From Streptomyces spinosisporus (lineage in GTDB: Bacteria > Actinomycetota > Actinomycetes > Streptomycetales > Streptomycetaceae), in the NCBI RefSeq assembly GCF_022698145.1, contig NZ_JALDAX010000004.1:248001-312000 (forward strand): a stretch of 64,000 bases of DNA, in the 5' to 3' direction. A model generated the notes under the pieces. That model worked only from the letters and a program-made list of their open reading frames with translations. It ran no database searches and had not been told where the DNA came from. Positions 1-64,000 of the stretch are shown here, piece after piece. Made by a program: the position numbers and the translations under genes. How positions within the stretch are numbered: position 1 is the first letter of the stretch; each line of letters begins with the position of its first letter.

Positions 1-33
1 TCTCCCAGTGCTGACTCAGTCAGCGTACACAAA

Positions 34-54
34 GTTGAGTCTATTCCACTCAAG
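34..54. promoter_or_regulatory. HspR operator (HAIR), probably for clpB outside the window
   Basis: The sequence GTTGAGT-N7-ACTCAAG matches the HspR-associated inverted repeat (consensus CTTGAGT-N7-ACTCAAG) with one mismatch. In Streptomyces HspR represses dnaK and clpB, and clpB lies near the dnaK operon. No heat-shock gene lies to the right of this box, so I infer that it controls a leftward clpB gene just beyond the window edge. The match is seen directly; the target is inferred. Confidence 0.75.
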
Positions 55-93
55 TCGACGCCCGCGAGGCCTCAGGGGCTAAGTTCCGGACTC

Positions 94-507
94 ATGGCGA
101 GCTATCCGCAGGATCCTGGTGCCCCCGACGCCGCATACCTCGGCTTCTGGCAGGAACGGCACCTGTGCACGCTGACGACTCCGCGCCCGGACGGCAGCCC
201 GCACGTCGTACCCGTCGGCGTCACCTATGACCCCGGGGCCCGGCTGGCCCGGGTGATCGCGGACAAGGCCAGCACGAAGGTGCAGAACGTGCTGGCGGCC
301 GGAGCCGAGGGGGCGAGGGTCGCCGTGTGCCAGGTGGAGGGGCGGCGCTGGGCGACGCTGGAGGGCCGGGCGGTCGTACGGACGGACCGGGACCGGGTCG
401 CGGAGGCCGAGCGGCGCTACGCCGAGCGCTACGGACGCACCCCGAGACCCAATCCGTCGCGCGTGGTGATCGAGATCGGACTGACCCGGGCAATGGGGCG
501 CGGATGA
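94..507 (+). CDS. Pyridoxamine 5'-phosphate oxidase-fold, probably F420- or FMN-dependent protein
   Basis: This 137-residue protein has the size and pattern of the split-barrel PPOX family that binds FMN or F420. The N-terminal stretch AYLGFWQERHLCTLTTPRPD followed by a segment with HVVPVGVTYD is the typical first barrel strand set. A lysine-rich motif KASTKVQN around residue 60 is the usual phosphate-binding region of the F420-type subfamily. Proteins of this kind reduce small substrates in the cytoplasm; the substrate here cannot be told. The gene stands alone and is transcribed away from the HAIR at 34-54. A strong hairpin follows it at 572-612. The family call is firm; the cofactor is inferred. 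Confidence 0.82.
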   Translation: MASYPQDPGAPDAAYLGFWQERHLCTLTTPRPDGSPHVVPVGVTYDPGARLARVIADKASTKVQNVLAAGAEGARVAVCQVEGRRWATLEGRAVVRTDRDRVAEAERRYAERYGRTPRPNPSRVVIEIGLTRAMGRG

Positions 508-571
508 CTGTTTCCAGCCAGGAAACGACCATGCCCGATTGCGTCGATACCCGGAAATGTCCCCCAAAACT

Positions 572-612
572 GCAGCGGCGTCACCGTGTTCAGGTCACGG
601 TGACGCCGCTGC
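572..612. terminator. Bidirectional hairpin terminator
   Basis: A perfect 17-bp inverted repeat (stem starting GCAGCGGCGTCACCGTG, 7-nt loop) lies between the convergent genes ending at 507 (plus) and 656 (minus). Its position and strength suggest a shared terminator. Confidence 0.8.
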
Positions 613-655
613 GGGGGGAAGCACCTGAGCGAACTGTTACGACGGGGGATTCGCG

Positions 656-991
656 TCAGGCACTGCGGGGGGTGGCTGAGATGGTCCGAACATCGGGGGT
701 TTCCGGTTCCACCAGCCGGTGGTCTCGCTGGTCCAGGTTCACAAAGATCATTCCGTACCGGATGGCACATCGCACGGGCTGCGGCGCGCCCCGGGGCCGC
801 CGCAGACACCGGTACGCCCGTACGTCCTCGTCCTCGTCGCGCGTGACGACGACCGGCTCACCGAAGACGGTCACCATCAGCGAGTCACCGGAGTGGGGGA
901 TCGCGGTGACCAGGTCGATGAAGTGCCAGCCGGAGCGGTAGGCCGTGGCCATTTCGCGACGGAAGGAGCGGTCGTCGGGTGGAGTGGTCAT
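656..991 (-). CDS. Stunted Rieske-like protein without cluster ligands, coupled to DSSW peptide
   Basis: This 111-residue protein resembles the N-terminal part of aromatic-ring-hydroxylating dioxygenase alpha subunits: residues around 30-60 read DSLMVTVFGEPVVVTRDED, then RAYRCLRRPRGAPQPVRC, then a strand IFVNLD. In real Rieske proteins the middle stretch carries C-x-H and C-x2-H ligands for the 2Fe-2S cluster; here no C-x-H or C-x2-H motif survives and the catalytic domain is missing. It starts at ATG 991, overlapping the stop of the upstream repeat-peptide gene (ATGA), so the two are probably translated together. It may be a binding or scaffold protein for the peptide. The Rieske relation is my reading of a weak similarity and needs a profile search. 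Confidence 0.55.
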   Translation of the reverse strand: MTTPPDDRSFRREMATAYRSGWHFIDLVTAIPHSGDSLMVTVFGEPVVVTRDEDEDVRAYRCLRRPRGAPQPVRCAIRYGMIFVNLDQRDHRLVEPETPDVRTISATPRSA

Positions 992-1260
992 GACGGAACG
1001 GCCCAGCTGCTGTCGGTCGGGGCCAGCCAGCTGCTGTCCTCCGGGGCAACCCAGGAGCTGTCCCCGGGGACATCGTCCGCAACGATCACCCAACTGCTGT
1101 CACCGGGAGGGGCGGCAGTGGTGCTCCAGCTGCTGTCCCCCGCGACATCACCCTTCGTCCCCGAGAGGCCGCTCAGCGCTCCGAGGGCCACGGCGGCGGA
1201 GAAGGCGGCGACAAGCGCCGAGCGAAGCATTCTCTTATGCATAGTCGGCTTCGTCCTCAT
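988..1260 (-). CDS. Secreted small protein with five DSSW repeats
   Basis: This 90-residue protein begins with a basic N-terminus (MRTKPTMHKRMLRS) and a hydrophobic stretch at about 13-32, which looks like a Sec signal peptide. The rest carries five copies of the tetrapeptide DSSW at residues 42-45, 54-57, 67-70, 75-78 and 83-86, spaced 8 to 13 residues apart and separated by Pro/Ala/Val-rich linkers. I chose ATG 1260 because AGGTGA lies just upstream and the signal peptide follows directly. It overlaps the downstream Rieske-like gene by ATGA and is divergent from the LuxR-type genes at 1377 and 2362. I know no function. A multi-core modified peptide, a secreted signal or a surface-binding peptide are all possible. 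Confidence 0.75.
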   Translation of the reverse strand: MRTKPTMHKRMLRSALVAAFSAAVALGALSGLSGTKGDVAGDSSWSTTAAPPGDSSWVIVADDVPGDSSWVAPEDSSWLAPTDSSWAVPS

Positions 1261-1376
1261 TTGAAGGTCACCTCTCCCCCGTCCGAATAAGACGATGGCC
1301 CATTCCGGCACGTCATGGCCACACAAACGATGCATCATGTTCCTGCACGTTCAGGACCCTGGGGGGTGGAGATCTG

Positions 1377-2357
1377 GTGATAAATGAGACTAAGCGGACA
1401 CATCCCCATGGGTTGACCGACCTGTGCGAGGATGGACGCCGCCTCTACGGCAACGCTCTCCGGACGGGCCGGATAGCCCGTACGGATGTGGAACCCGCGC
1501 CGTGCCTGATGGAGTTCGCCCTACTTCATCCCGATCCCGACGACCCGAACTGGCTGCGCCCGGTACCCCCTTCGGTCGCCCTCGCCCAGCGCCTCACCCC
1601 GATCGAGAACGAGATCACCCAGCGCAGGCGGATGTCCATCGAACTCGCGGACGCTTTCGAGCCGTTCATGACGCTCAGCGCCCAGTCGACGGGCACCACC
1701 CACTCCATCACGGTGCTGGAGGGCCTCGACCGGATCAACGCCGCCCTCGACCTGGCCACGGCCCAGTGCCAGACCGAGATGCTCACCGTCCAGCCCAGCC
1801 GCCGGCGCCTGGAGCACACCCTCACCAAGGCCCTGGAACGCGACCGCCCGCTGATCGAACGCGGCTGCCGCATCCGCACGCTCTACCAGCACCCCGCCCG
1901 CTACAGCCCCGAAACCCTGGCCTACGTCGCCCAGTTCACCGACGGCAAGGTGGAGTACCGCACCATCGACGAGCTCGTCGAGCGGCTGATCATCTGCGAC
2001 GAGACGGTGGCCTTCATCCCGACCCGCGACGACGGCACGATCGCCCTCGAACTCCGGCATCCGGGGCTCGTCCGCTATCTGATCAAGGTCTTCGAGTTCA
2101 TGTGGACCCGCGCCGTCCCGCTGAGCGCGGGCGCCCCCTACGAGACCGCCCCCGACGGCATCACGGAGATCCAGCACTCCATCGCCAAGCTGCTCGTCGA
2201 GGGCCATGTCGACGAGGCGATCGCACGGCGCCTGGGCATGAACGTACGCACCTGCCGGGCCCACATCGCCAAGCTCGCCACGGCTCTGGGCAGCGGCAGC
2301 CGGGCCCAACTCGGCTTCCTCATCGCGCAGTCGGGACTGCTGGAGCAGGACGTCTGA
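1377..2357 (+). CDS. LuxR-family regulator with TrmB/PLD-like sensor domain (copy 1)
   Basis: This 326-residue protein has three parts: an N-terminal helical segment (residues 10-110), a central domain (about 115-245) that resembles the phospholipase-D-like sensor region of TrmB-type regulators, and a C-terminal LuxR/GerE helix-turn-helix (about 265-320, with SIAKLLVEGHVDEAIARRLG followed by NVRTCRAHIAKL). The C-terminal helices bind DNA. GTG 1377 is preceded by a purine-rich GGTGGAG. It is divergent from the DSSW peptide gene, and copy 2 follows after four bases, so the two are an operon. It probably controls the peptide locus in response to an unknown ligand. Confidence 0.8.
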   Translation: MINETKRTHPHGLTDLCEDGRRLYGNALRTGRIARTDVEPAPCLMEFALLHPDPDDPNWLRPVPPSVALAQRLTPIENEITQRRRMSIELADAFEPFMTLSAQSTGTTHSITVLEGLDRINAALDLATAQCQTEMLTVQPSRRRLEHTLTKALERDRPLIERGCRIRTLYQHPARYSPETLAYVAQFTDGKVEYRTIDELVERLIICDETVAFIPTRDDGTIALELRHPGLVRYLIKVFEFMWTRAVPLSAGAPYETAPDGITEIQHSIAKLLVEGHVDEAIARRLGMNVRTCRAHIAKLATALGSGSRAQLGFLIAQSGLLEQDV

Positions 2358-2361
2358 GCCC

Positions 2362-3363
2362 GTGGGGAGGGACACGACGGGCCCGGCGACCCATCCGGAC
2401 CACGGACCGGACGAGCTGTGCCAGGAGGGAACGGCGCTCTACGAGCGCGCCCTGCGCGAGGGCCACGTACCCGACGAGGACGCCGCCGCGGCGCCCTGCC
2501 TGGTCGACCTCGGGCTGCTGCACCCCTCGATCGAGGATGCGGCGCGCCTGGAGCCCGTCGCACCCGCCGTCGCCCTGCACCGCCTGCTGCGCGCCTCGGA
2601 GAACCGGATAGCGCAGGAGCGGCGCCGCGAGGCCCGTCTCGCCGACCTGTTCGAACCCCTGATGCGGATCGACGGCGGGCGCACCGCGGGCGGCGGCTCC
2701 TCGGCCGTCGGGGTGCTGAGCGGATCCGAGCGCATCGGCCGGGCCATCACCGAGGCCATGGCCGACGGCAGCGAGGAACTGCTGGCCGTCCAGCCGCACA
2801 TCAGCCACACCCGCACGCCGCTGGCGGCGCGCGCCGAGGCCCTCGTGCGCGACCAGGACTTCCTCGACCGCGGCGGCCGTATCCGCACGCTCTACCAGCA
2901 CACGCTGCGGCACGCGCCGTCGGTGGTCGCCCGCTACGAGCAGCTCAGCGGGGACGCGCAGGCCCGCACGCTCGACGAGATCACCGACCGCCTGCTGGTC
3001 GTGGACCGCGCGGTCGCCTTCATCCCCGCCAACGCCGACCGCACGCTCGCCCTCGAGATCCGGCACCCGGTCATCGCCGGCTTCCTCGCCACCGCCTTCG
3101 ACCGCCTGTGGCGCCTGGCCACGCCCCTGTACCCGCTGGCCGCCCGACCGGCCGCACAGGGCGGCTTCACACCCCGCCAACGCGCCATAGCCGCCCTCCT
3201 CGTCGAGGGCCACACCGACACCGACATCGCGGAGCGGCTCGGCATGAACGTGCGGACCGCGCGCGTGCACATCGCCAAGCTGGCGGCCACGCTGGGCAGT
3301 GAGAGCCGGGCCCAGCTCGGCTATCTCATCGGACGGTCCGGGATTCTTGACCGGGAAGGGTGA
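2362..3363 (+). CDS. LuxR-family regulator with TrmB/PLD-like sensor domain (copy 2)
   Basis: This 333-residue protein shares its whole domain order with the gene just upstream: N-terminal helices with DELCQEGTALYERALREG, a central sensor-like domain including GGRIRTLYQHTLRHAP, and a C-terminal LuxR helix-turn-helix with AALLVEGHTDTDIAERLGMN. Translation starts at GTG 2362, four bases after the previous stop. It is a clear paralogue made by duplication. The 3' end overlaps the convergent copy 3 gene by 38 bp. Its ligand is unknown; co-expression with copy 1 suggests that they act together or form mixed dimers. Confidence 0.8.
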   Translation: MGRDTTGPATHPDHGPDELCQEGTALYERALREGHVPDEDAAAAPCLVDLGLLHPSIEDAARLEPVAPAVALHRLLRASENRIAQERRREARLADLFEPLMRIDGGRTAGGGSSAVGVLSGSERIGRAITEAMADGSEELLAVQPHISHTRTPLAARAEALVRDQDFLDRGGRIRTLYQHTLRHAPSVVARYEQLSGDAQARTLDEITDRLLVVDRAVAFIPANADRTLALEIRHPVIAGFLATAFDRLWRLATPLYPLAARPAAQGGFTPRQRAIAALLVEGHTDTDIAERLGMNVRTARVHIAKLAATLGSESRAQLGYLIGRSGILDREG

Positions 3364-4369
3364 GAGGGCCGGCGTCGGCGTGCCGGCGCGGGGCGTCCAG
3401 GCCCACCTGGGCGATGCGGACGCCGAGTTGGGTGCGGCTGGCCGCGCCGAGGGTCTCCGAGAGGCGGGCGATGTGGGCGCGGCAGGTGCGGACGCTTATG
3501 CCGAGCCGCTCCGCGATCACCGCGTCCTGGTGGCCCTCCGCCAGCAGCGCCGCGATGGACTGCTCGCGGTGCGAGATGCCCTCGATGCCGGTGTCGGGCA
3601 GCGGGGCGGTCAGCGGGATCGCCAGGCGCCAGAGCCGCTCGAAGACCGTGACCAGGTACTCGACCAGGGCCGGGTGGCGCAGTTCCAGGGCGAGCGTGCG
3701 GTCGGCGTTGGCGGGGATGAAGGCGACCCTGCGGTCGAACAGGATCAGCCGGTCGATGACCTCGTCCAGGGTGCGCGCCTCGACCGAACCACCCATCAGC
3801 TCGAGGTAGTTGAGCAGCCCCTGGCCGTGCCGGGCCACATGGGTGTACAGGTCGCGCATCCGTACGCCCCGCCCGCGCAGGGCGAGCGCCCGGTGCAGCC
3901 CCTCGGTCAGCTCGTCCTCGGGGCGGATGCCGCCGGGCTGGACGGTGAGGACCTCGGTCGTGCACGCCTCGGTCGCCTCGTCCATCGCGGCCTGGATGCG
4001 CGAGAGCCCGTCCAGGACACGGATCGCGGTGCCCTCCGCGACGCCGGGTCCGGTCTGTGTCTCGGGGCCCAGGCCCGCGTAGCGCTCCACGGCGGCGACC
4101 GCGGCGCCCACTTTGCGCTGGCTCGCGCTGACCTCGTCGTAGACCCCGCGCAGGAGCCGGGTCATGACCTCCTGCGGGGACGTCGGGACCAGCCAGTCCA
4201 TGTCGTCGGGGTCCGGATGCAGCAGGGCGAGCTCCAGCAGACACGGCACCGGTCCGGCGTCCGGGCGGGGCACACGGCCCCGCCGTACGGCCCGGGAGTA
4301 CACGCGCTCCCCGGCCTCGCACAGTCGGTCAGCACCGTGTGGATGCCCGTCCGTCCCGTGCCCGGCCAT
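3326..4369 (-). CDS. LuxR-family regulator with TrmB/PLD-like sensor domain (copy 3)
   Basis: This is a third member of the same regulator family (347 residues from ATG 4369), on the opposite strand. It keeps the N-terminal signature (HGADRLCEAGERVYSRAVRR), the central sensor-like domain (RDLYTHVARH, later AFIPANADRTLALELRHPAL) and the C-terminal helix-turn-helix (AALLAEGHQDAVIAERLGIS). An upstream in-frame start would add 24 arginine-rich residues not shared with the other two copies, so I prefer 4369. Its end overlaps copy 2 tail to tail. Three paralogues around one peptide gene point to a dedicated signalling locus, although which of them controls the peptide is not visible. Confidence 0.78.
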   Translation of the reverse strand: MAGHGTDGHPHGADRLCEAGERVYSRAVRRGRVPRPDAGPVPCLLELALLHPDPDDMDWLVPTSPQEVMTRLLRGVYDEVSASQRKVGAAVAAVERYAGLGPETQTGPGVAEGTAIRVLDGLSRIQAAMDEATEACTTEVLTVQPGGIRPEDELTEGLHRALALRGRGVRMRDLYTHVARHGQGLLNYLELMGGSVEARTLDEVIDRLILFDRRVAFIPANADRTLALELRHPALVEYLVTVFERLWRLAIPLTAPLPDTGIEGISHREQSIAALLAEGHQDAVIAERLGISVRTCRAHIARLSETLGAASRTQLGVRIAQVGLDAPRRHADAGPLTLPGQESRTVR

Positions 4370-4746
4370 CGCCCATCCCACCCCCGATATCGCCGCCCTT
4401 CGCAGCGCAACTATGCGCGGACGGGACCGGCTCCGCAACACGGCTCGACACCGAGTCGGGGGCGTTAAAGACCCGTAACTCCCGTTTTATACGGTCCTCA
4501 TCCCGTCACCTTGCAACAAGCTGACGGTGCCTGGGGGCAAGGTGGGGCGCGGGAGCCGGCGCACGGGCCGGCGATGGCGCGATACGGTCCGGGCCGGGGG
4601 TGAAGTCAGGGCCTTCGGCCGGACGTCAGAGGCGGTCGCGCAACGTCGCGTCCGCAAACACGACAGGGCCGCCGAACGGCGTGCGGCAGTACCGCGAGGG
4701 CCGTCGGCGGCAACGTCGTGCAGGGGTCACCGGGAGGCGGGAGCGA
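4370..4746. other. Intergenic region without a recognisable gene
   Basis: This 377-bp gap lies between the LuxR copy 3 start and the end of the binding-protein gene, both on the minus strand. It must hold the promoter of the LuxR gene; I see no convincing small gene or RNA in it. Confidence 0.5.
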
Positions 4747-5865
4747 TCACTTCAAGCCGATCGCCGCACACTCCGAGGCGTACTTCGAGGTGCAGATCTG
4801 CGAGACCTTGTAGATGCCGTCCGCGACCACCGTCGACTTGATGTTCTTGCGCGTCAGCGCGGTCACGGTGACCAGCTGCGCCCGGATGTCCTTGTTCGTG
4901 GGGCTGTCGACCGTGTCCTGGGTCAGCGCGTCGAACTCGATGTCCTTGCCCTGCACCTTGGCGATGGCCATCTGAGCGGCCGCCTGCGCCTCCTGCGGGT
5001 ACGACTTGTAGACGCTCATGTACTGCTCGCCGGCGACGATCCGCTGCACGGCCGTCAGCTCCGCGTCCTGTCCGGTCAGCGGCGGCATCTTGCTGACGCC
5101 CGCGTTCTGCAGGGCCGCGACGATGCCGCCCGCCATGCCGTCGTTGGCGGACAGGACGCCCGCGATGTCGTCCTTGCCGACCGCCTTGATCGCCTCGGAC
5201 ATGTTGGCCTGGGCGTTCTTCGGGTCCCAGTCCTTGGTGTCGTAGGACTCGGCGATCGTCACCTTGCCCTTGAGCTCGGAGAGCGCGCCCGCCTTGAACT
5301 GCTTGGCGTTCGGGTCGGTGGGCGAGCCGTTCATCATCACGATCTTGTCGGAGGTGCTGACGTCGCTGCCCAGCGCGTCGAGCAGCGAGCGGCCCTGGAC
5401 CTCGCCGACGAGCTCGTTGTCGAAGGAGACGTAGGCGTCGATGGGGCCCTCGGCCAGGCGGTCGTAGGCGATGACCGGGATGCCGGCGTCCTTGGCCTTC
5501 TGCACCTCGCCCGCGATGGCGTGCGCGTCCACGGCGTCCAGCACGATGATGTCGACCTTGTTGTCGATCATCTCCTGCATCTGGCTCGCCTGCTTGTCCG
5601 CGTCCTGGTCCGCGTTCTTGTAGTCGACCTTGCCCTGCTGCTTGGTCAGCGAGGCGACCTGCTTCTTGATGATGGGGTAGTCGAAGTCCTCGTACCGTGT
5701 GTTGGCGGTCTCCGGCAGCAGCAGGCCGATGGTGACGTCGTTGCCCTTGGTCGGGCTGGCCGAACTGCTGTCCCCCGACACGTTCAGCACGCCGCAGGAG
5801 GCGAGAGACAGGCTGGTCGCGGCTACTGCTGTGCACAGGGCGATACGACGGGTGCGGGTGTTCAC
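4747..5865 (-). CDS. Sugar ABC transporter substrate-binding lipoprotein, orphan
   Basis: This 372-residue protein is a periplasmic-binding-protein type I (XylF/RbsB class) sugar receptor. It starts at GTG 5865, with GGAAGG upstream, and has a short signal peptide ending in the lipobox LASC, so it should be anchored outside the membrane as a lipoprotein. Typical motifs are TIGLLLPETANTRYEDFDYP, VDIIVLDAVDAHAIAGEVQK, IPVIAYDRL and SANDGMAGGIVAALQ. The family binds xylose, ribose or related sugars and hands them to an ATPase and permease, but neither gene is next to it. It may serve a transporter encoded elsewhere or act as a sensor. Upstream lies the terminator of the hspR operon. Confidence 0.88.
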   Translation of the reverse strand: MNTRTRRIALCTAVAATSLSLASCGVLNVSGDSSSASPTKGNDVTIGLLLPETANTRYEDFDYPIIKKQVASLTKQQGKVDYKNADQDADKQASQMQEMIDNKVDIIVLDAVDAHAIAGEVQKAKDAGIPVIAYDRLAEGPIDAYVSFDNELVGEVQGRSLLDALGSDVSTSDKIVMMNGSPTDPNAKQFKAGALSELKGKVTIAESYDTKDWDPKNAQANMSEAIKAVGKDDIAGVLSANDGMAGGIVAALQNAGVSKMPPLTGQDAELTAVQRIVAGEQYMSVYKSYPQEAQAAAQMAIAKVQGKDIEFDALTQDTVDSPTNKDIRAQLVTVTALTRKNIKSTVVADGIYKVSQICTSKYASECAAIGLK

Positions 5866-6010
5866 TGCGTTGACCTTCCGGACAAGGGTGCTTGGGGCGG
5901 CCCAGGTGAACGAAGCCAACGCTTTCTTCACACGATCGTCAAGGAATAACCAGGTAATGAGATGTCAACGTTAGAGTCCGGCCAGGTTCTTGACCCGAGA
6001 CGGACGGCCC

Positions 6011-6066
6011 CCGGCACATGACACAGGGGCCCGGAATGTCTCCGGACCCCTGCCCCTATGTGCCGG
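6011..6066. terminator. Terminator after hspR
   Basis: A compound inverted repeat begins with CCGGCACAT and ends with ATGTGCCGG, and encloses an inner near-perfect hairpin (AGGGG-C-CCGGA / TCCGG-A-CCCCT). It lies 7 bp beyond the hspR stop and should end the dnaK operon transcript. Confidence 0.7.
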
Positions 6067-6072
6067 AATGTG

Positions 6073-6522
6073 TCAGTCCGACTGCTGCCGCTTGGGCCGC
6101 CACACCACCAGCGCGCTGGTCTGCTGCACCTCCTGGTACGGCACCAGGTCACGGCGGTACGACGCGTGCACCGCCGCCTCGCGCTGCTGCATCGCCGCGG
6201 CCGCGCCCTCGACCGCCGACTGGAGCTCGGCGACGCGCTGCTGGAGCGCGGCGACCTGGTTCTCCAGCTCGATGATCCGCTTGATGCCGGCCAGGTTGAT
6301 GCCCTCGTCCTGCGACAACTGCTGCACCGTGCGCAGCAGTTCGATGTCGCGAGCCGAGTAACGGCGGCCGCGGCCCGCGGTGCGGTCGGGAGAGACCAGG
6401 CCGAGCCGGTCGTACTGGCGCAGGGTCTGCGGGTGCAGGCCGGAGAGCTGGGCCGCCACCGAGATGACGTAGACCGGGGTCTCCTCGGTCAGTTCGTACG
6501 GATTGCGTCGACGGCCGTCCAT
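6073..6522 (-). CDS. hspR: Heat-shock repressor HspR
   Basis: This 149-residue MerR-type protein is HspR, the repressor of the dnaK operon and clpB in actinomycetes. The N-terminal winged helix-turn-helix reads VYVISVAAQLSGLHPQTLRQ and YDRLGLVSPDRT, followed by the RGRRYS wing and a leucine-rich coiled coil (IIELENQVAALQQRVAELQ). In the known model HspR binds HAIR boxes with DnaK as co-repressor, so free DnaK level sets expression. It is the last gene of dnaK-grpE-dnaJ-hspR. ATG 6522 lies just past the dnaJ stop; a TTG at 6531 overlapping that stop is an alternative start. Confidence 0.97.
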   Translation of the reverse strand: MDGRRRNPYELTEETPVYVISVAAQLSGLHPQTLRQYDRLGLVSPDRTAGRGRRYSARDIELLRTVQQLSQDEGINLAGIKRIIELENQVAALQQRVAELQSAVEGAAAAMQQREAAVHASYRRDLVPYQEVQQTSALVVWRPKRQQSD

Positions 6523-6527
6523 CTCTC

Positions 6528-7709
6528 TCAAGCTCCCTTCGCGGCCTTGAACAGCTCCGCCCGCGGATCCTCACCCGCGGTTGCCTCGCGATACGCCTCG
6601 AGCGCGTCACGAGCCTTCCCCGTCACGTCCGCGGGGACACTCACCTCGACGGTGACCAGGAGGTCGCCGCGGGTGCCGTCCTTGCGGACCGCGCCCTTGC
6701 CACGGGCGCGCATGGTGCGGCCGTTGGGCGTGCCCGGCGGCAGCTTCAGGGTGACGGACGGGCCACCCAGGGTGGGCACCCTGACCTCGCCGCCGAGCGC
6801 CGCCTCCGCGAACGTCACCGGGACGGTGACGGTGAGGTTGTCGCCCTTGCGGCCGAAGACCGGGTGCGCGGAGACATGCACCGTGACGTACAGGTCGCCC
6901 GCGGGGCCGCCCCGCTCGCCCGGTGCGCCCTTGCCGCGCAGCCGGATGCGCTGGCCGTCCGAGACCCCGGCCGGGATACGGACCTGCATGGTCCGGGACG
7001 ACTTGGCGCGGCCCGAGCCCTTGCAGACCTCGCAGGGGTTCTCCGCGATCAGGCCGCGGCCCTTGCAGTCCGGGCAGGGGTCGGTGAGGGAGAAGCCCCC
7101 GCCGGAGCCCCGCGCCACCTGTCCGGTGCCGACGCACGTCGGGCACACCCGCGGGTTGCCGTTCGCGTCGCCGGTGCCGGAGCAGGCCTTGCAGGGCGCC
7201 TGCGAGGACATGCGCAGCGGGACCGTCGCCCCCTCGATCGCCTCGGTGAAGCTGAGGCTGACCTCGGTGTCGATGTCCTGACCGCGTCTGGGCTGCACCC
7301 GGGTGGTGCCGGAGCTGCCGCGGTTGAACAGGCCCCCGAAGACGTCACCGATCCCGCCGCCGAAGCCGCCGGAACCCCCGCCCGAGCCCTGGGCGCCGCC
7401 TCCGAAGAGGTCGCTCAGGTCGAAGTTGAACGAACCGCCGCCCGCGCCCGGCCCCGGGCGGAAGCCGCCGTTGCCGAACAGCGCGCGGGCCTCGTCGTAC
7501 TCCTTGCGCTTCTTGGGGTCACCGAGGACGTCGTTCGCCTCGGAGATCTCCTTGAAGCGCTCCTCGGCCTTGGCGTTGCCCTTGTTGGCGTCCGGGTGGT
7601 TCTCGCGGGCGAGCTTGCGGTACGCCTTCTTGATCTCGGCCTCGGTGGCGTCCTTGGGGACGCCGAGGACCTTGTAGTAGTCCTTCTCGATGAAGTCCTT
7701 GGTGCTCAT
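6528..7709 (-). CDS. dnaJ: Chaperone DnaJ
   Basis: DnaJ delivers unfolded proteins to DnaK and stimulates its ATPase. The 393-residue protein has all parts in order: J-domain with the HPD motif at residues 38-40, a long Gly/Phe linker (about 75-130), a zinc domain with four CxxCxGxG repeats (CKACSGTG, CPTCVGTG, CPDCKGRG, CEVCKGSG), and two C-terminal substrate-binding domains. The N-terminal extension MSTKDFIEKDYYKVLGV is the form found with the dnaK-operon copy in actinomycetes. It lies 33 bp after grpE and directly before hspR, in one HspR-controlled operon. Confidence 0.97.
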   Translation of the reverse strand: MSTKDFIEKDYYKVLGVPKDATEAEIKKAYRKLARENHPDANKGNAKAEERFKEISEANDVLGDPKKRKEYDEARALFGNGGFRPGPGAGGGSFNFDLSDLFGGGAQGSGGGSGGFGGGIGDVFGGLFNRGSSGTTRVQPRRGQDIDTEVSLSFTEAIEGATVPLRMSSQAPCKACSGTGDANGNPRVCPTCVGTGQVARGSGGGFSLTDPCPDCKGRGLIAENPCEVCKGSGRAKSSRTMQVRIPAGVSDGQRIRLRGKGAPGERGGPAGDLYVTVHVSAHPVFGRKGDNLTVTVPVTFAEAALGGEVRVPTLGGPSVTLKLPPGTPNGRTMRARGKGAVRKDGTRGDLLVTVEVSVPADVTGKARDALEAYREATAGEDPRAELFKAAKGA

Positions 7710-7742
7710 CCTCGACGCCCCTCCTTTCTCATCGGTTCAAGC

Positions 7743-10297
<2,555 letters not shown>

Positions 10298-10305
10298 TCA
10301 ACAGA

Positions 10306-10326
10306 CCTGAGTCTGGGGCACTCAAC
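10306..10326. promoter_or_regulatory. HspR operator (HAIR) upstream of dnaK, distal
   Basis: CCTGAGT-N7-ACTCAAC keeps the HAIR core and spacing with one mismatch per arm. Tandem HAIR boxes in front of dnaK are typical in Streptomyces. The box also abuts the stop of the neighbouring gene at 10329. Confidence 0.8.
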
Positions 10327-10328
10327 TC

Positions 10329-11444
10329 TTATCCGTTCCTTACACGCAAGTGGCCGCTGACCTGCGACGACACCGATCTGCCGACCTGAGTGGACACCGG
10401 CTTCCCGGCTTGCGTGGGCGGTCCGCCCGCCTGTGTGGACAACGGCCGACCCGCCTGGGTGGGCACGGGCCGGCGGGCTCCGTACACCGGCACCCGCAAC
10501 AGCAGGAGTACGACGACGAGTGTTCCCGCGGCGACCCAGAACACCCCGGACTGTGCTGTCCAGCCGATGTGCATGAGCACCGCGACGAGCACCCCGGCGA
10601 AGGCGCCGATGGCGGGCAGGACGATCGCGCCCTGCGGGGTGAGCCCCAACCGCCGCAGCCGGTGGGCGAGATGGTCGGGTCCGCCCCGCAGCAGCGGCCG
10701 CCCGGCCAGCCGCCGCGACAGGACCACCAGGAGCACGTCGGCGCTCGCCACCGCGGTCAGCGGGAACAGCACGCCCGCGCTGTCCCCGAGCCCGTAGCCG
10801 GCCCGGGTGGTCACGGCTGACGCTGCGAGCACGAACCCGGTGAACAGCGATCCGCAGGCACCGAGGCCCACGCGCGCGGGAGGCCAGTTGTGCATGAGGA
10901 ACCCGGTCAGCGCGGCGGCCAGCACGCTCAGCAGCACCGCGTGCCCGTCCATCACCTCGGCGGCTGCACATGCGCCGACCCCGAAGGCGGTGACCACGCC
11001 GATGGTCCCGGCGAGCGAGTCGGCGTGGTCGAGCGTCTTGAAGGCGACGGCGACGAAGACGATCCAGCCGATGGCGAGCAGCCCCGCGGGCACCCCGGTC
11101 TCCTCGTACGGCACCACACTGGCCGCCGCCACCGTCGTACCGCCGACGATGACCCGGGCCTTGACCCGCCGCAGGTCCGCGACGAGCCCCAGCAGGGCGA
11201 CGGCGCCCGCGGCCACCAGGAGCCGTCCGACGCCCTCCCCGACGGGGGCCACGCCCGTGCGCTCCCCGGCGATCACCACCACGCCGGTGGCGAGGACCAC
11301 GGCGACTCCGCCGATCAGCGGCACGGGCCGCTGCCGTCGTCTGCGGTCGAGGATCCCCAGGCGCAGCGCGGGCACCCGCAGCAGCGCGGTGAGCACTGCG
11401 GCGAGCAGCAGGGCGGTGGTGGCAGCGGCGATCCCGTATAGCAC
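10329..11444 (-). CDS. MraY/WecA-like membrane protein with altered catalytic motifs
   Basis: This 371-residue multi-spanning protein belongs by overall pattern to the polyprenyl-phosphate sugar-1-phosphate transferase family (MraY/WecA), which make lipid-linked cell-envelope precursors. The cytoplasmic loop DRRRRQRPVPLIGG (residues 33-46) fits the family. However, the usual Asp-Asp pair is AD at 89-90, the Asn/Asp-Gly loop is TLDHADSLAG (137-146), and the GDAGS-type motif is GACGS (195-199), so a key Asp is lost. The last 55 residues carry TQAG/TQVG repeats. It may be a non-catalytic paralogue. It is upstream of dnaK on the same strand, with HAIR boxes between them. Confidence 0.72.
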   Translation of the reverse strand: MLYGIAAATTALLLAAVLTALLRVPALRLGILDRRRRQRPVPLIGGVAVVLATGVVVIAGERTGVAPVGEGVGRLLVAAGAVALLGLVADLRRVKARVIVGGTTVAAASVVPYEETGVPAGLLAIGWIVFVAVAFKTLDHADSLAGTIGVVTAFGVGACAAAEVMDGHAVLLSVLAAALTGFLMHNWPPARVGLGACGSLFTGFVLAASAVTTRAGYGLGDSAGVLFPLTAVASADVLLVVLSRRLAGRPLLRGGPDHLAHRLRRLGLTPQGAIVLPAIGAFAGVLVAVLMHIGWTAQSGVFWVAAGTLVVVLLLLRVPVYGARRPVPTQAGRPLSTQAGGPPTQAGKPVSTQVGRSVSSQVSGHLRVRNG

Positions 11445-11659
11445 GGATCTAAGTTAGGGGCGAATGTACCAATTTGGCATGAATAACACGATCGCATCGT
11501 CACCAACCTTTAAGGCAACCCTCAGCGACACAGATCACCGAGCCGCTGGCTACAGTGCGACGGAAGATGGGGGTAGTCTCAGACGGACTGCATAAGTTAC
11601 CGCTTAGTAATGTCGAGGATCACCTCGAAGAACCCCTCGCAGGCCCGAGGAGCCCCGAA

Positions 11660-13942
11660 ATGCAACTCGCCGCGATCATCGTGTCGATGGTCCTGATCGT
11701 GGTTGGTGTGGCCCTGTTCGCCCGCGCCATCCTGCAGATCTACAACTTCATGCGGCTCGGCCAGAGCGTGCCCGCCGGTACCCGTACCGACGAGCCCGTG
11801 CAGCGCACCGTCACGGTGGTCAAGGAGTTCCTCGGCCACACCCGGATGAACCGCTGGGGGATCGTCGGCGCCGCGCACTGGTTCGTGGCGGTGGGCTTCT
11901 TCACCCTGCTGCTGACGATCGTCAACGCCATCGGCCAGCTCTTCCAGGCCGACTGGATCCTGCCGGTGATCGGTGACTGGGCGCCGTACAACGTCTTCGT
12001 CGAGTTCATCGGCACGATGACCGTGCTCGGCATCCTGGTCCTGATCGGCATCCGTCAGCTCAGCCACCCGCGCAGGCCGGGCCGCAAGTCCCGGTTCGCC
12101 GGCTCCAACTTCGGCCAGGCGTACTTCGTCGAGGCGGTCATCCTCATCGTCGGCGTGTGCATCTTCATGCTGCACGCGCTGGAGGGCGCCCAGCACCACG
12201 TGGAGGGCTACGAGGCCTCGTTCTTCGTCTCGTACCCGGTGGTGTCGTGGCTGCGGGGCATGGACGTCTCCACGCTGCAGAACCTCACGTACTTCTTCGC
12301 GGGCCTGAAGATCGCGACCTCGTTCATCTGGATGATCGTGGTCGGCCTGAAGACCGACATGGGTGTGGCCTGGCACCGCTTCCTCGCCTTCCCCAACATC
12401 TGGTTCAAGCGGGACGCCGCGGGCGGCACGGCCCTCGGCCCGCTGCTGCCGATGACCTCGGGCGGCGAGCCGATCGACTTCACCGACCCCGGCGAGGACG
12501 ACGTCTTCGGCGTCTCGCAGGTCGAGCAGTTCTCCTGGAAGGGCCTGCTGGACTTCTCCACCTGCACCGAGTGCGGCCGCTGCCAGTCGCAGTGCCCGGC
12601 CTGGAACACCGGCAAGCCGCTCTCCCCGAAGCTGCTGATCATGTCGCTGCGCGACCACGCGCACGCCAAGGCGCCGTACCTGCTCGCGGGTGGCGGCAAG
12701 TCCATGGAGGGCGAGGAGAAGGCGTCCGAGGAGCAGCTGGCGGGCGTTCCCGCCGCCGCGCTCGCGGAGGCCGAGCGCCCGCTGATCGGCACGGCGGAGG
12801 AGAACGGCGTCATCGACCCGGACGTCCTGTGGTCCTGCACCACCTGCGGCGCCTGTGTCGAGCAGTGCCCGGTGGACATCGAGCACGTCGACCACATCGT
12901 CGACATGCGCCGCTACCAGGTGATGATCGAGTCCGCGTTCCCGTCCGAGGCGGGCACGATGCTCAAGAACCTGGAGAAGAAGGGCAACCCCTGGGGGCTG
13001 GCGAAGAAGCAGCGCCTGGAGTGGCTCAAGGAGGTCGACTTCGAGGTCCCGGTCGTCGGCCAGGACATCGAGGACCTCACCGAGGTCGAGTACCTCTACT
13101 GGGTCGGCTGCGCCGGCTCCCTGGAGGACCGCGCCAAGAAGACGACGAAGGCCTTCGCCGAGCTCCTCCACATCGCGGGCGTCAAGTTCGCGATCATGGG
13201 CGGCGACGAGAAGTGCACCGGCGACTCCGCCCGCCGCCTCGGCAACGAGCCCCTCTTCCAGGAGCTCGGCATGGAGAACGTCATGGCGCTGAACATGGCG
13301 TTCGGCGAGGAGCTGGACGACGACGGCAAGGTCGTCGCGGAGTCCGCGAAGCCGAAGTCCGCGAAGAAGATCGTCGCGACCTGCCCGCACTGCCTGAACA
13401 CGATCGGCAACGAGTACCCGCAGCTCGGCGGCGACTACGAGGTCATCCACCACACCCAGCTGCTGCAGCACCTGGTCGACGAGGGCAAGCTGATCCCCGT
13501 CACCCCGGTCGAGGGCATCATCACCTACCACGACCCCTGCTACCTGGGCCGCCACAACAAGATCTACACGCCCCCGCGCGAGATCATCGCGAACGTCCCG
13601 GGCCTCCGGAACGAGGAGATGCACCGCCACAAGGAGCGCGGCTTCTGCTGCGGCGCGGGCGGTGCGCGCATGTGGATGGAGGAGCGGATCGGCAAGCGCA
13701 TCAACAACGAGCGCGTCGACGAGGCCCTGTCGCTGAACCCCGACATCGTCTCCACGGCCTGCCCGTTCTGCCTGGTCATGCTCACGGACTCGATGAACGG
13801 CAAGAAGAACGACGGCAAGGCCAAGGAGTCCATCCAGGTGGTGGACGTGGCCCAGCTGCTCCTCGACTCGGTCAAGACCCCGGTGGACCCGGCGGGCGAA
13901 CCGGAGTCGGAGAACGAACCGGAGCCGGAGCCGGTGAAGTAG
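11660..13942 (+). CDS. FadF-type membrane Fe-S oxidoreductase (heterodisulfide-reductase-related)
   Basis: This 760-residue protein combines a membrane cytochrome-b-like N-terminus (about five helices in residues 1-230), two 4Fe-4S motifs (CTECGRCQSQCP at 302-313 and CTTCGACVEQCP at 393-404) and two C-terminal CCG domains (CPHCLNTIGNEY region and CCGAGGARMW, then ACPFC). That order is typical of FadF/HdrD-like proteins that pass electrons from acyl-CoA dehydrogenase or flavoprotein donors to the quinone pool. ATG 11660 has GAGGAGC upstream. The tail is Glu/Pro-rich. It is monocistronic, with a terminator at 13977-14009. Confidence 0.9.
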   Translation: MQLAAIIVSMVLIVVGVALFARAILQIYNFMRLGQSVPAGTRTDEPVQRTVTVVKEFLGHTRMNRWGIVGAAHWFVAVGFFTLLLTIVNAIGQLFQADWILPVIGDWAPYNVFVEFIGTMTVLGILVLIGIRQLSHPRRPGRKSRFAGSNFGQAYFVEAVILIVGVCIFMLHALEGAQHHVEGYEASFFVSYPVVSWLRGMDVSTLQNLTYFFAGLKIATSFIWMIVVGLKTDMGVAWHRFLAFPNIWFKRDAAGGTALGPLLPMTSGGEPIDFTDPGEDDVFGVSQVEQFSWKGLLDFSTCTECGRCQSQCPAWNTGKPLSPKLLIMSLRDHAHAKAPYLLAGGGKSMEGEEKASEEQLAGVPAAALAEAERPLIGTAEENGVIDPDVLWSCTTCGACVEQCPVDIEHVDHIVDMRRYQVMIESAFPSEAGTMLKNLEKKGNPWGLAKKQRLEWLKEVDFEVPVVGQDIEDLTEVEYLYWVGCAGSLEDRAKKTTKAFAELLHIAGVKFAIMGGDEKCTGDSARRLGNEPLFQELGMENVMALNMAFGEELDDDGKVVAESAKPKSAKKIVATCPHCLNTIGNEYPQLGGDYEVIHHTQLLQHLVDEGKLIPVTPVEGIITYHDPCYLGRHNKIYTPPREIIANVPGLRNEEMHRHKERGFCCGAGGARMWMEERIGKRINNERVDEALSLNPDIVSTACPFCLVMLTDSMNGKKNDGKAKESIQVVDVAQLLLDSVKTPVDPAGEPESENEPEPEPVK

Positions 13943-13976
13943 TCGGCTCTACGGCGCTATCTCTACGGCGCTATTG

Positions 13977-14009
13977 ACGCCCCCATGTCCTACGCGGACG
14001 TGGGGGCGT
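13977..14009. terminator. Terminator after the Fe-S oxidoreductase gene
   Basis: The inverted repeat ACGCCCCCATGTCC / GGACGTGGGGGCGT (one mismatch, short loop) is followed by a T run. It lies between convergent genes and probably stops transcription from both sides. Confidence 0.75.
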
Positions 14010-14035
14010 CGGCGTTTTGCCGCTCCCGGGGGGGC

Positions 14036-14317
14036 TCAGTTCAAGCGCCCCAGCCGCAGGCCACGGCTCTCGGCGACGCGCAGGGCGTCCCGGAGCGCCT
14101 CCGCCAGCCGCTCGGCAAGGAACCGGAGTTCACCAGGGGGCGCGCAGGGGAGCAGGTCCCCGGCGTGAGCGAGCAGTTCTGCACCCATCCCGAGCTGAAT
14201 GGACTCGGTGGCGTCGGCGAGCCGGGAGAGGGGCCCGCCGACGTCGTCACTGATCAGATAACAGGGCTTGCCCTCTTCACCGGCCCAGGGAAGGAGGCGG
14301 GGCGCAGTCGGCTCCAT
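14036..14317 (-). CDS. Conserved hypothetical protein next to GntR regulator
   Basis: This 93-residue protein is mostly helical, with LSRLADATESIQLGMGAELL and LRFLAERLAEALRDALRVAE. No transmembrane segment or known motif is visible. Its ATG overlaps the stop of the upstream gene (TGATG), so the two are coupled. Together with the upstream gene and a divergent GntR regulator it forms a small locus of unknown function. I cannot assign a role. Confidence 0.55.
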   Translation of the reverse strand: MEPTAPRLLPWAGEEGKPCYLISDDVGGPLSRLADATESIQLGMGAELLAHAGDLLPCAPPGELRFLAERLAEALRDALRVAESRGLRLGRLN

Positions 14318-14610
14318 CAGGCGACCTCCGTTCCGTGAATCCAGTACGGCCCCGGCATGTCCAACCCCAGTGCGGCGAGGGCGAGTTCACGCCGCCGTAG
14401 CCGCTGCTCGTGGGCGATGAGGTAGGGGCGTACGGCGATGGTTGCGGTGCCGTCGAGCGGGAGGTGGAGGCCGTACGGGCTGCGGTGGGCCGGGAGAGGG
14501 TGAAGCAGCGGCTCCCGGTGTTGGGCAGGGGACTGCGGTGCGGGTTGGGTTGGGCGCGGGATGAGCAGGAGTCGCGTCCAGGCGGCGAGTCGGTGGATAA
14601 GGTCGGTCAC
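14317..14610 (-). CDS. Hypothetical protein in the GntR-linked operon
   Basis: This 97-residue protein starts at GTG 14610 (VTDLIHRLAAWTRLLLIPRP) and ends GPYWIHGTEVA. The middle contains VRPYLIAHEQRLRRRELALA, a likely amphipathic helix. It is Pro/His/Arg-rich and has no recognised domain. It is the first gene of a two-gene operon read away from the GntR gene at 14775, so that regulator probably controls it. Confidence 0.55.
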   Translation of the reverse strand: MTDLIHRLAAWTRLLLIPRPTQPAPQSPAQHREPLLHPLPAHRSPYGLHLPLDGTATIAVRPYLIAHEQRLRRRELALAALGLDMPGPYWIHGTEVA

Positions 14611-14700
14611 GTCATCAGCTCCGTTGTAGCTGGCGGCCACGCCCCCGGACGGCGCCAACCGTCGCGGGGGTCTGTTCGTGGTCCTACCGTAACGGAGGGA

Positions 14701-14758
14701 GTCCAGGCATGCTAGGTATCACAGGTATTGCGTGAATCGCACGGGTGTCCAGGTATGC
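14701..14758. promoter_or_regulatory. Direct repeat, candidate GntR operator
   Basis: GTCCAGGCATGC (14701-14712) recurs as GTCCAGGTATGC (14747-14758), 46 bp apart, in the divergent gap between the GntR gene and its neighbour operon. Repeats so placed are likely binding sites for the GntR protein. The role is inferred. Confidence 0.5.
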
Positions 14759-14774
14759 GAAAGATAGAGGGGTG

Positions 14775-15029
14775 ATGGAATTCGCTCCTGACATCCCCCG
14801 CTGGCGCCAGGTCGCCGAGATCATCCGACGCCGAATCGCGGACGGTACGTACGCCCCGCGCTCCAGAGTGCCGTCCGTCGTCCAACTGACGTCGGAATTC
14901 GGGATCGCCAACGCCACGGCCCACAAGGTCCTGCGCGCCCTGCGCGAAGAAGGGCTGACCTACACCGAGCCCGGCCTCGGCTCCTTCGTGGCGAAGCGCC
15001 CCGCCGAGGACGGCGACGCGTCCGAGTAG
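14775..15029 (+). CDS. Short GntR-family transcriptional regulator
   Basis: This 84-residue protein is little more than a GntR winged helix-turn-helix: IPRWRQVAEIIRRRIADGTY, PRSRVPSVVQLTSEFGIANA and TAHKVLRALREEGLTYTEPG. It lacks a ligand-binding domain, as in many short Streptomyces GntR proteins of the YtrA/conjugation type. ATG 14775 has GAGGGG upstream. The divergent two-gene operon is the likely target; a direct repeat at 14701/14747 could be the operator. Confidence 0.87.
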   Translation: MEFAPDIPRWRQVAEIIRRRIADGTYAPRSRVPSVVQLTSEFGIANATAHKVLRALREEGLTYTEPGLGSFVAKRPAEDGDASE

Positions 15030-15066
15030 GACCGTCCGCCCGGCGGGGCGCTCACGAGGTCGGGGG

Positions 15067-15393
15067 CTACTCGCTCTTCGGCCCCGCCGACTGTGCCACC
15101 TCGAACGACCACAGCGTCGACCCCGTGGCCGCAGGCTTCGGGCGCTCGCCGCCCTCGCCGGCGCCTCCGTGGGCGGTCTTCATCGTGCCCTCCATCCAGG
15201 CCTGGAAGGATTCCTCGTCGCGCCAGCGCGTGTACACCAGGTACTGGTCGGTCCCCTCGACGGGGCGGAGGAGTTCGAACCATTCGAAGCCGTCGGAGCC
15301 CTCCCCGGCGGAGGCCCGCGCCGCGAACCGCTTCTCCAGGACCTCGCGCTGCTCGGCCGGGACGGTCAGTACGTTGATCTTGACTACGCTCAT
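15067..15393 (-). CDS. Antibiotic biosynthesis monooxygenase (ABM) domain protein
   Basis: This 108-residue protein has the ferredoxin-like ABM fold: VVKINVLTVPAEQREVLEKR at the N-terminus, GFEWFELLRP, then YLVYTRWRDEESFQAWMEG. The family includes cofactor-free monooxygenases and heme-degrading MhuD/IsdG-type enzymes; the strands here resemble the MhuD/IsdG group, but I cannot assign the substrate. The start at ATG 15393 gives the usual length. It stands alone between a GntR locus and the ABC exporter operon. Confidence 0.83.
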   Translation of the reverse strand: MSVVKINVLTVPAEQREVLEKRFAARASAGEGSDGFEWFELLRPVEGTDQYLVYTRWRDEESFQAWMEGTMKTAHGGAGEGGERPKPAATGSTLWSFEVAQSAGPKSE

Positions 15394-15413
15394 GCCCCCA
15401 TCCTCGCGCACGG

Positions 15414-16238
15414 TTATTTCGGGAGCGCGTCGCGTCGGGGGAGGACGTACAGGGCGGCCGTGAAGGCTAGGGCGGCGTAGGCGCAGAAGGCCGCGAAACC
15501 GGTCCAGGGAGCGGCAGCGTTCGCCATCGGCACCGCGTGCAGGATGGCGAGCCCGGCGTTGCCCGGGAAGTACGGCACGGCGGTGTCCTGCCAGGAGGGC
15601 GGGAGGATGGCGCCGATCGCGGGGAGTACGTAGAGCAGTCCGAGGACGGTGGCGATGGCGCCCGCGCTGTGGCGGACGAGGGCCCCGAGGCTGAGCGCGA
15701 GGACGGCCAGCACGGCGAGGTAGAGCCCACCGCCGGTGACGGCGCGCAGGACGCCCGGGTCATCGAGGTCGGCCTTGATGTGCTTGCCGGAGAGCACAGA
15801 CTGCCCGAGGAGGAACGCGCCGAGGCTGCTCACCGTCCCGACGACCAGGGTGACTGCGGATACGACGACCGCCTTGGCGACGAGGACGGTGCGCCGTTGG
15901 GGGACCGCGGTGAAGGTCGTGCTGATCAGGCCGGTGCCGTACTCACCGCTCATGGTGAGCACGCCGAGGACGGCGACGGCGAGCTGGGCGAAGATCAGCC
16001 CGGTCAGGCTCCAGTAGGCCGGGTCGATGGTGTGCCGGGCCGCGAAGTCCTGGTCGTACTGGGAGGCGTAGACGCTGGTGACGACGGCGCTGACCACGAG
16101 GGCGAGCAGCACGGTGAGCAGCAGGAGCCACCGGGTGGAACGGAGCGAGGTCAGCTTGGTCCACTCCGCGCGCAGGACTCCGGGCGTGATCGCGCCGGTG
16201 GGGGCGGCCATGCGCTGAAGGTGTTCGGTCGTGGTCAT
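15414..16238 (-). CDS. ABC transporter permease (ABC-2 type)
   Basis: This 274-residue protein has six predicted membrane helices, beginning with RWLLLLTVLLALVVSAVVTS and including LTGLIFAQLAVAVLGVLTMS. The motif SGEYGTGLISTTFTAVPQR is characteristic of ABC-2 permeases of the NatB/BcrB type. It would export a small molecule or peptide with the ATPase encoded directly upstream, whose stop overlaps this start (ATGA). The divergent two-component genes suggest that a signal at the membrane controls it. Confidence 0.88.
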   Translation of the reverse strand: MTTTEHLQRMAAPTGAITPGVLRAEWTKLTSLRSTRWLLLLTVLLALVVSAVVTSVYASQYDQDFAARHTIDPAYWSLTGLIFAQLAVAVLGVLTMSGEYGTGLISTTFTAVPQRRTVLVAKAVVVSAVTLVVGTVSSLGAFLLGQSVLSGKHIKADLDDPGVLRAVTGGGLYLAVLAVLALSLGALVRHSAGAIATVLGLLYVLPAIGAILPPSWQDTAVPYFPGNAGLAILHAVPMANAAAPWTGFAAFCAYAALAFTAALYVLPRRDALPK

Positions 16239-17167
16239 CGGGCAGCTCCGTCCACGTTCCCGGAGTCGGCCGTGTGGTCCGCGCTGTCGCGGGTCAGTTC
16301 CATGAACGACTCCTCCAACGAGGCGGACTGCGCTGCCAGTTCCAGCAGCACGATCCGGTGGGCCGCCGCCAGGCGTCCCACCGTGGAGACGTCCGTACCG
16401 GTGACGACGAGCCGCTGACCGTCCACCGCCTGGACATGCGCGCCCTGGCCGGTGAGCAACCCGGCCAGTTCGGTGGCCTGCGGGGTGACGACGCGTACCT
16501 CGTCGCGGGAGGTGCGGCCGACGAAGTCCTCGACGCTCGTGTCGGCGAGCAGCCGGCCGCGGCCGATGACGACGAGATGGTCCGCCGTCTGCGCCATCTC
16601 GCTCATCAGATGGCTGGAGACGAACACCGTGCGGCCCTCGGCGGCGAGGGACTTCAGCAGCGTACGGATCCAGACGATGCCCTCGGGATCGAGCCCGTTG
16701 ACCGGTTCGTCGAGGATCAGCACCGGTGGGTCGCCGAGCAGCGCGGCGGCGATCCCGAGCCGCTGGCGCATGCCGAGCGAGAACCCGCCCGCGCGCCGCC
16801 CGGCGACGTCACCCAGTCCGACCTGCTCCAGTACCTCGTGCACGCGGCGCCGGGGGATGCCGTTGCTGTGCGCCAGCGCGAGCAGGTGCTGCGCGGCGGA
16901 GCGTCCGCCGTGGAACGCCTGGGCGTCGATCAGCGCCCCGACCTCGAACAGCGGGCGCCGGTGCGCGCCGTACGGACGGCCGCCGATGGTCACCCGTCCC
17001 GCGGTCGGTGCGTCCAGGCCCAGCACCATCCGCAGGGTGGTGGTCTTGCCCGCCCCGTTCGGCCCCAGGAAGCCGGTCACCCGGCCCGGGAGCACGTCGA
17101 ACGACAGGTCGTCCACGGCGGTGACCGAGCCGTACTTCTTGGTCAGCCCCTCGGCAGCAATCATCAT
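16235..17167 (-). CDS. ABC transporter ATP-binding protein
   Basis: This 310-residue ATPase has Walker A GPNGAGKTTT, signature SLGMRQRLGIA, Walker B LILDEPVNGLDPEG and H-loop VSSHLMSE, with a C-terminal domain typical of BcrA/CcmA-like drug exporters. It pairs with the permease gene that overlaps its stop. The start is ATG 17167 or 17164; longer versions reach into the regulatory gap and are unlikely. A two-component operon diverges from it with a 16-bp palindrome between them. Confidence 0.92.
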   Translation of the reverse strand: MMIAAEGLTKKYGSVTAVDDLSFDVLPGRVTGFLGPNGAGKTTTLRMVLGLDAPTAGRVTIGGRPYGAHRRPLFEVGALIDAQAFHGGRSAAQHLLALAHSNGIPRRRVHEVLEQVGLGDVAGRRAGGFSLGMRQRLGIAAALLGDPPVLILDEPVNGLDPEGIVWIRTLLKSLAAEGRTVFVSSHLMSEMAQTADHLVVIGRGRLLADTSVEDFVGRTSRDEVRVVTPQATELAGLLTGQGAHVQAVDGQRLVVTGTDVSTVGRLAAAHRIVLLELAAQSASLEESFMELTRDSADHTADSGNVDGAAR

Positions 17168-17262
17168 GCGCACCAGAATCCGCGGCCATGAGGCGCCGGG
17201 GCGTCGGCCCGCACGCCGGTTCTGCAGGCCGTCCGGCAGATGTACGGGGCCGGTGTCCGCGG

Positions 17263-17278
17263 CGGATGTACATCCGCA
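17263..17278. promoter_or_regulatory. Perfect palindrome in divergent promoter region
   Basis: GCGGATGTACATCCGC is a perfect 16-bp palindrome between the ABC exporter and the two-component operon. A partial copy, AGATGTAC, lies at about 17239-17246. It is a good candidate binding site for the response regulator at 18583. The function is inferred. Confidence 0.55.
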
Positions 17279-17345
17279 GGCGTACGGATCCGGTCGGCCG
17301 CCGGGCCGACGCCGGGCGACCCCGCCCTGGCTAGCCTTGGGCGAT

Positions 17346-18586
17346 ATGCCCGACGACCTCCCGGAGCGGCCGGCGCGTCCGCTGAGCCGCCGCCTCACCG
17401 CACGGCACTGGACGCTCCTCGACGGGGCGATCGCCACCGCGGCCGCCGCGAACGCGGCAGCCCTCGCGGCCACCCGCCACCCGGAGCCGAGGGGCCTGAC
17501 CTGGGACCTCGTCCGCTACGCGGCCATCGCCGCAGTCTGCCTGCCGCTGCCGTGGCGGCGACGCCGCCCGCTCGCCGTACTGACCGTGATCAGCGGGGCG
17601 GTCGGCGTCTCGATGGCGCTGCATTCCAACGCCTGGCTGGTACAGCTCGCGACGCTCGCCATGTACTCCATGGCGGCGGTCACCCCGCGCCGCCGCTCCC
17701 TCACCGCGCTCGCCGCCGGTGTGCTCGTGGTGTTCGGCGGCGCCCTCGCCGGCGCGTCCGGCAGCCTGTCCGGCGCGCTGGGCTCGGGGGTGCTCCTGCT
17801 GGCCGGCGGCTGGCTGGTCGGGGAGAACACCCGCCGCCGACGCGCGTACGAGAAGACGCTGGCCGAACGCGCCATGGAGCGCGAGGCCCAACGCGAGCAG
17901 CGGATCCGGCAGGCGGCCGTGGAGGAGCGCATCCACATCGCCCGTGAGCTGCACGACTCACTCGCCCACGCGATGAGCGTGATCACCGTGCGCTCCGGCA
18001 TCGCGCGCATGCTCATCGAGAGCCGCCCCGACGAGGCCCGCAACGCGCTGGGCATCATCGAGAGCACCAGCCGCGGCATCATGCAGGAGATGAGACTGCT
18101 GCTGGGCGTCCTGCGCACTCCGCACGCCGAGGCCGACGCCCCCGAGGCCGACGCCCCCGTAGCCCCTGTCGCCCGGCACCCGGCCTCGACCACCTCGACG
18201 AGCTGCTCGCCCGGGTCCAGCAGGCCGGTGTCCGGGTGGACCTCCGAGCGGAGGGCGCTCCGCGGGCGCTGCCCGACAGCATCGGCCGCTCCGCCTACCG
18301 CATCATCCAGGAGGCGCTGACGAACGTCGTCCGGCACGCGGGAGCCACGAGCGCCCGGCTGCGCGTCAGTTACCACCCCGAGGACCTGGCGATCGAGATA
18401 GTCGACCACGGCACCGGCGGCACCCGCCCCGCCGACGCCGTCGCCCCGCCCGGCACCGCGGCCCACGGTCTGGTCGGCATGCGCGAACGCGTCCACCTGT
18501 TCGGCGGCGAGTTCAGCGCCGGGCCGCTGCCCGAGGGCGGGTTCCGCGTCCTCGCCCGTATCCCCACCGACGAGGACACGGCATGA
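17346..18586 (+). pseudogene. NarL-type sensor histidine kinase, interrupted by a one-base frameshift
   Basis: This gene encodes a membrane sensor kinase: several N-terminal helices, a HisKA_3 dimerisation region with ARELHDSLAHAMSVITVRSG (phosphorylated His in ELHD), and a HATPase_c domain. The first frame runs from ATG 17346 to about 18172; the ATPase domain (IIQEALTNVVRHAGA, then GLVGMRERVHLFGG) is in another frame. Adding one C in the C run at 18172-18174 restores a continuous PVAPVAPAPGLDHLDELLAR junction. So either a sequencing error or a recent inactivating deletion is present. The stop overlaps the response-regulator start (ATGA), so the pair was co-translated. Confidence 0.85.
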
Positions 18587-19260
18587 CGATCCGCGTGGTG
18601 GTCGCCGACGACCAGCCCCTGCTCCGCGGTGGGTTCAGGCTCCTGATCGACTCCGCGCCCGACATGCGGGTCGTCGCGGAGGCCGACGACGGCGCGCAGG
18701 CCCTGGCCCTGACCCGTGAACACCGCCCGGACGTCGTCCTCATGGACATCCGGATGCCGCACACCGACGGCCTCGTGGCCACCCGCCGCATCTGCACCGA
18801 CCCCGGCCTGGAGGGCTCCCGCGTCCTCATCCTGACCACCTTCGACCTCGACGAGTACGTCTATACGGCCCTGCGCGCCGGCGCCAGCGGCTTCGTCCTC
18901 AAGGACACCACCCCCGAGGACCTCCTGGCCGCCGTCCGTGTCGTCGCCGCCGGCGACGGCCTGCTGGCACCGCGCATCACCCGGCGCCTGATCGCGGAGT
19001 TCGCCCGACGGCCCCAGTCCGCCCGGGCCCTCGAGACCACCCCCGCCGCCCTGAGCACCGTCACCGACCGCGAACGCGAAGTCCTCAGGGAAGTCGCCCG
19101 CGGCCTGTCCAACGCCGAGATCGCCGTCCGCCTGCACATCAGCGCCGCCACGGCGAAGACGCACGTCAGCCGACTCCTCACGAAACTGGACGCCCGGGAC
19201 CGCGCACAACTCGTCGTCATCGCCTACGAGTCCGGCCTCGTCACTCCAGGCACGCCATAG
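18583..19260 (+). CDS. NarL/LuxR-family two-component response regulator
   Basis: This 225-residue protein has a receiver domain with acidic pocket VVADDQ, phosphorylated Asp in DVVLMDIRMP (D near residue 54) and conserved Lys in FVLKD, followed by a LuxR-type helix-turn-helix (TDREREVLREVARGLSNAEI, TAKTHVSRLLTKL). It should be phosphorylated by the kinase encoded just upstream and control the divergent ABC exporter. Its ATG overlaps the kinase stop. Confidence 0.95.
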   Translation: MTIRVVVADDQPLLRGGFRLLIDSAPDMRVVAEADDGAQALALTREHRPDVVLMDIRMPHTDGLVATRRICTDPGLEGSRVLILTTFDLDEYVYTALRAGASGFVLKDTTPEDLLAAVRVVAAGDGLLAPRITRRLIAEFARRPQSARALETTPAALSTVTDREREVLREVARGLSNAEIAVRLHISAATAKTHVSRLLTKLDARDRAQLVVIAYESGLVTPGTP

Positions 19261-19381
19261 TCCGGGACGGTGCAGGTGTCGCCGCAGCCGGAACGCCGTG
19301 CGGCCGAACCCGGACTGTCCTCCCGGCTCGAACGCGTGCATCATTGCCCAGGCGTTGTCGACGGGGCTGACGAGGTGAGCG

Positions 19382-20665
19382 GTGCGCGTGCGAAGAGGTG
19401 GGATGTGTACGGCGGTCGTCTGCACCGCGCTTCTGCTCGCCGCCTGCGGTCCGGGTGGTGACACCAAGGCCGCCCGCCCCACCCCCGTACGCATCGCCGA
19501 CGCCCCCGCCAAGCTGCCCGTCCCGCACGGCAAGGGCAGCAGGACCCCCGACGACTTCAACGGCGACGGACACCGCGACCTCGTCCTGGACGCCCTCGTC
19601 AAGGCGCAGAGCCACGCCGACGACGCGGGCATCGGCGTCGTCTACGGCGGAACGCACGGACTCGCCCCGGGCGCACGGCAGTTGATCGCCCCCGCGAAGT
19701 ACGCCGCCCGCACCAAGGGCCAACTGCCCGCCGTCTTCGACGCGGAGGCGAGCTGCGACCTGGACAAGGACGGCTTCACCGACCTCATCGTCTCGACCGA
19801 CCCGCCCTACGACGGCCAGGGCATGCCCCCGGTCCCGCTCCAGGTCCTCTTCGGCTCCCCCGGCGGCCTGACCCGCGCGGTCACCCTCACCGTCCCCGCC
19901 GCCGCCCGCTTCGGCAACGACTGGCCCGACCAGCCGGTGTGCGGCGACTTCGACGGCGACGGCGCCGAGGACCTCGTCCTGCACGCGTCGGGGCAGCGCC
20001 TCAGCTTCCTGCGCGGCCCGTTCACCCGCAAGGGCGCTCCTCGCGCGGCCGGCGCCCCCGTTCCCTCGCCCGGCGAGGTCCCGACCGGCCCGGCGGCCGA
20101 CGTGAACCGCGACGGATACGACGACCTGGTGGTCCGTACGACGGACGGACCGGGCAAGGCGTACGTCGTCCTCGGCGGACCCGACGGACCGACCCGCACC
20201 GGCACCACCCTGCCCGAGGGCATCGACGTCGCCCTCGGCCGCTTCGGCAAGGGGGCGGCCCTGGACGCGGCGGTCGGCGCGATGGGAAAAACGTCCCTGC
20301 GCTACGACCTCCCGGCCCCGGCCCGCGCCACCCTCGCCTCCCCCGGCTCCATGCTCGACGCCGCCGACTTCGACGGCGACGGCCTCACCGACCTGGTCTC
20401 CAGCGGCACGCGGCTGCGGGTCTTCCGCGGCCGTACGACGGGCCTGACCACGACCGGCACGGTCACCGTCGCACCCCCGGCCCGGGGTACCACCAGGGTG
20501 CTCGCCGTGGGCGACTTCGACGGCGACGGCCGGGCGGACCTGGCGGTGCGCACGTACCGCGGCGAGACGAAGGACACCGTCGCGGTCTACCCGGGGGTGA
20601 AGAAGGGGCTGCTGGCGGCCGAGCCGTCGGTCACCTTCTCCAGCTCGGAGTTCCTCGCGGACTGA
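19382..20665 (+). CDS. FG-GAP/VCBS repeat lipoprotein
   Basis: This 427-residue protein has a signal peptide ending in a lipobox (LLLAACG) and a chain of FG-GAP repeats with Ca-binding loops such as DFNGDGHRD, DLDKDGFTD, DFDGDGAED, DVNRDGYDD and DFDGDGLTD. The repeats should fold as a beta-propeller, exposed on the cell surface and stabilised by calcium. No catalytic domain is visible; adhesion or carbohydrate binding are typical suggestions. GTG 19382 follows GAGGTGAGC. A second FG-GAP protein is encoded next. Confidence 0.85.
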   Translation: MRVRRGGMCTAVVCTALLLAACGPGGDTKAARPTPVRIADAPAKLPVPHGKGSRTPDDFNGDGHRDLVLDALVKAQSHADDAGIGVVYGGTHGLAPGARQLIAPAKYAARTKGQLPAVFDAEASCDLDKDGFTDLIVSTDPPYDGQGMPPVPLQVLFGSPGGLTRAVTLTVPAAARFGNDWPDQPVCGDFDGDGAEDLVLHASGQRLSFLRGPFTRKGAPRAAGAPVPSPGEVPTGPAADVNRDGYDDLVVRTTDGPGKAYVVLGGPDGPTRTGTTLPEGIDVALGRFGKGAALDAAVGAMGKTSLRYDLPAPARATLASPGSMLDAADFDGDGLTDLVSSGTRLRVFRGRTTGLTTTGTVTVAPPARGTTRVLAVGDFDGDGRADLAVRTYRGETKDTVAVYPGVKKGLLAAEPSVTFSSSEFLAD

Positions 20666-20890
20666 CGGACGCGTGCGGAGACGCATGCGGAGGCGGGTGC
20701 GGAGAGGCTTCACAGCAGCCTCAAAAAATAACCGAACTCACGTACAACCCTTCACCACCGTCGTGGGTCTCCTGATCGCCGACCGAACGGTTAACGCCAA
20801 GTCAACTTCCGGCCAACACCATTCGTCGCGCACCCCATCGACTGTGGACGCCCGCCAGGCGTCCCCCGCATGCAGCAGGAGAAAACCCGC

Positions 20891-22369
20891 ATGCACAGAC
20901 CTCTGCGACTCGCCCTCGCCACCGCCACCGCGGCCGCGCTGACGGGCGGTCTGCTCACGTTCTCGGCCGTCACCGCTACGGCCGCGGACTCCACCACCGT
21001 CCCGCAGGCCGACTTCAACGGCGACGGGATCGGCGACACGGCCTTCTCGGCCGACGGCGCCTACGTCAGCGGCAAGGCCGAGGCCGGACAGCTGGTCGTC
21101 CTCTACGGCACCAAGTCCGGCGTGTCCTCCGCCAAGCGCTCCACCATCAGCCAGAACACCACGGGCAACCCCGGTACCGCCGAGACCGGCGACCACTTCG
21201 GTGCCGAGTCGGCGTACGCCGACTTCAACGGCGACGGCTACGACGACATCGCCGTGGGCTCCCCCGGCGAGGACGTCGGCAGCGACAAGGACGGCGGCGG
21301 CCTCGCGATCCTGTGGGGCTCGGCCTCCGGCATCACCGGCAAGGGCGTCACGGTCTCCGACCCGTCCCCCTCCGGCCACGACTACTGGGGCAAGAACCTC
21401 GCTGCCGGCGACTTCGACGGCGACGGCAAGGCCGACCTGGCCGTCGGCAGCTCCAACGCCACCATCTACGTCCTCAAGGGCGGCATAAGCTCCACCGGCA
21501 AGCCCGGCGGCACGTACACGATCAAGCCGCCGATCCAGGGCACGGACGCGAACGGCCCGCTCAACCTGACCGCCGGCAACATCAACGGCGGCCCCGAGAC
21601 CGACCTGGTCATCGACGGCTACGAGACCCAGACCGACTACGGCTGGAACAAGAACTACTACGTCCCCGGCACCCCGAGCGGCCTGAACATGGGCGCCTCG
21701 GAGGTGCTCAAGCCCGGCGTGATCACCGCGATCGGCGACATCGACCACGACGGCTACGGCGACATCGTCTCCGGCGCCTACTGGAACACCACCACCGAGG
21801 ACGGGACGACCGTCCCCGACTCCGGCAAGGGCGGCAAGGTCTGGGTCACCCACGGCTCCGACGGCGGCCCGCTCACCACCAGCGCCACCGGCATCACCCA
21901 GGACACCGGGAACGTTCCCGGCACCGCCGAGGGCAACGACTTCTTCGGCTACGAGCTCGACCTGGGCGACGTCAACGGCGACGGCTACCTGGACCTCGCG
22001 ATCGGCGTGGCCGGCGAGAACATCGGCAGCGCCACGAACACCGGCGCCGTCGACGTCCTCTACGGCACCGCGAACGGCCTGAACACCGCCTCCGGCGCCC
22101 AGTCCTTCGCGCAGTCCACGGCGGGCGTGCCCGGCAACGACGAGAAGAACGACTACTTCGGCACGGACGTCAAGCTCGACGACGTCACCGGCGACGGCAA
22201 GGCCGACCTGCTCGTCGGCTCCCAGGAGAACGCCGGCAACGGCGGCGTGACCTACCTGCCCTCGAACGGCACGAAGATCACCACCACGGGCTCGCGCTCC
22301 ATCGCCCCGAGCACCTCGGGCGTCTCGACGACGGGCTATCCGTACTTCGGCGCCAACTTCGCGGACTGA
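20891..22369 (+). CDS. Secreted FG-GAP repeat protein (integrin-alpha-like propeller)
   Basis: This 492-residue protein has a Sec signal peptide (RPLRLALATATAAALTGGLL) and six to seven FG-GAP repeats with motifs such as DFNGDGYDDIAVGSPGED, DFDGDGKADLAVG, DIDHDGYGDIVSG, DVNGDGYLDLAIGVAGE and DVTGDGKADLLVG. This is the integrin-alpha type of seven-bladed propeller with calcium loops. Unlike its neighbour it has no lipobox, so it should be released. ATG 20891 is chosen as the start of the signal peptide, with GGAG about ten bases upstream. The ligand is unknown. Confidence 0.87.
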   Translation: MHRPLRLALATATAAALTGGLLTFSAVTATAADSTTVPQADFNGDGIGDTAFSADGAYVSGKAEAGQLVVLYGTKSGVSSAKRSTISQNTTGNPGTAETGDHFGAESAYADFNGDGYDDIAVGSPGEDVGSDKDGGGLAILWGSASGITGKGVTVSDPSPSGHDYWGKNLAAGDFDGDGKADLAVGSSNATIYVLKGGISSTGKPGGTYTIKPPIQGTDANGPLNLTAGNINGGPETDLVIDGYETQTDYGWNKNYYVPGTPSGLNMGASEVLKPGVITAIGDIDHDGYGDIVSGAYWNTTTEDGTTVPDSGKGGKVWVTHGSDGGPLTTSATGITQDTGNVPGTAEGNDFFGYELDLGDVNGDGYLDLAIGVAGENIGSATNTGAVDVLYGTANGLNTASGAQSFAQSTAGVPGNDEKNDYFGTDVKLDDVTGDGKADLLVGSQENAGNGGVTYLPSNGTKITTTGSRSIAPSTSGVSTTGYPYFGANFAD

Positions 22370-22399
22370 CCGGCTCGTAGCCGATCACCGCACCTGAAC

Positions 22400-22435
22400 G
22401 AGGAGCCGGACCCTCACCCTCGGGCCCGGCTCCTC
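22400..22435. terminator. Terminator after the FG-GAP gene
   Basis: GAGGAGCCGG pairs with CCGGCTCCTC around a 16-nt loop, followed by a pyrimidine-rich tract. Confidence 0.7.
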
Positions 22436-22580
22436 CTCTTCTTCCCCCGACAACCCCCTTACGGGTCCCGGCGCGCCCGCCCCGCCCGTCCCTTAGGGGA
22501 TGTCACAGCTCGGCCGCAAAGCCGGGCCCGAACCGCCGGGCCCGCCACGCCGCTCCGCGGGATCGGTTACGTTCGATGAC

Positions 22581-23471
22581 GTGGCTGGATTCAGGATCGG
22601 ACGCGGCGCCCGGAACAACGGAGCTCCGCCCAGGCAACCGCAACAACCCCCGTACGGCCGGCAGGCCCCGCAGGGCCCGTCGTACGGCTACCCTTCTGCG
22701 CCGCAGCAGCCGTACGCACACGGCGGCGGCCAGTGGCAGCAGGGCGGCAACGCCGGGGGATACGACGAGCCGGAGTACTTCGGCGGCCCGGGCGGACCCG
22801 CGCCGCAGGGCCACCACGACCCGTACGCGGCCAACAACCCCGGTCACACCCAGGCGTTCTCGGTCGGCGAGGACCCGTACAGCCAGGGCGACACCTACCG
22901 CGCGGGCTCGGCCGCGGCCGGCCCCGTGGGACCGCGGCTGCACTGGAAGGACCTGCTGAGGGGCATCGTCCTGTCGCCCACCCAGACCTTCCTGCAGATG
23001 CGCGACTACACGATGTGGGGCCCGGCCCTGATCGTGACGTTCCTCTACGGCCTGCTCGCGGTCTTCGGCTTCGACGGCGCCCGCAAGGACGCGATCGAGG
23101 CCACCCTCTCGAACGCGGTCCCGATCGTCCTGACGACGGCCGTGGCGATGGTGCTGTCGGCCTTCATCCTGGGCGTGGTCACCCACACCCTGGCCCGCCA
23201 GCTCGGCGGCGACGGCGCCTGGCAGCCCACGGTCGGCCTCTCCATGCTGATCATGTCCCTCACCGACGCCCCGCGTCTGGTCGTCGCCATGTTCTTCGGC
23301 GGCGACGCCTCCTTCGTCCAGCTCCTGGGCTGGGCGACCTGGGTGGCGGCCGGCGCCCTCCTGACCCTGATGGTCAGCCGCTCCCACGACCTCCCCTGGC
23401 CAAGGGCCCTCGGCGCCAGCGCCATCCAGCTGATCGCCCTGCTGTCGATCGTGAAGCTGGGCACGTTCTGA
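22581..23471 (+). CDS. Yip1-domain membrane protein with Gln/Pro-rich N-terminus
   Basis: This 296-residue protein has a long disordered N-terminus rich in Gln, Pro, Gly and Tyr (residues 1-130), then a Yip1-type domain with about five membrane helices, beginning WKDLLRGIVLSPTQTFLQMR. The family is found in many Streptomyces next to nucleotide genes; its function is not known. I chose GTG 22581, where the conserved MAGFRIGRG-type start begins, although a longer frame is open. A strong terminator follows. Confidence 0.75.
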   Translation: MAGFRIGRGARNNGAPPRQPQQPPYGRQAPQGPSYGYPSAPQQPYAHGGGQWQQGGNAGGYDEPEYFGGPGGPAPQGHHDPYAANNPGHTQAFSVGEDPYSQGDTYRAGSAAAGPVGPRLHWKDLLRGIVLSPTQTFLQMRDYTMWGPALIVTFLYGLLAVFGFDGARKDAIEATLSNAVPIVLTTAVAMVLSAFILGVVTHTLARQLGGDGAWQPTVGLSMLIMSLTDAPRLVVAMFFGGDASFVQLLGWATWVAAGALLTLMVSRSHDLPWPRALGASAIQLIALLSIVKLGTF

Positions 23472-23486
23472 GGCCCTGAACAGCAA

Positions 23487-23515
23487 AGGGCTCCCGGTGC
23501 AGCACCGGGAGCCCT
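23487..23515. terminator. Strong hairpin terminator between convergent genes
   Basis: AGGGCTCCCGGTGC / GCACCGGGAGCCCT form a perfect 14-bp stem, followed by CTTTC, between the Yip1 gene and the convergent phosphoribosyltransferase gene. Confidence 0.85.
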
Positions 23516-23541
23516 CTTTCATTTCCGCACTTGCAGTCCCG

Positions 23542-24039
23542 TCAGGCGTCGAGAACCTGCCCGGAACGGGTGACGACCGGCGGCATCACGCTCCACGGAA
23601 AGTTGATCCACTCGTCCGTCCGCTTCCACACGTAGTCGCACTTCACCAGTGACTGCGACTTCTCGTAGATGACGGCGGAGCGGACCTCGGCGACGGTGTC
23701 GAGGCAGAAGTCCCGTACGAGCTTCAGGGTCTTGCCCGTGTCGGCGACGTCGTCGGTGATGAGGACCTTCTTGTCGGAGAAGTCGATGACGTTGGGCACG
23801 GGGGCGAGCATGACGGGCATGTCGAGGGTGGTGCCCACGCCCGTGTAGAACTCGACGTTCACGAGATGGATGTTCTTGCAGTCGAGGGCGTAGGCGAGGC
23901 CGCCGGCGACGAAGACGCCGCCGCGGGCGATGCTGAGCACGATGTCCGGCTCGTACCCGTCGTCGGCGATGGTCTGCGCGAGGTCGCGCACGGCGGTGCC
24001 GAACGCCTCGTAGGTCAGGTTCTCCCGTACGTCACTCAT
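23542..24039 (-). CDS. Purine phosphoribosyltransferase (type I)
   Basis: This 165-residue protein carries the PRPP-binding signature VLITDDVADTGKTL and the upstream loop VLSIARGGVFVAGGLA of type I phosphoribosyltransferases. Its size fits xanthine/hypoxanthine or guanine salvage enzymes, though the exact base is not visible. It starts 12 bp after the dcd stop, so both nucleotide-metabolism genes form one operon. Confidence 0.88.
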   Translation of the reverse strand: MSDVRENLTYEAFGTAVRDLAQTIADDGYEPDIVLSIARGGVFVAGGLAYALDCKNIHLVNVEFYTGVGTTLDMPVMLAPVPNVIDFSDKKVLITDDVADTGKTLKLVRDFCLDTVAEVRSAVIYEKSQSLVKCDYVWKRTDEWINFPWSVMPPVVTRSGQVLDA

Positions 24040-24051
24040 GCCGCCCCGCCC

Positions 24052-24627
24052 TCAGACCTGGGTCCGGTGGAAGTTGAGGTAGGACCGGGAGGCGGTGGGT
24101 CCGCGCTGGCCCTGGTAGCGGGAGCCGTAGCGCTCGCTGCCGTAGGGGAACTCGGAGGGCGAGCTGAGCCGGAACAGGCACAGCTGGCCGATCTTCATGC
24201 CGGGCCAGAGCTTGATGGGCAGGGTGGCGAGGTTGGAGAGCTCCAGCGTCACATGCCCGGAGAAGCCGGGGTCGATGAACCCGGCGGTGGAGTGCGTGAC
24301 CAGCCCGAGCCGCCCGAGCGAGCTCTTGCCCTCCAGCCGGGAGGCCAGGTCGACGGGGAGCGTGATGACCTCGTACGTGCTGGCGAGGACGAACTCCCCG
24401 GGGTGCAGGATGAACGGCTCGTCGCCCTCCGGCTCCACGAGCCGGGTGAGATCCACCTGCTCGACGGAGGGATCGATGTGCGGGTACTTGTGGTTCTCGA
24501 ACACCCGGAAGTACCGGTCCAGGCGCACGTCGACACTCGACGGCTGCACCATGGATTGGTCGTAGGGATCGATCACCACTCGCCCGGCGTCGATCTCGGC
24601 CCGGATGTCCTTGTCTGAGAGAAGCAC
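24052..24627 (-). CDS. dcd: dCTP deaminase
   Basis: This 191-residue enzyme converts dCTP to dUTP, the main route to dTMP. It begins [20 protein letters not shown] and contains [36 protein letters not shown] (catalytic Glu in the [13 protein letters not shown] region) and [10 protein letters not shown], all typical of Dcd. GTG 24627 gives the standard N-terminus; a longer version would not match. It is upstream of and close to a purine phosphoribosyltransferase gene. Confidence 0.95.
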
Positions 24628-24719
24628 GCCCCGAGGATACGCAAGGCGCGCGGTACGGCCACAACCGAGCCGCCCCGCGCGCCTGCACACCACGTATGCC
24701 GCTCATGCTGCTGGTTCCG

Positions 24720-24881
24720 CTAGTGCTGCTTTTGCAGGCTGACCGGCACCGCACTGCGGAGCCGGGCACACCGTGGACACCGGACGAGCCGGCCGGGGCC
24801 GAGTCGCTCGGCCTGCTGCATCGGGAACGTAGCGGTGCTGAACACGTGCCCATCGGCACAACGGACGACGGTGCGCTCCAT
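24720..24881 (-). CDS. Small zinc-ribbon-like protein
   Basis: This 53-residue protein, starting MERTVVRCADGHVFSTATFP, contains two Cys pairs arranged as C-x3-H (RCADGH) and C-x2-C (RCPRC), probably a small zinc ribbon. Basic residues follow. No function is known. It lies between dcd and the tRNA gene. Frame and start look right, but at this length the call stays moderate. Confidence 0.5.
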   Translation of the reverse strand: MERTVVRCADGHVFSTATFPMQQAERLGPGRLVRCPRCARLRSAVPVSLQKQH

Positions 24882-25152
24882 CAAGTCCAAGAGTCCCTTC
24901 CCCAAGAGCCGCGTCTGGCTATTGCTCACCAGACGACAAATGCCACGTTACGGGATCAAAGAAACGACTCCGCACGCGGCACTCCGGCCCTGCCCGGACC
25001 CTCTCCCACCCCTCCACCGTACGCCCCAACTCCCGCCCCCCGCAGCCTCATAGCCCCCACAAACACAGCACGGCCCCACGGCTTCAGCGCCGGGGGCCGG
25101 GGATGAGGTAAGGTGACGTTGCATTCGACACCGGCCTCGGTCGGCGTCTTAC

Positions 25153-25226
25153 GCGGGTGTAGTTTAATGGTAGAACATCAGCTTCCCAAGCTGAGAGCGC
25201 GAGTTCGATTCTCGTCACCCGCTCCA
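25153..25226 (+). tRNA. tRNA-Gly (anticodon CCC)
   Basis: The acceptor stem GCGGGTG pairs with CACCCGC, the anticodon stem TCAGC / GCTGA encloses the loop TTCCCAA (anticodon CCC, reading GGG), the T-arm holds GTTCGATTC, and CCA is encoded at the 3' end. It is followed by a terminator and then by an integrated element, for which its 3' half is the likely attachment site. Confidence 0.95.
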
Positions 25227-25231
25227 GAATG

Positions 25232-25258
25232 AAACCCCAGGTCAGCGACCTGGGGTTT
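25232..25258 (+). terminator. tRNA-Gly terminator
   Basis: AAACCCCAGGTC / GACCTGGGGTTT form a 12-bp stem with a 3-nt loop directly after the tRNA, followed by T-rich sequence. Confidence 0.9.
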
Positions 25259-25618
25259 GTTTGTTGTCTAGACCAATTTGGGGGTGGCGTGCCCTTCGCG
25301 TGCCCTAAGTCGAGGTCAAGTGGCCATTTCAGGGCCGCCCAGGTGTCACTTTGAGCGGCTCCGCCGCTGGCGTCTCAAATGGCGAGACGCATTTTGTGTG
25401 ACCTGCGCCACTACAGCCCATCAGGCTAGCGAAGTCGCTTACGCAAAGCGGCAGTTCACGAATGAAGGGATGCGCAGCCCTTCACCAGCGGCTCCCCCGC
25501 ACACCACTTGGCTCCCAGGCCGCGTCGGGGGACCCACAGCCGTAGCAGCTGCCACGTACTGGGCCCACGCCGAGGTCGGTGAGCAGGCCCCGGTCCGGTC
25601 CTCGATCGCCGGACGATG
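25259..25618. other. Left end of the element, noncoding
   Basis: No gene is evident in these 360 bp. A hairpin GCGTCTC-N7-GAGACGC followed by ATTTT (about 25372-25396) could terminate transcription. Integrase-arm or attachment-site sequences are likely here but are not recognisable by eye. Confidence 0.45.
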
Positions 25619-26773
25619 TCAGCGGACCACAGACAGGTGCGGCCGGTTGTGCGCACCGCCGCGCCCTTGCCCCTCTCCCTCCTGCGCGGTCACAACGAGC
25701 CCAAAGATCAGGTCGTTGAGGTCGGCAGGCCGGAGATGAAGTTCGCGGGCCACGTCCGCAGGCCGCGTCCCCTCACTGCGCAGAGCAGTGAACACCTTGC
25801 CCAGCACCTGGGAGGTCTCACGGGCGACGCCGCTCCCAGGTTCCGACTTGCGGTAGCCGAGACGGCCGAGTTCCACGCAGTGGGTTCGGTACTGCCATTC
25901 GGTGGTCAGGCCCAGTTCGTGCAGCCGGTGTGCAAGCGCCATGGCGGCGACCTTCCAGCGGCGTTTGGCCTGGAGGATCCAGCTCGTGCTCGCGCCATGC
26001 GGGGCGTGGGCCAGAACGTCTGCCCGCGGCATGAGGAATGCGGCTGCGAAGCGGTGCGCTTCCGCCTCGGCCTGTGGGCCGTGCGGCATCTGCTCCTCGC
26101 CGTGCAGGACGAGATGTCCAAGTTCGTGAGCGGCGTCGAAGCGCCCACGTTCCGCCGTCTTCTCGGTGCTCAGCAGCACGAACGGGATCCCCCGGTCCCA
26201 GAAGGAAAACGCGTCTACTTCAGGACAGGCCCTGGAAAGGGAGAAGACGCGAACGCCATGCGCCTCCAACAGGTGCACCACATTCGGGATCGGCGCGTTC
26301 CCGAGCCCCCAGCGTGCGCGCACCAGGGAGGCGGCTTCCTCCGCTGGGACGTCCGTGCCGGCCGCCTCCCCGGGACGGGGGATCTGATCCTCGTCCGAGC
26401 GCAGGCGGCTGAACGAGGTCAGAGACGGGATGTCGGGGGCAGGCAGGCGGAAGTGCGCGCCCATCCAGTCCTGCAGAGCGCGCGCCAACCGTCCGGAGCT
26501 GAGGGCGATGTCCCGCTGGGAGGCGGTCATCTTGCTCAGGGCACGGAAGCTGACCGAGTCGACGGTCAGCTCGGCGACCTCCTCGGCGCTGAAGAAGGAA
26601 GAAGGGAACTCCAGAGCTGTCGCGATCGCCTCAAGCGACGGAGGGCTTGGAGTGGCCCGTCCGTTCTCGAAGTCGGACAGCCTGCGTGGCGTCAGGCCGG
26701 CCATCTGGGCGAGTCGGGTGACGGTCAGCCCTCGGCGCTTGCGCGCCAGGACTAGCCGGGATGCGGTGGTCAT
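25619..26773 (-). CDS. Xre-family regulator with ImmA/IrrE metallopeptidase domain
   Basis: This 384-residue protein has an N-terminal Xre helix-turn-helix (residues 8-60, RRLSDFENGRATPSPPSLEA) and an ImmA/IrrE-type zinc peptidase domain with the active-site HELGH at about residues 216-220 (FDAAHELGHLVLHG) and the third ligand region EAEAHRFAAAFLMP. Proteins of this type often degrade or relieve a repressor, or act as antitoxins. The start at ATG 26773 is the best candidate, but no clear ribosome site is seen. An unknown gene ends 35 bp upstream, so the pair is probably one operon carried as cargo. Confidence 0.88.
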   Translation of the reverse strand: MTTASRLVLARKRRGLTVTRLAQMAGLTPRRLSDFENGRATPSPPSLEAIATALEFPSSFFSAEEVAELTVDSVSFRALSKMTASQRDIALSSGRLARALQDWMGAHFRLPAPDIPSLTSFSRLRSDEDQIPRPGEAAGTDVPAEEAASLVRARWGLGNAPIPNVVHLLEAHGVRVFSLSRACPEVDAFSFWDRGIPFVLLSTEKTAERGRFDAAHELGHLVLHGEEQMPHGPQAEAEAHRFAAAFLMPRADVLAHAPHGASTSWILQAKRRWKVAAMALAHRLHELGLTTEWQYRTHCVELGRLGYRKSEPGSGVARETSQVLGKVFTALRSEGTRPADVARELHLRPADLNDLIFGLVVTAQEGEGQGRGGAHNRPHLSVVR

Positions 26774-26808
26774 GGGAGGAGCCAAGTGGGGAGGTCTGGG
26801 CGGGACGG

Positions 26809-27459
26809 TCAGGGCAGGCGCTCAATCGGGATGTCGATGCCGCCCTGGTCATCGGCATCGTCGACGAACGGAGTGAAGCCCTCGAAGTCGATCCAGGGGA
26901 GGATGATCCGCTCGTTCCAGCTGCTGATCTTGCCACGGCTTCCCGGGTCGTTCGGAAACGAAAGCTCGGCGTGCAGCCGCGTCCCCTGATCGGTCTTCAA
27001 GTGGTGGTAGAGCAGGAACCATGTCGGGATGCCGTTACCGGCTTCCTGCTGCTCGGGCTCCACCTCGGTCCCACCGAAAAGCAGCAGCTGCCGATTGGCC
27101 TCCACCCGCTTCATCACCGCATTCCCCTTCGGGTAGCGGGTGGATGGCGTGAGGGCTGCATATCCGGTCTCCGAGCTGCCGCTGGAGGCCGCGATGGCGA
27201 AGTCCCCGGAGGGCGAGACGAGCAGTGGAACGTTGCTGGGGCTGGCGCTGGTCCAACCCTCCGGGATGTACGTCTCCCGCAGGAATCGAATCGTCCGACC
27301 CCAGAAGATGTTGCCGGGCAGTGAGACAGGATCCAGCGGCGTGCAGAAGTTGCGCTCCGATTCGGCCCGACGCAGGGCGGCGTCGATCCCCTGGACCGAC
27401 AGACCCAGTTCGGCGAGCCGGTCACGGACCTGGCGGTCCTCCGCATGCACGACGGTCAT
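26809..27459 (-). CDS. Hypothetical protein paired with the ImmA/IrrE gene
   Basis: This 216-residue protein has no family that I recognise. An N-terminal helical segment (AEDRQVRDRLAELGLSVQGI) is followed by a strand-rich body (NIFWGRTIRFLRETYIPEGW, then IPTWFLLYHHLKTDQGTRLH) and an acidic C-terminus ending DQGGIDIPIERLP. No signal peptide or membrane segment is seen. It precedes the Xre-ImmA gene by 35 bp on the same strand. Such pairing on a mobile element suggests a toxin-antitoxin or defence module, but this is only inference. Confidence 0.68.
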   Translation of the reverse strand: MTVVHAEDRQVRDRLAELGLSVQGIDAALRRAESERNFCTPLDPVSLPGNIFWGRTIRFLRETYIPEGWTSASPSNVPLLVSPSGDFAIAASSGSSETGYAALTPSTRYPKGNAVMKRVEANRQLLLFGGTEVEPEQQEAGNGIPTWFLLYHHLKTDQGTRLHAELSFPNDPGSRGKISSWNERIILPWIDFEGFTPFVDDADDQGGIDIPIERLP

Positions 27460-27659
27460 GCCCTACCTCCCGACACACCCCACTCGACTTCCGGAAATCC
27501 TCCCTCAAATGAGGCGGGAAATCAAGAAATGATCCTGTTCAGTGCCGTAGAGGTTGGGGTGCGCCGCCTAAAGCCAGCGTCCCCTTCTCCGAAACTGGCA
27601 GCTCAGAGGACAGGACCCGGCCGGTTTGACCGGACGGGCCCCGTACGGACACCAGGGTG

Positions 27660-28811
27660 TTACGCCTCGCGGGCACTCTGCCGGTCTCCATCTGCCTCAC
27701 GGAGCTGTGCGCGTACCTCGGTGTCGATCCCCTGCGCGAGCCTCCGCTGATGCTTCGCCGTCGAGTGCTGGTAGATCAGCTGGGCCCGCTCCGAGGACTG
27801 GCCGGCGCGGACCATGAGGTCCTTCAGCTTGGCACCCGTGTCGGCGGCCAGGGTGTTGCCGGTGTGCCGCAGGTCGTAGAAGCGGAAGTTGTCCGGCATC
27901 CCGACCTTGGTCCTCGCCTTGCGCCACTTGCGGCCGAAGGTCGAGCGGCGGAAGGGGGCGCCCTTCTCGCCGACGAAGAGGAGGCCGTCCCGTTCCTTCT
28001 CCGCGAACCACTGGAGGTGACGACGCAGTTCCGGGAGCAGGAAGTCGGGCAGGTACACGGTGCGCTTGCCCGCCCGTGTCTTGGGGTCTCCGGTGACCCG
28101 CCTGCCGTTGGTCAGCTCCGGCGAAGCCTGCGTGATGCGCAGGGAACATTCGTCGAGATCGACACTGTGACGGCGCAGTTCCGCCAGTTCTTCCGGGCGG
28201 AGGGAGGCGAAGGCGCCGAGCAGGACCATCAGGCGCCAGCGCGGGCCCATCGCGTCGGCGAGGTCGAAGACCTGCTCAATGGTCGCGGTGGGGCGTTCGT
28301 CAGCCTCCTCCTTGCCCGCGCCCTTGATACGGCATGGGTTGCTGCGTAGGAGGTCGTCGTCGACCGCCGTCTGCAAGATGCCCTTCAGCAGGCGGTACGA
28401 CTTGGCGACCCTTGTGGCGCCGGTCGCCTTCAGGCGCTCGGCGCGCCATGTGCGGACGGAGGGCGGAGTGATCTCGTCCAGGTCCTTGTCCCCGAAGGTC
28501 GGCAGGAGGTGCAGACGCAGCAGGCCGTCGTAGCGGTCGACGGTGGTGAGGGCCAGGCCGCGCTCCTCCATCCAACGGAGTGCGTACTTCTCGAAGTTGA
28601 CCGCGCCGGCGTCCGGGTCGCGCCATACGTTGCGCTCGATGTCGGCGCGGACGAGGTTGAGCCAGTCCTGGGCGTCGGACCTGGTCTCGAACGTCTCCGG
28701 CGCGGTGTACCGCCGGCCGTCGGGGCCGATGTAGCGGGCCTGCCACCGGCCGGAGGCCAGCTTGCGTACCGTGCCGAACTCGCGCCGCCGCTGCGGCTTG
28801 CGTCCTGCCAT
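27660..28811 (-). CDS. int: Tyrosine site-specific recombinase (integrase)
   Basis: This 383-residue protein integrates the element at the tRNA. It has an AP2-like N-terminus (RKLASGRWQARYIGPDGRRY), a SAM-like core-binding domain, and the catalytic domain with Arg in LRPEELAELRR, the H-x2-R box LRHTGNTLAADTG and the nucleophile Tyr in IYQHST. It follows the excisionase gene with a TGATG overlap. Between it and the tRNA lie two cargo genes, an unusual gap since int usually abuts the attachment site. Confidence 0.94.
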   Translation of the reverse strand: MAGRKPQRRREFGTVRKLASGRWQARYIGPDGRRYTAPETFETRSDAQDWLNLVRADIERNVWRDPDAGAVNFEKYALRWMEERGLALTTVDRYDGLLRLHLLPTFGDKDLDEITPPSVRTWRAERLKATGATRVAKSYRLLKGILQTAVDDDLLRSNPCRIKGAGKEEADERPTATIEQVFDLADAMGPRWRLMVLLGAFASLRPEELAELRRHSVDLDECSLRITQASPELTNGRRVTGDPKTRAGKRTVYLPDFLLPELRRHLQWFAEKERDGLLFVGEKGAPFRRSTFGRKWRKARTKVGMPDNFRFYDLRHTGNTLAADTGAKLKDLMVRAGQSSERAQLIYQHSTAKHQRRLAQGIDTEVRAQLREADGDRQSAREA

Positions 28812-29023
28812 CAGGCCGCCTTCCCGTAGCGGGCACGGGTGCGCCGGACCGGCTCGACGGTGCGCGCATCGACGTACTCGGCGACCGCGCTCTCGGGGAT
28901 GCGGACCGGGCGGCCGAGCTTGACATAGCGGATACGCCGTTCGGCGATCAGACGGCGGACGAAACGCTCGCCCGTGCCGAGCATTTCGCCGGCCTCGGCC
29001 ACTGTCAGGAGGCGGTCAGCCAT
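28811..29023 (-). CDS. xis: Excisionase (Xis-like, MerR-type helix-turn-helix)
   Basis: This 70-residue protein reads RLLTVAEAGEMLGTGERFVR followed by RRIRYVKLGRPVRIPESAVA, the standard excisionase DNA-binding domain. It helps the integrase cut the element out. The stop overlaps the int start (TGATG), and the start lies in the same direction downstream of a short Xre gene. Confidence 0.92.
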   Translation of the reverse strand: MADRLLTVAEAGEMLGTGERFVRRLIAERRIRYVKLGRPVRIPESAVAEYVDARTVEPVRRTRARYGKAA

Positions 29024-29165
29024 TCGCAGTCACCTCCTGTGCGGCACGAGCAGTGCGAGGTGAGCGGGGAAGGGCAGGGGGCATTGCGGGTCGGCGCAAG
29101 GGCGAGGGGTCCTTTACTCGGGGTGGTTCGGGGCGGCAGGCCGTTCCTGCAGGCAGTGCTTGCAG

Positions 29166-29423
29166 TTACACGGCGCGGATCCCTTGGAGGAGGGCCAGGG
29201 GCGAGACCCGGAGGGCCTGGGAGAGGGCGACGAGGTCGTCGATGTCGCAGCGGCGCTGGGCGCGCTCGATACGGGACAGCATCGTGTTGGTCATCGGCCG
29301 GCCGAGAGCGCTGACGCGGGCGGCGAGCTCGCGCTGGGCGAGGCCGCGTTCGGTGCGGAGGATTTCGATGGTGCGGGCGGTCCGTATTCCGGCCGGACCT
29401 ATTTCCAGAGATCGTGCTGCCAT
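29166..29423 (-). CDS. Small Xre-family repressor of the element
   Basis: This 85-residue protein consists of a Xre helix-turn-helix: TIEILRTERGLAQRELAARV, MTNTMLSRIERAQRRCDIDD and LVALSQALRVSPLALLQGI. ATG 29423 has GGAG just upstream. A perfect inverted repeat lies 22 bp upstream of the start, so it probably represses itself and the divergent replication genes. Confidence 0.85.
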   Translation of the reverse strand: MAARSLEIGPAGIRTARTIEILRTERGLAQRELAARVSALGRPMTNTMLSRIERAQRRCDIDDLVALSQALRVSPLALLQGIRAV

Positions 29424-29444
29424 GGCTCCATTTGTAGCTTGCAT

Positions 29445-29467
29445 TCGCCGGTTTGGTTAACCGGCGA
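29445..29467. promoter_or_regulatory. Inverted-repeat operator of the element
   Basis: TCGCCGGTT-N5-AACCGGCGA is a perfect 9-bp inverted repeat just upstream of the Xre gene. A single arm, AACCGGCGA, occurs again at 29666-29674 closer to the replication gene. This fits a repressor switch between the two divergent operons. Confidence 0.65.
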
Positions 29468-29900
29468 TCGTCGGCTATGTTGCGCCCGGCGCGCGGCCGG
29501 GGCTTACTTCTGGGCTGGGCTCCGGGTATCCGGTTGACGGTGTCTTCACCAGCCCGATGACGTGCTCTGACGTGGGGTGTTGTGTTGTAGCTTGCGCTCT
29601 CAGCGGGAGTCAACGGGTTCCCGATGTGATGCTTCTGGCTTCATCTGACGGTGCATTATTTCGGCAACCGGCGATCCAGGTTTATGCTTTTGGAGATGCC
29701 TCACAGCACGCGTTCGCCGTCAGCTGTCTGATTTCCCGGCGGAATGCTGGACTTGTGCGGCATCGATGTGGCTGTCTTGGCTATACGACGCCACCAGCCC
29801 TCCCGCTGCCTTCGGACCGGGGCTGTGAGCCGCCCTCCCCGTGCATCGCCCGACAAGGGCCGACCGCACCTCCACGCCCCGACCCAGGAGCCGCCGCCCG
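29468..29900. other. Divergent control region of the element
   Basis: No gene is evident. It holds a repeated operator arm at 29666 and should contain the promoter of the replication/mobilization operon. The stretch 29550-29720 is AT-richer than its surroundings. Confidence 0.45.
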
Positions 29901-30746
29901 ATGAGCCACGACGCCCGCGAATGGGTGTGGGACCACAGCCACAGCAAAGGCACCGCCCGCATGATCCTCACCCTGATCGCAGACCGGTGCCGCGACCGGC
30001 ACTGCGTCGCATACGCGTCCGTACCGACCCTCATGAAACGCGCCAACGCCTCCCGCACCGCCGTACGCGACGCCCTGGCCAAACTGATCGCCGACGGTGA
30101 GCTGGTGCAGCTCACCGACCGCAAGGGCCCACGAGGAGAGACCTACTACTGCCTCCCGGTCGCCGCCCGATTCCTCACCGAACAAGCCCCCGAGGGGGAG
30201 CAGAATCCGACCCCTCAGGGGGATCAGATTTCGACCCCCTGGGGGTCGAAATCCGACCCTGTCACCCCCTTTGAAGGGGGGCCGGAATCCGGCCCCGGGG
30301 AACAGAATCCGGCCCCCAGGGGGTACGGATTCCGACCCGAGGGGGGTGCGGATTCCGACCCCCAGAACAGAAGAGAACCGAAGGTGAACGGTAAGAGCAG
30401 CAGCAGCTCTGCCCCGCTCATCTCCGCCGCCGAGTGGCAGATCGACGACGACGCCCGTGCCTGGCTGCGGCACCACGGCCACCTCGACCGACTTGGCGAG
30501 CACGCCCTGCACGCCGCCGACGAGAAGTGGCGCACCTACCGGGCCACCTGGGCGCCCCGCACCGCCGCCGCATGGGCCACCGACTGGCGCGCGTGGATCG
30601 CCCGCGAACACACCCCCACCCCTGGCCGCCCAAACCTCTACGCCCTGCCCGGCGGCACCCCCGCCCCGGCCACCGGCATGACGCGCACCGAGGCACACAT
30701 GGCCGCCCTGCTCGCCGCCCTCGACGAACCGACCGGAACGGAGTAA
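29901..30746 (+). CDS. Replication-initiator-like protein with winged helix-turn-helix
   Basis: This 281-residue protein has an N-terminal winged helix domain (HTH_36 type, residues 10-95: TARMILTLIADRCRDRHCVA, VPTLMKRANASRTAVRDALA, DGELVQLTDRKGPRGETYY), a low-complexity middle (about 105-165) and a helical C-terminal domain (WQIDDDARAWLRHHGHLDRL, WRTYRATWAPRTAAAWATDW). This layout is that of replication initiators of actinomycete integrative elements and phages. The middle part coincides with an array of DNA repeats (30209-30363), possibly the origin. ATG 29901 has GGAG upstream. The next gene follows after 7 bp. Confidence 0.75.
   Translation: MSHDAREWVWDHSHSKGTARMILTLIADRCRDRHCVAYASVPTLMKRANASRTAVRDALAKLIADGELVQLTDRKGPRGETYYCLPVAARFLTEQAPEGEQNPTPQGDQISTPWGSKSDPVTPFEGGPESGPGEQNPAPRGYGFRPEGGADSDPQNRREPKVNGKSSSSSAPLISAAEWQIDDDARAWLRHHGHLDRLGEHALHAADEKWRTYRATWAPRTAAAWATDWRAWIAREHTPTPGRPNLYALPGGTPAPATGMTRTEAHMAALLAALDEPTGTE
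30209..30363. repeat. Iteron-like repeats inside the replication gene
   Basis: The unit RATTYCGRCCC (AATCCGACCCC and variants, both orientations) appears about seven times within 155 bp. Two copies form a perfect palindrome, GATTTCGACCCCC-T-GGGGGTCGAAATC, at 30227-30253. Iterons within the rep gene are common origins of replication in plasmid-like elements; the function is inferred. Confidence 0.7.
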
Positions 30747-30753
30747 CCCGCCT

Positions 30754-31443
30754 TTGGACCGACGCGAAGCCGCCGCCGTCCTCGCCTACATCGGCCGCCT
30801 CGACCCCCGCACCATCCGCACCGGCACGGCCGAAGCCCGTGACCAGATCGCTCAGTGGCAGGAACTGCTCGACGACATACCCTTCGCCACCGACCACGGC
30901 TGGGACGTCCGCCAGGCGGTGCGGACTCACGTCCTCGACTCGCCGTACCCGATCCTGCCCGTGGACATCGCCCGCAGATGGCGTGCCCACCGACGCAACC
31001 GGCTCGACCGGCATACCGACCCCACTCCAGCCGCCGACCCAGATGATCCCGTCGCCTGGCGTGCCGAGCTGCTCCGCTCCCGCAACGCTGTCGCGACCGG
31101 CAGGGCCGCGCCGTCGACGCACCGGCAGATCACCGGCGGTGGCCAGCCTCGCGACGTCGAGGAGCGCCCGCGCGGGATCGGATCGTGCATCCCACCATCC
31201 GTACGCGCCGAGCTGGCCCGCTACCGCCCGACCCGCGCCGCGTGCGAGGCCGCCGTCGCCGACGGCGTCCCCGATGCGCTCGGTGTCCGGTGCGACTGGT
31301 GCCATGCACCCGTGGGCTCCCCGTGCCGTCAACGCAGGCCGAGCCCTGACGGAACCGTCCGGGGCAACGCCGTACGTGCGACGCCCCACCCGTCCCGCGT
31401 CGACCTCGCCACTGCCCGGACGGACCGAGACCGAGTCACGTGA
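30754..31443 (+). CDS. Zinc-finger protein of the element, replication-associated
   Basis: This 229-residue protein starts at TTG 30754, 7 bp after the replication gene. The N-terminal half is helical (AAAVLAYIGRLDPRTIRTGT, IARRWRAHRRNRLDRHTD). The C-terminal part has a metal-binding pattern CDWCHAPVGSPC followed about 40 residues later by HPSRVD, a signature common in actinobacterial phage and integrative-element proteins. Its biochemical role is not known; the tight spacing ties it to replication or its control. Confidence 0.7.
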   Translation: MDRREAAAVLAYIGRLDPRTIRTGTAEARDQIAQWQELLDDIPFATDHGWDVRQAVRTHVLDSPYPILPVDIARRWRAHRRNRLDRHTDPTPAADPDDPVAWRAELLRSRNAVATGRAAPSTHRQITGGGQPRDVEERPRGIGSCIPPSVRAELARYRPTRAACEAAVADGVPDALGVRCDWCHAPVGSPCRQRRPSPDGTVRGNAVRATPHPSRVDLATARTDRDRVT

Positions 31444-31493
31444 CGCGGTCCGGCTTCGCTCCTCGCGGCGGCCGTGTGGGACTACGAGCGTCG

Positions 31494-31803
31494 GTCCCCG
31501 AACCGGTCGTACACAGTTCCGACGAGCACTTCGGGGACCGCGTCTCGGGGACCGTGCCGACCGCCCCCGGGGACCGGTCCCCTCTGAATCCGCAGCTCAG
31601 AGCGCCTTTGAGTCGGTCCCGGAGCGTCCCCCGAAATGGGGACCGTCCCCGCAGCAGCCCCTTCGGTCCCCTCGGGGACGGGGACCGTGCAGTGGAAGGG
31701 GACGGTCCCCGTGACGACGCGTCAGGGGGACGGTCCCCGATGAGCGTCGCGTCGCCGTCCCCAAGCGTCTGGGGACCGTGCACACCGCAACGCTTCGGGG
31801 ACC
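31494..31803. repeat. Dense GGGGAC/GTCCCC repeat array, noncoding
   Basis: In about 310 bp the hexamer GGGGAC or its complement occurs roughly 18 times, often as GGGGACCG and as facing pairs such as GGGGACCGTCCCC or GGGGACGGTCCCC. It lies between the replication and mobilization genes. No credible gene spans it. Arrays of this kind serve as origins, plasmid cis-acting transfer loci or oriT regions. The stretch 31804-31956 beyond it is also without a gene. Confidence 0.75.
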
Positions 31804-31956
31804 CCCTTGCTCTCCTCACAACGACAGCCCCACCCCTGACGGCGTCCGCCGTAATTCCCACCACCCTCGAATCGCCCCAGCCGCTGGCCTCACCTGCCTC
31901 GTTCGGCGCCTCGGCGACTCAGCTCCCCTACCAATCACGCCCCCGGAGAACCACAC

Positions 31957-32571
31957 GTGCACGACCGAGACCACGAACACACCAATCAGCAGGAGACCAC
32001 CGTCGCCCCAGACAACCGCGCAGCAAGTTGTACCGGGAGCAATGCTCCCGGGATTCCCGCCCCAGGGGTGGCGGGAACAGCCCGACGCCAGGGGGCACCG
32101 GAGCCTCAGGCTGCGACCGAGGGCGGACCGCAGCAGGGAGGGGAAAGACTGGCCGAGTCCGTCTCGAAGCGACGTCAGCGCACCCGTCAGCCGACGTCAC
32201 GCAAGCGTCTGCACCAGCCCAGCTGCCGCATGAACGACGCCGAGTTCCAGCGATTCACCGAAGCAGCCGCCCACTGCCAGATGTCCAACGCCGCCTTCCT
32301 CGCCTACGCCGTCGACAAGGCCGCCCGCGACCTGACCCGCACCGCCGCCGAGATCGCCACCGAACGCCAGGTCATCGACGAGCTGTTCGCCGCCCGCCGA
32401 CACCTCGGCCGCATCCACGGCCTGTTCAACCAGATCGCCAAGGCCCTCAACTCCGGCGCCGACGCACCCCATCTGGACACCGGTGCCAAGGCCGTGCGCA
32501 GCGCCGCCCGCCGCATGGAGGACGCCGCCGATGCCCTGCTCGCCCACCGCGACGGCGGTGCCGCTGAGTGA
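31957..32571 (+). CDS. MobC-like mobilization protein
   Basis: This 204-residue protein has a disordered, Gln/Arg-rich N-terminus (1-85) and a C-terminal MobC-type domain: FQRFTEAAAHCQMSNAAFLA, ELFAARRHLGRIHGLFNQIA and KALNSGADAPH. MobC proteins help the relaxase open the DNA at oriT. GTG 31957 has GGAGAACC upstream, and the end overlaps the relaxase start by GTGA. This gene order (mobC-relaxase) is standard for mobilizable elements. Confidence 0.83.
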   Translation: MHDRDHEHTNQQETTVAPDNRAASCTGSNAPGIPAPGVAGTARRQGAPEPQAATEGGPQQGGERLAESVSKRRQRTRQPTSRKRLHQPSCRMNDAEFQRFTEAAAHCQMSNAAFLAYAVDKAARDLTRTAAEIATERQVIDELFAARRHLGRIHGLFNQIAKALNSGADAPHLDTGAKAVRSAARRMEDAADALLAHRDGGAAE

Positions 32572-34280
32572 TCCCCAGCATCCACGACCGCGGCAGCGAG
32601 ACGATCGGGCTCATCAACTACCTCTACGGCCCCGGCACTGCAGAGGAGCACATCGACCCGCACCTGGTGGCCGCCTTCGACCCGCTCACCCCCGACCCCG
32701 GCCGCGACCCGAAGGCCACCCACGAACAGCTCCAGCGCCTGCTCGACCAGCCCGTCAACGTCCTGCCCGCCGGCAAGCGCCCCGAGAAGCACGTATGGCA
32801 CCTGTCCGTGCGGGCCGCCCCGGAGGACCCGGTCCTGTCCGACGAGGACTGGACGGCCATCGCCCGCCGCATGGTCGCCGCCACCGGCATCGCCCCCGAC
32901 GGCGACGAGCAAGCCTGCCGGTGGGCAGCCGTCCGGCACGCCGACGATCACATCCACATCATCGCCACCCTGGTCCGCGACGACGGCCGCCGCCCTCGCC
33001 TGCACAACGAGGCCCGCCGCGCCCAGGCCGAATGCCGCCGCATCGAAGTCGACTACGACCTGCGCCGCGTCGCATCCGGGGACGGCACCGCCGCCAAGCC
33101 TCCCACCAGCGCCGAACGCCACAAGGCGAAGCGAGAAGGCAGGGAGCAGGCGGCACGCGAGGAGCTACGGGAGACCGTACGGCGGGCAGTGGCGGGAGCC
33201 ATGAGCGAGGAGGAGTTCTTCGACCGGCTGGCTGCCGCCGGCCTGCTGATCCACAAGCGCGTCGCACCCTCCGGCGACCTGCTCGGCTACAAGGTCGCCC
33301 TCCCGGACAACCGCAACGGCAAGCAGGAGCCGGTGTTCTACGCAGGCTCCACCCTCGCCCCCGACCTGTCCCTGCCCCGCATCCGCAAACGCTTCTCCGA
33401 CGGCCCTCCGAGTCAGGGCACGGACACCCCCTCCGCCGAAGCCCCGAGCGGCCCCGCGACAGCGCGGCGCCGGACGGCCACGGCCGTGTGGCAGACGGTG
33501 CTGGTCCTCGACGACGGTGAGGACGCCCAGGTGGCCGCGCACATCGCGGCGACTGGGGAGGTCCTGGACGCACTCGCCAAGACCTCCGCCGCCCACACCC
33601 GCGCCGAACTGCGCGAGGCCGCCTTCGCGTTCGAGCGGGCCACCCGCTCCCACATCAAAGCCGAGCGCGGACACGACCAGGCCCTGCGCCAGGCCGCCCG
33701 CGACCTCATCCACAGCGGACCCGCGCTCGGACGCGGAGAAGACGGCGCCACCACCGCGATGGCCATCGACATGCTGTTCTTCCTCGTGACCGCCGCCGCC
33801 CACTGGCACGCGAAGAAGGACCACGCCCAGCAGGCAGCCGCCGCCCACCAGGCCGCAGAACACCTGCGCGCCGCCTACCGGGCCGCCGCCGACCTCCCGC
33901 TGGGAGTGCTGTACCAGCGGGGCCGACGCCTGCCCCAGTCCCTGCGCCAACAGCAGGCCACCTGCCTTCGGGCGGCCGTGCCGGAGCTGGCCGAGCAGAT
34001 CCTGGCCGAGCCGGGCTGGCCCGCCCTGGCGGCCACCCTCGCCGATACCGCAAGGGCCGGCCACGACCCGGCCGCGCTGCTGACGGAGGCCGCCGGACGG
34101 CGGGAGCTGGGCACCGCCGACTCGATCAGTGACGTGCTGGTGTGGCGGCTGCGCCGCATGGCCGACCTGCCCGCCGACGCCACCCAGATGCCCGACCACA
34201 CTCCCACCGCGGCCAGGGGCGGCGGGCGTTCCGTCTCGCCCGCCCCGAGCCGAGACGACCGGCCCCGCAAGACGCGGTAA
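32568..34280 (+). CDS. Relaxase / mobilization nuclease
   Basis: This 570-residue protein starts MIPSIHDRGSETIGLINYLY and contains the HUH metal motif in VRHADDHIHIIATL (about residues 124-137), typical of MobA/VirD2-type relaxases that nick oriT and lead the strand into a recipient. The middle region (200-290) reads EEEFFDRLAAAGLLIHKRV, often seen in these proteins, and the C-terminal half is helical and Arg-rich. It is coupled to mobC by GTGA. The translocation ATPase is missing from the element, so transfer would need a helper. Confidence 0.9.
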   Translation: MIPSIHDRGSETIGLINYLYGPGTAEEHIDPHLVAAFDPLTPDPGRDPKATHEQLQRLLDQPVNVLPAGKRPEKHVWHLSVRAAPEDPVLSDEDWTAIARRMVAATGIAPDGDEQACRWAAVRHADDHIHIIATLVRDDGRRPRLHNEARRAQAECRRIEVDYDLRRVASGDGTAAKPPTSAERHKAKREGREQAAREELRETVRRAVAGAMSEEEFFDRLAAAGLLIHKRVAPSGDLLGYKVALPDNRNGKQEPVFYAGSTLAPDLSLPRIRKRFSDGPPSQGTDTPSAEAPSGPATARRRTATAVWQTVLVLDDGEDAQVAAHIAATGEVLDALAKTSAAHTRAELREAAFAFERATRSHIKAERGHDQALRQAARDLIHSGPALGRGEDGATTAMAIDMLFFLVTAAAHWHAKKDHAQQAAAAHQAAEHLRAAYRAAADLPLGVLYQRGRRLPQSLRQQQATCLRAAVPELAEQILAEPGWPALAATLADTARAGHDPAALLTEAAGRRELGTADSISDVLVWRLRRMADLPADATQMPDHTPTAARGGGRSVSPAPSRDDRPRKTR

Positions 34281-34302
34281 TGCGGTGCATATGCCGGGAA
34301 GG

Positions 34303-34641
34303 TCAGCAGGCAGCCTGGAGGCGCATCTCTTCCTCGATGGCACGGGCGATTTCTGGCCACGGTGCGCGCAGCGCACCGACGAGCGACCAGTAGCCGTACA
34401 TGTCCCGGAGCAGAGCACCGACGCCAAGGCGTGCGGCATCTCGGTCGATGACGCCTATGACACGCCGGGTGGTTCCTCCCGCTCCTCGGGCAGCTGGGGT
34501 GATCCCGTTTCCGAGGAGGATCGTGGTCGTACGAATGTCATCCAGCGTGGCCGGCGGCGCAGTCCCGGCGATGCTGCCGTAGATCAGTTGGTGCCAGCGT
34601 TCCTGAGTGCGGGCCCGTGCCTCGGTGGTCGGCTCGGTCAC
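34303..34641 (-). CDS. Hypothetical protein at the end of the WbqC operon
   Basis: This 112-residue protein starts at GTG 34641, overlapping the stop of the WbqC-like gene (GTGA). It has helical segments (RTQERWHQLIYGSIAG, ALLRDMYGYWSLVGAL, PEIARAIEEEMRLQAAC) and no known domain. It is the last gene of a four-gene operon and seems specific to this cluster. I cannot assign a function. Confidence 0.65.
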   Translation of the reverse strand: MTEPTTEARARTQERWHQLIYGSIAGTAPPATLDDIRTTTILLGNGITPAARGAGGTTRRVIGVIDRDAARLGVGALLRDMYGYWSLVGALRAPWPEIARAIEEEMRLQAAC

Positions 34642-35432
34642 ACGTGGGCTCCCGGATCGTGAGCTTCTCGCTGGGCGGCCAGGTGTTCCGCCAGTGCATC
34701 GGGCCCGATCTTGCCCAGGGCCCACAGGCTGCTGGATCGGCGAGCCCACCGCCAGAGTGGGTCATCCACAGGAGTGTGGAAGGGCAGCACGGGAATGCCG
34801 TGGGCGTCGAAGGGGCTGGCGTCGAGGTAACGCAGACCACCAGTGCCGCACAGATAGTGGGTACTGCCGGTGGCGGCCGCAAGGTCGACGAGGCGTTCGG
34901 AGCGGCCTTGCCGGGTCGGGATCTCACTGCTGTCCCGCACCTTCCCCGCCCAACCGACAACCCTGAGCAGGGCGACCGTCGATGCCCTCGCAAGGTCGGC
35001 CACACGGTCCGAGTCGTCGAGCGCGTCCACGACCTCGGACACAGCACCCCAGTAAGGGCTGCGGCCGTAGTACTGGCGGACAAGCAGCCGGATCGTCCGG
35101 CGTGAGCGACGCGGATCAACGAGCCGCGCCTGGCTTATCAGCGTCGGGCGCCCGTGGGGAAGGTGCGTCGGGAGCGTGAGCCACTGCTGCCGGGCGGGAT
35201 CGTCCAAGGCGGCGAGACGGGCACGGTGCTGGTAGTCGCGCCGCGCGAACTGCACGTCGTCCAGGACGATCCACTGGTCGGCGGAGAACAGCTTGGCCAG
35301 GGTGGACAGCCGGGGGAACAGGTTCGGTTGGTGGATCGCGCACAGCCCACCCGACGCATCGGCGCTGGGCGGATCAACTACTGATGAGGCGGCTGTCGAA
35401 GCCTGCGCCCAAGAGGCGCTCGTAAGCGTCAT
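34638..35432 (-). CDS. WbqC-like protein
   Basis: This 264-residue protein matches the WbqC family: CAIHQPNLFPRLSTLAKLFS, DQWIVLDDVQFARRDYQHRA, and later DLAAATGSTHYLCGTGGLRY. The family occurs in O-antigen and glycan gene clusters and is thought to act in amino-acid or acyl modification of sugars, but its chemistry is poorly defined. ATG 35432 overlaps the previous gene by 59 bp and leaves about 30 extra residues before the conserved start; no better start codon exists. It is encoded in an operon with YdcF-like and Xre-TPR proteins. Confidence 0.83.
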   Translation of the reverse strand: MTLTSASWAQASTAASSVVDPPSADASGGLCAIHQPNLFPRLSTLAKLFSADQWIVLDDVQFARRDYQHRARLAALDDPARQQWLTLPTHLPHGRPTLISQARLVDPRRSRRTIRLLVRQYYGRSPYWGAVSEVVDALDDSDRVADLARASTVALLRVVGWAGKVRDSSEIPTRQGRSERLVDLAAATGSTHYLCGTGGLRYLDASPFDAHGIPVLPFHTPVDDPLWRWARRSSSLWALGKIGPDALAEHLAAQREAHDPGAHV

Positions 35433-36063
35433 GCACATCCCCCGGTACGTCCTGCTCGACGGCGAAGCCGAGCTTCGGGTACTCGATCACCCGCTGCAGA
35501 TCCCCGACGAGCATGTCGACGACGAGCTTCTCGTCGCCGATCGACTTGATGTAGTCGTCCAACTCCAGCGGCTCCGATGCACAGACGACGTCCGCCTCGG
35601 GCCACAGCTTGCGGCAGGTGGCATAGGAGCGACGCTCCATGTACGGCTTGGAGATCAGCAGCAGCGACTCGACCGCGATGCCGGCCTCGGACAGCAACTC
35701 CCTTGAGAACGTGATGTTCTGGCCGGTGTTCGCGGCCTTCGGTTCCACGAGGATCGCCTTGTCCGGGACACCCAGGCTCAGCGCATGCTCGCGGTAGTGA
35801 ACGGCCTCGCCTCGTGGGAAGCGGGCGCGGGTGGTGGGGCTGTTGCCGCCGCTGAACACCACGACCGGGAAAAGGCCGGCACTGTAGAGGTCAGCCGCTG
35901 CTGTAGCGACGCCCAGATCGTGGCTGCCCAGACCGATCGCCGCGGAGCAGGGCCGCCGCTCGTGGCCCATCTGGTGGTAGTTCCAGATCAACGTCGCGTC
36001 GTGGAACTGCTCGTCGGTGATCTGGCGCTGCTGGTGCTGCGGCACTGGCACTCCCTGGTTCAT
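35374..36063 (-). CDS. YdcF/ElyC family (DUF218) protein
   Basis: This 229-residue protein has the YdcF Rossmann-like pattern: SAAIGLGSHDLGVATAAADL, FPVVVFSGGNSPTTRARFPR, EPKAANTGQNITFSRELL and LLLISKPYMERRSYATCRK. Related proteins bind S-adenosylmethionine or act in envelope carbohydrate metabolism; no membrane helix is present here, so this one is cytoplasmic. Its start overlaps the stop of the Xre-TPR gene (ATGA), and it is co-transcribed with the WbqC-like gene. Confidence 0.85.
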   Translation of the reverse strand: MNQGVPVPQHQQRQITDEQFHDATLIWNYHQMGHERRPCSAAIGLGSHDLGVATAAADLYSAGLFPVVVFSGGNSPTTRARFPRGEAVHYREHALSLGVPDKAILVEPKAANTGQNITFSRELLSEAGIAVESLLLISKPYMERRSYATCRKLWPEADVVCASEPLELDDYIKSIGDEKLVVDMLVGDLQRVIEYPKLGFAVEQDVPGDVHDAYERLLGAGFDSRLISS

Positions 36064-37103
36064 CCTTGCTGGCCCTTTCGGATGCCCTCGATGCTGCGCA
36101 GCTGGTGGCTCAGCCCGTACTGGCGGGCCACCTGTGCCGCCTGGTCGAGGACGGACAGCCCATCATTCCGGGTCGCCGCATCCGACAGAAGGATGTGCCC
36201 GTACGCGGTGTCCAACCGCACTCGCTGCATGGGGGAGTCGACCGTGCCGGTGGTGCGTGCGATGTCGATGTAGTGCAGAGCCTGGTCCAGGTGGCCGGCA
36301 CCCCGGTGAGCCAGGGCCAGCTTCTGGTGCGCGACCGACCAGTCCTCCGGCTCGCCCAGCGTCTCGAACTCGCGGGTGGCGGCGGCCATGACTTCGGTGG
36401 CGTACGTGTTGTTGCCCTCCTTGCTGAGCGCCGTGCCCACCCAAAGGCGGGCACGGGCGCGATCCCGAGGGCTCAACCGCTCGTCGGTAGCGAGTAGTTC
36501 GTAGCTGTGAGCGGAGGCTTCGAGCTGGCCGGACATCTCTTGGACGACGGCGAGGGACAGCTCGATCTGCGCCACCCGGCGCGGGATGTCCAGTTCGGAG
36601 AACATGCCGCGCGCGGTCAGGTACGACTGGCGGGCGGAGAGCGGGCCGAGGATCGCCCCCTGATCCCGTTGGACATCGCCGAGTAGGACAAGCGAACGCC
36701 CGTACAGATACAGGCCCTTGTCGTCCAGGCGGTGCGGGTCGTGGCCGACCAGCCGACGGTTCAACAGCGTCGAGGCGAAGGAGAAATCCTGGCGACTGAC
36801 GCAGACCACGGCGCGCTCGATGTCCTCGGTCCAGGTCTCGTAGTCCGCCGGTCGCCCGCTCTTACGGTCAGGGAACAACACCGCCTCGAACCGAGCATGC
36901 GCGGCGGAGTCGGCACGGGCGAGCGCGGTGTCCAGGATGGCCTGGGTGTCGGGACGGGGCTGGGTCTCGGCACCGAGGCTTTCCCACTTGGCCACCGTGC
37001 GCAGGGCGACCCCCAGGTGCTCGGCGAAGGCGCGGGTGCTCATGCGCAGCGCGGCGCGCAGGGCGCTCGCCTCCCGGCCCGTCCACTGCTGCACGCTGAC
37101 CAT
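36060..37103 (-). CDS. Xre-family regulator with TPR-like C-terminal domain
   Basis: This 347-residue protein has an N-terminal helix-turn-helix (LRAALRMSTRAFAEHLGVAL, RTVAKWESLG) and a long all-helical C-terminus with TPR-like repeats (ARSYLTARGMF-type helices, LASAHSYELLA-type, AHQKLALAHRGAGHLDQALH). Such proteins are common Streptomyces regulators that sense a peptide or partner protein. ATG 37103 is preferred over an upstream start. It heads the left operon and faces the right operon at 37223, so it likely controls both arms. Confidence 0.85.
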   Translation of the reverse strand: MVSVQQWTGREASALRAALRMSTRAFAEHLGVALRTVAKWESLGAETQPRPDTQAILDTALARADSAAHARFEAVLFPDRKSGRPADYETWTEDIERAVVCVSRQDFSFASTLLNRRLVGHDPHRLDDKGLYLYGRSLVLLGDVQRDQGAILGPLSARQSYLTARGMFSELDIPRRVAQIELSLAVVQEMSGQLEASAHSYELLATDERLSPRDRARARLWVGTALSKEGNNTYATEVMAAATREFETLGEPEDWSVAHQKLALAHRGAGHLDQALHYIDIARTTGTVDSPMQRVRLDTAYGHILLSDAATRNDGLSVLDQAAQVARQYGLSHQLRSIEGIRKGQQG

Positions 37104-37222
37104 TGCTGACCTCCCTCCGTCATGTATGGAAGCACCCTCCGTGACCACGAGGGGCGGGAAGTGCAACGGAAGTACAACAGCAGGTCATTTCGAGGCCGTT
37201 GGCGCAGCCCGACGCTGTGGAC

Positions 37223-37639
37223 ATGGACGACGAACTCATCACGGAACGACGCCCGGTGACCGGCCCGCATGTCTTCGGCTACCTGCGCCACGTCACCGGG
37301 GGGCTGGCCCGCCACGCGGCGCTCGTCGACTGCCTGACCGAGTACTGCCGACAGCACGAACTGACGCTGTGTGGCGTCTTCACCGACCGCGAGCCGACCG
37401 TGGCCATCCGCTCCCCCGCCTTCGTCGGGCTGGTCGACGCTCTCGGACTTCCCGACACCTATGGCGCCCTGATCCCCACCCTCAGTCACCTCGGTCCCAA
37501 AGGCATCGGCACCGAACGCAGGCGGCAGATAACAACGACGGGCGCCCGCCTGATCGTGGTCCGATCCTTCAGGCCGACGGCGGCTTCCGCACCTCCTCTC
37601 GGCACGAGCCTCGGCCTCCAGCCGCAAGGAGACACGTGA
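37223..37639 (+). CDS. Serine-recombinase-like small protein without nucleophile
   Basis: This 138-residue protein resembles the N-terminal resolvase fold: HVFGYLRHVTGGLARHAALV, ELTLCGVFTDRE, FVGLVDALGLPDTYGALIP and TTGARLIVVRSF. In real resolvases a Ser follows the first strand (YxRVS); here that position reads RHVTGG, so DNA cleavage is unlikely. Related stand-alone proteins occur in Streptomyces. The stop overlaps the next start (TGATG). A DNA-binding or nucleotide-sensing role is only a guess. Confidence 0.7.
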   Translation: MDDELITERRPVTGPHVFGYLRHVTGGLARHAALVDCLTEYCRQHELTLCGVFTDREPTVAIRSPAFVGLVDALGLPDTYGALIPTLSHLGPKGIGTERRRQITTTGARLIVVRSFRPTAASAPPLGTSLGLQPQGDT

Positions 37640-38059
37640 TGTCCGTCCGTGACGCGCTGCGCAGCGCACCCATGGTCAACGACGTGTCCGGCCTGCGCAT
37701 GCTGAAGGTCGGCGACGGCTGGGACCTCGTGCGAACCCCGGCCGAGACCGGCCTCCTGGCTCTGGCCTATCTGCGGGCAATCGGCGCGATGGTCGGGCCG
37801 GTGCTCTACGACGGCCCCAACGGGCGCCTCTATTACGCCGTCCGCCCCGGCACCGCCGGATGCTGGGACGACCTGCCGGTTCGCCTCCGGCACCTGGCTC
37901 ATCGCGCCCGGTCTGGAGCAGATCGACAGCTGGTTCGGCGGCTGGTGCGAGCTGCCCGACGACGACACACTCACCGACGCCGACACGCTCCGCGCCGCGC
38001 TCCAGCACCCGTACGTCACCGCCGCCAAGGAGACAGCGGGCTCCGACGCCTGCAGTTAG
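37639..38059 (+). pseudogene. Hypothetical protein, split by a one-base frameshift
   Basis: The first part (from ATG 37639) reads SVRDALRSAPMVNDVSGLRM and GAMVGPVLYDGPNGRLYYAV up to about 37875. The clear continuation (RFASGTWLIAPGLEQIDSWF, GGWCELPDDDTLTDADTLRA) is in the next frame and ends at 38059. Removing one C near 37876-37877 joins them into a protein of about 139 residues. This may be a sequencing error or a real mutation. Similar short proteins occur in Streptomyces accessory clusters; the function is not known. Confidence 0.7.
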
Positions 38060-38115
38060 CCCCGAGACAACCGGCAGCGCCTCCCATCCTTCCGACCCCA
38101 CGCAAGGGGACATCC

Positions 38116-39237
38116 GTGGCGACCCATCTCGTCTCACCGAACACCGTCCTGGCCAACGCCCTCCACCGCGCCGAAGACGTCCTGACCCCACGCATCCTGT
38201 CCACCCCACCCGAGCGGATCGTGCTGGTCGTCGGCACCCAGATCAACGGCGCCCCGCACATCGGCACCTCCCTCGTGCAGTCCCTCGCCTTCGCCATGGC
38301 CGCCCGCCTGCGCGACCGCTTCGGCATCCCCACCGAGGTCCTCTTCAGCGCCCTCGACAACGCCCCGTACGAACTCGCCACCGACCCCGCAAGTGGTCAC
38401 CGCTACCAACGCGCCTACGCCCAGGCCCTCGGCGACCAGTCCCTGACTGACCTCGTCTCTGCCCTGTACCAACCCCTGTTCACGGCCCTGTCCCGACGCC
38501 TGGGCATCCCGTACCGCGTCGAGACCTACACCCAGCAGCAGGCCGGCGAACGCTTCCGCCGCACCTGGTTGCGGCTCCTGCCCCGCATCGACGCCGCCCG
38601 CTGGTGGCTCGCCCCCTCGACCGGCACCCCACACCTCCGCACCCCCTGCCCACGCCCAGGCTGCGGCTGGGCCGAGAAACACGCCGAACGCACCCGCGTC
38701 CACCTCACCAACCGGGAAACCGCTGAGGTCGCCGCCGTCTGCCTCCACCATGGCCCCTACCGCACCACCGTCACACCCGCCACCGGCGCCTACCTCGACC
38801 TGGCCACCCTCTACCGCAACCTCGTCAAGGAACTCGCCCTCACCAGAACGCCGACCGACGGAACCCTGCACGTCATGGTCAAGGGCGGCGACTGGGTCTT
38901 CGGCTCCCTGCTCGTCGACGAGGCCCTTCAAGCCGTCGGCCTCACCCGGACCCAGCTGCCCGCCCGCCTGTTCTGTCCGCAGGTCGTCACCGAAACCGGC
39001 GCGAAGCTCTCCAAGTCCCTCATCCGCGAAGGCCACACCCCCTTGCCCGAGGGGGCCGCCGACTGGATGCTCGACGTCCGACAATGGCCCGGCAGCGTCA
39101 CCGACTACGCCGACCAACTGCTGGCCGCAGCCAAGACCCTGCTGTCGGATCCCCGGCACTTCTTCCGCTCGTACTCCGCGGCCGAGATCGGCCGCCTGAT
39201 CACCGCACCGGCACCCAGGAGCGTCCCCGCCCCATGA
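38116..39237 (+). CDS. Class I aminoacyl-tRNA synthetase-like protein (LysRS-I-like), short
   Basis: This 373-residue protein has the class I synthetase landmarks: a HIGH-type motif in NGAPHIGTSLVQSLAFAMAA (residues about 45-65), FSALDNAPYELATDP, a zinc-knuckle-like insertion (CPRPGCGW ... CLHHG), and a KMSKS-type motif AKLSKSLIREG near residue 300. It is closest in flavour to class I lysyl-tRNA synthetase but lacks the large anticodon-binding C-terminus of full enzymes (about 530 residues). It may therefore activate an amino acid for another acceptor. GTG 38116 has AAGGGGA upstream. It overlaps the ASCH gene (ATGA). Confidence 0.75.
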   Translation: MATHLVSPNTVLANALHRAEDVLTPRILSTPPERIVLVVGTQINGAPHIGTSLVQSLAFAMAARLRDRFGIPTEVLFSALDNAPYELATDPASGHRYQRAYAQALGDQSLTDLVSALYQPLFTALSRRLGIPYRVETYTQQQAGERFRRTWLRLLPRIDAARWWLAPSTGTPHLRTPCPRPGCGWAEKHAERTRVHLTNRETAEVAAVCLHHGPYRTTVTPATGAYLDLATLYRNLVKELALTRTPTDGTLHVMVKGGDWVFGSLLVDEALQAVGLTRTQLPARLFCPQVVTETGAKLSKSLIREGHTPLPEGAADWMLDVRQWPGSVTDYADQLLAAAKTLLSDPRHFFRSYSAAEIGRLITAPAPRSVPAP

Positions 39238-39587
39238 ACGACAACTCCACCCGCGTCCGCGAACTCAACCTGTACCGCCGGTACTTCGACCTCGTCACCG
39301 CGGGCACCAAGACCATCGAGGTGCGGGTCAAGTACCCGCACCTCGCCGACCTCGCCGCCGGCGACACCATCCGCTTCCGGGTCAAAGGCACGGACGAGAC
39401 CTGCGAGGTCAGGGTCAAGCGGGTCACCGAGTACACCGACTTCGAGGCCCTGCTCGACGGCGAGGGACCGTCCAACGTCAACCCCACCGCGACCCTCGAC
39501 GAGCAGCTCGCCAACATCCGGGCCATCTACCCACCCGAGAAGGAAGCCCTCGGCGCCCTGGCCATCCATATGGAGCTCTGCTCCTGA
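39234..39587 (+). CDS. ASCH domain protein
   Basis: This 117-residue protein is an ASCH domain: LNLYRRYFDLVTAGTKTIEV, GDTIRFRVKGTDETCEVRVK and a following acidic helix. ASCH domains are PUA-like and are thought to bind RNA or nucleotides; some have ribonuclease or amidohydrolase activity on modified nucleosides. The start overlaps the end of the synthetase-like gene by ATGA, so the two are translated together, which strengthens an RNA-related role for the cluster. Confidence 0.88.
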   Translation: MNDNSTRVRELNLYRRYFDLVTAGTKTIEVRVKYPHLADLAAGDTIRFRVKGTDETCEVRVKRVTEYTDFEALLDGEGPSNVNPTATLDEQLANIRAIYPPEKEALGALAIHMELCS

Positions 39588-39632
39588 CCCCACACACGGG
39601 GAGCGTGTGGCAAACCCCAGTGGGCAGAGAGG

Positions 39633-40841
39633 TCACAACACCCGTCGGAAACCCAGTAGACGGCGCAGTCCGGCCGCCAGCAGGAAGGCTGCCGGCACCA
39701 CGAGCACGCTGACCACCGCCCACGCGCCGACCGCGGACAAGCCTCGGTCGGCCAGGTAGTACTGCGCGATCACCACCAGGGGCAGGTGGACGATGTACAC
39801 GCCGTACGAATCCGCCGCCAGCTCGGTGGACAGGCGGCTCGTTCGGGTCACCGCCTCCCGGAAGAGCGTGAGCAGCCCGACGCACAGGGACACGCACAGC
39901 GCGCTGTCGTACGCCGCCCACAGTGCGGCGGGGCCGTTGAAGCCGCCCGAGCCGAAGCAGTCGGCATCCGCGCCGATCGCGAACAGCAGTGCCACACCGG
40001 CGAGACCGCCGCTGAGCCAGGTCCATCCGGTGCGGGCGTCGAAGCGCTGCAACCAGTCGTGACGGTGGGCGAGTATGCCGAGGGTGAAGAAGGCGGCGTA
40101 CTGCGGGAGTCGGGCGGGCTCGATCTGGAGGAAGTCGAGGAAGGGGACCCACTTGTCCAGGGGGTAACGCAGCCGTACGAGGAAGGTGGCGGCTGCGATT
40201 CCCACGGTCAGCCACAGCAGCGCGCGGTGCCCGGGCGCCGGCCGCACGCGGCGGATTCGGGCACCGTTGCGGCGCCGCAGGAGACGGCCTGCCTGGCGGC
40301 AGGCGACGTACAGGACGCTGTAGGCGAGCAGGTTCTGGATGAACCACAGGTGGGCGAACTGCAGGTCCGGCCAGGACGGGCCGGTCCAGTCCGCGGGCTT
40401 GTCCCCCAGCCCGAGGTAGACGTCGGTGAAGTAGCGGGGAAAGGAGATCGGCGGGTAGCCGCGGTAGTGGACGTAATACGCGTACAGCAGGCCCGGAACG
40501 ATGGTCAGCGCCCCGGCCACGACCGGGATGCCCAGCCGGATCAACCGGCCCTTCACGAACGGCCAGGCGCCGCGCCTGTCGTAGGAACCTGGCACGAAGA
40601 CCGCGGAGGCGAAGAAGAACAGGCTCATGAAGAACGTCCCGTCGACCGCCGACAGCGTGGCCAGGGCACCGGTCCGCGGCTGGCCCTGGACGTACCACCA
40701 GTCGGCGGGTCCGTACGGCTGCGCGGCGTGGTGCAGCACGACCAGGACGGTCAGGGCGATGCGGAGGTTGTCCAACCAGGCGAGACGGTGCGCGGTGCGG
40801 CCGGGTGCCCGCGGCGGGGAGGACAGCGAGGAAGTATCCAT
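39633..40841 (-). CDS. Acyltransferase-3 family membrane protein
   Basis: This 402-residue protein has about ten membrane helices and the acyltransferase-3 signature near the N-terminus (LAWLDNLRIALTVLVVLHHA, with the key His) and FIQNLLAYSVLYV. Members O-acylate cell-envelope glycans, lipids or secreted molecules. A TetR gene lies 40 bp upstream on the same strand, and a palindrome overlaps this start codon, so TetR probably represses it. The acceptor is unknown. Confidence 0.88.
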   Translation of the reverse strand: MDTSSLSSPPRAPGRTAHRLAWLDNLRIALTVLVVLHHAAQPYGPADWWYVQGQPRTGALATLSAVDGTFFMSLFFFASAVFVPGSYDRRGAWPFVKGRLIRLGIPVVAGALTIVPGLLYAYYVHYRGYPPISFPRYFTDVYLGLGDKPADWTGPSWPDLQFAHLWFIQNLLAYSVLYVACRQAGRLLRRRNGARIRRVRPAPGHRALLWLTVGIAAATFLVRLRYPLDKWVPFLDFLQIEPARLPQYAAFFTLGILAHRHDWLQRFDARTGWTWLSGGLAGVALLFAIGADADCFGSGGFNGPAALWAAYDSALCVSLCVGLLTLFREAVTRTSRLSTELAADSYGVYIVHLPLVVIAQYYLADRGLSAVGAWAVVSVLVVPAAFLLAAGLRRLLGFRRVL

Positions 40842-40863
40842 GTGTTCATTCTTGTAAACACAT
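40840..40863. promoter_or_regulatory. Palindromic TetR-type operator
   Basis: ATGTGTT-N10-AACACAT spans the start codon of the acyltransferase gene, in the 40-bp gap after the TetR gene. It is a likely target of that TetR protein, but this is inferred only from position and symmetry. Confidence 0.5.
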
Positions 40864-40881
40864 GCACACCCCGCACTGGGG

Positions 40882-41496
40882 CTAGCCTCCGTCCGCGCCC
40901 TCCAGGTGACCGTAGTACCCCCGCAGCAGGAGCTGCTGGTTGGCTGTGCTGCGGCGGGCCAGCACAGCGGGCGCGAACATCGGCTGGTCGAGTTGAGGTT
41001 GCATCACACGCTCCAGCAGCAGCGGGCCGAGAATCAGGCACAGCATCTGGAAGGGAGCCCACTGCTCGTCCGGGCCCTCGTTCCCGTACGACGCAGACAG
41101 CCGTTCCACTTCCGCGCGGGCACCGGACAGCAGGCGTCCGAACAGTTCGGCGCTCGCCTCGCTGTCCTCAAGGAGCACGTGCCGCAGGTAGCCGCGCAGC
41201 ACCGGGTCCGAACCGAACACCCGGGCGGAGATCTCGCCCAGCGAGGCCATCAGCCCCTTGTCCGCATCGAGTTCGCGCAGCTGTTCCGTGATGCGATCCA
41301 GAACGTGTTCGTCCACCGCCGCGCGCAGCCCCTCCTTGGAACCGAAGTGCCGGGTGACCAGCGCCGGCGAGAGTCCCGCCGCGGCCGCCACCGCCCGGGT
41401 GGAGGTCGCCTCGAAACCGCGCTCGGCGAACAACTCCAGCGCCGCCTCACGCAACCTGGCCCGCCCCGTCAGATCGCTCTTCGCCACTGCCCTCAT
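40882..41496 (-). CDS. TetR-family repressor
   Basis: This 204-residue protein has the TetR helix-turn-helix (LREAALELFAERGFEATSTR, AVAAAAGLSPALVTRHFGSK) followed by a helical ligand domain. The acyltransferase gene follows on the same strand after 40 bp and is the probable target. The effector is not known. Confidence 0.9.
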   Translation of the reverse strand: MRAVAKSDLTGRARLREAALELFAERGFEATSTRAVAAAAGLSPALVTRHFGSKEGLRAAVDEHVLDRITEQLRELDADKGLMASLGEISARVFGSDPVLRGYLRHVLLEDSEASAELFGRLLSGARAEVERLSASYGNEGPDEQWAPFQMLCLILGPLLLERVMQPQLDQPMFAPAVLARRSTANQQLLLRGYYGHLEGADGG

Positions 41497-41577
41497 GCCC
41501 GCAGCGTAACTGCGGCGTCGTCGGTCACTCGGCCGCGCACAGCGTGGCCGGCCGCTCGCCGCGCCCCATTGCCCCGA

Positions 41578-41772
41578 TTAACGGAACAGGACTGCCAGGC
41601 CCGCGATCAAGCCCATGATCAGCAGGCTCAGGATCGCGGTCGAGTATGTCACCGTGAGCCAGCCGCCCATGATGGAACCGCTCGCGTAGACCACGTTGGC
41701 GACAGCTGCGCACGCACTGACGAAGGCGGGCTTGTTACGGGTCTCGTCGGCCGTGCCAGGTGAAGCACTCAT
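41578..41772 (-). CDS. Tiny membrane protein coupled to the ion channel gene
   Basis: This 64-residue protein starts at ATG 41772, overlapping the stop of the ion channel gene (ATGA). It has two hydrophobic stretches (FVSACAAVANVVYASGSIM and AILSLLIMGLIAGLAVLF). Tight coupling suggests a subunit or partner of the channel. No family is recognised, and the call rests on coupling plus its clear two-helix pattern. Confidence 0.65.
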   Translation of the reverse strand: MSASPGTADETRNKPAFVSACAAVANVVYASGSIMGGWLTVTYSTAILSLLIMGLIAGLAVLFR

Positions 41773-42701
41773 GATCGGAACGATATCGGCGCCTCGGGAT
41801 TGTCCGCGGGGCCGGCGGGCGGCTGCGTTGTGCGGACGAGGTCGCGTTCGAGTTCGTCCAGGGCCTGGCGGGCTGCTCCGATGCGGGCGAGCAGCAGGCG
41901 GCGGCCCTCCGGTTCGAGAGCCGGGTCCGGGTCCTGCGCTTCCTCCTCCTTTTCCATCTCCCGGGCCTCGTCGAGGGACGTGATGACCACTCCGATGAGG
42001 ACGTTGACGAGGACGAAGGAGGCCAGCAGGACGTAGGAGGCGTAGTAGACGAGGCTCCAGCGGGAGATCTCCAGGCCCGCGTGGACAGCGTCGCCTATGC
42101 CGTCGAGGGTCATCAGGAGGAAGAGCGTCAGGACGGCTCGGCCGATGGAACCGTAGTGCCCGGGATCTCGCTGGCCGAAGAAGACCCAGCCCACCATCGC
42201 GTACACGTACAGCAGCAGGGCGCCCACGAGCAGGAAGCTCAGCGTGCCGGGCAGGCTGCGGGCAACAGCGGCCAGCACGATCCTCAGCTGCGGCAGGAAG
42301 CGGGCCGTGCGCAGCACACGGGCGAGGCGCAACAGCCGTAGCACCGTGGTGTTCTCGCGGACCACCGGCAGGAAAGCGCACAGGACCACGGCCAGATCAA
42401 AGAGGTTCCAAGGATCCTTGAAGAAGCCCGAAGGGCGGTCGGCGTGTGCGCCCAGGCGCAGAAGGATCTCGACGGTGAACACCGCCAGGCAGCCGTGTTC
42501 GGCGAGCCGTAACCAGACGTGCCATTCCTCGACCAGCCCGGAGTACGTCTCTACGCCCAGCAATGCCGCGTTGAGCAGAATCACGGCGAAGACCGTGAGG
42601 GCGAACCATCGGGCGTCCGTGATGTCACTGCACCGGTGGGCCAGTTGCATACGGGCGGACCGCGCATCGCCGGCATCCGCCTGGTCGTACTGCTCCAGCA
42701 T
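41769..42701 (-). CDS. Voltage-gated cation channel-like protein (bacterial Ion_trans)
   Basis: This 310-residue protein has six membrane helices like the BacNav channels. The voltage sensor S4 reads RLLRLARVLRTARFLPQLRI with Arg every third or fourth position, and the pore follows at LFLLMTLDGIGDAVHAGLEI. The selectivity filter is TLDGIGD rather than the NaChBac-type TLESWAS, so ion preference may differ. The C-terminus has a coiled coil (LDEAREMEKEEEAQDPD ... ELERDLV). A tiny membrane protein gene overlaps its stop. A BlaI-type box lies upstream in the gap to the divergent tatA-like gene. Confidence 0.88.
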   Translation of the reverse strand: MLEQYDQADAGDARSARMQLAHRCSDITDARWFALTVFAVILLNAALLGVETYSGLVEEWHVWLRLAEHGCLAVFTVEILLRLGAHADRPSGFFKDPWNLFDLAVVLCAFLPVVRENTTVLRLLRLARVLRTARFLPQLRIVLAAVARSLPGTLSFLLVGALLLYVYAMVGWVFFGQRDPGHYGSIGRAVLTLFLLMTLDGIGDAVHAGLEISRWSLVYYASYVLLASFVLVNVLIGVVITSLDEAREMEKEEEAQDPDPALEPEGRRLLLARIGAARQALDELERDLVRTTQPPAGPADNPEAPISFRS

Positions 42702-42792
42702 GCTGCTGTCTCGGCTCCTTGTCGCTGTGACACCTTCCGGCCAACCCGGCTGGAAGAACGGCTTGTTGGGCGATCAATCTCCAGGAGAGACT

Positions 42793-42808
42793 TCTACAGC
42801 ACTGTAGA
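42793..42808. promoter_or_regulatory. BlaI-like operator box 1 (TCTACA-N4-TGTAGA type)
   Basis: TCTACAGCACTGTAGA lies 22 bp upstream of the tatA-like gene and in the divergent gap to the ion channel gene. It differs by a single base from the box at 59905 near blaI, and shares the TCTACA-N4-TGTAGA frame with the box at 61985. Confidence 0.72.
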
Positions 42809-42830
42809 TTGCAAACGAAGGGCGGACCTG

Positions 42831-43001
42831 ATGTTCGGCTTGAGTGAGCTGGCCTTGATCCTGTTGGTGGTCGTGGTCGTCCTGGGGGTCAAGAAGCTGC
42901 CCGAGCTGACGCGGTCGGCGGGCAAGGCCACCCGGATCTTCAAGAGCGAGGCCAAGGCGCTCAAGGCGCAGGACTCGTCGGGCGGGGCGCCCCGCTCCTG
43001 A
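42831..43001 (+). CDS. TatA-like small membrane protein
   Basis: This 56-residue protein has the TatA pattern: one N-terminal helix (LSELALILLVVVVVLGVKKL), the PEL hinge and an amphipathic helix (TRSAGKATRIFKSEAKALKA). TatA forms the pore of the twin-arginine export system. At 56 residues it is shorter than the main TatA. It is preceded by AGGGCGG and by a BlaI-type box. No tatC is nearby, so it must work with TatC from elsewhere or have another role. Confidence 0.88.
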   Translation: MFGLSELALILLVVVVVLGVKKLPELTRSAGKATRIFKSEAKALKAQDSSGGAPRS

Positions 43002-43128
43002 AAGAACTGGGGTGCGCATTCCATGCTCGTGGATGCGCACTGCCGACCGCACCGAAGCTCGTGATCGGACCGGCACGCACCCGACGAGCGCCCCGAACAG
43101 GCCAGGGCGCTCGACTGCGTTGTTGCCG

Positions 43129-44148
43129 CTACGCCGCCTGGGGTTGCATGAAGCGGGACAGCAGGTCGTCCAAGGTCACCATGCCGGTCAGCCGACCGGT
43201 GGCGTCGCGTACGACGGCGAGCGAGGCGCGACGCCCACGGAGGACGTCGATCGCGTCGGCGACCGTGGTGTCCTCGTTCAACTCCGGTACCGGGCGTGCC
43301 AGTTCGCGGGCACCTATGGCGCGGCCGCGGGCACGGGCGACCATGGCGTCGCGGGCGTGCACCGAGCCGAGCACTGTCTCACCGTCGCGGACCAGCAGGC
43401 GGGTACGGTCGTTGTCGGCCGCCACGCGCAGGACCTCGTCGAGGCCGGCGGCGCCGTCGACCGAGGTGATCTGCTCCGCGGGGACCTGCAGGTCACGCAC
43501 CGGCGTCTCGGGCTCGGTCAGCGAGCGGGTGAGCAGCTCCGAGTCGGTCTCGCTGATCAGGCCCAGCCGCTCCGACTCCTCGACGAGGTGGGTGAGCTGC
43601 TCGCGGTTGTGAACCGAGGCCAGCTCGTCGCGTGGAGTGACCCGGCACAGCCGTACGAGTGCGTTGCTGATGGCGTTGAGCAGCGAGAGCAGCGGGCGTA
43701 CGGCCTTCACCACCGCCCGGAAGGGCGGCGAGAGCAGCATCGCCGAGCGCTCCGGGTGGGCGATGGCCCAGGACTTGGGGGCCATCTCGCCGACCACCAT
43801 GTGCAGGAACACCACGACGATCATCGCGACGGCGAACGCGATGCCGTAGCTGAGCGCGCTGGGCAGGCCCAAGTCGTGCAGCAACGGGTCGAGTTCGTGG
43901 GAGATCGCAGGCTTGGACACCGAGCCCAGGCCCAGGGTGCAGATGGTGATGCCCAGTTGGGCGCCGGCCAGCATCAGGGACAGCTCGCGCATGCCGGCCA
44001 GGGCCGCCCTCGCGCCGCGCTGCCCGTCGGCCGCCGCCTTCTCCATACGGTGCCGCTTGGCGGCGACCAGGGCGAACTCGGCGGCCACGAAGAAGCCACT
44101 GCCGACCAGCAGCAGCACGGTGACGAAGAGCGCCATCGGGAAACTCAT
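43129..44148 (-). CDS. CNNM/CorC (HlyC) family membrane protein with CBS domains
   Basis: This 339-residue protein has an N-terminal CNNM (DUF21) membrane domain (LFVTVLLLVGSGFFVAAEFA) and a C-terminal pair of CBS domains. CNNM proteins act in magnesium or cobalt efflux and homeostasis. Here the C-terminal CorC/HlyC domain seen in the neighbour is missing. Its start overlaps the stop of that larger CNNM gene (ATGA), so both are made together and may form a heterodimer. Confidence 0.9.
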   Translation of the reverse strand: MSFPMALFVTVLLLVGSGFFVAAEFALVAAKRHRMEKAAADGQRGARAALAGMRELSLMLAGAQLGITICTLGLGSVSKPAISHELDPLLHDLGLPSALSYGIAFAVAMIVVVFLHMVVGEMAPKSWAIAHPERSAMLLSPPFRAVVKAVRPLLSLLNAISNALVRLCRVTPRDELASVHNREQLTHLVEESERLGLISETDSELLTRSLTEPETPVRDLQVPAEQITSVDGAAGLDEVLRVAADNDRTRLLVRDGETVLGSVHARDAMVARARGRAIGARELARPVPELNEDTTVADAIDVLRGRRASLAVVRDATGRLTGMVTLDDLLSRFMQPQAA

Positions 44149-45509
44149 GCCTGCTCCTCCTCACGTGCGGCTTCAGAGGCGGCTTCCAGCTCGGGTGATT
44201 TCTCCAGACGGACCCGTTCGGGCACGTGGCGGTCGAGGGCAAGTACGTCCATGGTGGCTCGTCCGCCGTCGGACAGTTCGACGGTGAGACGGTCGCCGAT
44301 GGCGGGGAAGCGGCCGAGCCGGTCCACGATCAGGCCGGCCACCGTGTCGTAGTCGTCCTCCTCGGGCAGCTCGATTCCCGTGGCCTCGGCGACCTCGTCG
44401 AGGCGGCGCCCGGCGTCGACCAGCCAGCCGCCGTCCTCGTCCGCGACGGCCAGTTCGGTGACCGTGTCCGACTCGTCGGCGATGTCGCCCACCAGCTCCT
44501 CGGCGATGTCCTCGTAGGTGACGATGCCGGCGACCCCACCGTGCTCGTCCAGAACGACCGCGAACTCGTCGTCCCGCTCCCGCATCTGCTCGACCGCCTC
44601 CGGCAGCGGCAGGGTGTCGGGCAGCAGCAGCGGGCGCCGGGCGAGCGCGCACGCGGTAGCAGCGGTGAGCTGGGCGGCGGGCAAACGCATCAGCTCGCGC
44701 ACGCCCAGCACGCCGGTGACGTCGTCCGGGTGGTCGCCGAGCACGGGGTAGTTGGAGTGACCGTGCTTGCCGATCAGGTCGACCGCTTCGGCGGCGGAAG
44801 CGTCCTTGCGGACGAAGACGGCGTCCGCGCGCGGCACCATCACCTCGTCCAGGGTGCGCTCGGAGAACTCCAGCGCATGGTCCAGCAGCGCGGCCGTGTC
44901 CTTGGGCAGCTCACCCTGCTCATGGGACTCGCCGATGAGCGTGCTCAGTTCTTCCAGGGTGGCGCCGTGGTGCAGTTCCTCGACGGGTTCGATGCCGACC
45001 TTGCGCAGCAGCGTGTTCGCCGCGCCGTCGAAGATGTGCACCACCGGGCCGACGACCTTCAGATACGCCAGCGTGGAGCCGGCCAGCGCCTTGGCCAGCC
45101 GCTCCGGCACGGCGATCGCGAGGTTCTTCGGGGCGAGCTCGCCCAGCACCATCTGCACCACCGTGGCGCCCACGAACGCGAGCACCACGGAGATGCCGGT
45201 GACCGCCGCATCCGGAATGCCGACGCCCGACAGCGCGGGCTTCAGCAGCGCCGACACGGACGGCTCGGCGATGAAACCGACGACCAGACCGGTCACCGTG
45301 ATGCCCAGCTGGGCACCGGACAGCATGAACGACAACCGCTCCAGCACCTTCAGCGCACGCGCGGCCCTGCGGTCACCGCCCTCCGCCTCACGGGCCAGCG
45401 CAAGGCGGTCGGCGGAGACGTAGGCGAACTCCTGGGCGACGAAATAGCCGGTGCCCGCGGTCAGCACGAACACGGCCAGCAGGCCCAGGACTGCGCTCGC
45501 GGCACTCAT
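44145..45509 (-). CDS. CNNM/CorC (HlyC) family membrane protein, full length
   Basis: This 454-residue protein has the CNNM membrane domain (VFVLTAGTGYFVAQEFAYVS, MLSGAQLGITVTGLVVGFIA), two CBS domains with FAVVLDEHGGVAGIVTYEDI, and the C-terminal CorC/HlyC domain (GIELPEEDDYDTVAGLIVDR). It is the first gene of a two-gene operon. It is probably a divalent metal transporter or sensor. The nearby MgtA-type ATPase fits a link to magnesium. Confidence 0.92.
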   Translation of the reverse strand: MSAASAVLGLLAVFVLTAGTGYFVAQEFAYVSADRLALAREAEGGDRRAARALKVLERLSFMLSGAQLGITVTGLVVGFIAEPSVSALLKPALSGVGIPDAAVTGISVVLAFVGATVVQMVLGELAPKNLAIAVPERLAKALAGSTLAYLKVVGPVVHIFDGAANTLLRKVGIEPVEELHHGATLEELSTLIGESHEQGELPKDTAALLDHALEFSERTLDEVMVPRADAVFVRKDASAAEAVDLIGKHGHSNYPVLGDHPDDVTGVLGVRELMRLPAAQLTAATACALARRPLLLPDTLPLPEAVEQMRERDDEFAVVLDEHGGVAGIVTYEDIAEELVGDIADESDTVTELAVADEDGGWLVDAGRRLDEVAEATGIELPEEDDYDTVAGLIVDRLGRFPAIGDRLTVELSDGGRATMDVLALDRHVPERVRLEKSPELEAASEAAREEEQA

Positions 45510-45747
45510 CGAACACCACCCCGCCGTGTGCCGCGATCATGTCTGCTGTGGCGGGATGGTCGGGGACTGTGCCCCGAGGGGTCCGTCGATCTGGCGGACA
45601 AAGCTGGTACTCCTCTGGTAGCTCTGGGATCAGAGAAACGATTCTGGACACTTACGCGTTCCCGACGCCTCCGGGCCCATCTTCCATTCATGAATAGCCC
45701 GGGGCTACTCGAGCCCGTGGCGGTGTCGGCGTCGGGACGGGGGACGG

Positions 45748-46287
45748 GTGGATCGGACGGGGCTGGCATTCCTCACTGTTTTCGGCCTGGTGTGGTGGCT
45801 GGCGGGTGCGAGCGCGCTCGGCGGAGGGCTGTGGCCGGTGGCTGCTGTGGCCGGATGCGCGGTCGCGGCAGGCGTATGGCGTAGCGGACGCGACGTACGT
45901 ACGGCGGCTCGAACACCGCTTCCCGGCGACATGCGCCGCCGCTTCGGCCGGATCAACGCACTGCAGTGGCTGGGCATCGGCCTGGTCGTCGCAGCCGCGC
46001 TGGCGGGCCGTGTGCCCGAGCTGATTCCCGGTCTGGTGGCCGTCGTCGTCGGCCTCCACTTCCTGCCGCTGGCCGCACTCTTCCAACAGCCACGGTTTCA
46101 TCTGACCGGGGCCTTGATGATCAGCGTCGGCGCGGCGGGCTGCGCCGTCAGCGCCGCCGGAGGTCCGGCGAACGCCGCCCGGATGGCCGTGGGTTTGGGC
46201 GCGGCTGCCGTCCTTTGGGGTACGGCGTGCCTGGCCAGGCACGCGCCGACCGGCCCAGGAACCGAGGGGCACACCCAGACGACGTGA
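45748..46287 (+). CDS. Hypothetical membrane protein
   Basis: This 179-residue protein has six hydrophobic stretches, among them TGLAFLTVFGLVWWLAGASA, GIGLVVAAALAGRVPELIPG and AARMAVGLGAAAVLWGTACL. It starts at GTG 45748. I recognise no specific family. It is convergent with the acyltransferase gene at 46313. Function unknown. Confidence 0.72.
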   Translation: MDRTGLAFLTVFGLVWWLAGASALGGGLWPVAAVAGCAVAAGVWRSGRDVRTAARTPLPGDMRRRFGRINALQWLGIGLVVAAALAGRVPELIPGLVAVVVGLHFLPLAALFQQPRFHLTGALMISVGAAGCAVSAAGGPANAARMAVGLGAAAVLWGTACLARHAPTGPGTEGHTQTT

Positions 46288-46312
46288 CCTTCCACGCACC
46301 TTCGCCCGCCCC

Positions 46313-47302
46313 TCACGTGCGTGCAGCGACGGGGTCGCGCGCCGCCTCGGCCACTTCCCGTCTGAAGGCCCACGCCACCTTCGGCTCCATGGCGCACCTG
46401 AAGGCCCGGCGGACTGGTGGGGTGCACAGCACGGTCACGATCACGGCGGCGACGAGCGTGACCGTGATCTCGCCGAGCGGTCCGTGGATCCACGCGAGGT
46501 CGTACCAGCCCCAGAACTTGGAGCCCTGCGCGACGAAGCCGTGCAGCAGGTAGCCGTAGAGCGTGCCCGCGCCCAGCGCGGTGAACCACATCCGGCGCCC
46601 GGGCACCCAGGCCAGGAAGCAGACGGCCAGGACCGTCGAGCAGCCGAAGAGGGCCAGGGTCATGACGGGCCCGGACCAGTCGGGTGCGCCGAGGGCCTCG
46701 GCGCTGTCGTCGTGGAAGAGCCAGGCGTAGTTCATCCGCGGGACCGCCCAGTACGCCATGGCGAGTGCGCAGACGAACACCGGCACGGCCAGGATCCTCA
46801 CCTTCCAGCGGCGTATCAGCCGGAAGTGCTCCGGCCGCAGGCACAGACCGAGCACGAAGTAGGGCAGGAACTGCAGGACGCGCTGCAGGTCGAGGTCGGT
46901 GCCTATGGACGGGGAGAGGGTCGCCAGCATCGCGACGGCGATTGCGAGCGGCAGCGGCCAACGCACGCCCTTCCAGATGGGGGTGGTCAGCCGCCAGATG
47001 AACAGCGCCGCCAGGAACCACGTCAGGTACAGCGGGTCCAGCAGGCTGATCGGGCGGTCCGGGACCTGGTCCGTCCACCGGGTGTAGAAGGTGTACGCCG
47101 TCTCGAAGACGACGTACGGGACGGCCACGCCGGTGACCAGTCGCTTGATCCGCTGCGGGCTCGCGTCGAAACTGCGGGACATGTAGCCGGAGATGACGAT
47201 GAATGCCGGCATGTGTAAGGCGTAGACGAACATGTAGAGCGCGGTGACGGTGCGGCTGCCCTCGCGCAGCGGCTCCCATGCGTGGCCCATCGCCACCAGC
47301 AC
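46313..47302 (-). CDS. Acyltransferase-3 family membrane protein, 5' end disrupted
   Basis: This protein has the acyltransferase-3 pattern (VLVAMGHAWEPLREGSRTVT, ALHMPAFIVISGYMSRSFDA) and about ten helices. The coding pattern continues upstream of 47302 (KQRDAFFDNAKYLAIV) to about 47440 without a start codon. A GTG at 47461 with an excellent site (GAGGAAGGA) reads VHETLH and then TAA at 47441-47443, in the same frame as the enzyme. So either a nonsense mutation lies at codon 7 or a six-residue leader peptide precedes the gene. I give the stop-free part that begins with a usable GTG. Confidence 0.75.
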   Translation of the reverse strand: MLVAMGHAWEPLREGSRTVTALYMFVYALHMPAFIVISGYMSRSFDASPQRIKRLVTGVAVPYVVFETAYTFYTRWTDQVPDRPISLLDPLYLTWFLAALFIWRLTTPIWKGVRWPLPLAIAVAMLATLSPSIGTDLDLQRVLQFLPYFVLGLCLRPEHFRLIRRWKVRILAVPVFVCALAMAYWAVPRMNYAWLFHDDSAEALGAPDWSGPVMTLALFGCSTVLAVCFLAWVPGRRMWFTALGAGTLYGYLLHGFVAQGSKFWGWYDLAWIHGPLGEITVTLVAAVIVTVLCTPPVRRAFRCAMEPKVAWAFRREVAEAARDPVAART

Positions 47303-47461
47303 GATCGCCAGATACTTGGCGTTGTCGAAAAAGGCGTCGCGTTGCTTGGCGGGTCTCGCCCGACGAGCAGCCGGTGGGGCGGCGGTCTCGTCGGCGCTGG
47401 CGGAGCCGGTGGCCGGCTGTGGCGGATGTGCTGGGCGGTTTTAGTGCAGCGTTTCGTGCAC

Positions 47462-47708
47462 GGTTCCTTCCTCAGGAAACCCGGGCAGAGCAAGCAGGGT
47501 CTTGCCGGGCTTCCGCGTGTGGGGGGATGCGAAGGACCCCAGGCACCGTAGTCATCGCCCGCCAGTCGCGTAAGCCCGCATCGTCGGCGGGGTTGCAGGC
47601 GTCACGGAAGGCAGACCTCGGCTCTGCCTCGACGTGCTGTGGAAGCCCGCCGCCCGCACGCGGGGCGACAGGTCTCCCAGGCGGGCGACGGGTGTTGGGG
47701 GCGTGCCG
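47462..47708. other. Intergenic gap
   Basis: Between the acyltransferase leader and the terD gene end. It holds the acyltransferase ribosome site and promoter; I see no gene in it. Confidence 0.45.
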
Positions 47709-48284
47709 TCAGACGTTGACGCCGAAGTCGGAGGCGATACCGGCCAGCCCGGAGGCATAACCCTGGCCAACCGCGCGGAACTTCCACTCGCCGCCGTGCC
47801 GGTACAGCTCGCCGAAGACCATCGCGGTCTCGGTGGAGGCGTCCTCGGACAGGTCGTAGCGGGCGATCTCCTGGCTGTTCGCCTGGTTCACCACCCGGAT
47901 GAATGCGTTGCGCACCTGGCCGAAGCTCTGGCCGCGGGCGTCCGCGTCATGGATGGACACCGGGAAGACGATCTTGTCGATATCGGCGGGTACAGCGGCG
48001 AGGTTCACCTTGATGCTCTCGTCGTCCCCCTCGCCCTCGCCGGTGAGGTTGTCGCCGGTGTGCTCCACCGAACCGTCCGGGCTGCGCAGGTTGTTGTAGA
48101 AGACGAAATGCTGGTCGGAGACGACCTTGCCGGATGCGTTGAGCAGCAGCGCGGAGGCGTCGAGGTCGTAGTCCGCGCCGGTGGTGGTGCGTACGTCCCA
48201 TCCGAGACCTACAAGGACCGCGGTCAGCCCCGGTGCCTCCTTGTTCAGCGACACGTTGCCGCCCTTGCCCAGGGAAACTCCCAC
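47709..48284 (-). CDS. TerD family stress protein 1
   Basis: This 191-residue protein is a TerD-type calcium-binding protein of the tellurium-resistance/stress group. Typical motifs are [20 protein letters not shown], the Ca-binding stretches [11 protein letters not shown] and [13 protein letters not shown], and [23 protein letters not shown] 48284 has GGGAGGAAG upstream. A TTGCGCAA box sits in the gap to the divergent tatB-like gene. TerD proteins are cytoplasmic and act near the membrane in envelope stress and metal stress. Confidence 0.95.
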
Positions 48285-48361
48285 GGCTCTTCCTCCCGGT
48301 TGCGGGTTGTCTTTACGGTCAGTGGGTTTCAACGCAGAACCTACCGCCATGGTTCCCATGC

Positions 48362-48369
48362 TTGCGCAA
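48362..48369. promoter_or_regulatory. TTGCGCAA box A
   Basis: A perfect 8-bp palindrome TTGCGCAA lies between the divergent terD (start 48284) and tatB-like (start 48438) genes, about 75 bp from each. It is one of eight such boxes in the right part of the window. Confidence 0.7.
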
Positions 48370-48437
48370 CAACTAAAGTATCGGCATCACAGGTTCCGCA
48401 CCGGGCGAGCCGGCACCAACAAGGCGAGGGATGGCAG

Positions 48438-48887
48438 ATGTTCTCCGACGTAGGCCCACTCGAACTCGTCACCCTGGTCATCCTCGCAGTGCTGCTCTTC
48501 GGCCCCGACAAACTGCCGGAGATCATCCAGAACGTGGCGGAGTTCCTGCGCAAGGTGCGGGCGTTCTCCGACAGCGCCAAAGAGGAGATCCGCTCCGAAC
48601 TGGGGCCGGAGTTCAAGGACTTCGAGTTCGAGGACCTGCACCCGAAGACCTTCGTACGCAAACATGTCCTGGACGGCGAGGAACTGGGGCTCGGGTCCGG
48701 ACTCGGGCTCGACGAGATCCGCGGTGCACTGGACCCCAGGAAGGAACTGACGGAAGCCGCCGATGCCGTGCGCGAGGCGGCGGAGATCAGCTCATCACAG
48801 GGCTCCGCGACGCGCCCCGTAACCCTGACAAAGCCCGAACACGCCGAGGCGGCGGCGCCTCCGGTATTCGACAAAGACGCCACCTGA
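48438..48887 (+). CDS. TatB-like protein
   Basis: This 149-residue protein has the TatB pattern: short N-terminal helix (LELVTLVILAVLLFGPDKLP), PEI hinge and a long amphipathic helix (IIQNVAEFLRKVRAFSDSAK), then an acidic region (EIRSELGPEFKDFEFEDLHP). This is the form of TatB known in Streptomyces, where it binds twin-arginine precursors. The usual main tatB is presumably encoded elsewhere, so this is likely a paralogue tied to the TerD island. A TTGCGCAA box precedes it. Confidence 0.9.
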   Translation: MFSDVGPLELVTLVILAVLLFGPDKLPEIIQNVAEFLRKVRAFSDSAKEEIRSELGPEFKDFEFEDLHPKTFVRKHVLDGEELGLGSGLGLDEIRGALDPRKELTEAADAVREAAEISSSQGSATRPVTLTKPEHAEAAAPPVFDKDAT

Positions 48888-48929
48888 GCAGCCGGGACTC
48901 CTCACGCGCCTCGCGATTCGATTTAACAG

Positions 48930-48937
48930 TTGCGCAA
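48930..48937. promoter_or_regulatory. TTGCGCAA box B
   Basis: TTGCGCAA lies 16 bp before the GTG at 48954. It is embedded in a longer inverted arrangement, AACAGT ... ACTGTT. Confidence 0.68.
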
Positions 48938-48953
48938 TACTTAAACTGTTGCC

Positions 48954-49184
48954 GTGGAGACGAGGCCAGTGACGGGGCAGGAAGCGGCTGTTCTCAGCGG
49001 AGGACCCGCGGACGGGTTGCGCATGCGGGTCACGGACCGGCCGTGGGTGATCCAGGTGACCTACCTCTGCGAGGTGGAAGGCCGGCCGGACGGGGTGCGC
49101 GCGGAGGCGCTGTACATCTACCGGCGTGACGCCGGCGTGAAGAGCGAGCCACTGCTCTACGGCTTCGACATCGCGAGCCCCTGA
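48954..49184 (+). CDS. Small conserved hypothetical protein
   Basis: This 76-residue protein reads VLSGGPADGLRMRVTDRPWV, then IQVTYLCEVEGRPDGVRAEA and LYIYRRDAGVKSEPLLYGFD. It is soluble and strand-rich. No family name is known to me. GTG 48954 is used; GTG 48969 is an alternative. The TTGCGCAA box 16 bp upstream suggests membership of the same regulon. Confidence 0.65.
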   Translation: METRPVTGQEAAVLSGGPADGLRMRVTDRPWVIQVTYLCEVEGRPDGVRAEALYIYRRDAGVKSEPLLYGFDIASP

Positions 49185-49204
49185 CCGTCGCACCCCGCGG
49201 GACG

Positions 49205-49483
49205 TCAGCGGGCGGCGGTGTCCTCGGAGACCGTGCGGGCCGAGGTCGCATCCCCGGGCGCGGACTGGATGACCTTCGCGGCCGACGGCTCGGGCGTCCC
49301 GTCGGACGAGGCGGCAGCCGTCGGGGCGCCGTCGTCCTTCATGGCCTTGGCCTCGCTCTTGAGGATGCGCATCGACTTGCCCAGCCCACGGGCGGCCTCC
49401 GGCAGCTTCTTCGAACCGAACAGCACGATGATGACGATCGCGACGATCAGCAGGTGCCAGGGTTCCAGTCCGTTGCGGAGCAT
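49205..49483 (-). CDS. TatA-like protein
   Basis: This 92-residue protein has the TatA pattern: [20 protein letters not shown] as membrane helix, then [22 protein letters not shown] as amphipathic helix and a disordered, Ala/Ser/Thr-rich tail. It is the third Tat-like protein in the window. No TatC is present. A TTGCGCAA box lies 73 bp upstream. Confidence 0.92.
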
Positions 49484-49555
49484 CCCGCCCACCCTTCTCT
49501 ACGCCGAAAAGCAGTGCGCGCCGGGCAGGCCGCACCCTCTGCCATGATTGCTACC

Positions 49556-49563
49556 TTGCGCAA
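49556..49563. promoter_or_regulatory. TTGCGCAA box C
   Basis: Perfect TTGCGCAA about 73 bp upstream of the tatA-like gene at 49483. Confidence 0.68.
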
Positions 49564-49760
49564 CTGTACAACCCTGGGGTCGGGCCGGTCGCCCCCTCCG
49601 GACGAGTCACCTGCGGCGCACTCGCACCGGGCGCCGATCCCCTCGGCTGATTCCCGCAGTCCACCGGGCAGCAGCCCGGGGTGGCTGCACGGAGGGGCGC
49701 GCGCCTGTCCGTGACGGGGCACACGACGCCCGGTACCGACAGCTTGTCGACCGCACCGGT

Positions 49761-50171
49761 TCACCAGCGGTCGGCTGTGCCGCCGTCCTCAAGGCCCAAG
49801 CTGCGGGCAATTCCCAACAGCTCGAGAGTGCCGCGGGCCTGAGTGCCGACGTGCGTAACGATCAACCGGGTGCGGCGCAGACGCACTGCGTGCAGCGCCA
49901 TGAGGAAGGCCCTGCCGCCGCCGCTGTCGAGACGAGAGACCCGTCGGAGATCGATCTCCAATACCTGCGGATCCGAGGCGACGGCTTTCCGTAATTTCTC
50001 ACCGACTAGCTCTGCGTTCGCCGCCGTGATCTCTCCACTGATCCGCACGACGACGCGGTCCGCGTCACCGGAGGTACGAACCGTGCGCCGCAACGAACGC
50101 AGCACCCGGCCGCAGACCTTCCGAATTCCATCCGCTGCCGGCGGCGAACCGGGGGGCGAGGAATCCGTCAT
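49761..50171 (-). CDS. STAS-domain anti-sigma factor antagonist
   Basis: This 136-residue protein has a C-terminal STAS domain: VVVRISGEITAANAELVGEK and LEIDLRRVSRLDSGGGRAFL, where the Ser in DSGG sits at the usual phosphorylation site. Such proteins bind anti-sigma kinases and release a stress sigma factor. A 40-residue basic N-terminal extension is unusual. No kinase or sigma gene is next to it. A near-match TTGCGCGA lies at 50311-50318. Confidence 0.87.
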   Translation of the reverse strand: MTDSSPPGSPPAADGIRKVCGRVLRSLRRTVRTSGDADRVVVRISGEITAANAELVGEKLRKAVASDPQVLEIDLRRVSRLDSGGGRAFLMALHAVRLRRTRLIVTHVGTQARGTLELLGIARSLGLEDGGTADRW

Positions 50172-50418
50172 TGGAGTCTCCCTACCAGCGTCGGTGGAGT
50201 TGACGCCTCCCTCCCGACCTGGCGCTCGCTACGTGACGTCGCGGGCCGAAGAGACGTTGCACGATGGCGGGATCGCGCAGGGGCTCGGCGTCCCCCTCAT
50301 CATTCCATCGTTGCGCGACTCATAATGTGTCGGCCGGAGACCCGCCCGATTGCCCACGCTGCCCGCTCGCTTCGGAGCGCTGTTCACCTGGCCCCGATCA
50401 CGCAGAGAACGACTCGCT

Positions 50419-52125
50419 TCACGCGTCGGAATCGGGCTTGCTGCTCGCCGCCGCGTACGCCTGTGCCGGGGTCATGGCGACGCCGTTGAGGCTGACGGTC
50501 TTGTAAGAGCTCACCTTCGCGCAGGACTTGGACTCGTCGGCGGTGGAGGCGTGGGCGTTGGAGACGGCGGCCTTCGCGTCGGCGGGTGCCGGTGAGGACG
50601 AGGTGCCCGGGTAGGTGGTGCCGCTCGGCCAGTCGCTGCCGATCACCAGAGTCAGGCCGGTGCCGGTGCCCTGCTCAAGGTGTGCGGAGGACAGCCCCAG
50701 CGCCTCGGCCGCGGTCTGCGCCTCGGCCTTCTGGTCCGTGCCGTAGGTCAGGGTGGTCGTGGTCGCCGGACTCGGGGCGTTGGCCGTGGTCGTGGCGGAG
50801 CTGAAGCCCTGTTCGGTCAGGGCGGTGGCGACGGCGGAGGCGCGGCCGGTGATGTCGGTGCCGTTCTCGACCGTCACGGCGATCTGCGACGCGGGCACCG
50901 CCGAGGCGGTCGCGGTCGCGGAGGCCGCCGCGGACTTCTTGCCGGAACCGGTGGTCAGCGACTGGTCGCCGGCGATGGTGGCGAAGAGGGACTTGGCGCC
51001 CGCGCCCACCACCACGCGGTTGTCGTCGGTCGGGTCGGGGGCGGTCTGCATGGTGGTGAAGGTGATCCGCTTGGTGGGGACCTTGTCCAGGTCGGTGGCG
51101 AGGCCGATGAGCTTTTTGACGCTGCCCAGGCCGTCGTCGACGGTCAGGGCCTTGGTGGCCGCGTCGGCGAGGTCGTAGACGGCGGTGGGGTCGGTCAGGG
51201 TGCCTGCGCTCTTGAACTTGCGGATCATCGAGCTGAGGAAGATGTGCTGGGAGACGGTACGGCCGAGGTCGCTGCCGTCGCCGAAGCCGTGCCGCGAGCG
51301 GACGAACTCCAGCGCCGCCTCGCCCTTGAGGGTGTGGGTGCCCTTGGACAGCTTCAGGTGCGAGTAGGTGTCGTAGACGTTGTCGCTGACGCACACCGAG
51401 ACACCGCCGACCGCGTCCGACATCTTGACCACACCCGAGAAGTCGAGCTTGACGAAGTGGTCGATGGGGATGCCGGTGAGCTGGTGGATCGTGGCCACCT
51501 GGCAGGCCGGGCCGTACTGCAGCGCGCTGTTGATCTGGCCGTGGTAGCCAGCCGTAGACGTGCCGTTCTCGCCGTCCTTGCAGGCCGGGACGTCGGTGAT
51601 GGTGTCGCGGGGGATGCTCATCACGGTGGCGTTGGACCGGTCGGCGGCGATGTGCACCACCATCTGGACGTCCGCGTTGCCGTTGCCGGTCTGCACGCCG
51701 GTCTTCGAACAGCCGCCGCCGAGCTTGCAGTCGGCCTTGCTGGTACGGCCGTCCGAGCCCATGACCAGGATGTTAATCGGGGTGCGGCCGAAGGCGTCGG
51801 CCTTCTCGGTGCCGCCTTTGCCGTCGAGCGAGATGCTGTTGATGTTGCCGTTCAGGTGCTCGTAGAACCACCAGCCGGCACCGGCGGTGGCCAGGATCAG
51901 GACGGACAGACAGATCGCGGCGATCTTCAGGATCCGCCTGCCGCGCCGCACTGGTCGGACTCGGCGGCGCGACCGCGTGCCGCCGCGTTCGCGCGAGGCC
52001 GCCCGTACCGCCGCCCGGCCACCGGGTGGGCGGGCGCCGTCGGACTCGGTCGCGCGCTGTCCGGGCACCCGCGCGCTACGGCTGCGCGTCGCCTGCCCGA
52101 CCGGGCCGTCCCACGGGTCGCTCAT
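50419..52125 (-). CDS. LytR-CpsA-Psr (LCP) family protein with LytR_C domain
   Basis: This 568-residue membrane protein attaches anionic glycopolymers to the cell wall. It has an Arg-rich cytoplasmic N-terminus, one membrane helix (ILKIAAICLSVLILATAGAG), an LCP domain with TPINILVMGSDGRT, ATVMSIPRDTITDVP, LEFVRSRHGFGDGSDLGRTV, and a C-terminal LytR_C domain (VTVENGTDITGRASAVATAL). ATG 52125 has GGGAGTGG upstream. A TTGCGCAA box lies 39 bp upstream of the start, tying it to the TerD island regulon. Confidence 0.93.
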   Translation of the reverse strand: MSDPWDGPVGQATRSRSARVPGQRATESDGARPPGGRAAVRAASRERGGTRSRRRVRPVRRGRRILKIAAICLSVLILATAGAGWWFYEHLNGNINSISLDGKGGTEKADAFGRTPINILVMGSDGRTSKADCKLGGGCSKTGVQTGNGNADVQMVVHIAADRSNATVMSIPRDTITDVPACKDGENGTSTAGYHGQINSALQYGPACQVATIHQLTGIPIDHFVKLDFSGVVKMSDAVGGVSVCVSDNVYDTYSHLKLSKGTHTLKGEAALEFVRSRHGFGDGSDLGRTVSQHIFLSSMIRKFKSAGTLTDPTAVYDLADAATKALTVDDGLGSVKKLIGLATDLDKVPTKRITFTTMQTAPDPTDDNRVVVGAGAKSLFATIAGDQSLTTGSGKKSAAASATATASAVPASQIAVTVENGTDITGRASAVATALTEQGFSSATTTANAPSPATTTTLTYGTDQKAEAQTAAEALGLSSAHLEQGTGTGLTLVIGSDWPSGTTYPGTSSSPAPADAKAAVSNAHASTADESKSCAKVSSYKTVSLNGVAMTPAQAYAAASSKPDSDA

Positions 52126-52163
52126 CCACCACTCCCATGAAACGGTCGGGCTCGCTTGCGTGA

Positions 52164-52171
52164 TTGCGCAA
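52164..52171. promoter_or_regulatory. TTGCGCAA box D
   Basis: TTGCGCAA within the larger palindrome GATTGCGCAATC (52162-52173), 39 bp upstream of the LCP gene. Confidence 0.72.
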
Positions 52172-52247
52172 TCTAACAAACGAATCACATGTACAGCACA
52201 GTTCCCGCCGCAATTCACAGGTGAGGGATGTCATGGAACCCGCAACC

Positions 52248-52544
52248 TCACTGCCCCGTCGGCCCGTACCGGGCGATGATCCACGCGGCACCGCGCTCGG
52301 CCAGCACCCGTCGCCGCCCCCGCCGCGAACGCCGTAATCGCGCCTGCGGAGACGGAACTTCGGGCGGCCTGTCCGCCAAAACGGCGAGACGGCCGGCGGC
52401 ACGCGCCAGCTCTGCCTGCAGCCCCCTGCGGCGCTCCGAAGAACCCGCCCTCAGTAGCGCCGAGTAGAGCCCTTCGACTTCGGCCACGGCGGCGCCCAGC
52501 CGCAGATTCGCATCACGCACTCGCTGTCTGTCCCCGCGCGGCAT
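52248..52544 (-). CDS. Hypothetical helical protein
   Basis: This 98-residue protein is Arg- and Ala-rich and helical (LRLGAAVAEVEGLYSALLRA, GLQAELARAAGRLAVLADRP), ending AAWIIARYGPTGQ. No family is recognised. A TTGCGCAA box lies 50 bp upstream, which supports a real, regulated gene. Confidence 0.6.
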   Translation of the reverse strand: MPRGDRQRVRDANLRLGAAVAEVEGLYSALLRAGSSERRRGLQAELARAAGRLAVLADRPPEVPSPQARLRRSRRGRRRVLAERGAAWIIARYGPTGQ

Positions 52545-52593
52545 AGCTGCCCGCCCTCCCCCGAAACCGGGGCCGCCCCGGCGAATTCAATTA

Positions 52594-52601
52594 TTGCGCA
52601 A
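52594..52601. promoter_or_regulatory. TTGCGCAA box E
   Basis: Perfect TTGCGCAA 50 bp upstream of the small gene at 52544 (minus strand), in the gap before the transglycosylase gene end. Confidence 0.68.
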
Positions 52602-52615
52602 GGCGGCAATTGGAT

Positions 52616-53290
52616 TCAGCGTGTGCCGACGGCCCCTCCCGCCTTGGCCCAGTTCGCGTGCAACTTGTTCAGGTACGACTGGGCCTGACTGCCGGGGGTC
52701 GCGCCACGGGCGAAGGCGAGCATGTTGCCCGCGCCGGCGTTGTAGCCAAGGGCCAGCAGCTCGTTCTTCGTGTAGGAAGCGGGCCAGGTTGCGGGCAGTT
52801 GCTTCGTGAGGTCGTGCAGGTACCAGGCTTCGGCCTCGATGGCGAGGTCCCGGTCGTCGGGCAGTTCCTCCCAGCGACGGTCAGCGAAGTCCCGGCCCTT
52901 CTTGACCCCGTCGAAGGTGGCACGGTGCATGTTCGCGATACCGAAGGCGGCGTCCGGCTTGTACTTCTGCCAGGCCCGCTCGAAAGCCGGGCTTTGGGGT
53001 TTGTACGCCTCGTTGTAGAGGATCGCCATCAGCAACTGGGCGCTGACGCCGCTCTGTTTGGCACGGGTGCGGATCAGGGAGGCGTAGTCGGCGGGGTCGT
53101 ACGACGAGGCGGTCGTCGCAGAAGCGGAGGGAGCGGCGGAGCCGCCTGACGCCGACCGTGTCGAGGAGGCTGCCCCTGCCGGATGTTTCGTTTCGCCCTG
53201 CGAGGTGTCGGCCGCGCGCACGATGACGTACAACGCCAGGACGAAGACCGCCACAGCGAGCCACCGCTTCGGTGCCCGGGACTCGGACAT
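52616..53290 (-). CDS. Lytic transglycosylase (SLT domain) membrane-anchored protein
   Basis: This 224-residue protein has one N-terminal membrane helix (RWLAVAVFVLALYVIVRAAD), a Ser/Ala/Thr-rich linker and an SLT-type lysozyme-like domain: LIRTRAKQSGVSAQLLMAIL, catalytic Glu in YNEAYKPQ, AAFGIANMHRATFDG and LALGYNAGAGNMLAFARG. It should cut peptidoglycan glycan strands outside the membrane. ATG 53290 is chosen because the membrane helix follows directly. It follows the MgtA-type gene on the same strand after 100 bp. Confidence 0.85.
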   Translation of the reverse strand: MSESRAPKRWLAVAVFVLALYVIVRAADTSQGETKHPAGAASSTRSASGGSAAPSASATTASSYDPADYASLIRTRAKQSGVSAQLLMAILYNEAYKPQSPAFERAWQKYKPDAAFGIANMHRATFDGVKKGRDFADRRWEELPDDRDLAIEAEAWYLHDLTKQLPATWPASYTKNELLALGYNAGAGNMLAFARGATPGSQAQSYLNKLHANWAKAGGAVGTR

Positions 53291-53390
53291 GTCTGGCCCC
53301 CTCTCGCACCCGCACTCGGCAAGCATCCTTGTACCGCAGGCCGACTAAGACCCGCGTGAGGCGGCGCCGCGTAGCCGCCCCGCCCGTCGG

Positions 53391-56051
53391 TCATTCCGCC
53401 CGGCGTCGCTCGTAGCGTGCCCTGGCCGCCAGGAGGCCGGCGGCGTAGAGGACGAGAACGGCGGCGAGCAGCAGGTAGTACACGATCGGCAGCGCGGTGA
53501 GGCCGAGCATGGGCCCGAGTGGCGAGGGCGGCAGCAGCACTCCGACGGCGGCCAGCGTCGCCGCGGCCCAGGTGACGGGACCCGGCATGCGCCCCTCTGC
53601 ACCGCGCCGTGCCGCGCGCATGAGCAGCATCACCAGGGCCTGGGTGAGCAGGTTCTCGGTGAACCAGCCGGAATGGAACACCGCCTCGTCGTCCCCGGTC
53701 CCCGGCCCGTGCAGGGCGAGGGCCAGGACACCGAACGTCGCCAGGTCGGCGACGGCGTTGAGAACACCGAACCCGGTGATGAATCGCAGAAGGTCGCGTG
53801 GACGCAGCACGGTCGGCCGACGCAGCACCGACGGGTGCGGGTGATCGTGGGCGAAGGCCAGCTGTGCGGCGTCGAAGCACAGGTTCTGGACCAGGACCTG
53901 TGCCGGCAGCATCGGCAGGAACGGCAGGAGCAGGCCCGCGGAGAGCATCGCGATCACGTTGCCGAGATTCGAGGACAACGTGATGCGCAGGTACGTGGCG
54001 ATGTTGCCGCCCGCATGCCGGCCCGCGGTGATGGCGTGGGCGATGGCAGTGAGGTCCTTCTCGGCGAGCACCAGATCCGCGCCCTCGCGGGCGACGTCGG
54101 CGGCTTCGCGAGGGGCGATACCGACGTCCGCCGTGCGCAGGGCGGGCAGGTCGTTGACGCCGTCGCCGAGAAAGCCGACGGCGTGCCCGGAGGTCCGCAG
54201 TGCGTGAGTGATCCGGGCCTTGTCGTCGGGCGCGCAGCGGGCGAAGACCGTCGTACGGCGGGCGAGACAGGCGAGTTCGGCGTCGCCGAGGCCGCCGATC
54301 CGGTCGGCGGTGAGCACGGCGTCCGCGGCGAGGGGAAGGCCGAGGTCGCGGCAGACGCGGGCGGCGGTTCCCGGATGGTCGCCGGTGAGGATCTTGACCG
54401 TGACCCCCTGGTCGGTGAGGACCTTCAGCGCGTCGGCGGCGGTGGGAGCGAGCGCATCCCTGAGGGTGATCAGCCCGCGGAAAGCGAGGTCGCGTTCGTC
54501 CGCGGGGGTGTAGTCGCGGGCACGTGCCGGGCGTTCGGCGGTGGCGACCGCCAGGACACGCAGGCCGCCGTCCGCCTGCTGGGCGGCGAGGCCACGCAGC
54601 CGCTCCCGCTCCTCTTCCGCGAGGGTGCAGCAGCCGAGGACGGCCTCCACATCCCCCTTGACGACCAGGGTATGCCGGCCGAACCGGCCCGGAGTGCGGA
54701 TGACGGCGGTGGCGATCCTGCGCACCGAGTCGAAGGGGATGGCCGCCATCCCTTCGTACGCCATGAGTTCGTCCTCGCCGGCCGCGTCCAGGATCGTTTC
54801 GTCGAGGGCGTCGGGAGTGGGCAGGTCGGCGAGTTGCAGGGTCCACCAGGCATTGACGGCGGCCCAGTGCAGGACGTCCGGGTCGTCCCGCCCGTCCGGT
54901 CCGAGGGCCCGGTCGAGGACCGGCCGGTCCTGGGTGAGCGTGCCGGTCTTGTCCAGGCACAGCACATCCACGGCCCCGACGTCGTGCAGCGCGGGCAGGC
55001 GTTTGACGATCACCCCGTGGGAGCGGGCCAGCAGCGCTGCACCGCGCGCCAGGCACATGGTGACGAGGACCGGCAGCATCTCCGGCGTCAGCCCGACCGC
55101 CACCGCGACCGCGAACGGCAGCGTCTCCAGGCCGCGGTCGCGCAGCGCCGCGTTCGCCATCAGCACCAGCGGCGGGGTGAGCAGCATGAACCGGATCAGG
55201 ATCCACGAGATGCCGTGCACGGACCGGTCGAAGGCGCTCGCGTCCTGCCGCCCGGACGGACGGCCGTGCGCGTCGGCGAACCGGGTGTGTGCGCCGGTCG
55301 CGGTGACGACTGCGGTGGCGCTGCCGGAGGCGACGCTGCTGCCCTGGAAGCACAGCTGGGGCTGGCCGAAGGGCCCGCGGTCAGGCTCGGAAGGGATGTC
55401 GTCCGCGTGCTTCGCCACGGGCGCCGACTCTCCCGTCAGCGCGGCCTGGTGCACTGTCAGACCGCTTGACCGCAGCAGTCGTACATCCGCCGGAACCAGG
55501 TCACCCGGCCCGAGCCGGATCACATCGCCGGGGACCAGGTCGTACACCGGAATCTCGCGGGCCGCCGACGCCACGTCCATGTCGTGGTCATCGGTTCGCC
55601 GCAGCACGGTTGCGGTGGTGGCGACCAGCTCACGCAGCGCCGCCGTGGACCCGTTGGCCCGGTACTCGCCCGTCGCCCGCAGCACACAGCTCACCACGAC
55701 CAGCAGGAGGATCACCGAGGCGGTGCCCCAGGCGAAGACGGCCGCGGACACCAGCCCGAGGCTTCCCAGCACCGCCGTGAACGGGTCGCGCAGACTGCGG
55801 ACGAACAGCCGCAGCCACGAGGTTTCGCTCCGTTCCGGAAGCGTGTTCTGACCCCACCTGGCCAGGCGCTCCTCGGCCTGCGCCTCCGTCAGACCCCGCG
55901 GACCACTGTCGAGGCGGCGCAGCACTTCCAGCACGGTCGGCGCGGCAGGGACCGAAGAGGATCCCTCACTCCCAAGTGCCGAGACTGCCGATACGGCCCC
56001 GGGAGCAGGGAGTTCGGCGTCCTGCCCCGAGGCTGCGGTGGTCTCAGCCAC
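53391..56051 (-). CDS. Magnesium-translocating P-type ATPase (MgtA type)
   Basis: This 886-residue P-type ATPase has ALTGESAPV (actuator), DKTGTLTQD (phosphorylation), and GDGVNDLPAL (hinge), plus ten membrane helices. The pattern fits the P3B/MgtA subfamily importing Mg2+: AVAVAVGLTPEMLPVLVTMC and KRLPALHDVGAVDVLCLDKT. It starts at GTG 56051, overlapping the ArsR gene by 8 bp, so both are one operon and ArsR should respond to metal level. Confidence 0.92.
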   Translation of the reverse strand: MAETTAASGQDAELPAPGAVSAVSALGSEGSSSVPAAPTVLEVLRRLDSGPRGLTEAQAEERLARWGQNTLPERSETSWLRLFVRSLRDPFTAVLGSLGLVSAAVFAWGTASVILLLVVVSCVLRATGEYRANGSTAALRELVATTATVLRRTDDHDMDVASAAREIPVYDLVPGDVIRLGPGDLVPADVRLLRSSGLTVHQAALTGESAPVAKHADDIPSEPDRGPFGQPQLCFQGSSVASGSATAVVTATGAHTRFADAHGRPSGRQDASAFDRSVHGISWILIRFMLLTPPLVLMANAALRDRGLETLPFAVAVAVGLTPEMLPVLVTMCLARGAALLARSHGVIVKRLPALHDVGAVDVLCLDKTGTLTQDRPVLDRALGPDGRDDPDVLHWAAVNAWWTLQLADLPTPDALDETILDAAGEDELMAYEGMAAIPFDSVRRIATAVIRTPGRFGRHTLVVKGDVEAVLGCCTLAEEERERLRGLAAQQADGGLRVLAVATAERPARARDYTPADERDLAFRGLITLRDALAPTAADALKVLTDQGVTVKILTGDHPGTAARVCRDLGLPLAADAVLTADRIGGLGDAELACLARRTTVFARCAPDDKARITHALRTSGHAVGFLGDGVNDLPALRTADVGIAPREAADVAREGADLVLAEKDLTAIAHAITAGRHAGGNIATYLRITLSSNLGNVIAMLSAGLLLPFLPMLPAQVLVQNLCFDAAQLAFAHDHPHPSVLRRPTVLRPRDLLRFITGFGVLNAVADLATFGVLALALHGPGTGDDEAVFHSGWFTENLLTQALVMLLMRAARRGAEGRMPGPVTWAAATLAAVGVLLPPSPLGPMLGLTALPIVYYLLLAAVLVLYAAGLLAARARYERRRAE

Positions 56052-56430
56052 CGGTCCCGTGCAGTCGGCGTACCGTCGCGGCGGCCGGCTGCAGGCGGGC
56101 CGTCAGCTGTCCGACCATCACGCGCACCACGGTCACGACGTCGGGGTCGTCGACGTAGTAGACCTGGCGGCGGCCCTCACGACGGGAGCGGACGAGCCCG
56201 GCGAGCTTCAGCTTCGCCAGGTGCTGGCTTACCGCGGGAAGCGCGCCGCCGACGCGGTCGGCGAGATGAGTGACGTCGATCTCGCCCTGGGACAGGGCCC
56301 ACATGATGTGCAGCCGGGCGGGCGACGCGAGCAGCCCGAACGCGGCAGCCGCCTCCGTCAGAAGCTCGGCGGACGGGTCCTCGAAGCCACCGCCGATCTT
56401 CGCCACAGCCTTCTCCCGTCCCGCCGTCAT
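56044..56430 (-). CDS. ArsR/SmtB-family regulator
   Basis: This 128-residue protein has an ArsR winged helix: FGLLASPARLHIMWALSQGE, HLADRVGGALPAVSQHLAKL and AGLVRSRREGRRQVYYVDDP. In the recognition helix region the metal-site Cys of classic ArsR is absent; residues such as D and H in DVTHLAD may bind metal. It precedes and overlaps the MgtA-type ATPase gene, its likely target. Its own promoter region shows no TTGCGCAA box. Confidence 0.92.
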   Translation of the reverse strand: MTAGREKAVAKIGGGFEDPSAELLTEAAAAFGLLASPARLHIMWALSQGEIDVTHLADRVGGALPAVSQHLAKLKLAGLVRSRREGRRQVYYVDDPDVVTVVRVMVGQLTARLQPAAATVRRLHGTGG

Positions 56431-56498
56431 CACAGTCGCCGCACAAGCGCCCACCCAGTGTAGGGGCGGCGGGCACGGCCCTTGACCGATGAGTCCTC

Positions 56499-57590
56499 TC
56501 AGTCCTCGTAGTAGTTGTTCACCACGACTTCCGGTTCGTCGTCGTCGAACGCCTCGTTCAGCAGCGCGCCGCCGACCAGACCGGCCGCACCGGCGCCGAT
56601 CAGCGCGCCGGCGCCGAAGCGGCGCCCGCCGTCCTGCTGCTGGTGGTGGTCGTGGTGGTCGCCGTACGGCTGCCCGTAGCCGCCCTGTTGCGGATAGCCC
56701 TGCGGCGCGGGCTGCGGATACCCCTGCTGGGGCGGCGTGTAGAACGGCGGAGGTGTGGTCTGCACTCGCTGTGCGCAGCCTCCGCACGCTTGGATCGACC
56801 GGGAGACACCCCACTGCGGGGACCAGTTCACCGTCGTCGTGCCAGGACCGTGGTTGGGGTCGAAGAAGCACGTCATGGAGGGGCTCCCTGTGGGTTGCGG
56901 CGGTGCAGTGAAGGTCGGAGCAGGGGAGGACACGACGGTCGGTGTCGGCGCGGCGGGCGCGGGCGGCGGGTACGTACTCGTGCTGACAAGCGGCGAAACA
57001 GCGGGGGCCGGGCTCGGCGCCTCCTCGCGCAGGACGCTAACGCCGTAGTCGGTGGCGATGCCCGCGAGCCCGGAGGCGTAGCCCTGGCCGATCGCGCGGA
57101 ACTTCCATTCCGCGCCGTGTCGGTACAACTCGCCGAAGACCAGCGCGGTCTCGCTCGTCATGCCGCCGACGGCTAGGTCGTAGCGGGCCAGTTCGCTCCC
57201 GCTGTCCTGGTCGAGTACGCGGATGTGGGCGCGGTGCACCTGCCCGAAGGACTGTCCGCGGGCCGCGCCCTCGTGGAGGGAGACCGGGAAGGCGATCTTC
57301 GCGATGTGCGCCGGGACCCGGGCGAGGTCGATGTGGATCTGCTGATTGTCGCCTCCCACGGGGGCGCCGCTACCGGTGTGGCGGACCGAACCGTCCGGGC
57401 TGCTCAGGTTGTTGAAGAAGACGAAGTGCTCGTCGGACGGCACCCTGCCCGATTCGGCACACAGCAGGGCGCTGGCGTCCAGTTCGTAGCCTGCGTTTGC
57501 CTCCCAGCCCAGTCCGATCGTCACCGCAGTCAAGCCTGGGGCCTGCTTGCTCAGCGACACGTTGCCGCCCTTGGCCAGGGACACTGCCAC
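56499..57590 (-). CDS. TerD fused to Cys/Pro-rich and glycine-zipper C-terminus
   Basis: This 363-residue protein has a TerD domain (residues 1-185: [51 protein letters not shown]), then a Pro/Thr/Ala linker, a Cys-containing segment (TCFFDPN ... CGGCAQR), a Gln/Tyr/Pro/Gly-rich stretch with GYPQ repeats, a His patch (DHHDHHQQQ) and a glycine-rich hydrophobic segment (GAGALIGAGAAGLVGGALLN) that could enter a membrane. It lacks the long [13 protein letters not shown] loop of the other TerDs. GTG 57590 has GGAGGA upstream. A TTGCGCAA box lies 20 bp before it. Confidence 0.9.
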   Translation of the reverse strand: MAVSLAKGGNVSLSKQAPGLTAVTIGLGWEANAGYELDASALLCAESGRVPSDEHFVFFNNLSSPDGSVRHTGSGAPVGGDNQQIHIDLARVPAHIAKIAFPVSLHEGAARGQSFGQVHRAHIRVLDQDSGSELARYDLAVGGMTSETALVFGELYRHGAEWKFRAIGQGYASGLAGIATDYGVSVLREEAPSPAPAVSPLVSTSTYPPPAPAAPTPTVVSSPAPTFTAPPQPTGSPSMTCFFDPNHGPGTTTVNWSPQWGVSRSIQACGGCAQRVQTTPPPFYTPPQQGYPQPAPQGYPQQGGYGQPYGDHHDHHQQQDGGRRFGAGALIGAGAAGLVGGALLNEAFDDDEPEVVVNNYYED

Positions 57591-57610
57591 GTCCTCCTCC
57601 ATTTCGTGAC

Positions 57611-57618
57611 TTGCGCAA
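57611..57618. promoter_or_regulatory. TTGCGCAA box F
   Basis: Perfect TTGCGCAA 20 bp upstream of the GTG of the TerD-fusion gene, so bound protein would block transcription or the start region. Confidence 0.7.
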
Positions 57619-57702
57619 TATCTTAATCAAGTGACAGTACGTCAACGGCCAGGTCGCAGCTGCCTGTGAGCCCTCGTCACAGCGTTCAGGTCACCCGTAG
57701 GC

Positions 57703-57710
57703 TTGCGCAA
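57703..57710. promoter_or_regulatory. TTGCGCAA box G
   Basis: Perfect TTGCGCAA 33 bp upstream of the GlsB/YeaQ gene; box F is 85 bp away on the other side of the same divergent gap. Confidence 0.7.
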
Positions 57711-57742
57711 ACGAGCAATCCTTACTCCTGGAGGACAACACC

Positions 57743-58009
57743 GTGGGCATCATCAGCTGGATCATCCTCGGCCTGCTCGCCGGAGCGATCGCCAAGATCC
57801 TGCTGCCCGGCCGCGACCCCGGGGGCCTGATCGGCACCACCCTCATCGGCATCGCGGGCGCCTTCGTCGGCGGCTGGCTCTCCGCGCGCTTCCTCGACCG
57901 CCCGGTGGAGAAGCAGTTCTTCGACCTCTACACCTGGGGCGCGGCGATCGGCGGCTCACTGGTCCTGCTCATCGGTTACCGGCTGCTGTTCGGCAACTCG
58001 CGCGACTGA
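57743..58009 (+). CDS. GlsB/YeaQ/YmgE family stress-response membrane protein
   Basis: This 88-residue protein has three hydrophobic helices and the family pattern: ISWIILGLLAGAIAKILLPG, GLIGTTLIGIAGAFVGGWLS, and IGGSLVLLIGYRLLF. Members are general stress membrane proteins of unknown mechanism. GTG 57743 has GGAGGA 8 bp upstream. It is divergent from the TerD fusion and shares a gap that holds two TTGCGCAA boxes. Confidence 0.93.
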   Translation: MGIISWIILGLLAGAIAKILLPGRDPGGLIGTTLIGIAGAFVGGWLSARFLDRPVEKQFFDLYTWGAAIGGSLVLLIGYRLLFGNSRD

Positions 58010-58030
58010 CCCCCGTGTCGGCCGCCCAGG

Positions 58031-58615
58031 TCACAGGTGACCGGCGATGGCGGGCAGCAGGTCCTGGAAGGTGCGGCCGGCGGCGGGCTCGCCGATGGCC
58101 GTCAACTGCCAGCCGCCGCCCGCCCGGTGGAACTTGGCCATGATCTGGGCGGTGTGGGCGCCGCCGCCGCTGAGGGTGTATCGGGCGAGTTCCTGACCGG
58201 TGATCTCGTCGACCAGGCGGCAGAAGGCGTTCTGCACCTGGGCGAAGGTCTGCCCGGTGAACGAGTTGACCGTGAAGACGATCTGGTCGACATGGGCGGG
58301 CACACGACCGAGGTCGACGAGGATGACCTCGTCATCACCGCCGACGCCGGCGCCTCCGGTGAGGTTGTCCCCGAGGTGCCGTACGGAGCCGTCGTCACTG
58401 GTCAGGTGCTGGAAGAAAGCGACGTCGGCCAGCTGCCCGGCGGAGAAGAGCAGCGCCGAGGCGTCCAGGTCGATGTCGCGGGGGCCGGTCAGTTTGGCCA
58501 GGAAGCCCTTGGCGGGCGCGGCCTGCCAGCCGAGTCCCATGCGTACGGAACTCAGGGCGCTGCCGTCGGACTTGCTCAGGCTGATCTGCTGGCCCTTGCT
58601 CAGATTGACCGACAC
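58031..58615 (-). CDS. TerD family protein (TerZ/TerX-like)
   Basis: This 194-residue TerD-fold protein differs from the closely related TerD copies: MSVNLSKGQQISLSKSDGSA, a longer loop (AAPAKGFLAKLTGPRDIDLD), and DLGRVPAHVDQIVFTVNSFT GQTFAQVQNAF. The calcium loop is GDNLTGGAGVGGDDE. It thus belongs to the more distant TerX/TerZ side of the family. GTG 58615 is used. Confidence 0.92.
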   Translation of the reverse strand: MSVNLSKGQQISLSKSDGSALSSVRMGLGWQAAPAKGFLAKLTGPRDIDLDASALLFSAGQLADVAFFQHLTSDDGSVRHLGDNLTGGAGVGGDDEVILVDLGRVPAHVDQIVFTVNSFTGQTFAQVQNAFCRLVDEITGQELARYTLSGGGAHTAQIMAKFHRAGGGWQLTAIGEPAAGRTFQDLLPAIAGHL

Positions 58616-58660
58616 GGGGCATCTCGCTTTCTGTCGCTGGATTGTCCAGGGGGAGGAGAG

Positions 58661-59248
58661 CTACGGGGTGAGGGCTTCGGGCAGGTGGCGGCGCAGGTAG
58701 GGCCGTATGCCCCGCTCCAGGAGGGCTTGCTGCCAGTGCTCACGGGCCTGGTTCAGGGAAGTCCCGGTGCGCTGGTTCAGGGCAGTGCGCAGCAGAGCCC
58801 AGAGGCTGAAGCCGGCGGTGACCACCGCGACGAGGGCGAGCAGCCATCCCGCCTTCACCACTGACGAAGCCGGCCTCGTGGCCGTGTCGGCGAGACGAAG
58901 CGCGTACCCGGTGAGCAGGAGAATGACCGCCGCCGCAGCCGACACAAGAGGCACGAGTACCGCCAGGGCAGCCCACAGGGTGTTGCCGGCCGCGGGAATC
59001 CTCCTGCTCGCTGCCGCTTCCGGGTTCGTTGCGGCATCCCGGGCAGCGAGAAAGGCGAGGTATTCGTCACCGGCCGCGGCCGCTATCGCCTCTGCATCCC
59101 CCAAGGCCCGATCACGCAGACGCACGGTGGCTCTTCCGGTGGGATCGTCGCGGAGCGCCGAGCGGATGTCGTCTGCTCCGAGCGCCAGGCTCAACGCCCG
59201 CTCAAAGTCCGCTCGGTCCTCCGGGCGGAGGTCGGGCGCGCTGGTCAC
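58661..59248 (-). CDS. Membrane protein with conserved C-terminal AR-x2-W motif (paralogue 1)
   Basis: This 195-residue protein has an acidic helical N-terminus (ERALSLALGADDIRSALRDD), two membrane segments (LWAALAVLVPLVSAAAAVIL, VVKAGWLLALVAVVTAGFSL) and a C-terminal motif AREHWQQALLERGIRPYLRR. The same motif appears in the 62042 protein (ARKAWELALMERGMVPFL), so they are paralogues. It lies 19 bp after the terD gene at 59268 and so is probably co-transcribed with it. Function unknown. Confidence 0.75.
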   Translation of the reverse strand: MTSAPDLRPEDRADFERALSLALGADDIRSALRDDPTGRATVRLRDRALGDAEAIAAAAGDEYLAFLAARDAATNPEAAASRRIPAAGNTLWAALAVLVPLVSAAAAVILLLTGYALRLADTATRPASSVVKAGWLLALVAVVTAGFSLWALLRTALNQRTGTSLNQAREHWQQALLERGIRPYLRRHLPEALTP

Positions 59249-59267
59249 GGGTACGGCGGACGCGCCG

Positions 59268-59846
59268 TCAGACGTTGACGCCGAAGTCGGCGGCGATGCC
59301 GGCCAGCCCGGAGGCGTAACCCTGGCCGACGGCACGGAACTTCCACTCGGCACCACTGCGGTACAGCTCACCGAATACCATCGCGGTCTCGGTCGACGCG
59401 TCCTCCGACAGGTCGTAGCGGGCGAGCTCGGTGCCGCCGGCCTGGTTGACGACGCGGATGAAGGAGGCGTTGCGGACCTGCCCGAAGCTCTGCCCGCGCG
59501 CCTCCGCGTCATGAATCGACACCGGGAACACGATCCGGTCGACCTCGGTGGGCACGGCGGCGAGGTTCACCTTGACGCTCTCGTCGTCACCCTCGCCCTC
59601 ACCGGTGAGGTTGTCGCCGGTGTGCTCGACCGAACCGTCCGGGCTGGTGAGGTTGTTGTAGAAGACGAAGTGCCGGTCGGAGACGACCTTGCCCGACGCG
59701 TTCAGCAACAGCGCGGAGGCGTCCAGGTCGAAGTCGGCCCCGGTGGTGCTCCGCACGTCCCAGCCCAGACCGACCACGACGGCGCTCAGGCCCGGTGCCT
59801 CCTTGCTCAGCGAGACGTTGCCGCCCTTGGCCAGGGAAACACCCAT
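59268..59846 (-). CDS. TerD family stress protein 2
   Basis: This 192-residue protein is nearly identical in pattern to the TerD at 47709: [44 protein letters not shown] and [21 protein letters not shown] one-residue insertion gives NASFIRVV. It starts at ATG 59846 and has a BlaI-type box 59 bp upstream, in the gap to the divergent blaI gene. It should be repressed by BlaI. Confidence 0.95.
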
Positions 59847-59904
59847 GCTTCATCCCTCCACGCAATGCTGTCGGTCGGGGCCGTGCCGCGGACCCGATCT
59901 AGAA

Positions 59905-59920
59905 TCTACATCACTGTAGA
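59905..59920. promoter_or_regulatory. BlaI-like operator box 2
   Basis: TCTACATCACTGTAGA lies between terD (59846) and blaI (60072). It differs by one base from box 1 at 42793. It can explain repression of terD and of the blaI operon. Confidence 0.75.
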
Positions 59921-60071
59921 AATATTCGTGGAGGCGACGCGGGCGGGCAGTACCAAATGCGCCATGCGCCACCCCCGTGAGGTTGTGCACCTAGGGAGCC
60001 GTTGAAGCCCGCTCTATACGATGTGACGCTCCCGGGCACGAGCAGCCAAGTGGGTAAGGGAGGAGACCAGG

Positions 60072-60455
60072 GTGGCAAAGCCGGACTCGCATCGTCAGCG
60101 AAGGGCGCACGGAGCGTTGGAGACGCAGGTGCTCGCGGCGCTGAACGAGGCCGACGGCCCGGTGACCGCCGGGTGGGTGCAGGAGCACCTGGCCGCCGAT
60201 CTGGCGTACACGACCGTAATGACGGTGCTGGCCCGTCTGTTGGCGAAGAATGCCGTCACGCGCAGACGGGAAGGCCGGTCGTTCGCCTGGATGCCCGCCG
60301 CGGACGAGGCGGGGCTGGCCGCATGGAAGATGCACCGGGTGCTGAACAGCGAGCAGGACCGCAGGGCGGTACTGGCCAGCTTCGTCACCGCACTGCCGGA
60401 GGGCGACGAGCAGCTGCTGCGCGAGCTGCTGGACCAGGCCGGCGACAAAGACTGA
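60072..60455 (+). CDS. BlaI/MecI/CopY-family repressor
   Basis: This 127-residue protein has a BlaI winged helix (ALETQVLAALNEADGPVTAG, AYTTVMTVLARLLAKNAVTR, REGRSFAWMPAADEA) and a helical dimerisation C-terminus. BlaI repressors bind TACA/TGTA dyads and are cleaved when a BlaR1-type membrane protease senses a signal. GTG 60072 has GGGAGGAGA upstream. The M56 protease gene follows after 42 bp. Confidence 0.94.
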   Translation: MAKPDSHRQRRAHGALETQVLAALNEADGPVTAGWVQEHLAADLAYTTVMTVLARLLAKNAVTRRREGRSFAWMPAADEAGLAAWKMHRVLNSEQDRRAVLASFVTALPEGDEQLLRELLDQAGDKD

Positions 60456-60497
60456 GGACGGACGAGGACCGAGGATCGAGGACAAGGGCTGACAGCG

Positions 60498-61427
60498 ATG
60501 GGCGTCTTCGTCTTTCTGCCACTGGTACTGCCGTTGACGGCCTGGCCGATAGCGCGCCTGGCCACACAGCGCCTGCACCCCCGCACCGCCACGCTGCTGC
60601 TGACCGGCGTCTCCTGCGTCATGGCCCTGTGCAGCACGGTGTGCCTGGCCCTGCTGATGGTGGTCGGCACCGCTCAACTGCCCGGCAATCCGCTGCCCGA
60701 CGGCTGGTCGGACCCCGAAGTGCGCGAGAGCGTGCCCCACGACGAGATCGCCGGGAAGGCCGCGATCCCCGCACTGATCACGGTCGTCACCAGCTGCGGC
60801 CGGGCGCTTCTTCATCACTTCCGTTTCCGGTGGCGCGCCCACCAGGCGCTGGCGGACCTGCCGTCCACCCAGGTGGCCGTGCTCCCGGACCCACAGCCCT
60901 ACGCCTATGCCCTGCCCGGCGGTCCACGCGACCGGATCGTGGTGTCCACCGCGATGATCGACTGCCTCGGCTCACGGGAACGCCGCGCCCTGTTCGCCCA
61001 CGAGCGCACGCATCTCGCCGCCGGCCACCATCGCCACCTGCTGCTCGTCCAACTGGCCGCGTGCGCCAACCCGTTCCTACGACCGCTGCGCACGGCTGTG
61101 GGCTACACGGCGGAGCGGTGGGCGGACGAAGAGGCCGCTCAGGCCGTCGGCAGCCGCAAGACGGTGGCCCGCGCCATCGGCAAGGCAGCCCTCGTCTCGC
61201 GCGGAACCCCTGTGCCCACGCTCGCCTCTCTCGCCGCGCCGGGCCCGTTGCCGCGACGGATCGCGGCTCTGCTCGGGCCGCCCGCCGTACGTACCTGGCC
61301 ACCGGTCTTCACGGCGGCCGGCCTGGCCTTGTGGACCGCCGCCAGCGGAGCGCTTCTGTCGGCGACGCTCTCGGCCAACTCGGCCTTCACCCTGCTGCTC
61401 CTGCTGCACGCGGCCACACCGCTCTGA
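60498..61427 (+). CDS. M56-family membrane metallopeptidase (BlaR1-like, no sensor domain)
   Basis: This 309-residue protein has four membrane segments and a zinc protease motif HERTH at residues 168-172 (RRALFAHERTHLAAGHH). This is the protease core of BlaR1/MecR1, but the penicillin-binding sensor domain is missing. It should respond to an unknown signal at the membrane and inactivate the BlaI-type repressor encoded just upstream. Confidence 0.92.
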   Translation: MGVFVFLPLVLPLTAWPIARLATQRLHPRTATLLLTGVSCVMALCSTVCLALLMVVGTAQLPGNPLPDGWSDPEVRESVPHDEIAGKAAIPALITVVTSCGRALLHHFRFRWRAHQALADLPSTQVAVLPDPQPYAYALPGGPRDRIVVSTAMIDCLGSRERRALFAHERTHLAAGHHRHLLLVQLAACANPFLRPLRTAVGYTAERWADEEAAQAVGSRKTVARAIGKAALVSRGTPVPTLASLAAPGPLPRRIAALLGPPAVRTWPPVFTAAGLALWTAASGALLSATLSANSAFTLLLLLHAATPL

Positions 61428-61502
61428 CCCCGAACACTGGGCCGGCGCCGACAAGTTGTCGCTCCTGTCGACCCCGGCGACGCACCACGGCAAACAGTTC
61501 GG

Positions 61503-61958
61503 TCACAGGTCGAACTCGTGCGGCGGCAACTCCAGCGCGAAGCAGGCATCCCGCACCACGGCGCGCTCCGTGGCGTCGAAGTCACCGTCGGCACCGCCGA
61601 TCACGATGCCGATCTGGATCACGGCACGCGCCTCGGCCGGCTTCTTCTTCGCCTTGGCGATCTCCTGCAGCACACCCACCTTGCCGAAGTCGAAGTCGGC
61701 GGTCAGCTTGTTGAGGTTGTCGTCGAAGCGGCGCTGGAGGTCGTCGGCGGGGAAGTTCTGCAGCACCTCGTTGCTGAAGATCAGTTGCGCGACGCGCTGA
61801 CGCTCGGACGGGTCGATCTTCCCGTCGGCAGCGGCTACCAGGGCGCACATCGCCATGCTCGCGTCCCGGAACGCCCCACTCTTCAGATCGTTCTTCTTCG
61901 CCACCAGCTGCGTCTGCATCTGCGACGCCGAGTCCTTGATGCGGTCCCACAGGGCCAT
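61503..61958 (-). CDS. terB: TerB family tellurite-resistance protein
   Basis: This 151-residue protein has the TerB helical fold: ASMAMCALVAAADGKIDPSE, VIQIGIVIGGADGDFDATER with the acidic metal-binding loops DGKIDPSER and DGDFDATER, and ACFALELPPHEFDL at the end. TerB acts with TerD and TerC at the membrane. ATG 61958 is used. A BlaI-type box lies 27 bp upstream, so it probably shares control with terD and blaI. Confidence 0.93.
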   Translation of the reverse strand: MALWDRIKDSASQMQTQLVAKKNDLKSGAFRDASMAMCALVAAADGKIDPSERQRVAQLIFSNEVLQNFPADDLQRRFDDNLNKLTADFDFGKVGVLQEIAKAKKKPAEARAVIQIGIVIGGADGDFDATERAVVRDACFALELPPHEFDL

Positions 61959-61984
61959 GTCCACTCCCCATACTCCAGCAGACT

Positions 61985-62000
61985 TCTACATTCATGTAGA
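61985..62000. promoter_or_regulatory. BlaI-like operator box 3
   Basis: TCTACATTCATGTAGA, extended to the perfect-arm palindrome TTCTACA-N4-TGTAGAA, lies 27 bp upstream of terB. Same TCTACA-N4-TGTAGA frame as the boxes at 42793 and 59905. Confidence 0.75.
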
Positions 62001-62041
62001 AGATAGCAGGGCGAGCACATCCGCCTCACCCATCCACAGGA

Positions 62042-62674
62042 CTAACGCGCGGCGCGATCACCTCGTTCCTCCTGGTCCGCCTCCTCGATGCAGTCGAGCA
62101 GAAACGGCACCATCCCCCGTTCCATCAGGGCCAGTTCCCATGCCTTCCGCGCCCTCGCCACCTCCCGGCCGACGTCACCGGCGCCCATGGAACGAGTGCG
62201 CGCCTTCGTCACCGACAGCCAGATCAGGTCACCGACCAGCGCACCGACTGCGACCGCGCACAGGAGCAGTCCCGCGGTGATCAGACCGTCGCCGACGTAG
62301 GGCCGCCCGCCGAAGACGCGCAGCCCGCACCCGGGCAGAAGGAAGAGAAGCCCCGCGACGGCCGGCAGCCCCGGGAAGAGCACCGCCGGCGAACGCAGCG
62401 ACCACCTGCCCGCACCACGAGCCGTCGATGCTTCACCGTCGGGAGACAGACTGGAATCCATAGCCAGCGCTTCGAGGTAGGCGCGGTACTCGGCGTCCAC
62501 CGATGCCGCGATCGCCGTCCTCGCGCCGAGCGCCTTCGCCCGCAGACCCTCCCGGCTGACGGCGCCTCCACAACGGTCGATCGCCTCCGCGATCGGCCCG
62601 AGGCTCATGGCCTCGTCCAGCGTCCGCTCCAAGGCTGCACTGCACTCCGGCCTCAATGGTTCGGCAACCGTCAT
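62042..62674 (-). CDS. Membrane protein with conserved C-terminal AR-x2-W motif (paralogue 2)
   Basis: This 210-residue protein has a helical N-terminus (CSAALERTLDEAMSLGPIAE), two membrane regions (AVLFPGLPAVAGLLFLLPGC and GLITAGLLLCAVAVGALVGD), and the C-terminal motif ARKAWELALMERGMVPFLLD shared with the 58661 protein. Both lie next to ter genes. A TTGCGCAA box lies 50 bp upstream. Function unknown; two copies in one island suggest a role in the same stress response. Confidence 0.75.
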   Translation of the reverse strand: MTVAEPLRPECSAALERTLDEAMSLGPIAEAIDRCGGAVSREGLRAKALGARTAIAASVDAEYRAYLEALAMDSSLSPDGEASTARGAGRWSLRSPAVLFPGLPAVAGLLFLLPGCGLRVFGGRPYVGDGLITAGLLLCAVAVGALVGDLIWLSVTKARTRSMGAGDVGREVARARKAWELALMERGMVPFLLDCIEEADQEERGDRAAR

Positions 62675-62723
62675 ACGTCCCCCGATGGTTCAAGGCGGAG
62701 CCGCGAGTCTAATAGTCGTGGAG

Positions 62724-62731
62724 TTGCGCAA
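62724..62731. promoter_or_regulatory. TTGCGCAA box H
   Basis: Perfect TTGCGCAA midway between the divergent genes at 62674 (minus) and 62780 (plus), about 50 bp from each start. Confidence 0.72.
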
Positions 62732-62779
62732 TCTTCAAACCGTGGGAGTGTGCGCTTCTTCACCGGGAACCCGCGGAGC

Positions 62780-63043
62780 ATGGAGATTTCAGGCGTCATC
62801 AGCGCGATCGTCATCGGCATCGTGATCGGTGTCCTCGGACGACTGGTCGTTCCTGGTCGCCAGCGCATCGGCGTCCTGTGGACGATCGCGATCGGCATCG
62901 TCGCCGCGTTCATCGGCACGGGCATCGCATCCGGCCTCGGCGTCGCCGACACCAAGGGTGTCGACTGGATCGAGTGGATCATCCAGATCGCCCTCGCGGC
63001 CTTCGGAGTGGCTGCGCTCAACAAGGTGAAGCTGCGCCGCTGA
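62780..63043 (+). CDS. GlsB/YeaQ/YmgE family stress-response membrane protein (second copy)
   Basis: This 87-residue protein has the GlsB family pattern: ISGVISAIVIGIVIGVLGRL, VVPGRQRIGVLWTIAIGIVA and a final helix WIEWIIQIALAAFGVAAL. ATG 62780 has GGAG just before it. It is divergent from paralogue 2 and shares TTGCGCAA box H. The other copy (57743) has its own box, so both GlsB genes fall in the same inferred regulon. Confidence 0.92.
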   Translation: MEISGVISAIVIGIVIGVLGRLVVPGRQRIGVLWTIAIGIVAAFIGTGIASGLGVADTKGVDWIEWIIQIALAAFGVAALNKVKLRR

Positions 63044-63152
63044 CGCACTCCTGCCCATCACCCCGGTCTCGCGCGCCGACCCACCCGGCCCGTCGTCCTC
63101 CTCCAAGCCTGTGGCCAAGGCCGCCGACCGAGCCTGAGTTACGGTGATCGCC

Positions 63153-63563
63153 ATGCGTTGGGGGGATCATTCAGCCTGGGTCCGGTGTGGGGCGGCTGTG
63201 TACGTCATCGGATTCCTGGAAGGAACAGGCGCGCACGCGTACTTTCTGACGACGGGCGGGCTGAACGCCTACAGCTACGCACCGATGCCCGTCCAACTGC
63301 TCTTTCATGCGCTTCTGCTGCTGGATCTGCTGGTCGCTCTGCTGATATTGCGAGGCCACCCGGGCGCTCCTCTGCTCGCTGCCGCGGTCATGCTCGCGGA
63401 TCTGGTCGCGAACTGGGACATCCAATGGGACGCCGTTGTGGCGCACCCGGTGGCCTACCTCCGTCCCGTCGGACTACTGCCCATCACCCTCTTCGGCATC
63501 TTCGTCGTGTTCACCGCCATCCCGTTGCGCCGGGGCCTGGCGGCCCGTGCCGGCCATGGCTGA
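63153..63563 (+). CDS. Hypothetical membrane protein
   Basis: This 136-residue protein has four hydrophobic stretches, including CGAAVYVIGFLEGTGAHAYF, LLFHALLLLDLLVALLILRG, AAVMLADLVANWDIQWDAVV and LLPITLFGIFVVFTAIPLRR. No family is recognised. ATG 63153 or GTG 63144 may be the start. It lies between GlsB and a TerD gene. Confidence 0.7.
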   Translation: MRWGDHSAWVRCGAAVYVIGFLEGTGAHAYFLTTGGLNAYSYAPMPVQLLFHALLLLDLLVALLILRGHPGAPLLAAAVMLADLVANWDIQWDAVVAHPVAYLRPVGLLPITLFGIFVVFTAIPLRRGLAARAGHG

Positions 63564-63595
63564 CAGGCCGCCCCGATGACCGGAGCGGAGATGAA

Positions 63596-64000
63596 CTACT
63601 TACTGACGGCAAAACGCATCAGGGCATGCTCGTCACCCTGCTTGATCTTGCCAGTCACGTTGATCACCTCGAGCTTCCAACTGCCGCCGACCCGCATCGC
63701 CTTGGCCACGGCACAGCCGTTGTCCTGCGTGAGCAGGCTCGGCCAGATGTCGGCGACCTGCTGCGAGCTGCCCCCGGTCGCGTCGTAGACCTTGAAGCTG
63801 ATGTTGCGCGCCTTCTGGAAGGAGCTGCCCTTCTTGTAGGCGGCGGCCACGAACACGATCGAAGTGATGTTGGGCGGGATCCGGTCGAGCTCGACCGTCA
63901 CCGTCTCGTCGTCCCCGTCCCCGTGCCCGGTCTGGTTGTCGCCGCTGTGCACCAACGAGCCGTTGCCCAAAGGGTCGAGTGAGTCGAGACCGGCAAGGCG
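63596..64000 (-). CDS. TerD family protein, 5' end outside the window
   Basis: The visible 134 residues are the C-terminal part of a TerD-type protein: SLVHSGDNQTGHGDGDDETV (calcium loop), ELDRIPPNITSIVFVAAAYK, FQKARNISFKVYD and KLEVINVTGKIKQGDEHALM. The open frame runs off the window, so the start is not visible. It is more distant from the other TerD copies and may be the TerX type. Confidence 0.88.
   Translation of the reverse strand, partial: RLAGLDSLDPLGNGSLVHSGDNQTGHGDGDDETVTVELDRIPPNITSIVFVAAAYKKGSSFQKARNISFKVYDATGGSSQQVADIWPSLLTQDNGCAVAKAMRVGGSWKLEVINVTGKIKQGDEHALMRFAVSK

Follow-up and report, generated by a model that had tools for sequence, protein, structure and literature searches.

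A small, secreted-looking protein of Streptomyces spinosisporus that carries five copies of the tetrapeptide DSSW is, judging from sequence comparisons, quite probably the precursor of a multicopy peptide pheromone whose cytoplasmic receptor would be LuxR1, the product of the divergent neighboring gene; the logic would resemble that of RRNPP systems, with an unrelated receptor. The repeated unit is kept uniform within each precursor while changing between species, and LuxR1 is the only neighbor among those tested that clearly co-varies with it. The original prediction for this DNA overlooked this main point, i.e., that the unit is species variable and co-varies with LuxR1 and not with the Rieske-like protein encoded beside it.

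Gene content and conservation of the locus

The features listed in Table 1 lie within the window, i.e., the whole 64,000-nucleotide stretch that was analyzed. The 90-aa precursor with its five DSSW units and the ATGA coupling of its gene to that of the 111-residue protein are present as originally described, and the signal peptide claimed for the precursor corresponds to a basic, hydrophobic leader that is signal-like by sequence. Three LuxR-type paralogues were also found. LuxR2 and LuxR3 share 48 to 50% identity with LuxR1; no other protein of the genome is more than 24% identical to it. However, the statement that they flank the precursor was loosely worded, because all three regulator genes sit on one side only: luxR1 is divergent from the precursor gene, and luxR2 and luxR3 come after luxR1. 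On the other side, beyond the PPOX gene, the locus adjoins a gene that we take, from its translation inspected by eye, to be clpB.

Table 1. Features of the locus in the window
Feature	Coordinates	Strand	Remarks
Candidate pheromone precursor gene, 90 aa	988..1260	minus	ATG start; leader MRTKPTMHKRMLRSALVAAFSAAVALG..., five DSSW units downstream
DSSW unit 1 (GACAGCAGCTGG)	1126..1137	minus	Residue 42 of precursor
DSSW unit 2 (GACAGCAGTTGG)	1090..1101	minus	Residue 54 of precursor; change synonymous
DSSW unit 3 (GACAGCTCCTGG)	1051..1062	minus	Residue 67 of precursor; serine codon AGC to TCC
DSSW unit 4 (GACAGCAGCTGG)	1027..1038	minus	Residue 75 of precursor
DSSW unit 5 (GACAGCAGCTGG)	1003..1014	minus	Residue 83 of precursor
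Rieske-like protein, 111 aa	656..991	minus	Without His ligands; putatively accessory; start overlaps precursor stop (ATGA)
Inverted repeat GGGTCCTGAACGTGCAGGAACATGA	1335..1359	minus	Conserved, in divergent intergenic region; putative LuxR1 operator
LuxR1	1377..2357	plus	TrmB/PLD-like sensor (about residues 106 to 250) and C-terminal LuxR-type HTH; probable cognate receptor (Met135, Asp156)
LuxR2	2362..3363	plus	Paralogue of LuxR1; copy number differs among species
LuxR3	3326..4441	minus	Paralogue of LuxR1; no co-variation with unit
PNPOx_N (pyridoxamine phosphate oxidase-like, PPOX) gene	94..507	plus	Conserved convergent neighbor; little or no co-variation with unit

We compared 140 loci (the window, 80 loci, and 59 further loci, with one duplicate removed, L179 being L176), which hold 132 distinct precursors; the source collections may share species. 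Divergent precursors that the first-pass patterns had missed were then added for 5 and 15 loci. A precursor beside the Rieske-like gene and an adjacent luxR1 gene were present in all 140. The ATGA overlap occurs in 67/140; elsewhere, the precursor mostly stops a few bases ahead of the Rieske-like start. A search for DSSW-repeat peptides next to these regulators in other Streptomyces genomes had been proposed; the precursor is indeed there, but the DSSW sequence itself varies among species. Among the 139 loci outside the window, 70 yielded LuxR2 and 91 yielded LuxR3; many of the 139 are too short to contain them. Tandem copies of LuxR2 (e.g., in L080, 4665 to 8686) number from none to four among species, as if the locus stored spare receptors. 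The Rieske-like protein matched 257 of the 295 sampled genomes of the genus (E up to 1e-3), although at least 14 of these matches are weak, with E values of around 1e-17 and upward, and could represent genuine oxygenases. Across the order, matches occurred in 232/293 sampled genomes and two of nine genera, the second genus only at 9.5e-6. Searches of Rfam and of phage records returned no match, and one of PHROGs returned a single weak HTH match.

Units are uniform within precursors and variable between species

The precursors of the 140 loci contain 36 distinct four-mers with the consensus [D/E/N]-x-x-W, including DSSW, DSTW, DVGW, DLGW, DTGW, EPTW, EPSW, DPGW, DSHW, and DTRW. Asp, Glu, or Asn lies three residues ahead of 390 of the 391 Trp residues found at or after residue 25, and by this count each precursor carries one to eight units. 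The multicore anatomy of the original prediction is thus real, with several copies of one unit per precursor. A single four-mer is used throughout 94 of the 103 distinct multicopy precursors (the other nine are not homogeneous), whereas shuffling the copies among precursors left 4.9 homogeneous on average and 14 at most (5,000 shuffles). Identity at unit positions 1 to 4 was 0.99, 0.99, 0.96, and 1 within precursors versus 0.76, 0.36, 0.21, and 1 between them. Homogeneity extends partially to the residue after Trp (+1; 0.61 within and 0.13 between), and identity at the remaining flanking positions did not exceed 0.36 within precursors; flanks and spacing are unconserved. Single-copy precursors end one residue after Trp in 18/30 cases. 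The longest array, upstream of the Rieske-like gene in L162, has nine DSGWG units by eye (eight by the trimmed count).

Synonymous differences separate 330 of 485 within-precursor copy pairs, including 36 serine AGY/TCN switches, and pN/pS was 0.028 in the unit versus 0.86 in the flanks; these copy-pair statistics are descriptive only, because the pairs are not independent. The copies are nearly identical in protein yet old at the DNA level, and therefore selection holds every copy to the same short product, which itself differs between species. Recent tandem duplication was rejected as the source of the identical units, since most copy pairs differ synonymously and the spacers are unlike. Conservation and pN/pS likewise rule out a chance or artifactual ORF.

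LuxR1 co-varies with the unit

Distances between LuxR1 proteins were correlated with distances between units in a partial Mantel test on the 48 loci with all genes, with the distances of LuxR3, the Rieske-like protein, PPOX, and the sugar-binding protein as controls (r = 0.56, P = 0.0005); this r is inflated by linkage, because the luxR1 and precursor genes are adjacent, but the equally adjacent Rieske-like gene shows no such signal. In these 48 loci, LuxR3, the Rieske-like protein, PPOX, and the sugar-binding protein gave r values of −0.10 to 0.06. The result was similar with 113 loci and two controls (LuxR1, r = 0.55, P = 0.001; Rieske-like protein, −0.05; PPOX, 0.02). All four segments of LuxR1 contributed in this set, residues 101 to 180 the most (0.59) and the HTH the least (0.31). 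PPOX had a small effect in a 51-locus test with four controls (r = 0.115, P = 0.017). The Rieske-like protein was discarded as the specificity partner for its lack of co-variation with the unit. Phylogeny alone was addressed by the partial Mantel test against four neighbors and by independent pairs on the LuxR1 tree (see below).

The loci L032 (unit DVGW) and L036 (DSVW) share 86 to 97% of their DNA over most of luxR3 and 82 to 97% over the Rieske-like/PPOX side. Identity falls to about 70% in luxR1 and to 33% in the 150 bases immediately preceding the Rieske-like start, which contain the units. This pattern suggests cassette exchange with a border at the precursor/Rieske junction, by which unit and LuxR1 can apparently be exchanged together.

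Residues 135 and 156 of the LuxR1 sensor track the second unit position

An AlphaFold model of LuxR1 had a pLDDT of 80.7 and a pTM of 0.48, which leaves the domain placement uncertain. Foldseek matched it to TrmBL2 (E = 1e-13) and TrmB (1.6e-8). Residues 106 to 250 align with PLD-fold proteins and with the TrmB sugar-binding domain 2f5t (VIA Z 15.5; rmsd of 2.3 Å over 127 residues), and the C terminus aligns in structure comparison with LuxR-type HTH domains. A Pfam scan contained no TPR family, and at E up to 1 it revealed no autoinducer-binding domain in LuxR1 or LuxR2, the matches being HTH families and a weak DUF7436.

Two residues of this sensor, 135 and 156, follow the unit in the residue tables of 137 of the 140 LuxR1 proteins. 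Residue 135 is Met in all 72 cases with Ser at unit position 2, Val in 34/35 with Thr (the exception, L052, has an aberrant ITEW), Leu in 15/15 with Pro, Val in 7/7 with Val, and Val or Ile in 8/8 with Leu and Ile. Asp156 accompanies Ser or Thr at position 2 in 107/107 cases and Pro, Val, Leu, or Ile in 0/30. Normalized mutual information reached 0.70 for residue 135, compared with 0.25 for the top column of any other neighbor tested. On a tree of 130 LuxR1 proteins (identical ones left out; columns 126, 135, and 156 removed), there are 22 changes at unit position 2 and 21 at residue 135. The eight independent Ser/Thr pairs on supported branches all go in the same direction (sign test, P = 0.0078). 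The Asp156 pattern comprises very few independent switches, with one supported pair. The larger Met would fit the smaller Ser and the smaller Val the larger Thr, and Asp could hydrogen-bond the hydroxyl.

The inverted repeat AGGGTCCTGAACRTGCAGGAACATGA upstream of luxR1 was found with a strict core pattern in 129 of the 140 intergenic regions and in none of 140 shuffled ones. In this genome it occurs once at up to three mismatches, and so it does not define a regulon beyond the locus.

Distant regulator-peptide pairs

Distant relatives of LuxR1 (about 30 to 41% identity) were sampled in 40 stretches and a further 18 plasmid stretches. Candidate peptides were picked by motif, some by eye, and hence not blind to the motif; residue 135 was not used for picking. 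A secreted-looking small ORF with [DN][STGP]xW was present in 20 of the 40 stretches, against 0/14 window chunks and 7/134 far flanks; two of these seven (L053 and L061) adjoin further LuxR1-like genes. By reading, nine plasmid stretches (L222, L223, L232 to L236, L238, and L239) had a convincing peptide and the other nine had none.

Residue 135 was Met in 8 of 10 distant Ser cases and in none of 15 Thr cases; the two Ser cases that break the Met rule beyond the core locus are L187, with Ala, and L223, with Leu. When L053 and L061 are set aside, the association of Met with Ser versus Thr in the remaining 23 cases gave a Fisher P of 2.8e-4, uncorrected for relatedness; L215 (DGAGW, with different spacing) and L212 (a doubtful ORF) were left out of the count. 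Residue 156 was Asp or Glu in 23/23 distant Ser/Thr cases, and Asp in L053 and L061 as well, versus 0/6 cases without a hydroxyl (DPIW, DMIW, DDEW, DDQW twice, and DDRW); Asp156 is the default state, because it is also common in relatives for which no peptide was found. The residue rule thus appears largely to recur in distant pairs, including those of Kitasatospora and other families of the class.

Several of these pairs have neighbors or arrangements of their own. On the plasmid stretches L232, L233, L236, and L238 (about 1490 to 4950), LuxR1 relatives and divergent small secreted-looking ORFs ending in DDEW, DDQW, or DDRW plus a short tail adjoin AfsA-related and phosphopantetheinyl transferase genes, a possible case of peptide control of biosynthetic clusters. 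In L223 (2546 to 5963), the relative with Leu135 and a small ORF ending in GDSAWG lie by β-methylarginine biosynthesis genes. L053 (about 13677 to 15030) and L061 (about 13779 to 15045) each carry an additional LuxR1-like gene a few kilobases from the main locus, accompanied by a separate secreted-looking ORF that ends in DSAWS or DSGWG. In L235, NDSGWG occurs in two secreted-looking ORFs (about 583 and 4025) on either side of one LuxR1 relative.

Rather than giving rise to an exported peptide, the precursor might act unprocessed inside the cell, as a small protein whose several units bind LuxR1 directly, making it a multivalent ligand or antagonist, and whose hydrophobic stretch serves as a membrane anchor. 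Such a ligand would account equally well for co-variation with LuxR1, and several core-locus leaders lack a clean A-x-A cleavage site. However, A-x-A-type sites read by eye stand directly before the unit in some distant precursors (SPAQA|DTAWE and GPANA|VDTTWG), flanks and spacing are not conserved, and single-copy precursors often stop one residue past the unit. We consider an intracellular ligand improbable, although it is the alternative to an exported pheromone that survives best.

The Rieske-like protein

The 111-residue protein lacks the cluster ligands, as originally noted: C-x-R...C-x2-R replaces C-x-H...C-x2-H, with Arg at both His positions and shortened ligand loops. The two Cys residues are conserved (138/139 and 139/139). 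The proposed check against Rieske profiles and folds had a mixed outcome, in that the NCBIfam GbcA model matched the protein (E = 3e-7) and all 50 PDB matches listed for its weak model (pLDDT of 68.6) were Rieske oxygenases (best E, 7.8e-4; rmsd of about 6 to 11 Å), while the Pfam Rieske score of 15.9 bits fell below the cut-off of 20.3. The resemblance to Rieske proteins appears real. The modeled fold is like the N-terminal Rieske domain of Rieske nonheme iron oxygenase alpha subunits, and an F-V-N-L-D segment presumably corresponds to a similar one in those subunits. Unlike them, the protein is short and has no catalytic domain. It is strongly conserved and ends in an invariant ATPRSA.

A multicore RiPP, in which Trp or Ser/Thr is modified, the Rieske-like protein acts as a chaperone or recognition subunit, and the product is an antibiotic or modified pheromone, would also suit the conserved partner gene adjoining the end of the precursor gene, the multicopy cores, and the invariant Trp, which is reminiscent of modified Trp pheromones such as ComX. 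Against this, the Rieske-like protein has no His ligands, no catalytic modifying enzyme was recognized nearby, and its strong matches were confined to this genus in the order-wide search, yet regulator-peptide pairs occur in other families. A RiPP is therefore doubtful, marginally more so than the intracellular ligand; of the modified multicore peptide originally suggested, the cores stand and the modification finds no enzyme recognized in the conserved neighborhood. That the secreted-looking protein with its repeated Trp motif simply binds an envelope component as a surface or cell wall protein, with no signaling, is scarcely credible, since this would explain neither the joint changes of the unit and residue 135 in a regulator predicted to be cytoplasmic nor the recurrence of the unit beside distant LuxR1 relatives.

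Discussion

The guess that the repeats represent a signal molecule is strongly supported by homogeneity within precursors, variability between species, and residue-level co-variation with LuxR1. For a pheromone read by LuxR1, the steps from export and processing to uptake and receptor binding are what we infer from these data, as is the direction of regulation. The precursor would be exported by its signal-like leader and cut into several copies of a short D-S-S-W peptide, possibly with the next residue. The peptide may re-enter cells via an oligopeptide importer and bind the TrmB/phospholipase D-like sensor of LuxR1, which would then alter transcription, with the palindrome that separates the precursor and luxR1 genes as its probable first site of action. 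Residue 135 would read peptide position 2 (Met fitting Ser and Val fitting Thr) and Asp156 the hydroxyl, and precursor and LuxR1 could diversify and be swapped together, resulting in species-specific pherotypes. No importer or protease was seen in association with the locus. Neither a membrane receptor kinase nor a processing or modifying enzyme was found among the six query genes in 80 loci or the ORFs of window positions 1 to 6000.

In RRNPP systems, the gene for a small propeptide lies next to that for a cytoplasmic TPR-type receptor/transcription factor, and a short linear peptide is exported and then reimported. Such peptide quorum sensing operates in Firmicutes (PMC10075063). Here, too, a small propeptide gene adjoins the receptor gene in 140/140 loci, with export predicted from sequence, and a short linear peptide and its reimport would follow the same logic by analogy. 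The putative receptor instead combines a TrmB/PLD-like sensor and, at its C terminus, a LuxR HTH; the precursor often carries two to eight copies, and the hosts are Actinomycetes.

The ComQXPA and Agr pherotypes also consist of signal and receptor that diversify together and are exchangeable as a block, and ComX keeps an invariant Trp. Unit and LuxR1 likewise diversify and seem to swap together around an invariant Trp, but the genes recognized alongside include neither a dedicated processing enzyme nor a membrane histidine kinase, and the regulator is predicted to be cytoplasmic. Multiple copies of one signal peptide per secreted precursor are known from the yeast alpha-factor; the secreted-looking precursors described here share this organization, but they are bacterial, with a unit of about four residues and an unrelated candidate receptor. 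The predicted sensor fold of LuxR1 resembles archaeal TrmB/TrmBL2. The HTH of TrmB is N-terminal and its ligands are sugars, whereas the HTH of LuxR1 is C-terminal and its ligand would be a peptide, as co-variation favors. Unlike the LuxR proteins of AHL-based LuxI/LuxR systems, LuxR1 and LuxR2 showed no autoinducer-binding domain in the Pfam scan.

In Streptomyces coelicolor, an extracellular 655-Da peptide signal, described by mass, is imported by the BldK oligopeptide permease and is presumed to start aerial growth (PMC9640686). The peptide proposed here would likewise be extracellular and, by analogy, imported by an oligopeptide permease. In the same species, clpB is SCO3661 (PMC2687793), SCO3665 and SCO3666 are LuxR-family proteins of 327 and 394 aa (PMC3282765), and SCO3664, termed a "regulator," belongs to the genes whose insertion increased actinorhodin more than 50-fold (PMC6585502). 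Its position in the gene order makes SCO3664 the probable orthologue of LuxR1. We found no mention of SCO3662 and SCO3663 and no earlier description of such a peptide/receptor system in the open-access literature, a scope outside which most subscription papers and all bioRxiv preprints fall.

Known Streptomyces signals are mostly small lactones, and the genus makes many antibiotics. It is reasonably likely, if somewhat less so than the pheromone function of the locus itself, that these pairs represent a new, actinomycete class of peptide quorum sensing, in which secreted peptides of the [D/N]-[S/T]-x-W type are read by TrmB-like LuxR receptors. A single locus, conserved in most Streptomyces, would have given rise to dozens of species-specific multicopy pherotypes, further copies would lie by biosynthetic genes on plasmids, and one member could be the BldK-imported peptide. 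If true, a nearly genus-wide, species-specific peptide/receptor pair would offer cheap synthetic switches for development or antibiotic production, with a residue 135/Asp156 key that would make receptor specificity addressable by single substitutions, and would point to a previously unrecognized bacterial peptide language with matched receptors.

Follow-up and report, generated by a model that had tools for sequence, protein, structure and literature searches.

The window, a 64,000-nucleotide stretch of the Streptomyces spinosisporus genome, holds at 34.3-39.6 kb the five genes named in a first-pass annotation made from the letters alone: those for WbqC-like, YdcF/DUF218, Xre-type regulator, class I synthetase-like and ASCH proteins. 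Pfam matches and motifs confirmed all five, in the two-armed arrangement that had been described. The arm containing WbqC, YdcF and the regulator is referred to as arm A. The features of the locus and of the island around it are as follows:

25153-25226, plus strand: tRNA-Gly(CCC), probable attachment site, 3' half repeated beyond the window end
27660-28811, minus strand: tyrosine integrase gene of the island (Pfam Phage_integrase, E 3e-11)
32568-34280, plus strand: relaxase/mobilisation-like gene adjoining the cassette (weak MobB-type NCBIfam match)
34638-35438, minus strand: WbqC-like gene of arm A (Pfam WbqC, E 4e-29)
35374-36063, minus strand: YdcF/DUF218 gene of arm A (Pfam DUF218, E 5e-17)
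36060-37103, minus strand: Xre-type regulator gene of arm A, possible TPR sensor part (weak HTH and TPR matches)
37104-37198, unstranded: divergent intergenic region, candidate operator
37199-37639, plus strand: small ORF sm1, component of the arm A module
37639-38059, plus strand: small ORF sm2, disrupted here by a frameshift near 37880
38116-39237, plus strand: class I synthetase-like gene (373 aa, starting with GTG and lacking an anticodon-binding domain)
39234-39587, plus strand: ASCH-domain gene (117 aa, ATGA overlap with the synthetase-like gene, Pfam ASCH E 1.2e-12)

Neither the ORF at 34303, where the annotated range begins, nor sm1 has a family match. In relatives sm2 is intact (about 143 aa); its frameshift is a point absent from the first-pass annotation.

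The suggestion that these genes ride on a mobile element holds. The pair formed by the synthetase-like and ASCH genes sits on a tRNA-Gly island with the hallmarks of an integrative element, namely an integrase, a relaxase-like gene and a duplicated attachment site. The 3' half of tRNA-Gly(CCC) recurs roughly 6 kb past the window end, at G000:C34:317876-317969; the search for an attachment-site pair inside the window found none, its partner repeat lying past the end. Indeed, synthetase-ASCH pairs reside on Streptomyces plasmids, phages and genomic islands. Synthetase-like homologues occur in 57 out of 394 Streptomyces genomes (E ≤ 1e-20, fragments included), and homologues of the relaxase/mobilisation-like protein are found in 19 of the 89 surveyed synthetase-ASCH loci. 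In Streptomyces phages the pair lies between the lysis genes and the integrase, the two genes being adjacent in the Picard/Mojorita type. Plasmid, phage and island copies mostly have no other biosynthetic enzymes or exporters alongside. A dedicated tRNA partner was considered and rejected: tRNA genes are present in only 6 of 60 scanned loci and are of no consistent type.

The description of the synthetase-like protein as a short class I core without an anticodon domain is borne out by its motifs and its predicted structure. HIGH (PHIGT), KMSKS (KLSKS) and the zinc-ligand motifs are intact, and PH48xGT, GAK297LSK300S and the zinc ligands C178/C183/C209/H212 (Cys3His) are kept in an alignment of nine divergent members, so that the ATP-site residues are retained; the motifs persist even in the Macrococcus and Pantoea members, at 22-27% identity. 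The AF2 model (pLDDT 86.7, pTM 0.87), a structure prediction that the first-pass annotation had proposed, has class I LysRS 1irx as its top PDB fold match (E 2.7e-7), followed by GluRS, MetRS and BshC. MshC, CysRS and the C-terminal domain of PyrN, complexed with a glutamyl-adenylate analogue, are among the first 50 matches, and TM-scores are moderate (0.47-0.50). At the sequence level, the window protein has no meaningful match in Pfam (including tRNA-synt_1f, for which nothing exceeded the cut-off), NCBIfam or PDB sequences; a plain search against PDB returned spurious matches only, e.g. antifreeze proteins, and a profile search of the family against PDB returned none. Neither Pfam nor NCBIfam has a model for the family. 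The Macrococcus member matches Pfam tRNA-synt_1f with E 2.5e-5 and 23.8 bits, under the cut-off of 27, and the N-terminal half of the window protein aligns with class I LysRS by profile (E 2e-4). The motifs, the tRNA-synt_1f match of the distant member and the structure thus assign the protein to the class I aminoacyl-tRNA synthetase catalytic fold, with HIGH and KMSKS in a Rossmann (HUP) core. No tRNA-recognition domain was found in its 373 aa, and the predicted model stops after the catalytic core; within the pair, only the separate ASCH protein could bind RNA.

The partner belongs to the ASCH superfamily (48.8 bits against a Pfam cut-off of 21.2) and has the GxKxxExR motif, with K26, E29 and R31 kept in at least 97% of 109 sequences. 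Its nearest PDB relatives are the archaeal ASCH proteins 1xne and 2z0t. The ATGA coupling noted in the first pass is present, and ASCH coupling is obligate within the clade of the window synthetase-like protein: among 115 distinct complete homologues, 95 show the ATGA overlap, 17 are fused to ASCH, 3 have it adjacent and none lacks it. Since the whole genome contains a single ASCH gene above the Pfam cut-off and 115 distinct sequences show the two together, the pairing is not due to chance. In the model of a fused protein the linker and the ASCH part are poorly determined, and therefore no domain arrangement is claimed. ASCH-like proteins that have no Pfam ASCH match accompany distant members of the synthetase-like family on Macrococcus plasmids and in two further clusters (L266/L267). 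The domain is missing from the AurF-type clusters described below and from the Pantoea locus, and is therefore not required for all family members.

Further relatives of the synthetase-like protein, denoted here as ligase, are found in small-molecule or biosynthetic-type gene clusters. Two of these (L240, L243) have the order MFS-PALP-AurF-OCD-OTC-methyltransferase-ligase-PhyH, and a third (L241) is of the same AurF type with fewer genes matched; the ligases of the AurF clusters nest within the fused ligase-ASCH clade (96/94). Other relatives lie in an AlaDH-methyltransferase-ligase-AdoMetDC cluster with an ASCH-like protein, beside two ATP-grasps with an MFS gene and an ASCH-like protein, and in an MTase-ligase-LOG-EamA-Ham1 cluster.

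The family assignments of arm A are sound for WbqC (102.4 bits against a Pfam cut-off of 21.3) and YdcF/DUF218 (62.6 against 27.6 bits; match to PDB 3ca8, E. coli YdcF, E 1e-4). The label 'Xre-TPR' given to the regulator is plausible, but its HTH is a weak Pfam match and its TPR marginal. Regulator copies at least 88% identical occur in 18 of the 394 Streptomyces genomes. In half of these 18 close arm A copies no synthetase-like gene lies alongside, and its place is taken by JmjC-AKR-APH, radical SAM-APH or Mur-ligase cargo. The arm, WbqC-YdcF-Xre-sm1-sm2, is thus a separate module that travels without the synthetase-ASCH pair, and the majority of pairs have neighbours other than arm A. The co-occurrence predicted for all five genes therefore applies to the pair and fails for arm A. 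Arm A loci form a single clade, and in the 10 loci aligned the gene order is fixed and the divergent control region conserved; positions 37104-37198 are strongly conserved, contain direct repeats GAAGTGCAAC / GGAAGTACAAC and may serve as an operator.

Class I LysRS (tRNA-synt_1f, 1irx) is the closest fold to the synthetase-like protein and has HIGH and KMSKS in common with it. By contrast with LysRS, the window protein lacks an anticodon-binding domain, has KLSKS in place of KMSSS and carries an invariant Gln (Q42) where LysRS has its lysine-contacting threonine. The host genome encodes a separate, full-length class I LysRS elsewhere. MshC, the mycothiol ligase and a CysRS paralogue that is among the fold matches, is likewise a stand-alone class I core and couples an amino acid with a small molecule; it belongs to the CysRS family, is encoded on the chromosome and is not known to be paired with ASCH. 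Hydrazine synthetases (MetRS-like plus cupin, e.g. PyrN) similarly contain a synthetase-like domain of class I that does not serve tRNA, paired or fused with a small barrel domain, and are found in actinobacterial biosynthetic clusters (PMC11705231). Their MetRS-like domains adenylate amino acids and then transfer them to small molecules (PMC11705231); MshC and MetRS-paralogue peptide ligases are further class I precedents (PMC2922099). The window pair differs from hydrazine synthetases in having ASCH rather than a cupin as partner, in being mostly on mobile elements and in a core that fold ranking places closer to LysRS than to MetRS, and neither a cupin nor a lysine N6-monooxygenase (N6-hydroxylase) was identified beside the gene in the neighbourhoods read. 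The ASCH protein shares its fold, and the conserved GxKxxExR residues Lys and Arg, with YqfB-type N4-acylcytidine amidohydrolases, which use a Thr-Lys-Glu triad with Thr24 as nucleophile (PMC6972931). However, in an alignment with the YqfB sequence, the Thr24 position is Glu29 in at least 97% of the 109 ASCH sequences, and the NCBIfam match is 19.3 bits against a cut-off of 93; a YqfB-like role was ruled out, the triad nucleophile being missing. Two phage families from Streptomyces phages Picard/Mojorita correspond to the pair, PHROG 35625 'tRNA synthetase' (E 1e-184) and PHROG 19935 'RNA-binding protein' (E 1e-43), and both records hold names only, with function not assigned. We found no description of the pair, including these phage copies, in the open-access literature.

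We propose, with a probability of about 0.5, that the synthetase-ASCH pair is a mobile-element amino-acid ligase, which would form an adenylate and then pass the amino acid to a non-ribosomal acceptor. The pair would be a functional unit carried as cargo, in which the stand-alone LysRS/GluRS-type core activates an amino acid with ATP and hands it over, most likely to a small molecule, to give an amide or ester product. ASCH, a PUA-like fold placed where an anticodon domain would be, probably binds a nucleotide- or nucleoside-like acceptor or product. Adenylate formation, the kind of acceptor, the part played by ASCH and the biological benefit of the pair are inferred. As relatives lie in small-molecule clusters and the pair itself is carried on mobile elements, it probably joins an amino acid to something besides ordinary tRNA. 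The earlier idea of loading a non-tRNA acceptor thus fits the coupling, the mobility and the biosynthetic-type relatives; its assignment of WbqC and YdcF as partners is unsupported, and they were rejected in that role since arm A occurs without the ligase. The regulator-YdcF-WbqC arm would instead be a separately mobile regulatory module that flanks the pair here by happenstance and might govern transcription of the pair. Several points weigh against the proposal: ASCH/PUA-like folds frequently bind RNA, so that the acceptor may be RNA; the LysRS threonine is replaced by Gln; most mobile copies have no biosynthetic enzymes or exporters alongside; ASCH is missing from the AurF-type clusters and the Pantoea locus; and the TM-scores are moderate.

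It is conceivable, if doubtful, that the pair is an RNA-modifying enzyme, in which the core aminoacylates tRNA or a modified RNA base, ASCH replaces the anticodon domain as RNA-binding module, and the pair on phages and plasmids would tune or protect translation. GluQ-RS, which glutamylates queuosine, offers a precedent; several ASCH proteins have been linked to RNA in the literature, the phage copies are annotated accordingly, and fusion puts ASCH at the anticodon-domain position. Close and distant relatives, however, lie beside amino-acid or small-molecule enzymes and transporters, one derived clade does without ASCH, and no tRNA is consistently linked. A defence, toxin or superinfection-exclusion module, making an aminoacylated nucleotide or depleting a metabolite on phage infection under control of the regulator, would suit the position between lysis genes and integrase, the carriage on plasmids and islands and the PycTM effector-like gene found directly upstream of the pair in some loci. 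This we consider unlikely, given the biosynthetic-type relatives, the lack of systematic defence neighbours and the lack of a match to PADLOC defence-system models for the ligase, ASCH or the fused protein.

The first pass read both arms as a single pathway, with WbqC and YdcF modifying the acceptor that the ligase loads. Such a reading could draw on the fixed order, the conserved divergent region and the single clade of arm A loci; the ligase-free copies of arm A and the different neighbours of most pairs make it very improbable. Returning to the amino-acid ligase, its product might be a diffusible or intracellular signal of aminoacyl-nucleotide type, read by an adjacent ligand-sensing regulator in a mobile-element communication circuit, which seems to us a long shot. 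A regulator of known type lies at most 3.5 kb upstream in 69 of the 89 surveyed loci, with Xre/TPR-like, GntR-UTRA and, in Macrococcus, Rgg types beside the ligase; these regulators belong to numerous unrelated families, and it may be the elements that they serve.

The recruitment of synthetase cores as small-molecule ligases is already known from mycothiol and hydrazine synthetases. The present family, by contrast, lacks a Pfam/NCBIfam model, is obligately tied to ASCH and is widespread on mobile elements. A ligase function would assign a function to one family of ASCH, a domain with mostly unknown roles, would explain the carriage of the pair by phages and plasmids, and would mark the AurF/PALP/OCD/OTC clusters as holding an unrecognised amino-acid ligase. 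If the product did prove to be a signal, a tRNA synthetase would have been repurposed for small-molecule communication by mobile elements.

The cluster has a minus-strand arm, in which the regulator, YdcF and WbqC genes overlap, and a plus-strand arm of two small ORFs followed by the synthetase-like and ASCH genes, the last two sharing an ATGA overlap:

25153-25226, tRNA-Gly(CCC), with the cluster to its right
27660-28811, tyrosine integrase, ~6 kb from the cluster
32568-34280, relaxase-like gene, adjoining the cluster
34638-35438, minus strand, WbqC
35374-36063, minus strand, YdcF/DUF218
36060-37103, minus strand, regulator
37199-37639, plus strand, small ORF sm1
37639-38059, plus strand, small ORF sm2
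38116-39237, plus strand, class I synthetase-like protein (ligase), 373 aa
39234-39587, plus strand, ASCH protein, 117 aa

sm2 is frameshifted near 37880 and is intact (~143 aa) in related genomes, reflecting either a sequencing error or decay.

The ligase has no meaningful match in Pfam, NCBIfam or PDB sequences. Its PHxGT and GAKLSKS motifs, together with three cysteines and one histidine, persist from Streptomyces to plasmid-borne members in Pantoea and Macrococcus that share 22-27% identity, and the same motifs recur in two further divergent ligase groups with minor variants (KLSKT, KLAKS, KISKS). With E 2.5e-5, the Macrococcus member narrowly misses the cut-off of the class I LysRS family, and in a profile comparison with LysRS of the same genomes the N-terminal half of the ligase aligns at E 2e-4. 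Class I LysRS (1irx) is the nearest structure to the AF2 model (pLDDT 86.7, pTM 0.87), followed by GluRS, MetRS and BshC; MshC, CysRS and the C-terminal domain of PyrN rank lower among the matches. The protein lacks an anticodon domain, and a full-length class I LysRS gene is present elsewhere in the genome. Structure prediction and alignment of the active site, among the checks proposed in the first-pass annotation, bear out its description of a class I synthetase-like protein without anticodon domain.

Coupling to ASCH, also noted there, proved to be general in the clade of the window protein. Across genomes, plasmids, phages and viral contigs, this clade yielded 115 distinct complete sequences; the ASCH gene overlaps that of the ligase by 4 bases in 95, is fused to it in 17 and adjoins it through a different junction in 3, so that no sequence lacks it. 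Since the window genome has a single ASCH gene above the Pfam cut-off, chance adjacency is not credible. K26, E29 and R31 are kept in at least 97% of 109 aligned ASCH sequences, in which the YqfB nucleophile is not conserved. ASCH-like genes, called by shared motif and mutual similarity rather than by Pfam, also adjoin the distant ligase on Macrococcus plasmids and lie in the same locus as a distant ligase in two actinobacterial genomes (by motif in L266, by alignment in L267). At the fused-protein loci L025-L027, L121, L242, L268 and L269, the gene immediately upstream is often an AAA_28 kinase-like one.

The suspected association with a mobile element is corroborated by the integrase, the relaxase-like gene and the duplicated tRNA-Gly 3' half. 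The contig (C34) belongs to a 9.4-Mb Streptomyces genome, and the 3' half of tRNA-Gly(CCC) is repeated, exactly across its tRNA part, at G000:C34:317876-317969, ~6 kb past the window end, which places the cassette inside a tRNA-integrated island of ~45 kb. tRNA-Gly(CCC) is an integration hotspot, copies of its 3' part being spaced at intervals in several Streptomyces genomes. Ligase matches (E <= 1e-20, fragments counted) occur in 57 of 394 Streptomyces genomes. Homologues are also present on plasmids of Streptomyces, Amycolatopsis and Prauserella, on 12 viral contigs and in Streptomyces phages Picard and Mojorita, in the phages immediately before the integrase. Of 89 surveyed loci, 19 have a relaxase homologue and 69 a known-type regulator within 3.5 kb upstream. 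At three loci (L024, L099, L100), a PycTM effector-like gene directly precedes the synthetase-ASCH pair, with no cyclase gene noticed alongside.

The expected co-occurrence of all five genes holds for ligase and ASCH and fails for the minus-strand arm. In the first survey, this arm was found at ten loci only, the window counted, thirty loci carried an Xre-like regulator, nearly always with a methyltransferase gene, and the remainder other regulators. On the tree, the loci with the regulator-YdcF-WbqC arm form one clade nested among loci with an alternative left arm (arm B), with modest support (SH-aLRT 88-89), consistent with a single exchange of the left arm. Of 18 copies of the regulator at >=88% identity among the 394 genomes, nine adjoin the ligase; the other nine retain regulator, YdcF, WbqC, sm1 and sm2 with different cargo at the same place, namely, JmjC-AKR-APH (four), radical SAM-APH (four) or a Mur-ligase-like protein (one). 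This suggests that the arm is a regulatory module whose enzymatic cargo can be exchanged. At these loci (L228-L236), a DUF7848 gene lies in between in 8 of 9, and several have a flavoprotein gene behind WbqC.

Stand-alone class I synthetase-like ligases are a known kind; our open-access literature search found no description of this subfamily, its obligate ASCH partner or its mobile-element distribution, and phage records annotate the pair as 'tRNA synthetase' and 'RNA binding protein'. MetRS-like domains adenylate amino acids during hydrazine synthesis (PMC11705231), and MshC and MetRS-paralogue ligases provide further precedents (PMC2922099). By analogy with these enzymes, we infer that the ligase most likely forms an aminoacyl-adenylate and would then, most probably, load the aminoacyl moiety onto a non-ribosomal acceptor, with ASCH most likely holding a nucleotide-like acceptor or product. 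The acceptor could possibly be RNA.

The neighbours of related ligases, named here at family level, bear on this proposal. In three Streptomyces genomes (L240, L241, L243), ligases of 45-47% identity lie in a biosynthetic-type cluster with a PLP enzyme (PALP), an AurF-type N-oxygenase, PhyH and a methyltransferase resembling HemK; MFS, OCD, OTC and amino-acid ABC genes were also matched in L240 and L243. These ligases are without an ASCH partner and probably lost it, as they are placed inside the fused ligase-ASCH clade (96/94). The more distant ligase of L266 and L267 belongs to a second biosynthetic-type cluster, with AlaDH-type, methyltransferase and AdoMet decarboxylase genes (the last seen in L266) and a divergent arm of M20 peptidase and Xre. 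The Macrococcus plasmid cassette (L029, L127) encodes two ATP-grasps, synthetase-like and ASCH-like proteins, MFS and an Rgg-type regulator, and the Pantoea plasmid ligase neighbours methyltransferase, LOG-like, EamA and Ham1 genes. Such surroundings suggest a role in small-molecule chemistry, not in translation.

Follow-up and report, generated by a model that had tools for sequence, protein, structure and literature searches.

Results

A palindromic octamer recurs in the gaps of a TerD island

The window, by which we mean the whole 64-kb stretch of DNA analyzed, contains an island in which genes for TerD proteins stand among those for a second TatA and TatB, an LCP (LytR-CpsA-Psr) protein, an MgtA-type Mg2+ ATPase, and an ArsR-family regulator. 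The gaps between these genes hold eight copies of the octamer TTGCGCAA, each within a longer site that we call a box. The features are as follows, in window coordinates, with boxes given no strand.

47709..48284, minus strand: TerD
48331..48356, minus strand: sigma-E-like terD promoter, GGAAC (48356-48352), N17, CGTT (48334-48331); its -35 overlaps the arm region of box 1
48354..48377: box 1, TCCCATGCTTGCGCAACAACTAAA, between terD (minus) and tatB2 (plus)
48438..48887, plus strand: second TatB (tatB2), NF002374
48922..48945: box 2, TTTAACAGTTGCGCAATACTTAAA, 17 bp ahead of the 76-aa gene; the right arm enters the -10 TAAACT at 48942-48947
48954..49184, plus strand: 76-aa all-beta protein, mRNA probably leaderless
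49205..49483, minus strand: second TatA (tatA2)
49548..49571: box 3, TTGCTACCTTGCGCAACTGTACAA, ahead of tatA2 (minus); near-identical in many relatives
50419..52125, minus strand: LCP protein
52156..52179: box 4, TTGCGTGATTGCGCAATCTAACAA, ahead of LCP (minus); near-identical in many relatives
52586..52609: box 5, TTCAATTATTGCGCAAGGCGGCAA, facing a 98-aa frame at 52248-52544 (minus)
53391..56051, minus strand: MgtA-type Mg2+ P-type ATPase, TIGR01524 above cut-off; shares 8 bp with the arsR frame
56044..56406, minus strand: 120-aa winged-helix regulator of the ArsR family, the proposed binder
56499..57602, minus strand: TerD-C, a TerD domain with a long C-terminal extension
57603..57626: box 6, TTCGTGACTTGCGCAATATCTTAA, 9 bp ahead of the terD-C start, heading the terD-C, arsR, mgtA run
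57695..57718: box 7, CCGTAGGCTTGCGCAAACGAGCAA, 33 bp ahead of glsB (plus)
57743..58009, plus strand: GlsB/transglycosylase-associated membrane protein
62042..62674, minus strand: 210-aa membrane protein family, box-linked in eight sites
62716..62739: box 8, TCGTGGAGTTGCGCAATCTTCAAA, between the 210-aa gene (minus) and a small membrane protein (plus)

An exact search returned the octamer eight times in the window (48362, 48930, 49556, 52164, 52594, 57611, 57703, and 62724), where 0.54 copies are expected (SD 0.73) and 0 of 100 shuffles reached eight or more. An earlier note on this DNA had listed the same eight positions, seen no other copy in the 64 kb, and put the chance expectation below one, all of which the count bears out. 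It had also placed every copy between genes, as is the case for all eight (gaps make up 12% of the island; chance 0.122^8 = 5e-8). Each octamer faces a gene start 9 to 73 bp away, so that the note's range of 15 to 80 bp was roughly right, the smallest distance being the 9 bp between the copy at 57611 and the terD-like start at 57602. Its link between box and terD stands for TerD and TerD-C but does not extend to the terD genes starting at 58615 and 59846, which have no box.

The whole 9.4-Mb genome (G000), in which the note had proposed an exact count as a check, holds 44 copies versus 71 of the reversed control; the window occupies C34:248001-312000 in it. Eight of these fall inside 14.4 kb (binomial 5e-15), and the majority of the remaining 36 lie within likely coding frames. 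The octamer is thus no common word, and the copies in the window form a local cluster.

The site is a 24-bp palindrome

Alignment of the flanks revealed TT and AA at positions 7 and 8 outside the octamer, on both sides, giving a 24-bp palindrome, TT-N6-TTGCGCAA-N6-AA. The AT-rich flanks (CTTAA or CTAA) to which the note had drawn attention are therefore real and have an exact form; a version with the AA arm restricted to the plus-strand side was dropped, the arms being two-sided. Of 184 nonredundant gap sites of relatives, a sample drawn in part by the TT/AA pattern itself, 152 have the left TT and 126 the right AA, against an expectation of 3.6. At 80 loci chosen through ArsR only, two or more of the four arm bases accompany 172 of the 178 octamers. 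G000 contains six copies of the 24-mer and none of its reversed control. Five copies lie in the island; the sixth, at C12:193616, accounts for an outlying octamer with full arms (C12:193624), which precedes a further LCP gene that neighbors a second MgtA/ArsR pair (L098). The flanks otherwise vary from site to site, which argues against a dispersed repeat.

The box precedes the same gene families across Streptomyces

We searched 150 genomes of one genus, taken to be Streptomyces because the named relatives of the window ArsR protein are nearly all from it, for the 24-mer and found it in 52, with at most six copies each, compared with 3 of 150 for the reversed control. A class-wide scan likewise returned mostly Streptomyces, with scattered matches in other families, many of them in small genomes of family f25. 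Across 120 loci, 247 of 252 distinct octamers lie in gaps, as do 173 of 178 at the 80 loci picked by ArsR alone, even though these loci are 81% coding. When 48 palindromic octamers of like composition were compared at the ArsR loci, TTGCGCAA had 187 copies, the runner-up 58, and the mean was about 10; the octamer was missing from 5 of the 80 ArsR-anchored loci.

The families whose starts face sites at the 120 loci are LCP (74 sites), TatA2 (60), GlsB (54), ArsR (35), the 76-aa protein (30), TerD-C (22), TerD (13), and the 210-aa family and TatB2 (8 each), with ArsR itself facing a box in 24 loci. Among the ArsR-chosen loci, the ratio of boxed loci to family members is 56/60 for LCP, 40/44 for TatA2, 26/29 for the 76-aa protein, and 29/39 for GlsB; TerD is boxed in only 3 loci for 25 members, and many terD copies have no box. 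Individual sites are conserved in gene-specific versions, TTGCTAC.TTGCGCAACTGTACAA ahead of tatA2 and TTGCGT..TTGCGCAATCTAACAA ahead of LCP, and box 5 has a near-identical counterpart in the same place by the SLT gene in G146. The conservation in related strains for which the note had called is thus found: the 24-mer precedes the same target families across species, including at loci megabases apart and remote from the regulator gene. Conserved ahead of orthologous genes in several species, gap-enriched, and linked to a regulator, the site is as expected of a one-operator regulon.

Orthologues of the ArsR protein track the box

The note had named the ArsR protein encoded at 56044-56406 as a candidate binder. 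Using a threshold of E<1e-30, at which close orthologues are clearly set apart from paralogues, we found orthologues in 50 of the 150 genomes. Of these, 49 carry the 24-mer, compared with 3 of the 100 ArsR-negative genomes (Fisher p=1e-34); because the sampled genomes are related, such p-values overstate independence. Counted by box, 49 of the 52 genomes with the 24-mer have an orthologue, as does 1 of the 98 without it. This one ArsR-positive genome lacking the 24-mer, G028, carries a box with a single mismatch at the 76-aa gene. The three genomes with a box only are more varied. In G120, the box lies 51 bp ahead of a 45%-identical ArsR homologue, and in G005 it lies at a relative of the 76-aa gene with an ArsR-like frame nearby but no close orthologue. 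The single-contig genome G080 carries a 24-mer, with additional octamers by LCP and 76-aa genes, and its best ArsR match (3e-19) is not a close orthologue.

Two observations counter hitch-hiking. G051, whose genome is a single contig, has arsR at a distance of over 4 Mb from four of its five boxes, and the accessory tatA genes of the ArsR-less genomes G083, G064, G078, and G116 have no box. Among the regulators compared, only the ArsR at 56044 has orthologues that track the box. The island BlaI, present in 100 of 150 genomes, is not associated with it (37/52 versus 63/98, p=0.47), and the 76-aa protein, all-beta with no helix-turn-helix (HTH) and no structural match, is an unlikely DNA binder. 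A different palindrome, BlaI's own, is found nearby.

The ArsR protein lacks the hallmarks of known sensors

The protein belongs to the ArsR/SmtB family by its ArsR-type winged HTH domain, with Pfam scores of 39.3 bits for HTH_5 (cut-off 22) and 34.9 for HTH_20 (cut-off 27) and an NCBIfam HTH_metalloreg (NF033788) score of 81.9 (cut-off 55). Its AlphaFold model (pLDDT 83) matches SqrR, SmtB, and CzrA in Foldseek. The persulfide sensors SqrR and BigR are the closest, both in sequence, where the nearest solved structure is of the 6o8l set (1.6e-13), and in fold, as the top Foldseek matches (41-44% identity over about 90 residues). The window ArsR, however, has no cysteine and so lacks their defining sensing residues, and it scores 43.6 against the BigR model, whose cut-off is 155. 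With the metal sensors SmtB, CzrA, and NmtR it shares the winged-helix fold but not the CxC alpha-3N site. No conserved cysteine was found among the orthologues, and the alpha-5 positions are not the canonical Asp/His/His/His, reading D/D/Q/A where CzrA has D/H/H/H (manual alignment and register). Only H33 and H62 are near-invariant histidines.

In its proposed mode of action, the protein resembles ArsR regulators with dispersed targets such as Rv2034 of Mycobacterium tuberculosis, which is autoregulated through a palindromic operator and unresponsive to the metals tested (PMC3338718). The Rv2034 operator differs, consisting of inverted CCGTAAGT repeats with a 4-bp spacer, as do its targets.

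Some boxes overlap promoter-like elements

Among relatives of the 76-aa gene, each of 28 has a TANNNT -10 beginning 4 bp past the octamer. Several, like the window gene, have a start codon about 7 bp after the -10, a spacing that suggests a leaderless start; the gene starting at 48954 is probably transcribed as a leaderless mRNA. A second element, GGAAC-N15-17-CGT(T/C), occurs at a fixed offset in 8 of 13 TerD and 6 of 20 TerD-C promoters, with the -35 within the box arm and shuffles giving about zero; it was not found at the other targets. This element agrees with the sigma-E promoters listed in PMC6767563. Clear promoter overlap was not found at LCP, GlsB, and most tatA2 genes.

An MgtA-type ATPase gene follows arsR on the same strand in 41 of 78 loci, and the two are probably co-transcribed. 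Together with the 8-bp overlap of their frames, the terD-C, arsR, mgtA run starting at box 6 makes autoregulation of ArsR through that box likely.

Discussion

The computed sites, their conservation, their co-occurrence with ArsR, and their overlap with promoter-like elements are best explained if the ArsR protein at 56044-56406 has TT-N6-TTGCGCAA-N6-AA as its operator and through it coordinates envelope and stress genes, most likely by repression; we put the probability of this reading at about 0.87. We infer that an ArsR dimer most likely reaches into the major groove at the inner TTGC/GCAA while its wings contact the outer TT and AA, and that, bound over recognizable promoter elements, it most likely represses. 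Release by a signal would then jointly induce the second TatA and TatB, the LCP cell-wall ligase, TerD proteins, GlsB, and the 76-aa beta protein; ArsR itself and the Mg2+ ATPase would join the set by way of the terD-C, arsR, mgtA run. The comparative data thus support the note's proposal that cell-wall, Tat, and Ter genes are tied together by the operator of a single regulator and, strongly, its choice of ArsR as candidate. To this proposal we would add that the site spans 24 bp, that the putative regulon also takes in GlsB, the 76-aa gene, and, via operons, MgtA, and that its targets appear partly dispersed.

The sign of control is the less certain part. The ArsR family includes activators as well, and given that there is no clear overlap at LCP, GlsB, and most tatA2 genes, ArsR might bind the boxes and activate, or do both according to box position. 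The variable distance from box to start (medians 32 to 182 bp) would suit such an arrangement, and Rv2034 represses itself yet activates other genes (PMC3338718). At the 76-aa, TatB2, and TerD genes, however, the box lies over the -10 or -35, and a protein bound at that place would obstruct polymerase. The location of the operator on these elements makes repression the likeliest mode, and we consider activation improbable.

Another regulator, encoded elsewhere, could own the boxes, with ArsR either riding along with the island or serving as one target among others. ArsR genes do face boxes as targets do, G080 and G005 retain boxes with no close orthologue, and our profiling covered part of the HTH proteins of these genomes. 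Such a regulator would nevertheless have to mimic the near-complete co-occurrence of ArsR and box, the boxes in trans far from arsR, the boxless accessory tatA genes where ArsR is absent, and the box immediately ahead of the diverged homologue in G120. The exclusion of BlaI and the all-beta nature of the 76-aa protein also remove two local contenders, and we regard this explanation as quite improbable. Almost no weight goes to readings of the octamer as a product of chance, as a dispersed repeat, or as a word of DNA modification: restriction and modification systems also use short self-complementary words, but the octamer far exceeds its expectation in the window and every comparable palindrome at the ArsR loci, is confined to gaps ahead of particular genes with no genome-wide enrichment, and has differing flanks.

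With ArsR as the likely binder, the nature of its signal invites speculation. A cysteine-free ArsR with no known metal site might sense Mg2+ availability or an envelope-derived signal via carboxylate and histidine contacts (conserved H33, acidic residues near positions 86-89), and thereby link a dedicated second Tat translocase and the attachment of cell-wall polymers to Mg2+ transport. This would constitute a new ArsR sensing class, an idea that we offer as a doubtful one. A known system with points in common is the sigma-E (CseBC) envelope stress regulon of Streptomyces coelicolor, which includes LCP proteins and whose mutant has an envelope that requires Mg2+ (PMC6767563). The two share LCP members, and the terD promoters of the window type look sigma-E-like; sigma-E is a sigma factor and no repressor, however, and PMC6767563 has no mention of TerD or of terms beginning with tellur-.

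In the openly accessible literature covered by our searches, we found no earlier account of an TTGCGCAA operator or of ArsR control of TerD, LCP, or MgtA. An ArsR regulon of Streptomyces uniting Tat, cell-wall, Mg2+, and TerD genes is well supported by the sequence comparisons and very probably real, and it appears to be undescribed. It would give the TerD proteins of Streptomyces a candidate regulator and co-regulated partners in the second Tat, LCP, and the Mg2+ ATPase. A single 120-aa gene would offer a simple genetic handle on the whole set, and the operator as defined here would allow the regulon to be read off any Streptomyces genome.

Accessory Tat genes and the 76-aa family

The accessory Tat genes and the gene between them are as follows:

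48438-48887, accessory TatB paralogue
48954-49184, 76-aa all-beta protein family
49205-49483, accessory TatA paralogue

A housekeeping tatA is located away from the accessory pair, at G000:C4:249394 in the window's own genome. In one relative (G014, locus L107), the box is also faced by a gene that appears, from its sequence, to be TatC-like, and the regulon may therefore include a near-complete second Tat system. The promoter and box of the 76-aa protein family are near-invariant, and comparison of this family with Pfam, NCBIfam, and the PDB returned no match.

Related regulators and further genes at boxes

A near-perfect copy of the 24-mer (L064:278-301) lies 51 bp upstream of the start of a diverged ArsR homologue (45% identity), in a genome that lacks the orthologue of the window's ArsR, suggesting that this homologue is a sister regulator of the same specificity. 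Distinct from the regulon boxes are two copies of the octamer elsewhere in G000 (C9:115860-115881, L014), spaced 14 bp apart and both part of one long inverted repeat, AGAGAAGTTGCGCAA...TTGCGCAACTTCTCT.

Three copies (42794, 59906, and 61986) of another palindrome, TTCTACANNNNTGTAGA, probably mark a separate BlaI regulon within the same island as the octamer boxes. The genes adjoining its copies are terD (59846), terB (61964), and blaI (60072-60455), the last followed by a gene for an M48/M56-type protease.

In two relatives (L094:6538 and L116:2151), the box sits between the two genes of a divergent pair, one of which encodes a multi-pass membrane protein and the other a protein reminiscent, in its sequence, of lysozyme-like hydrolases. 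Through these pairs, the box regulon may reach additional cell-wall genes.
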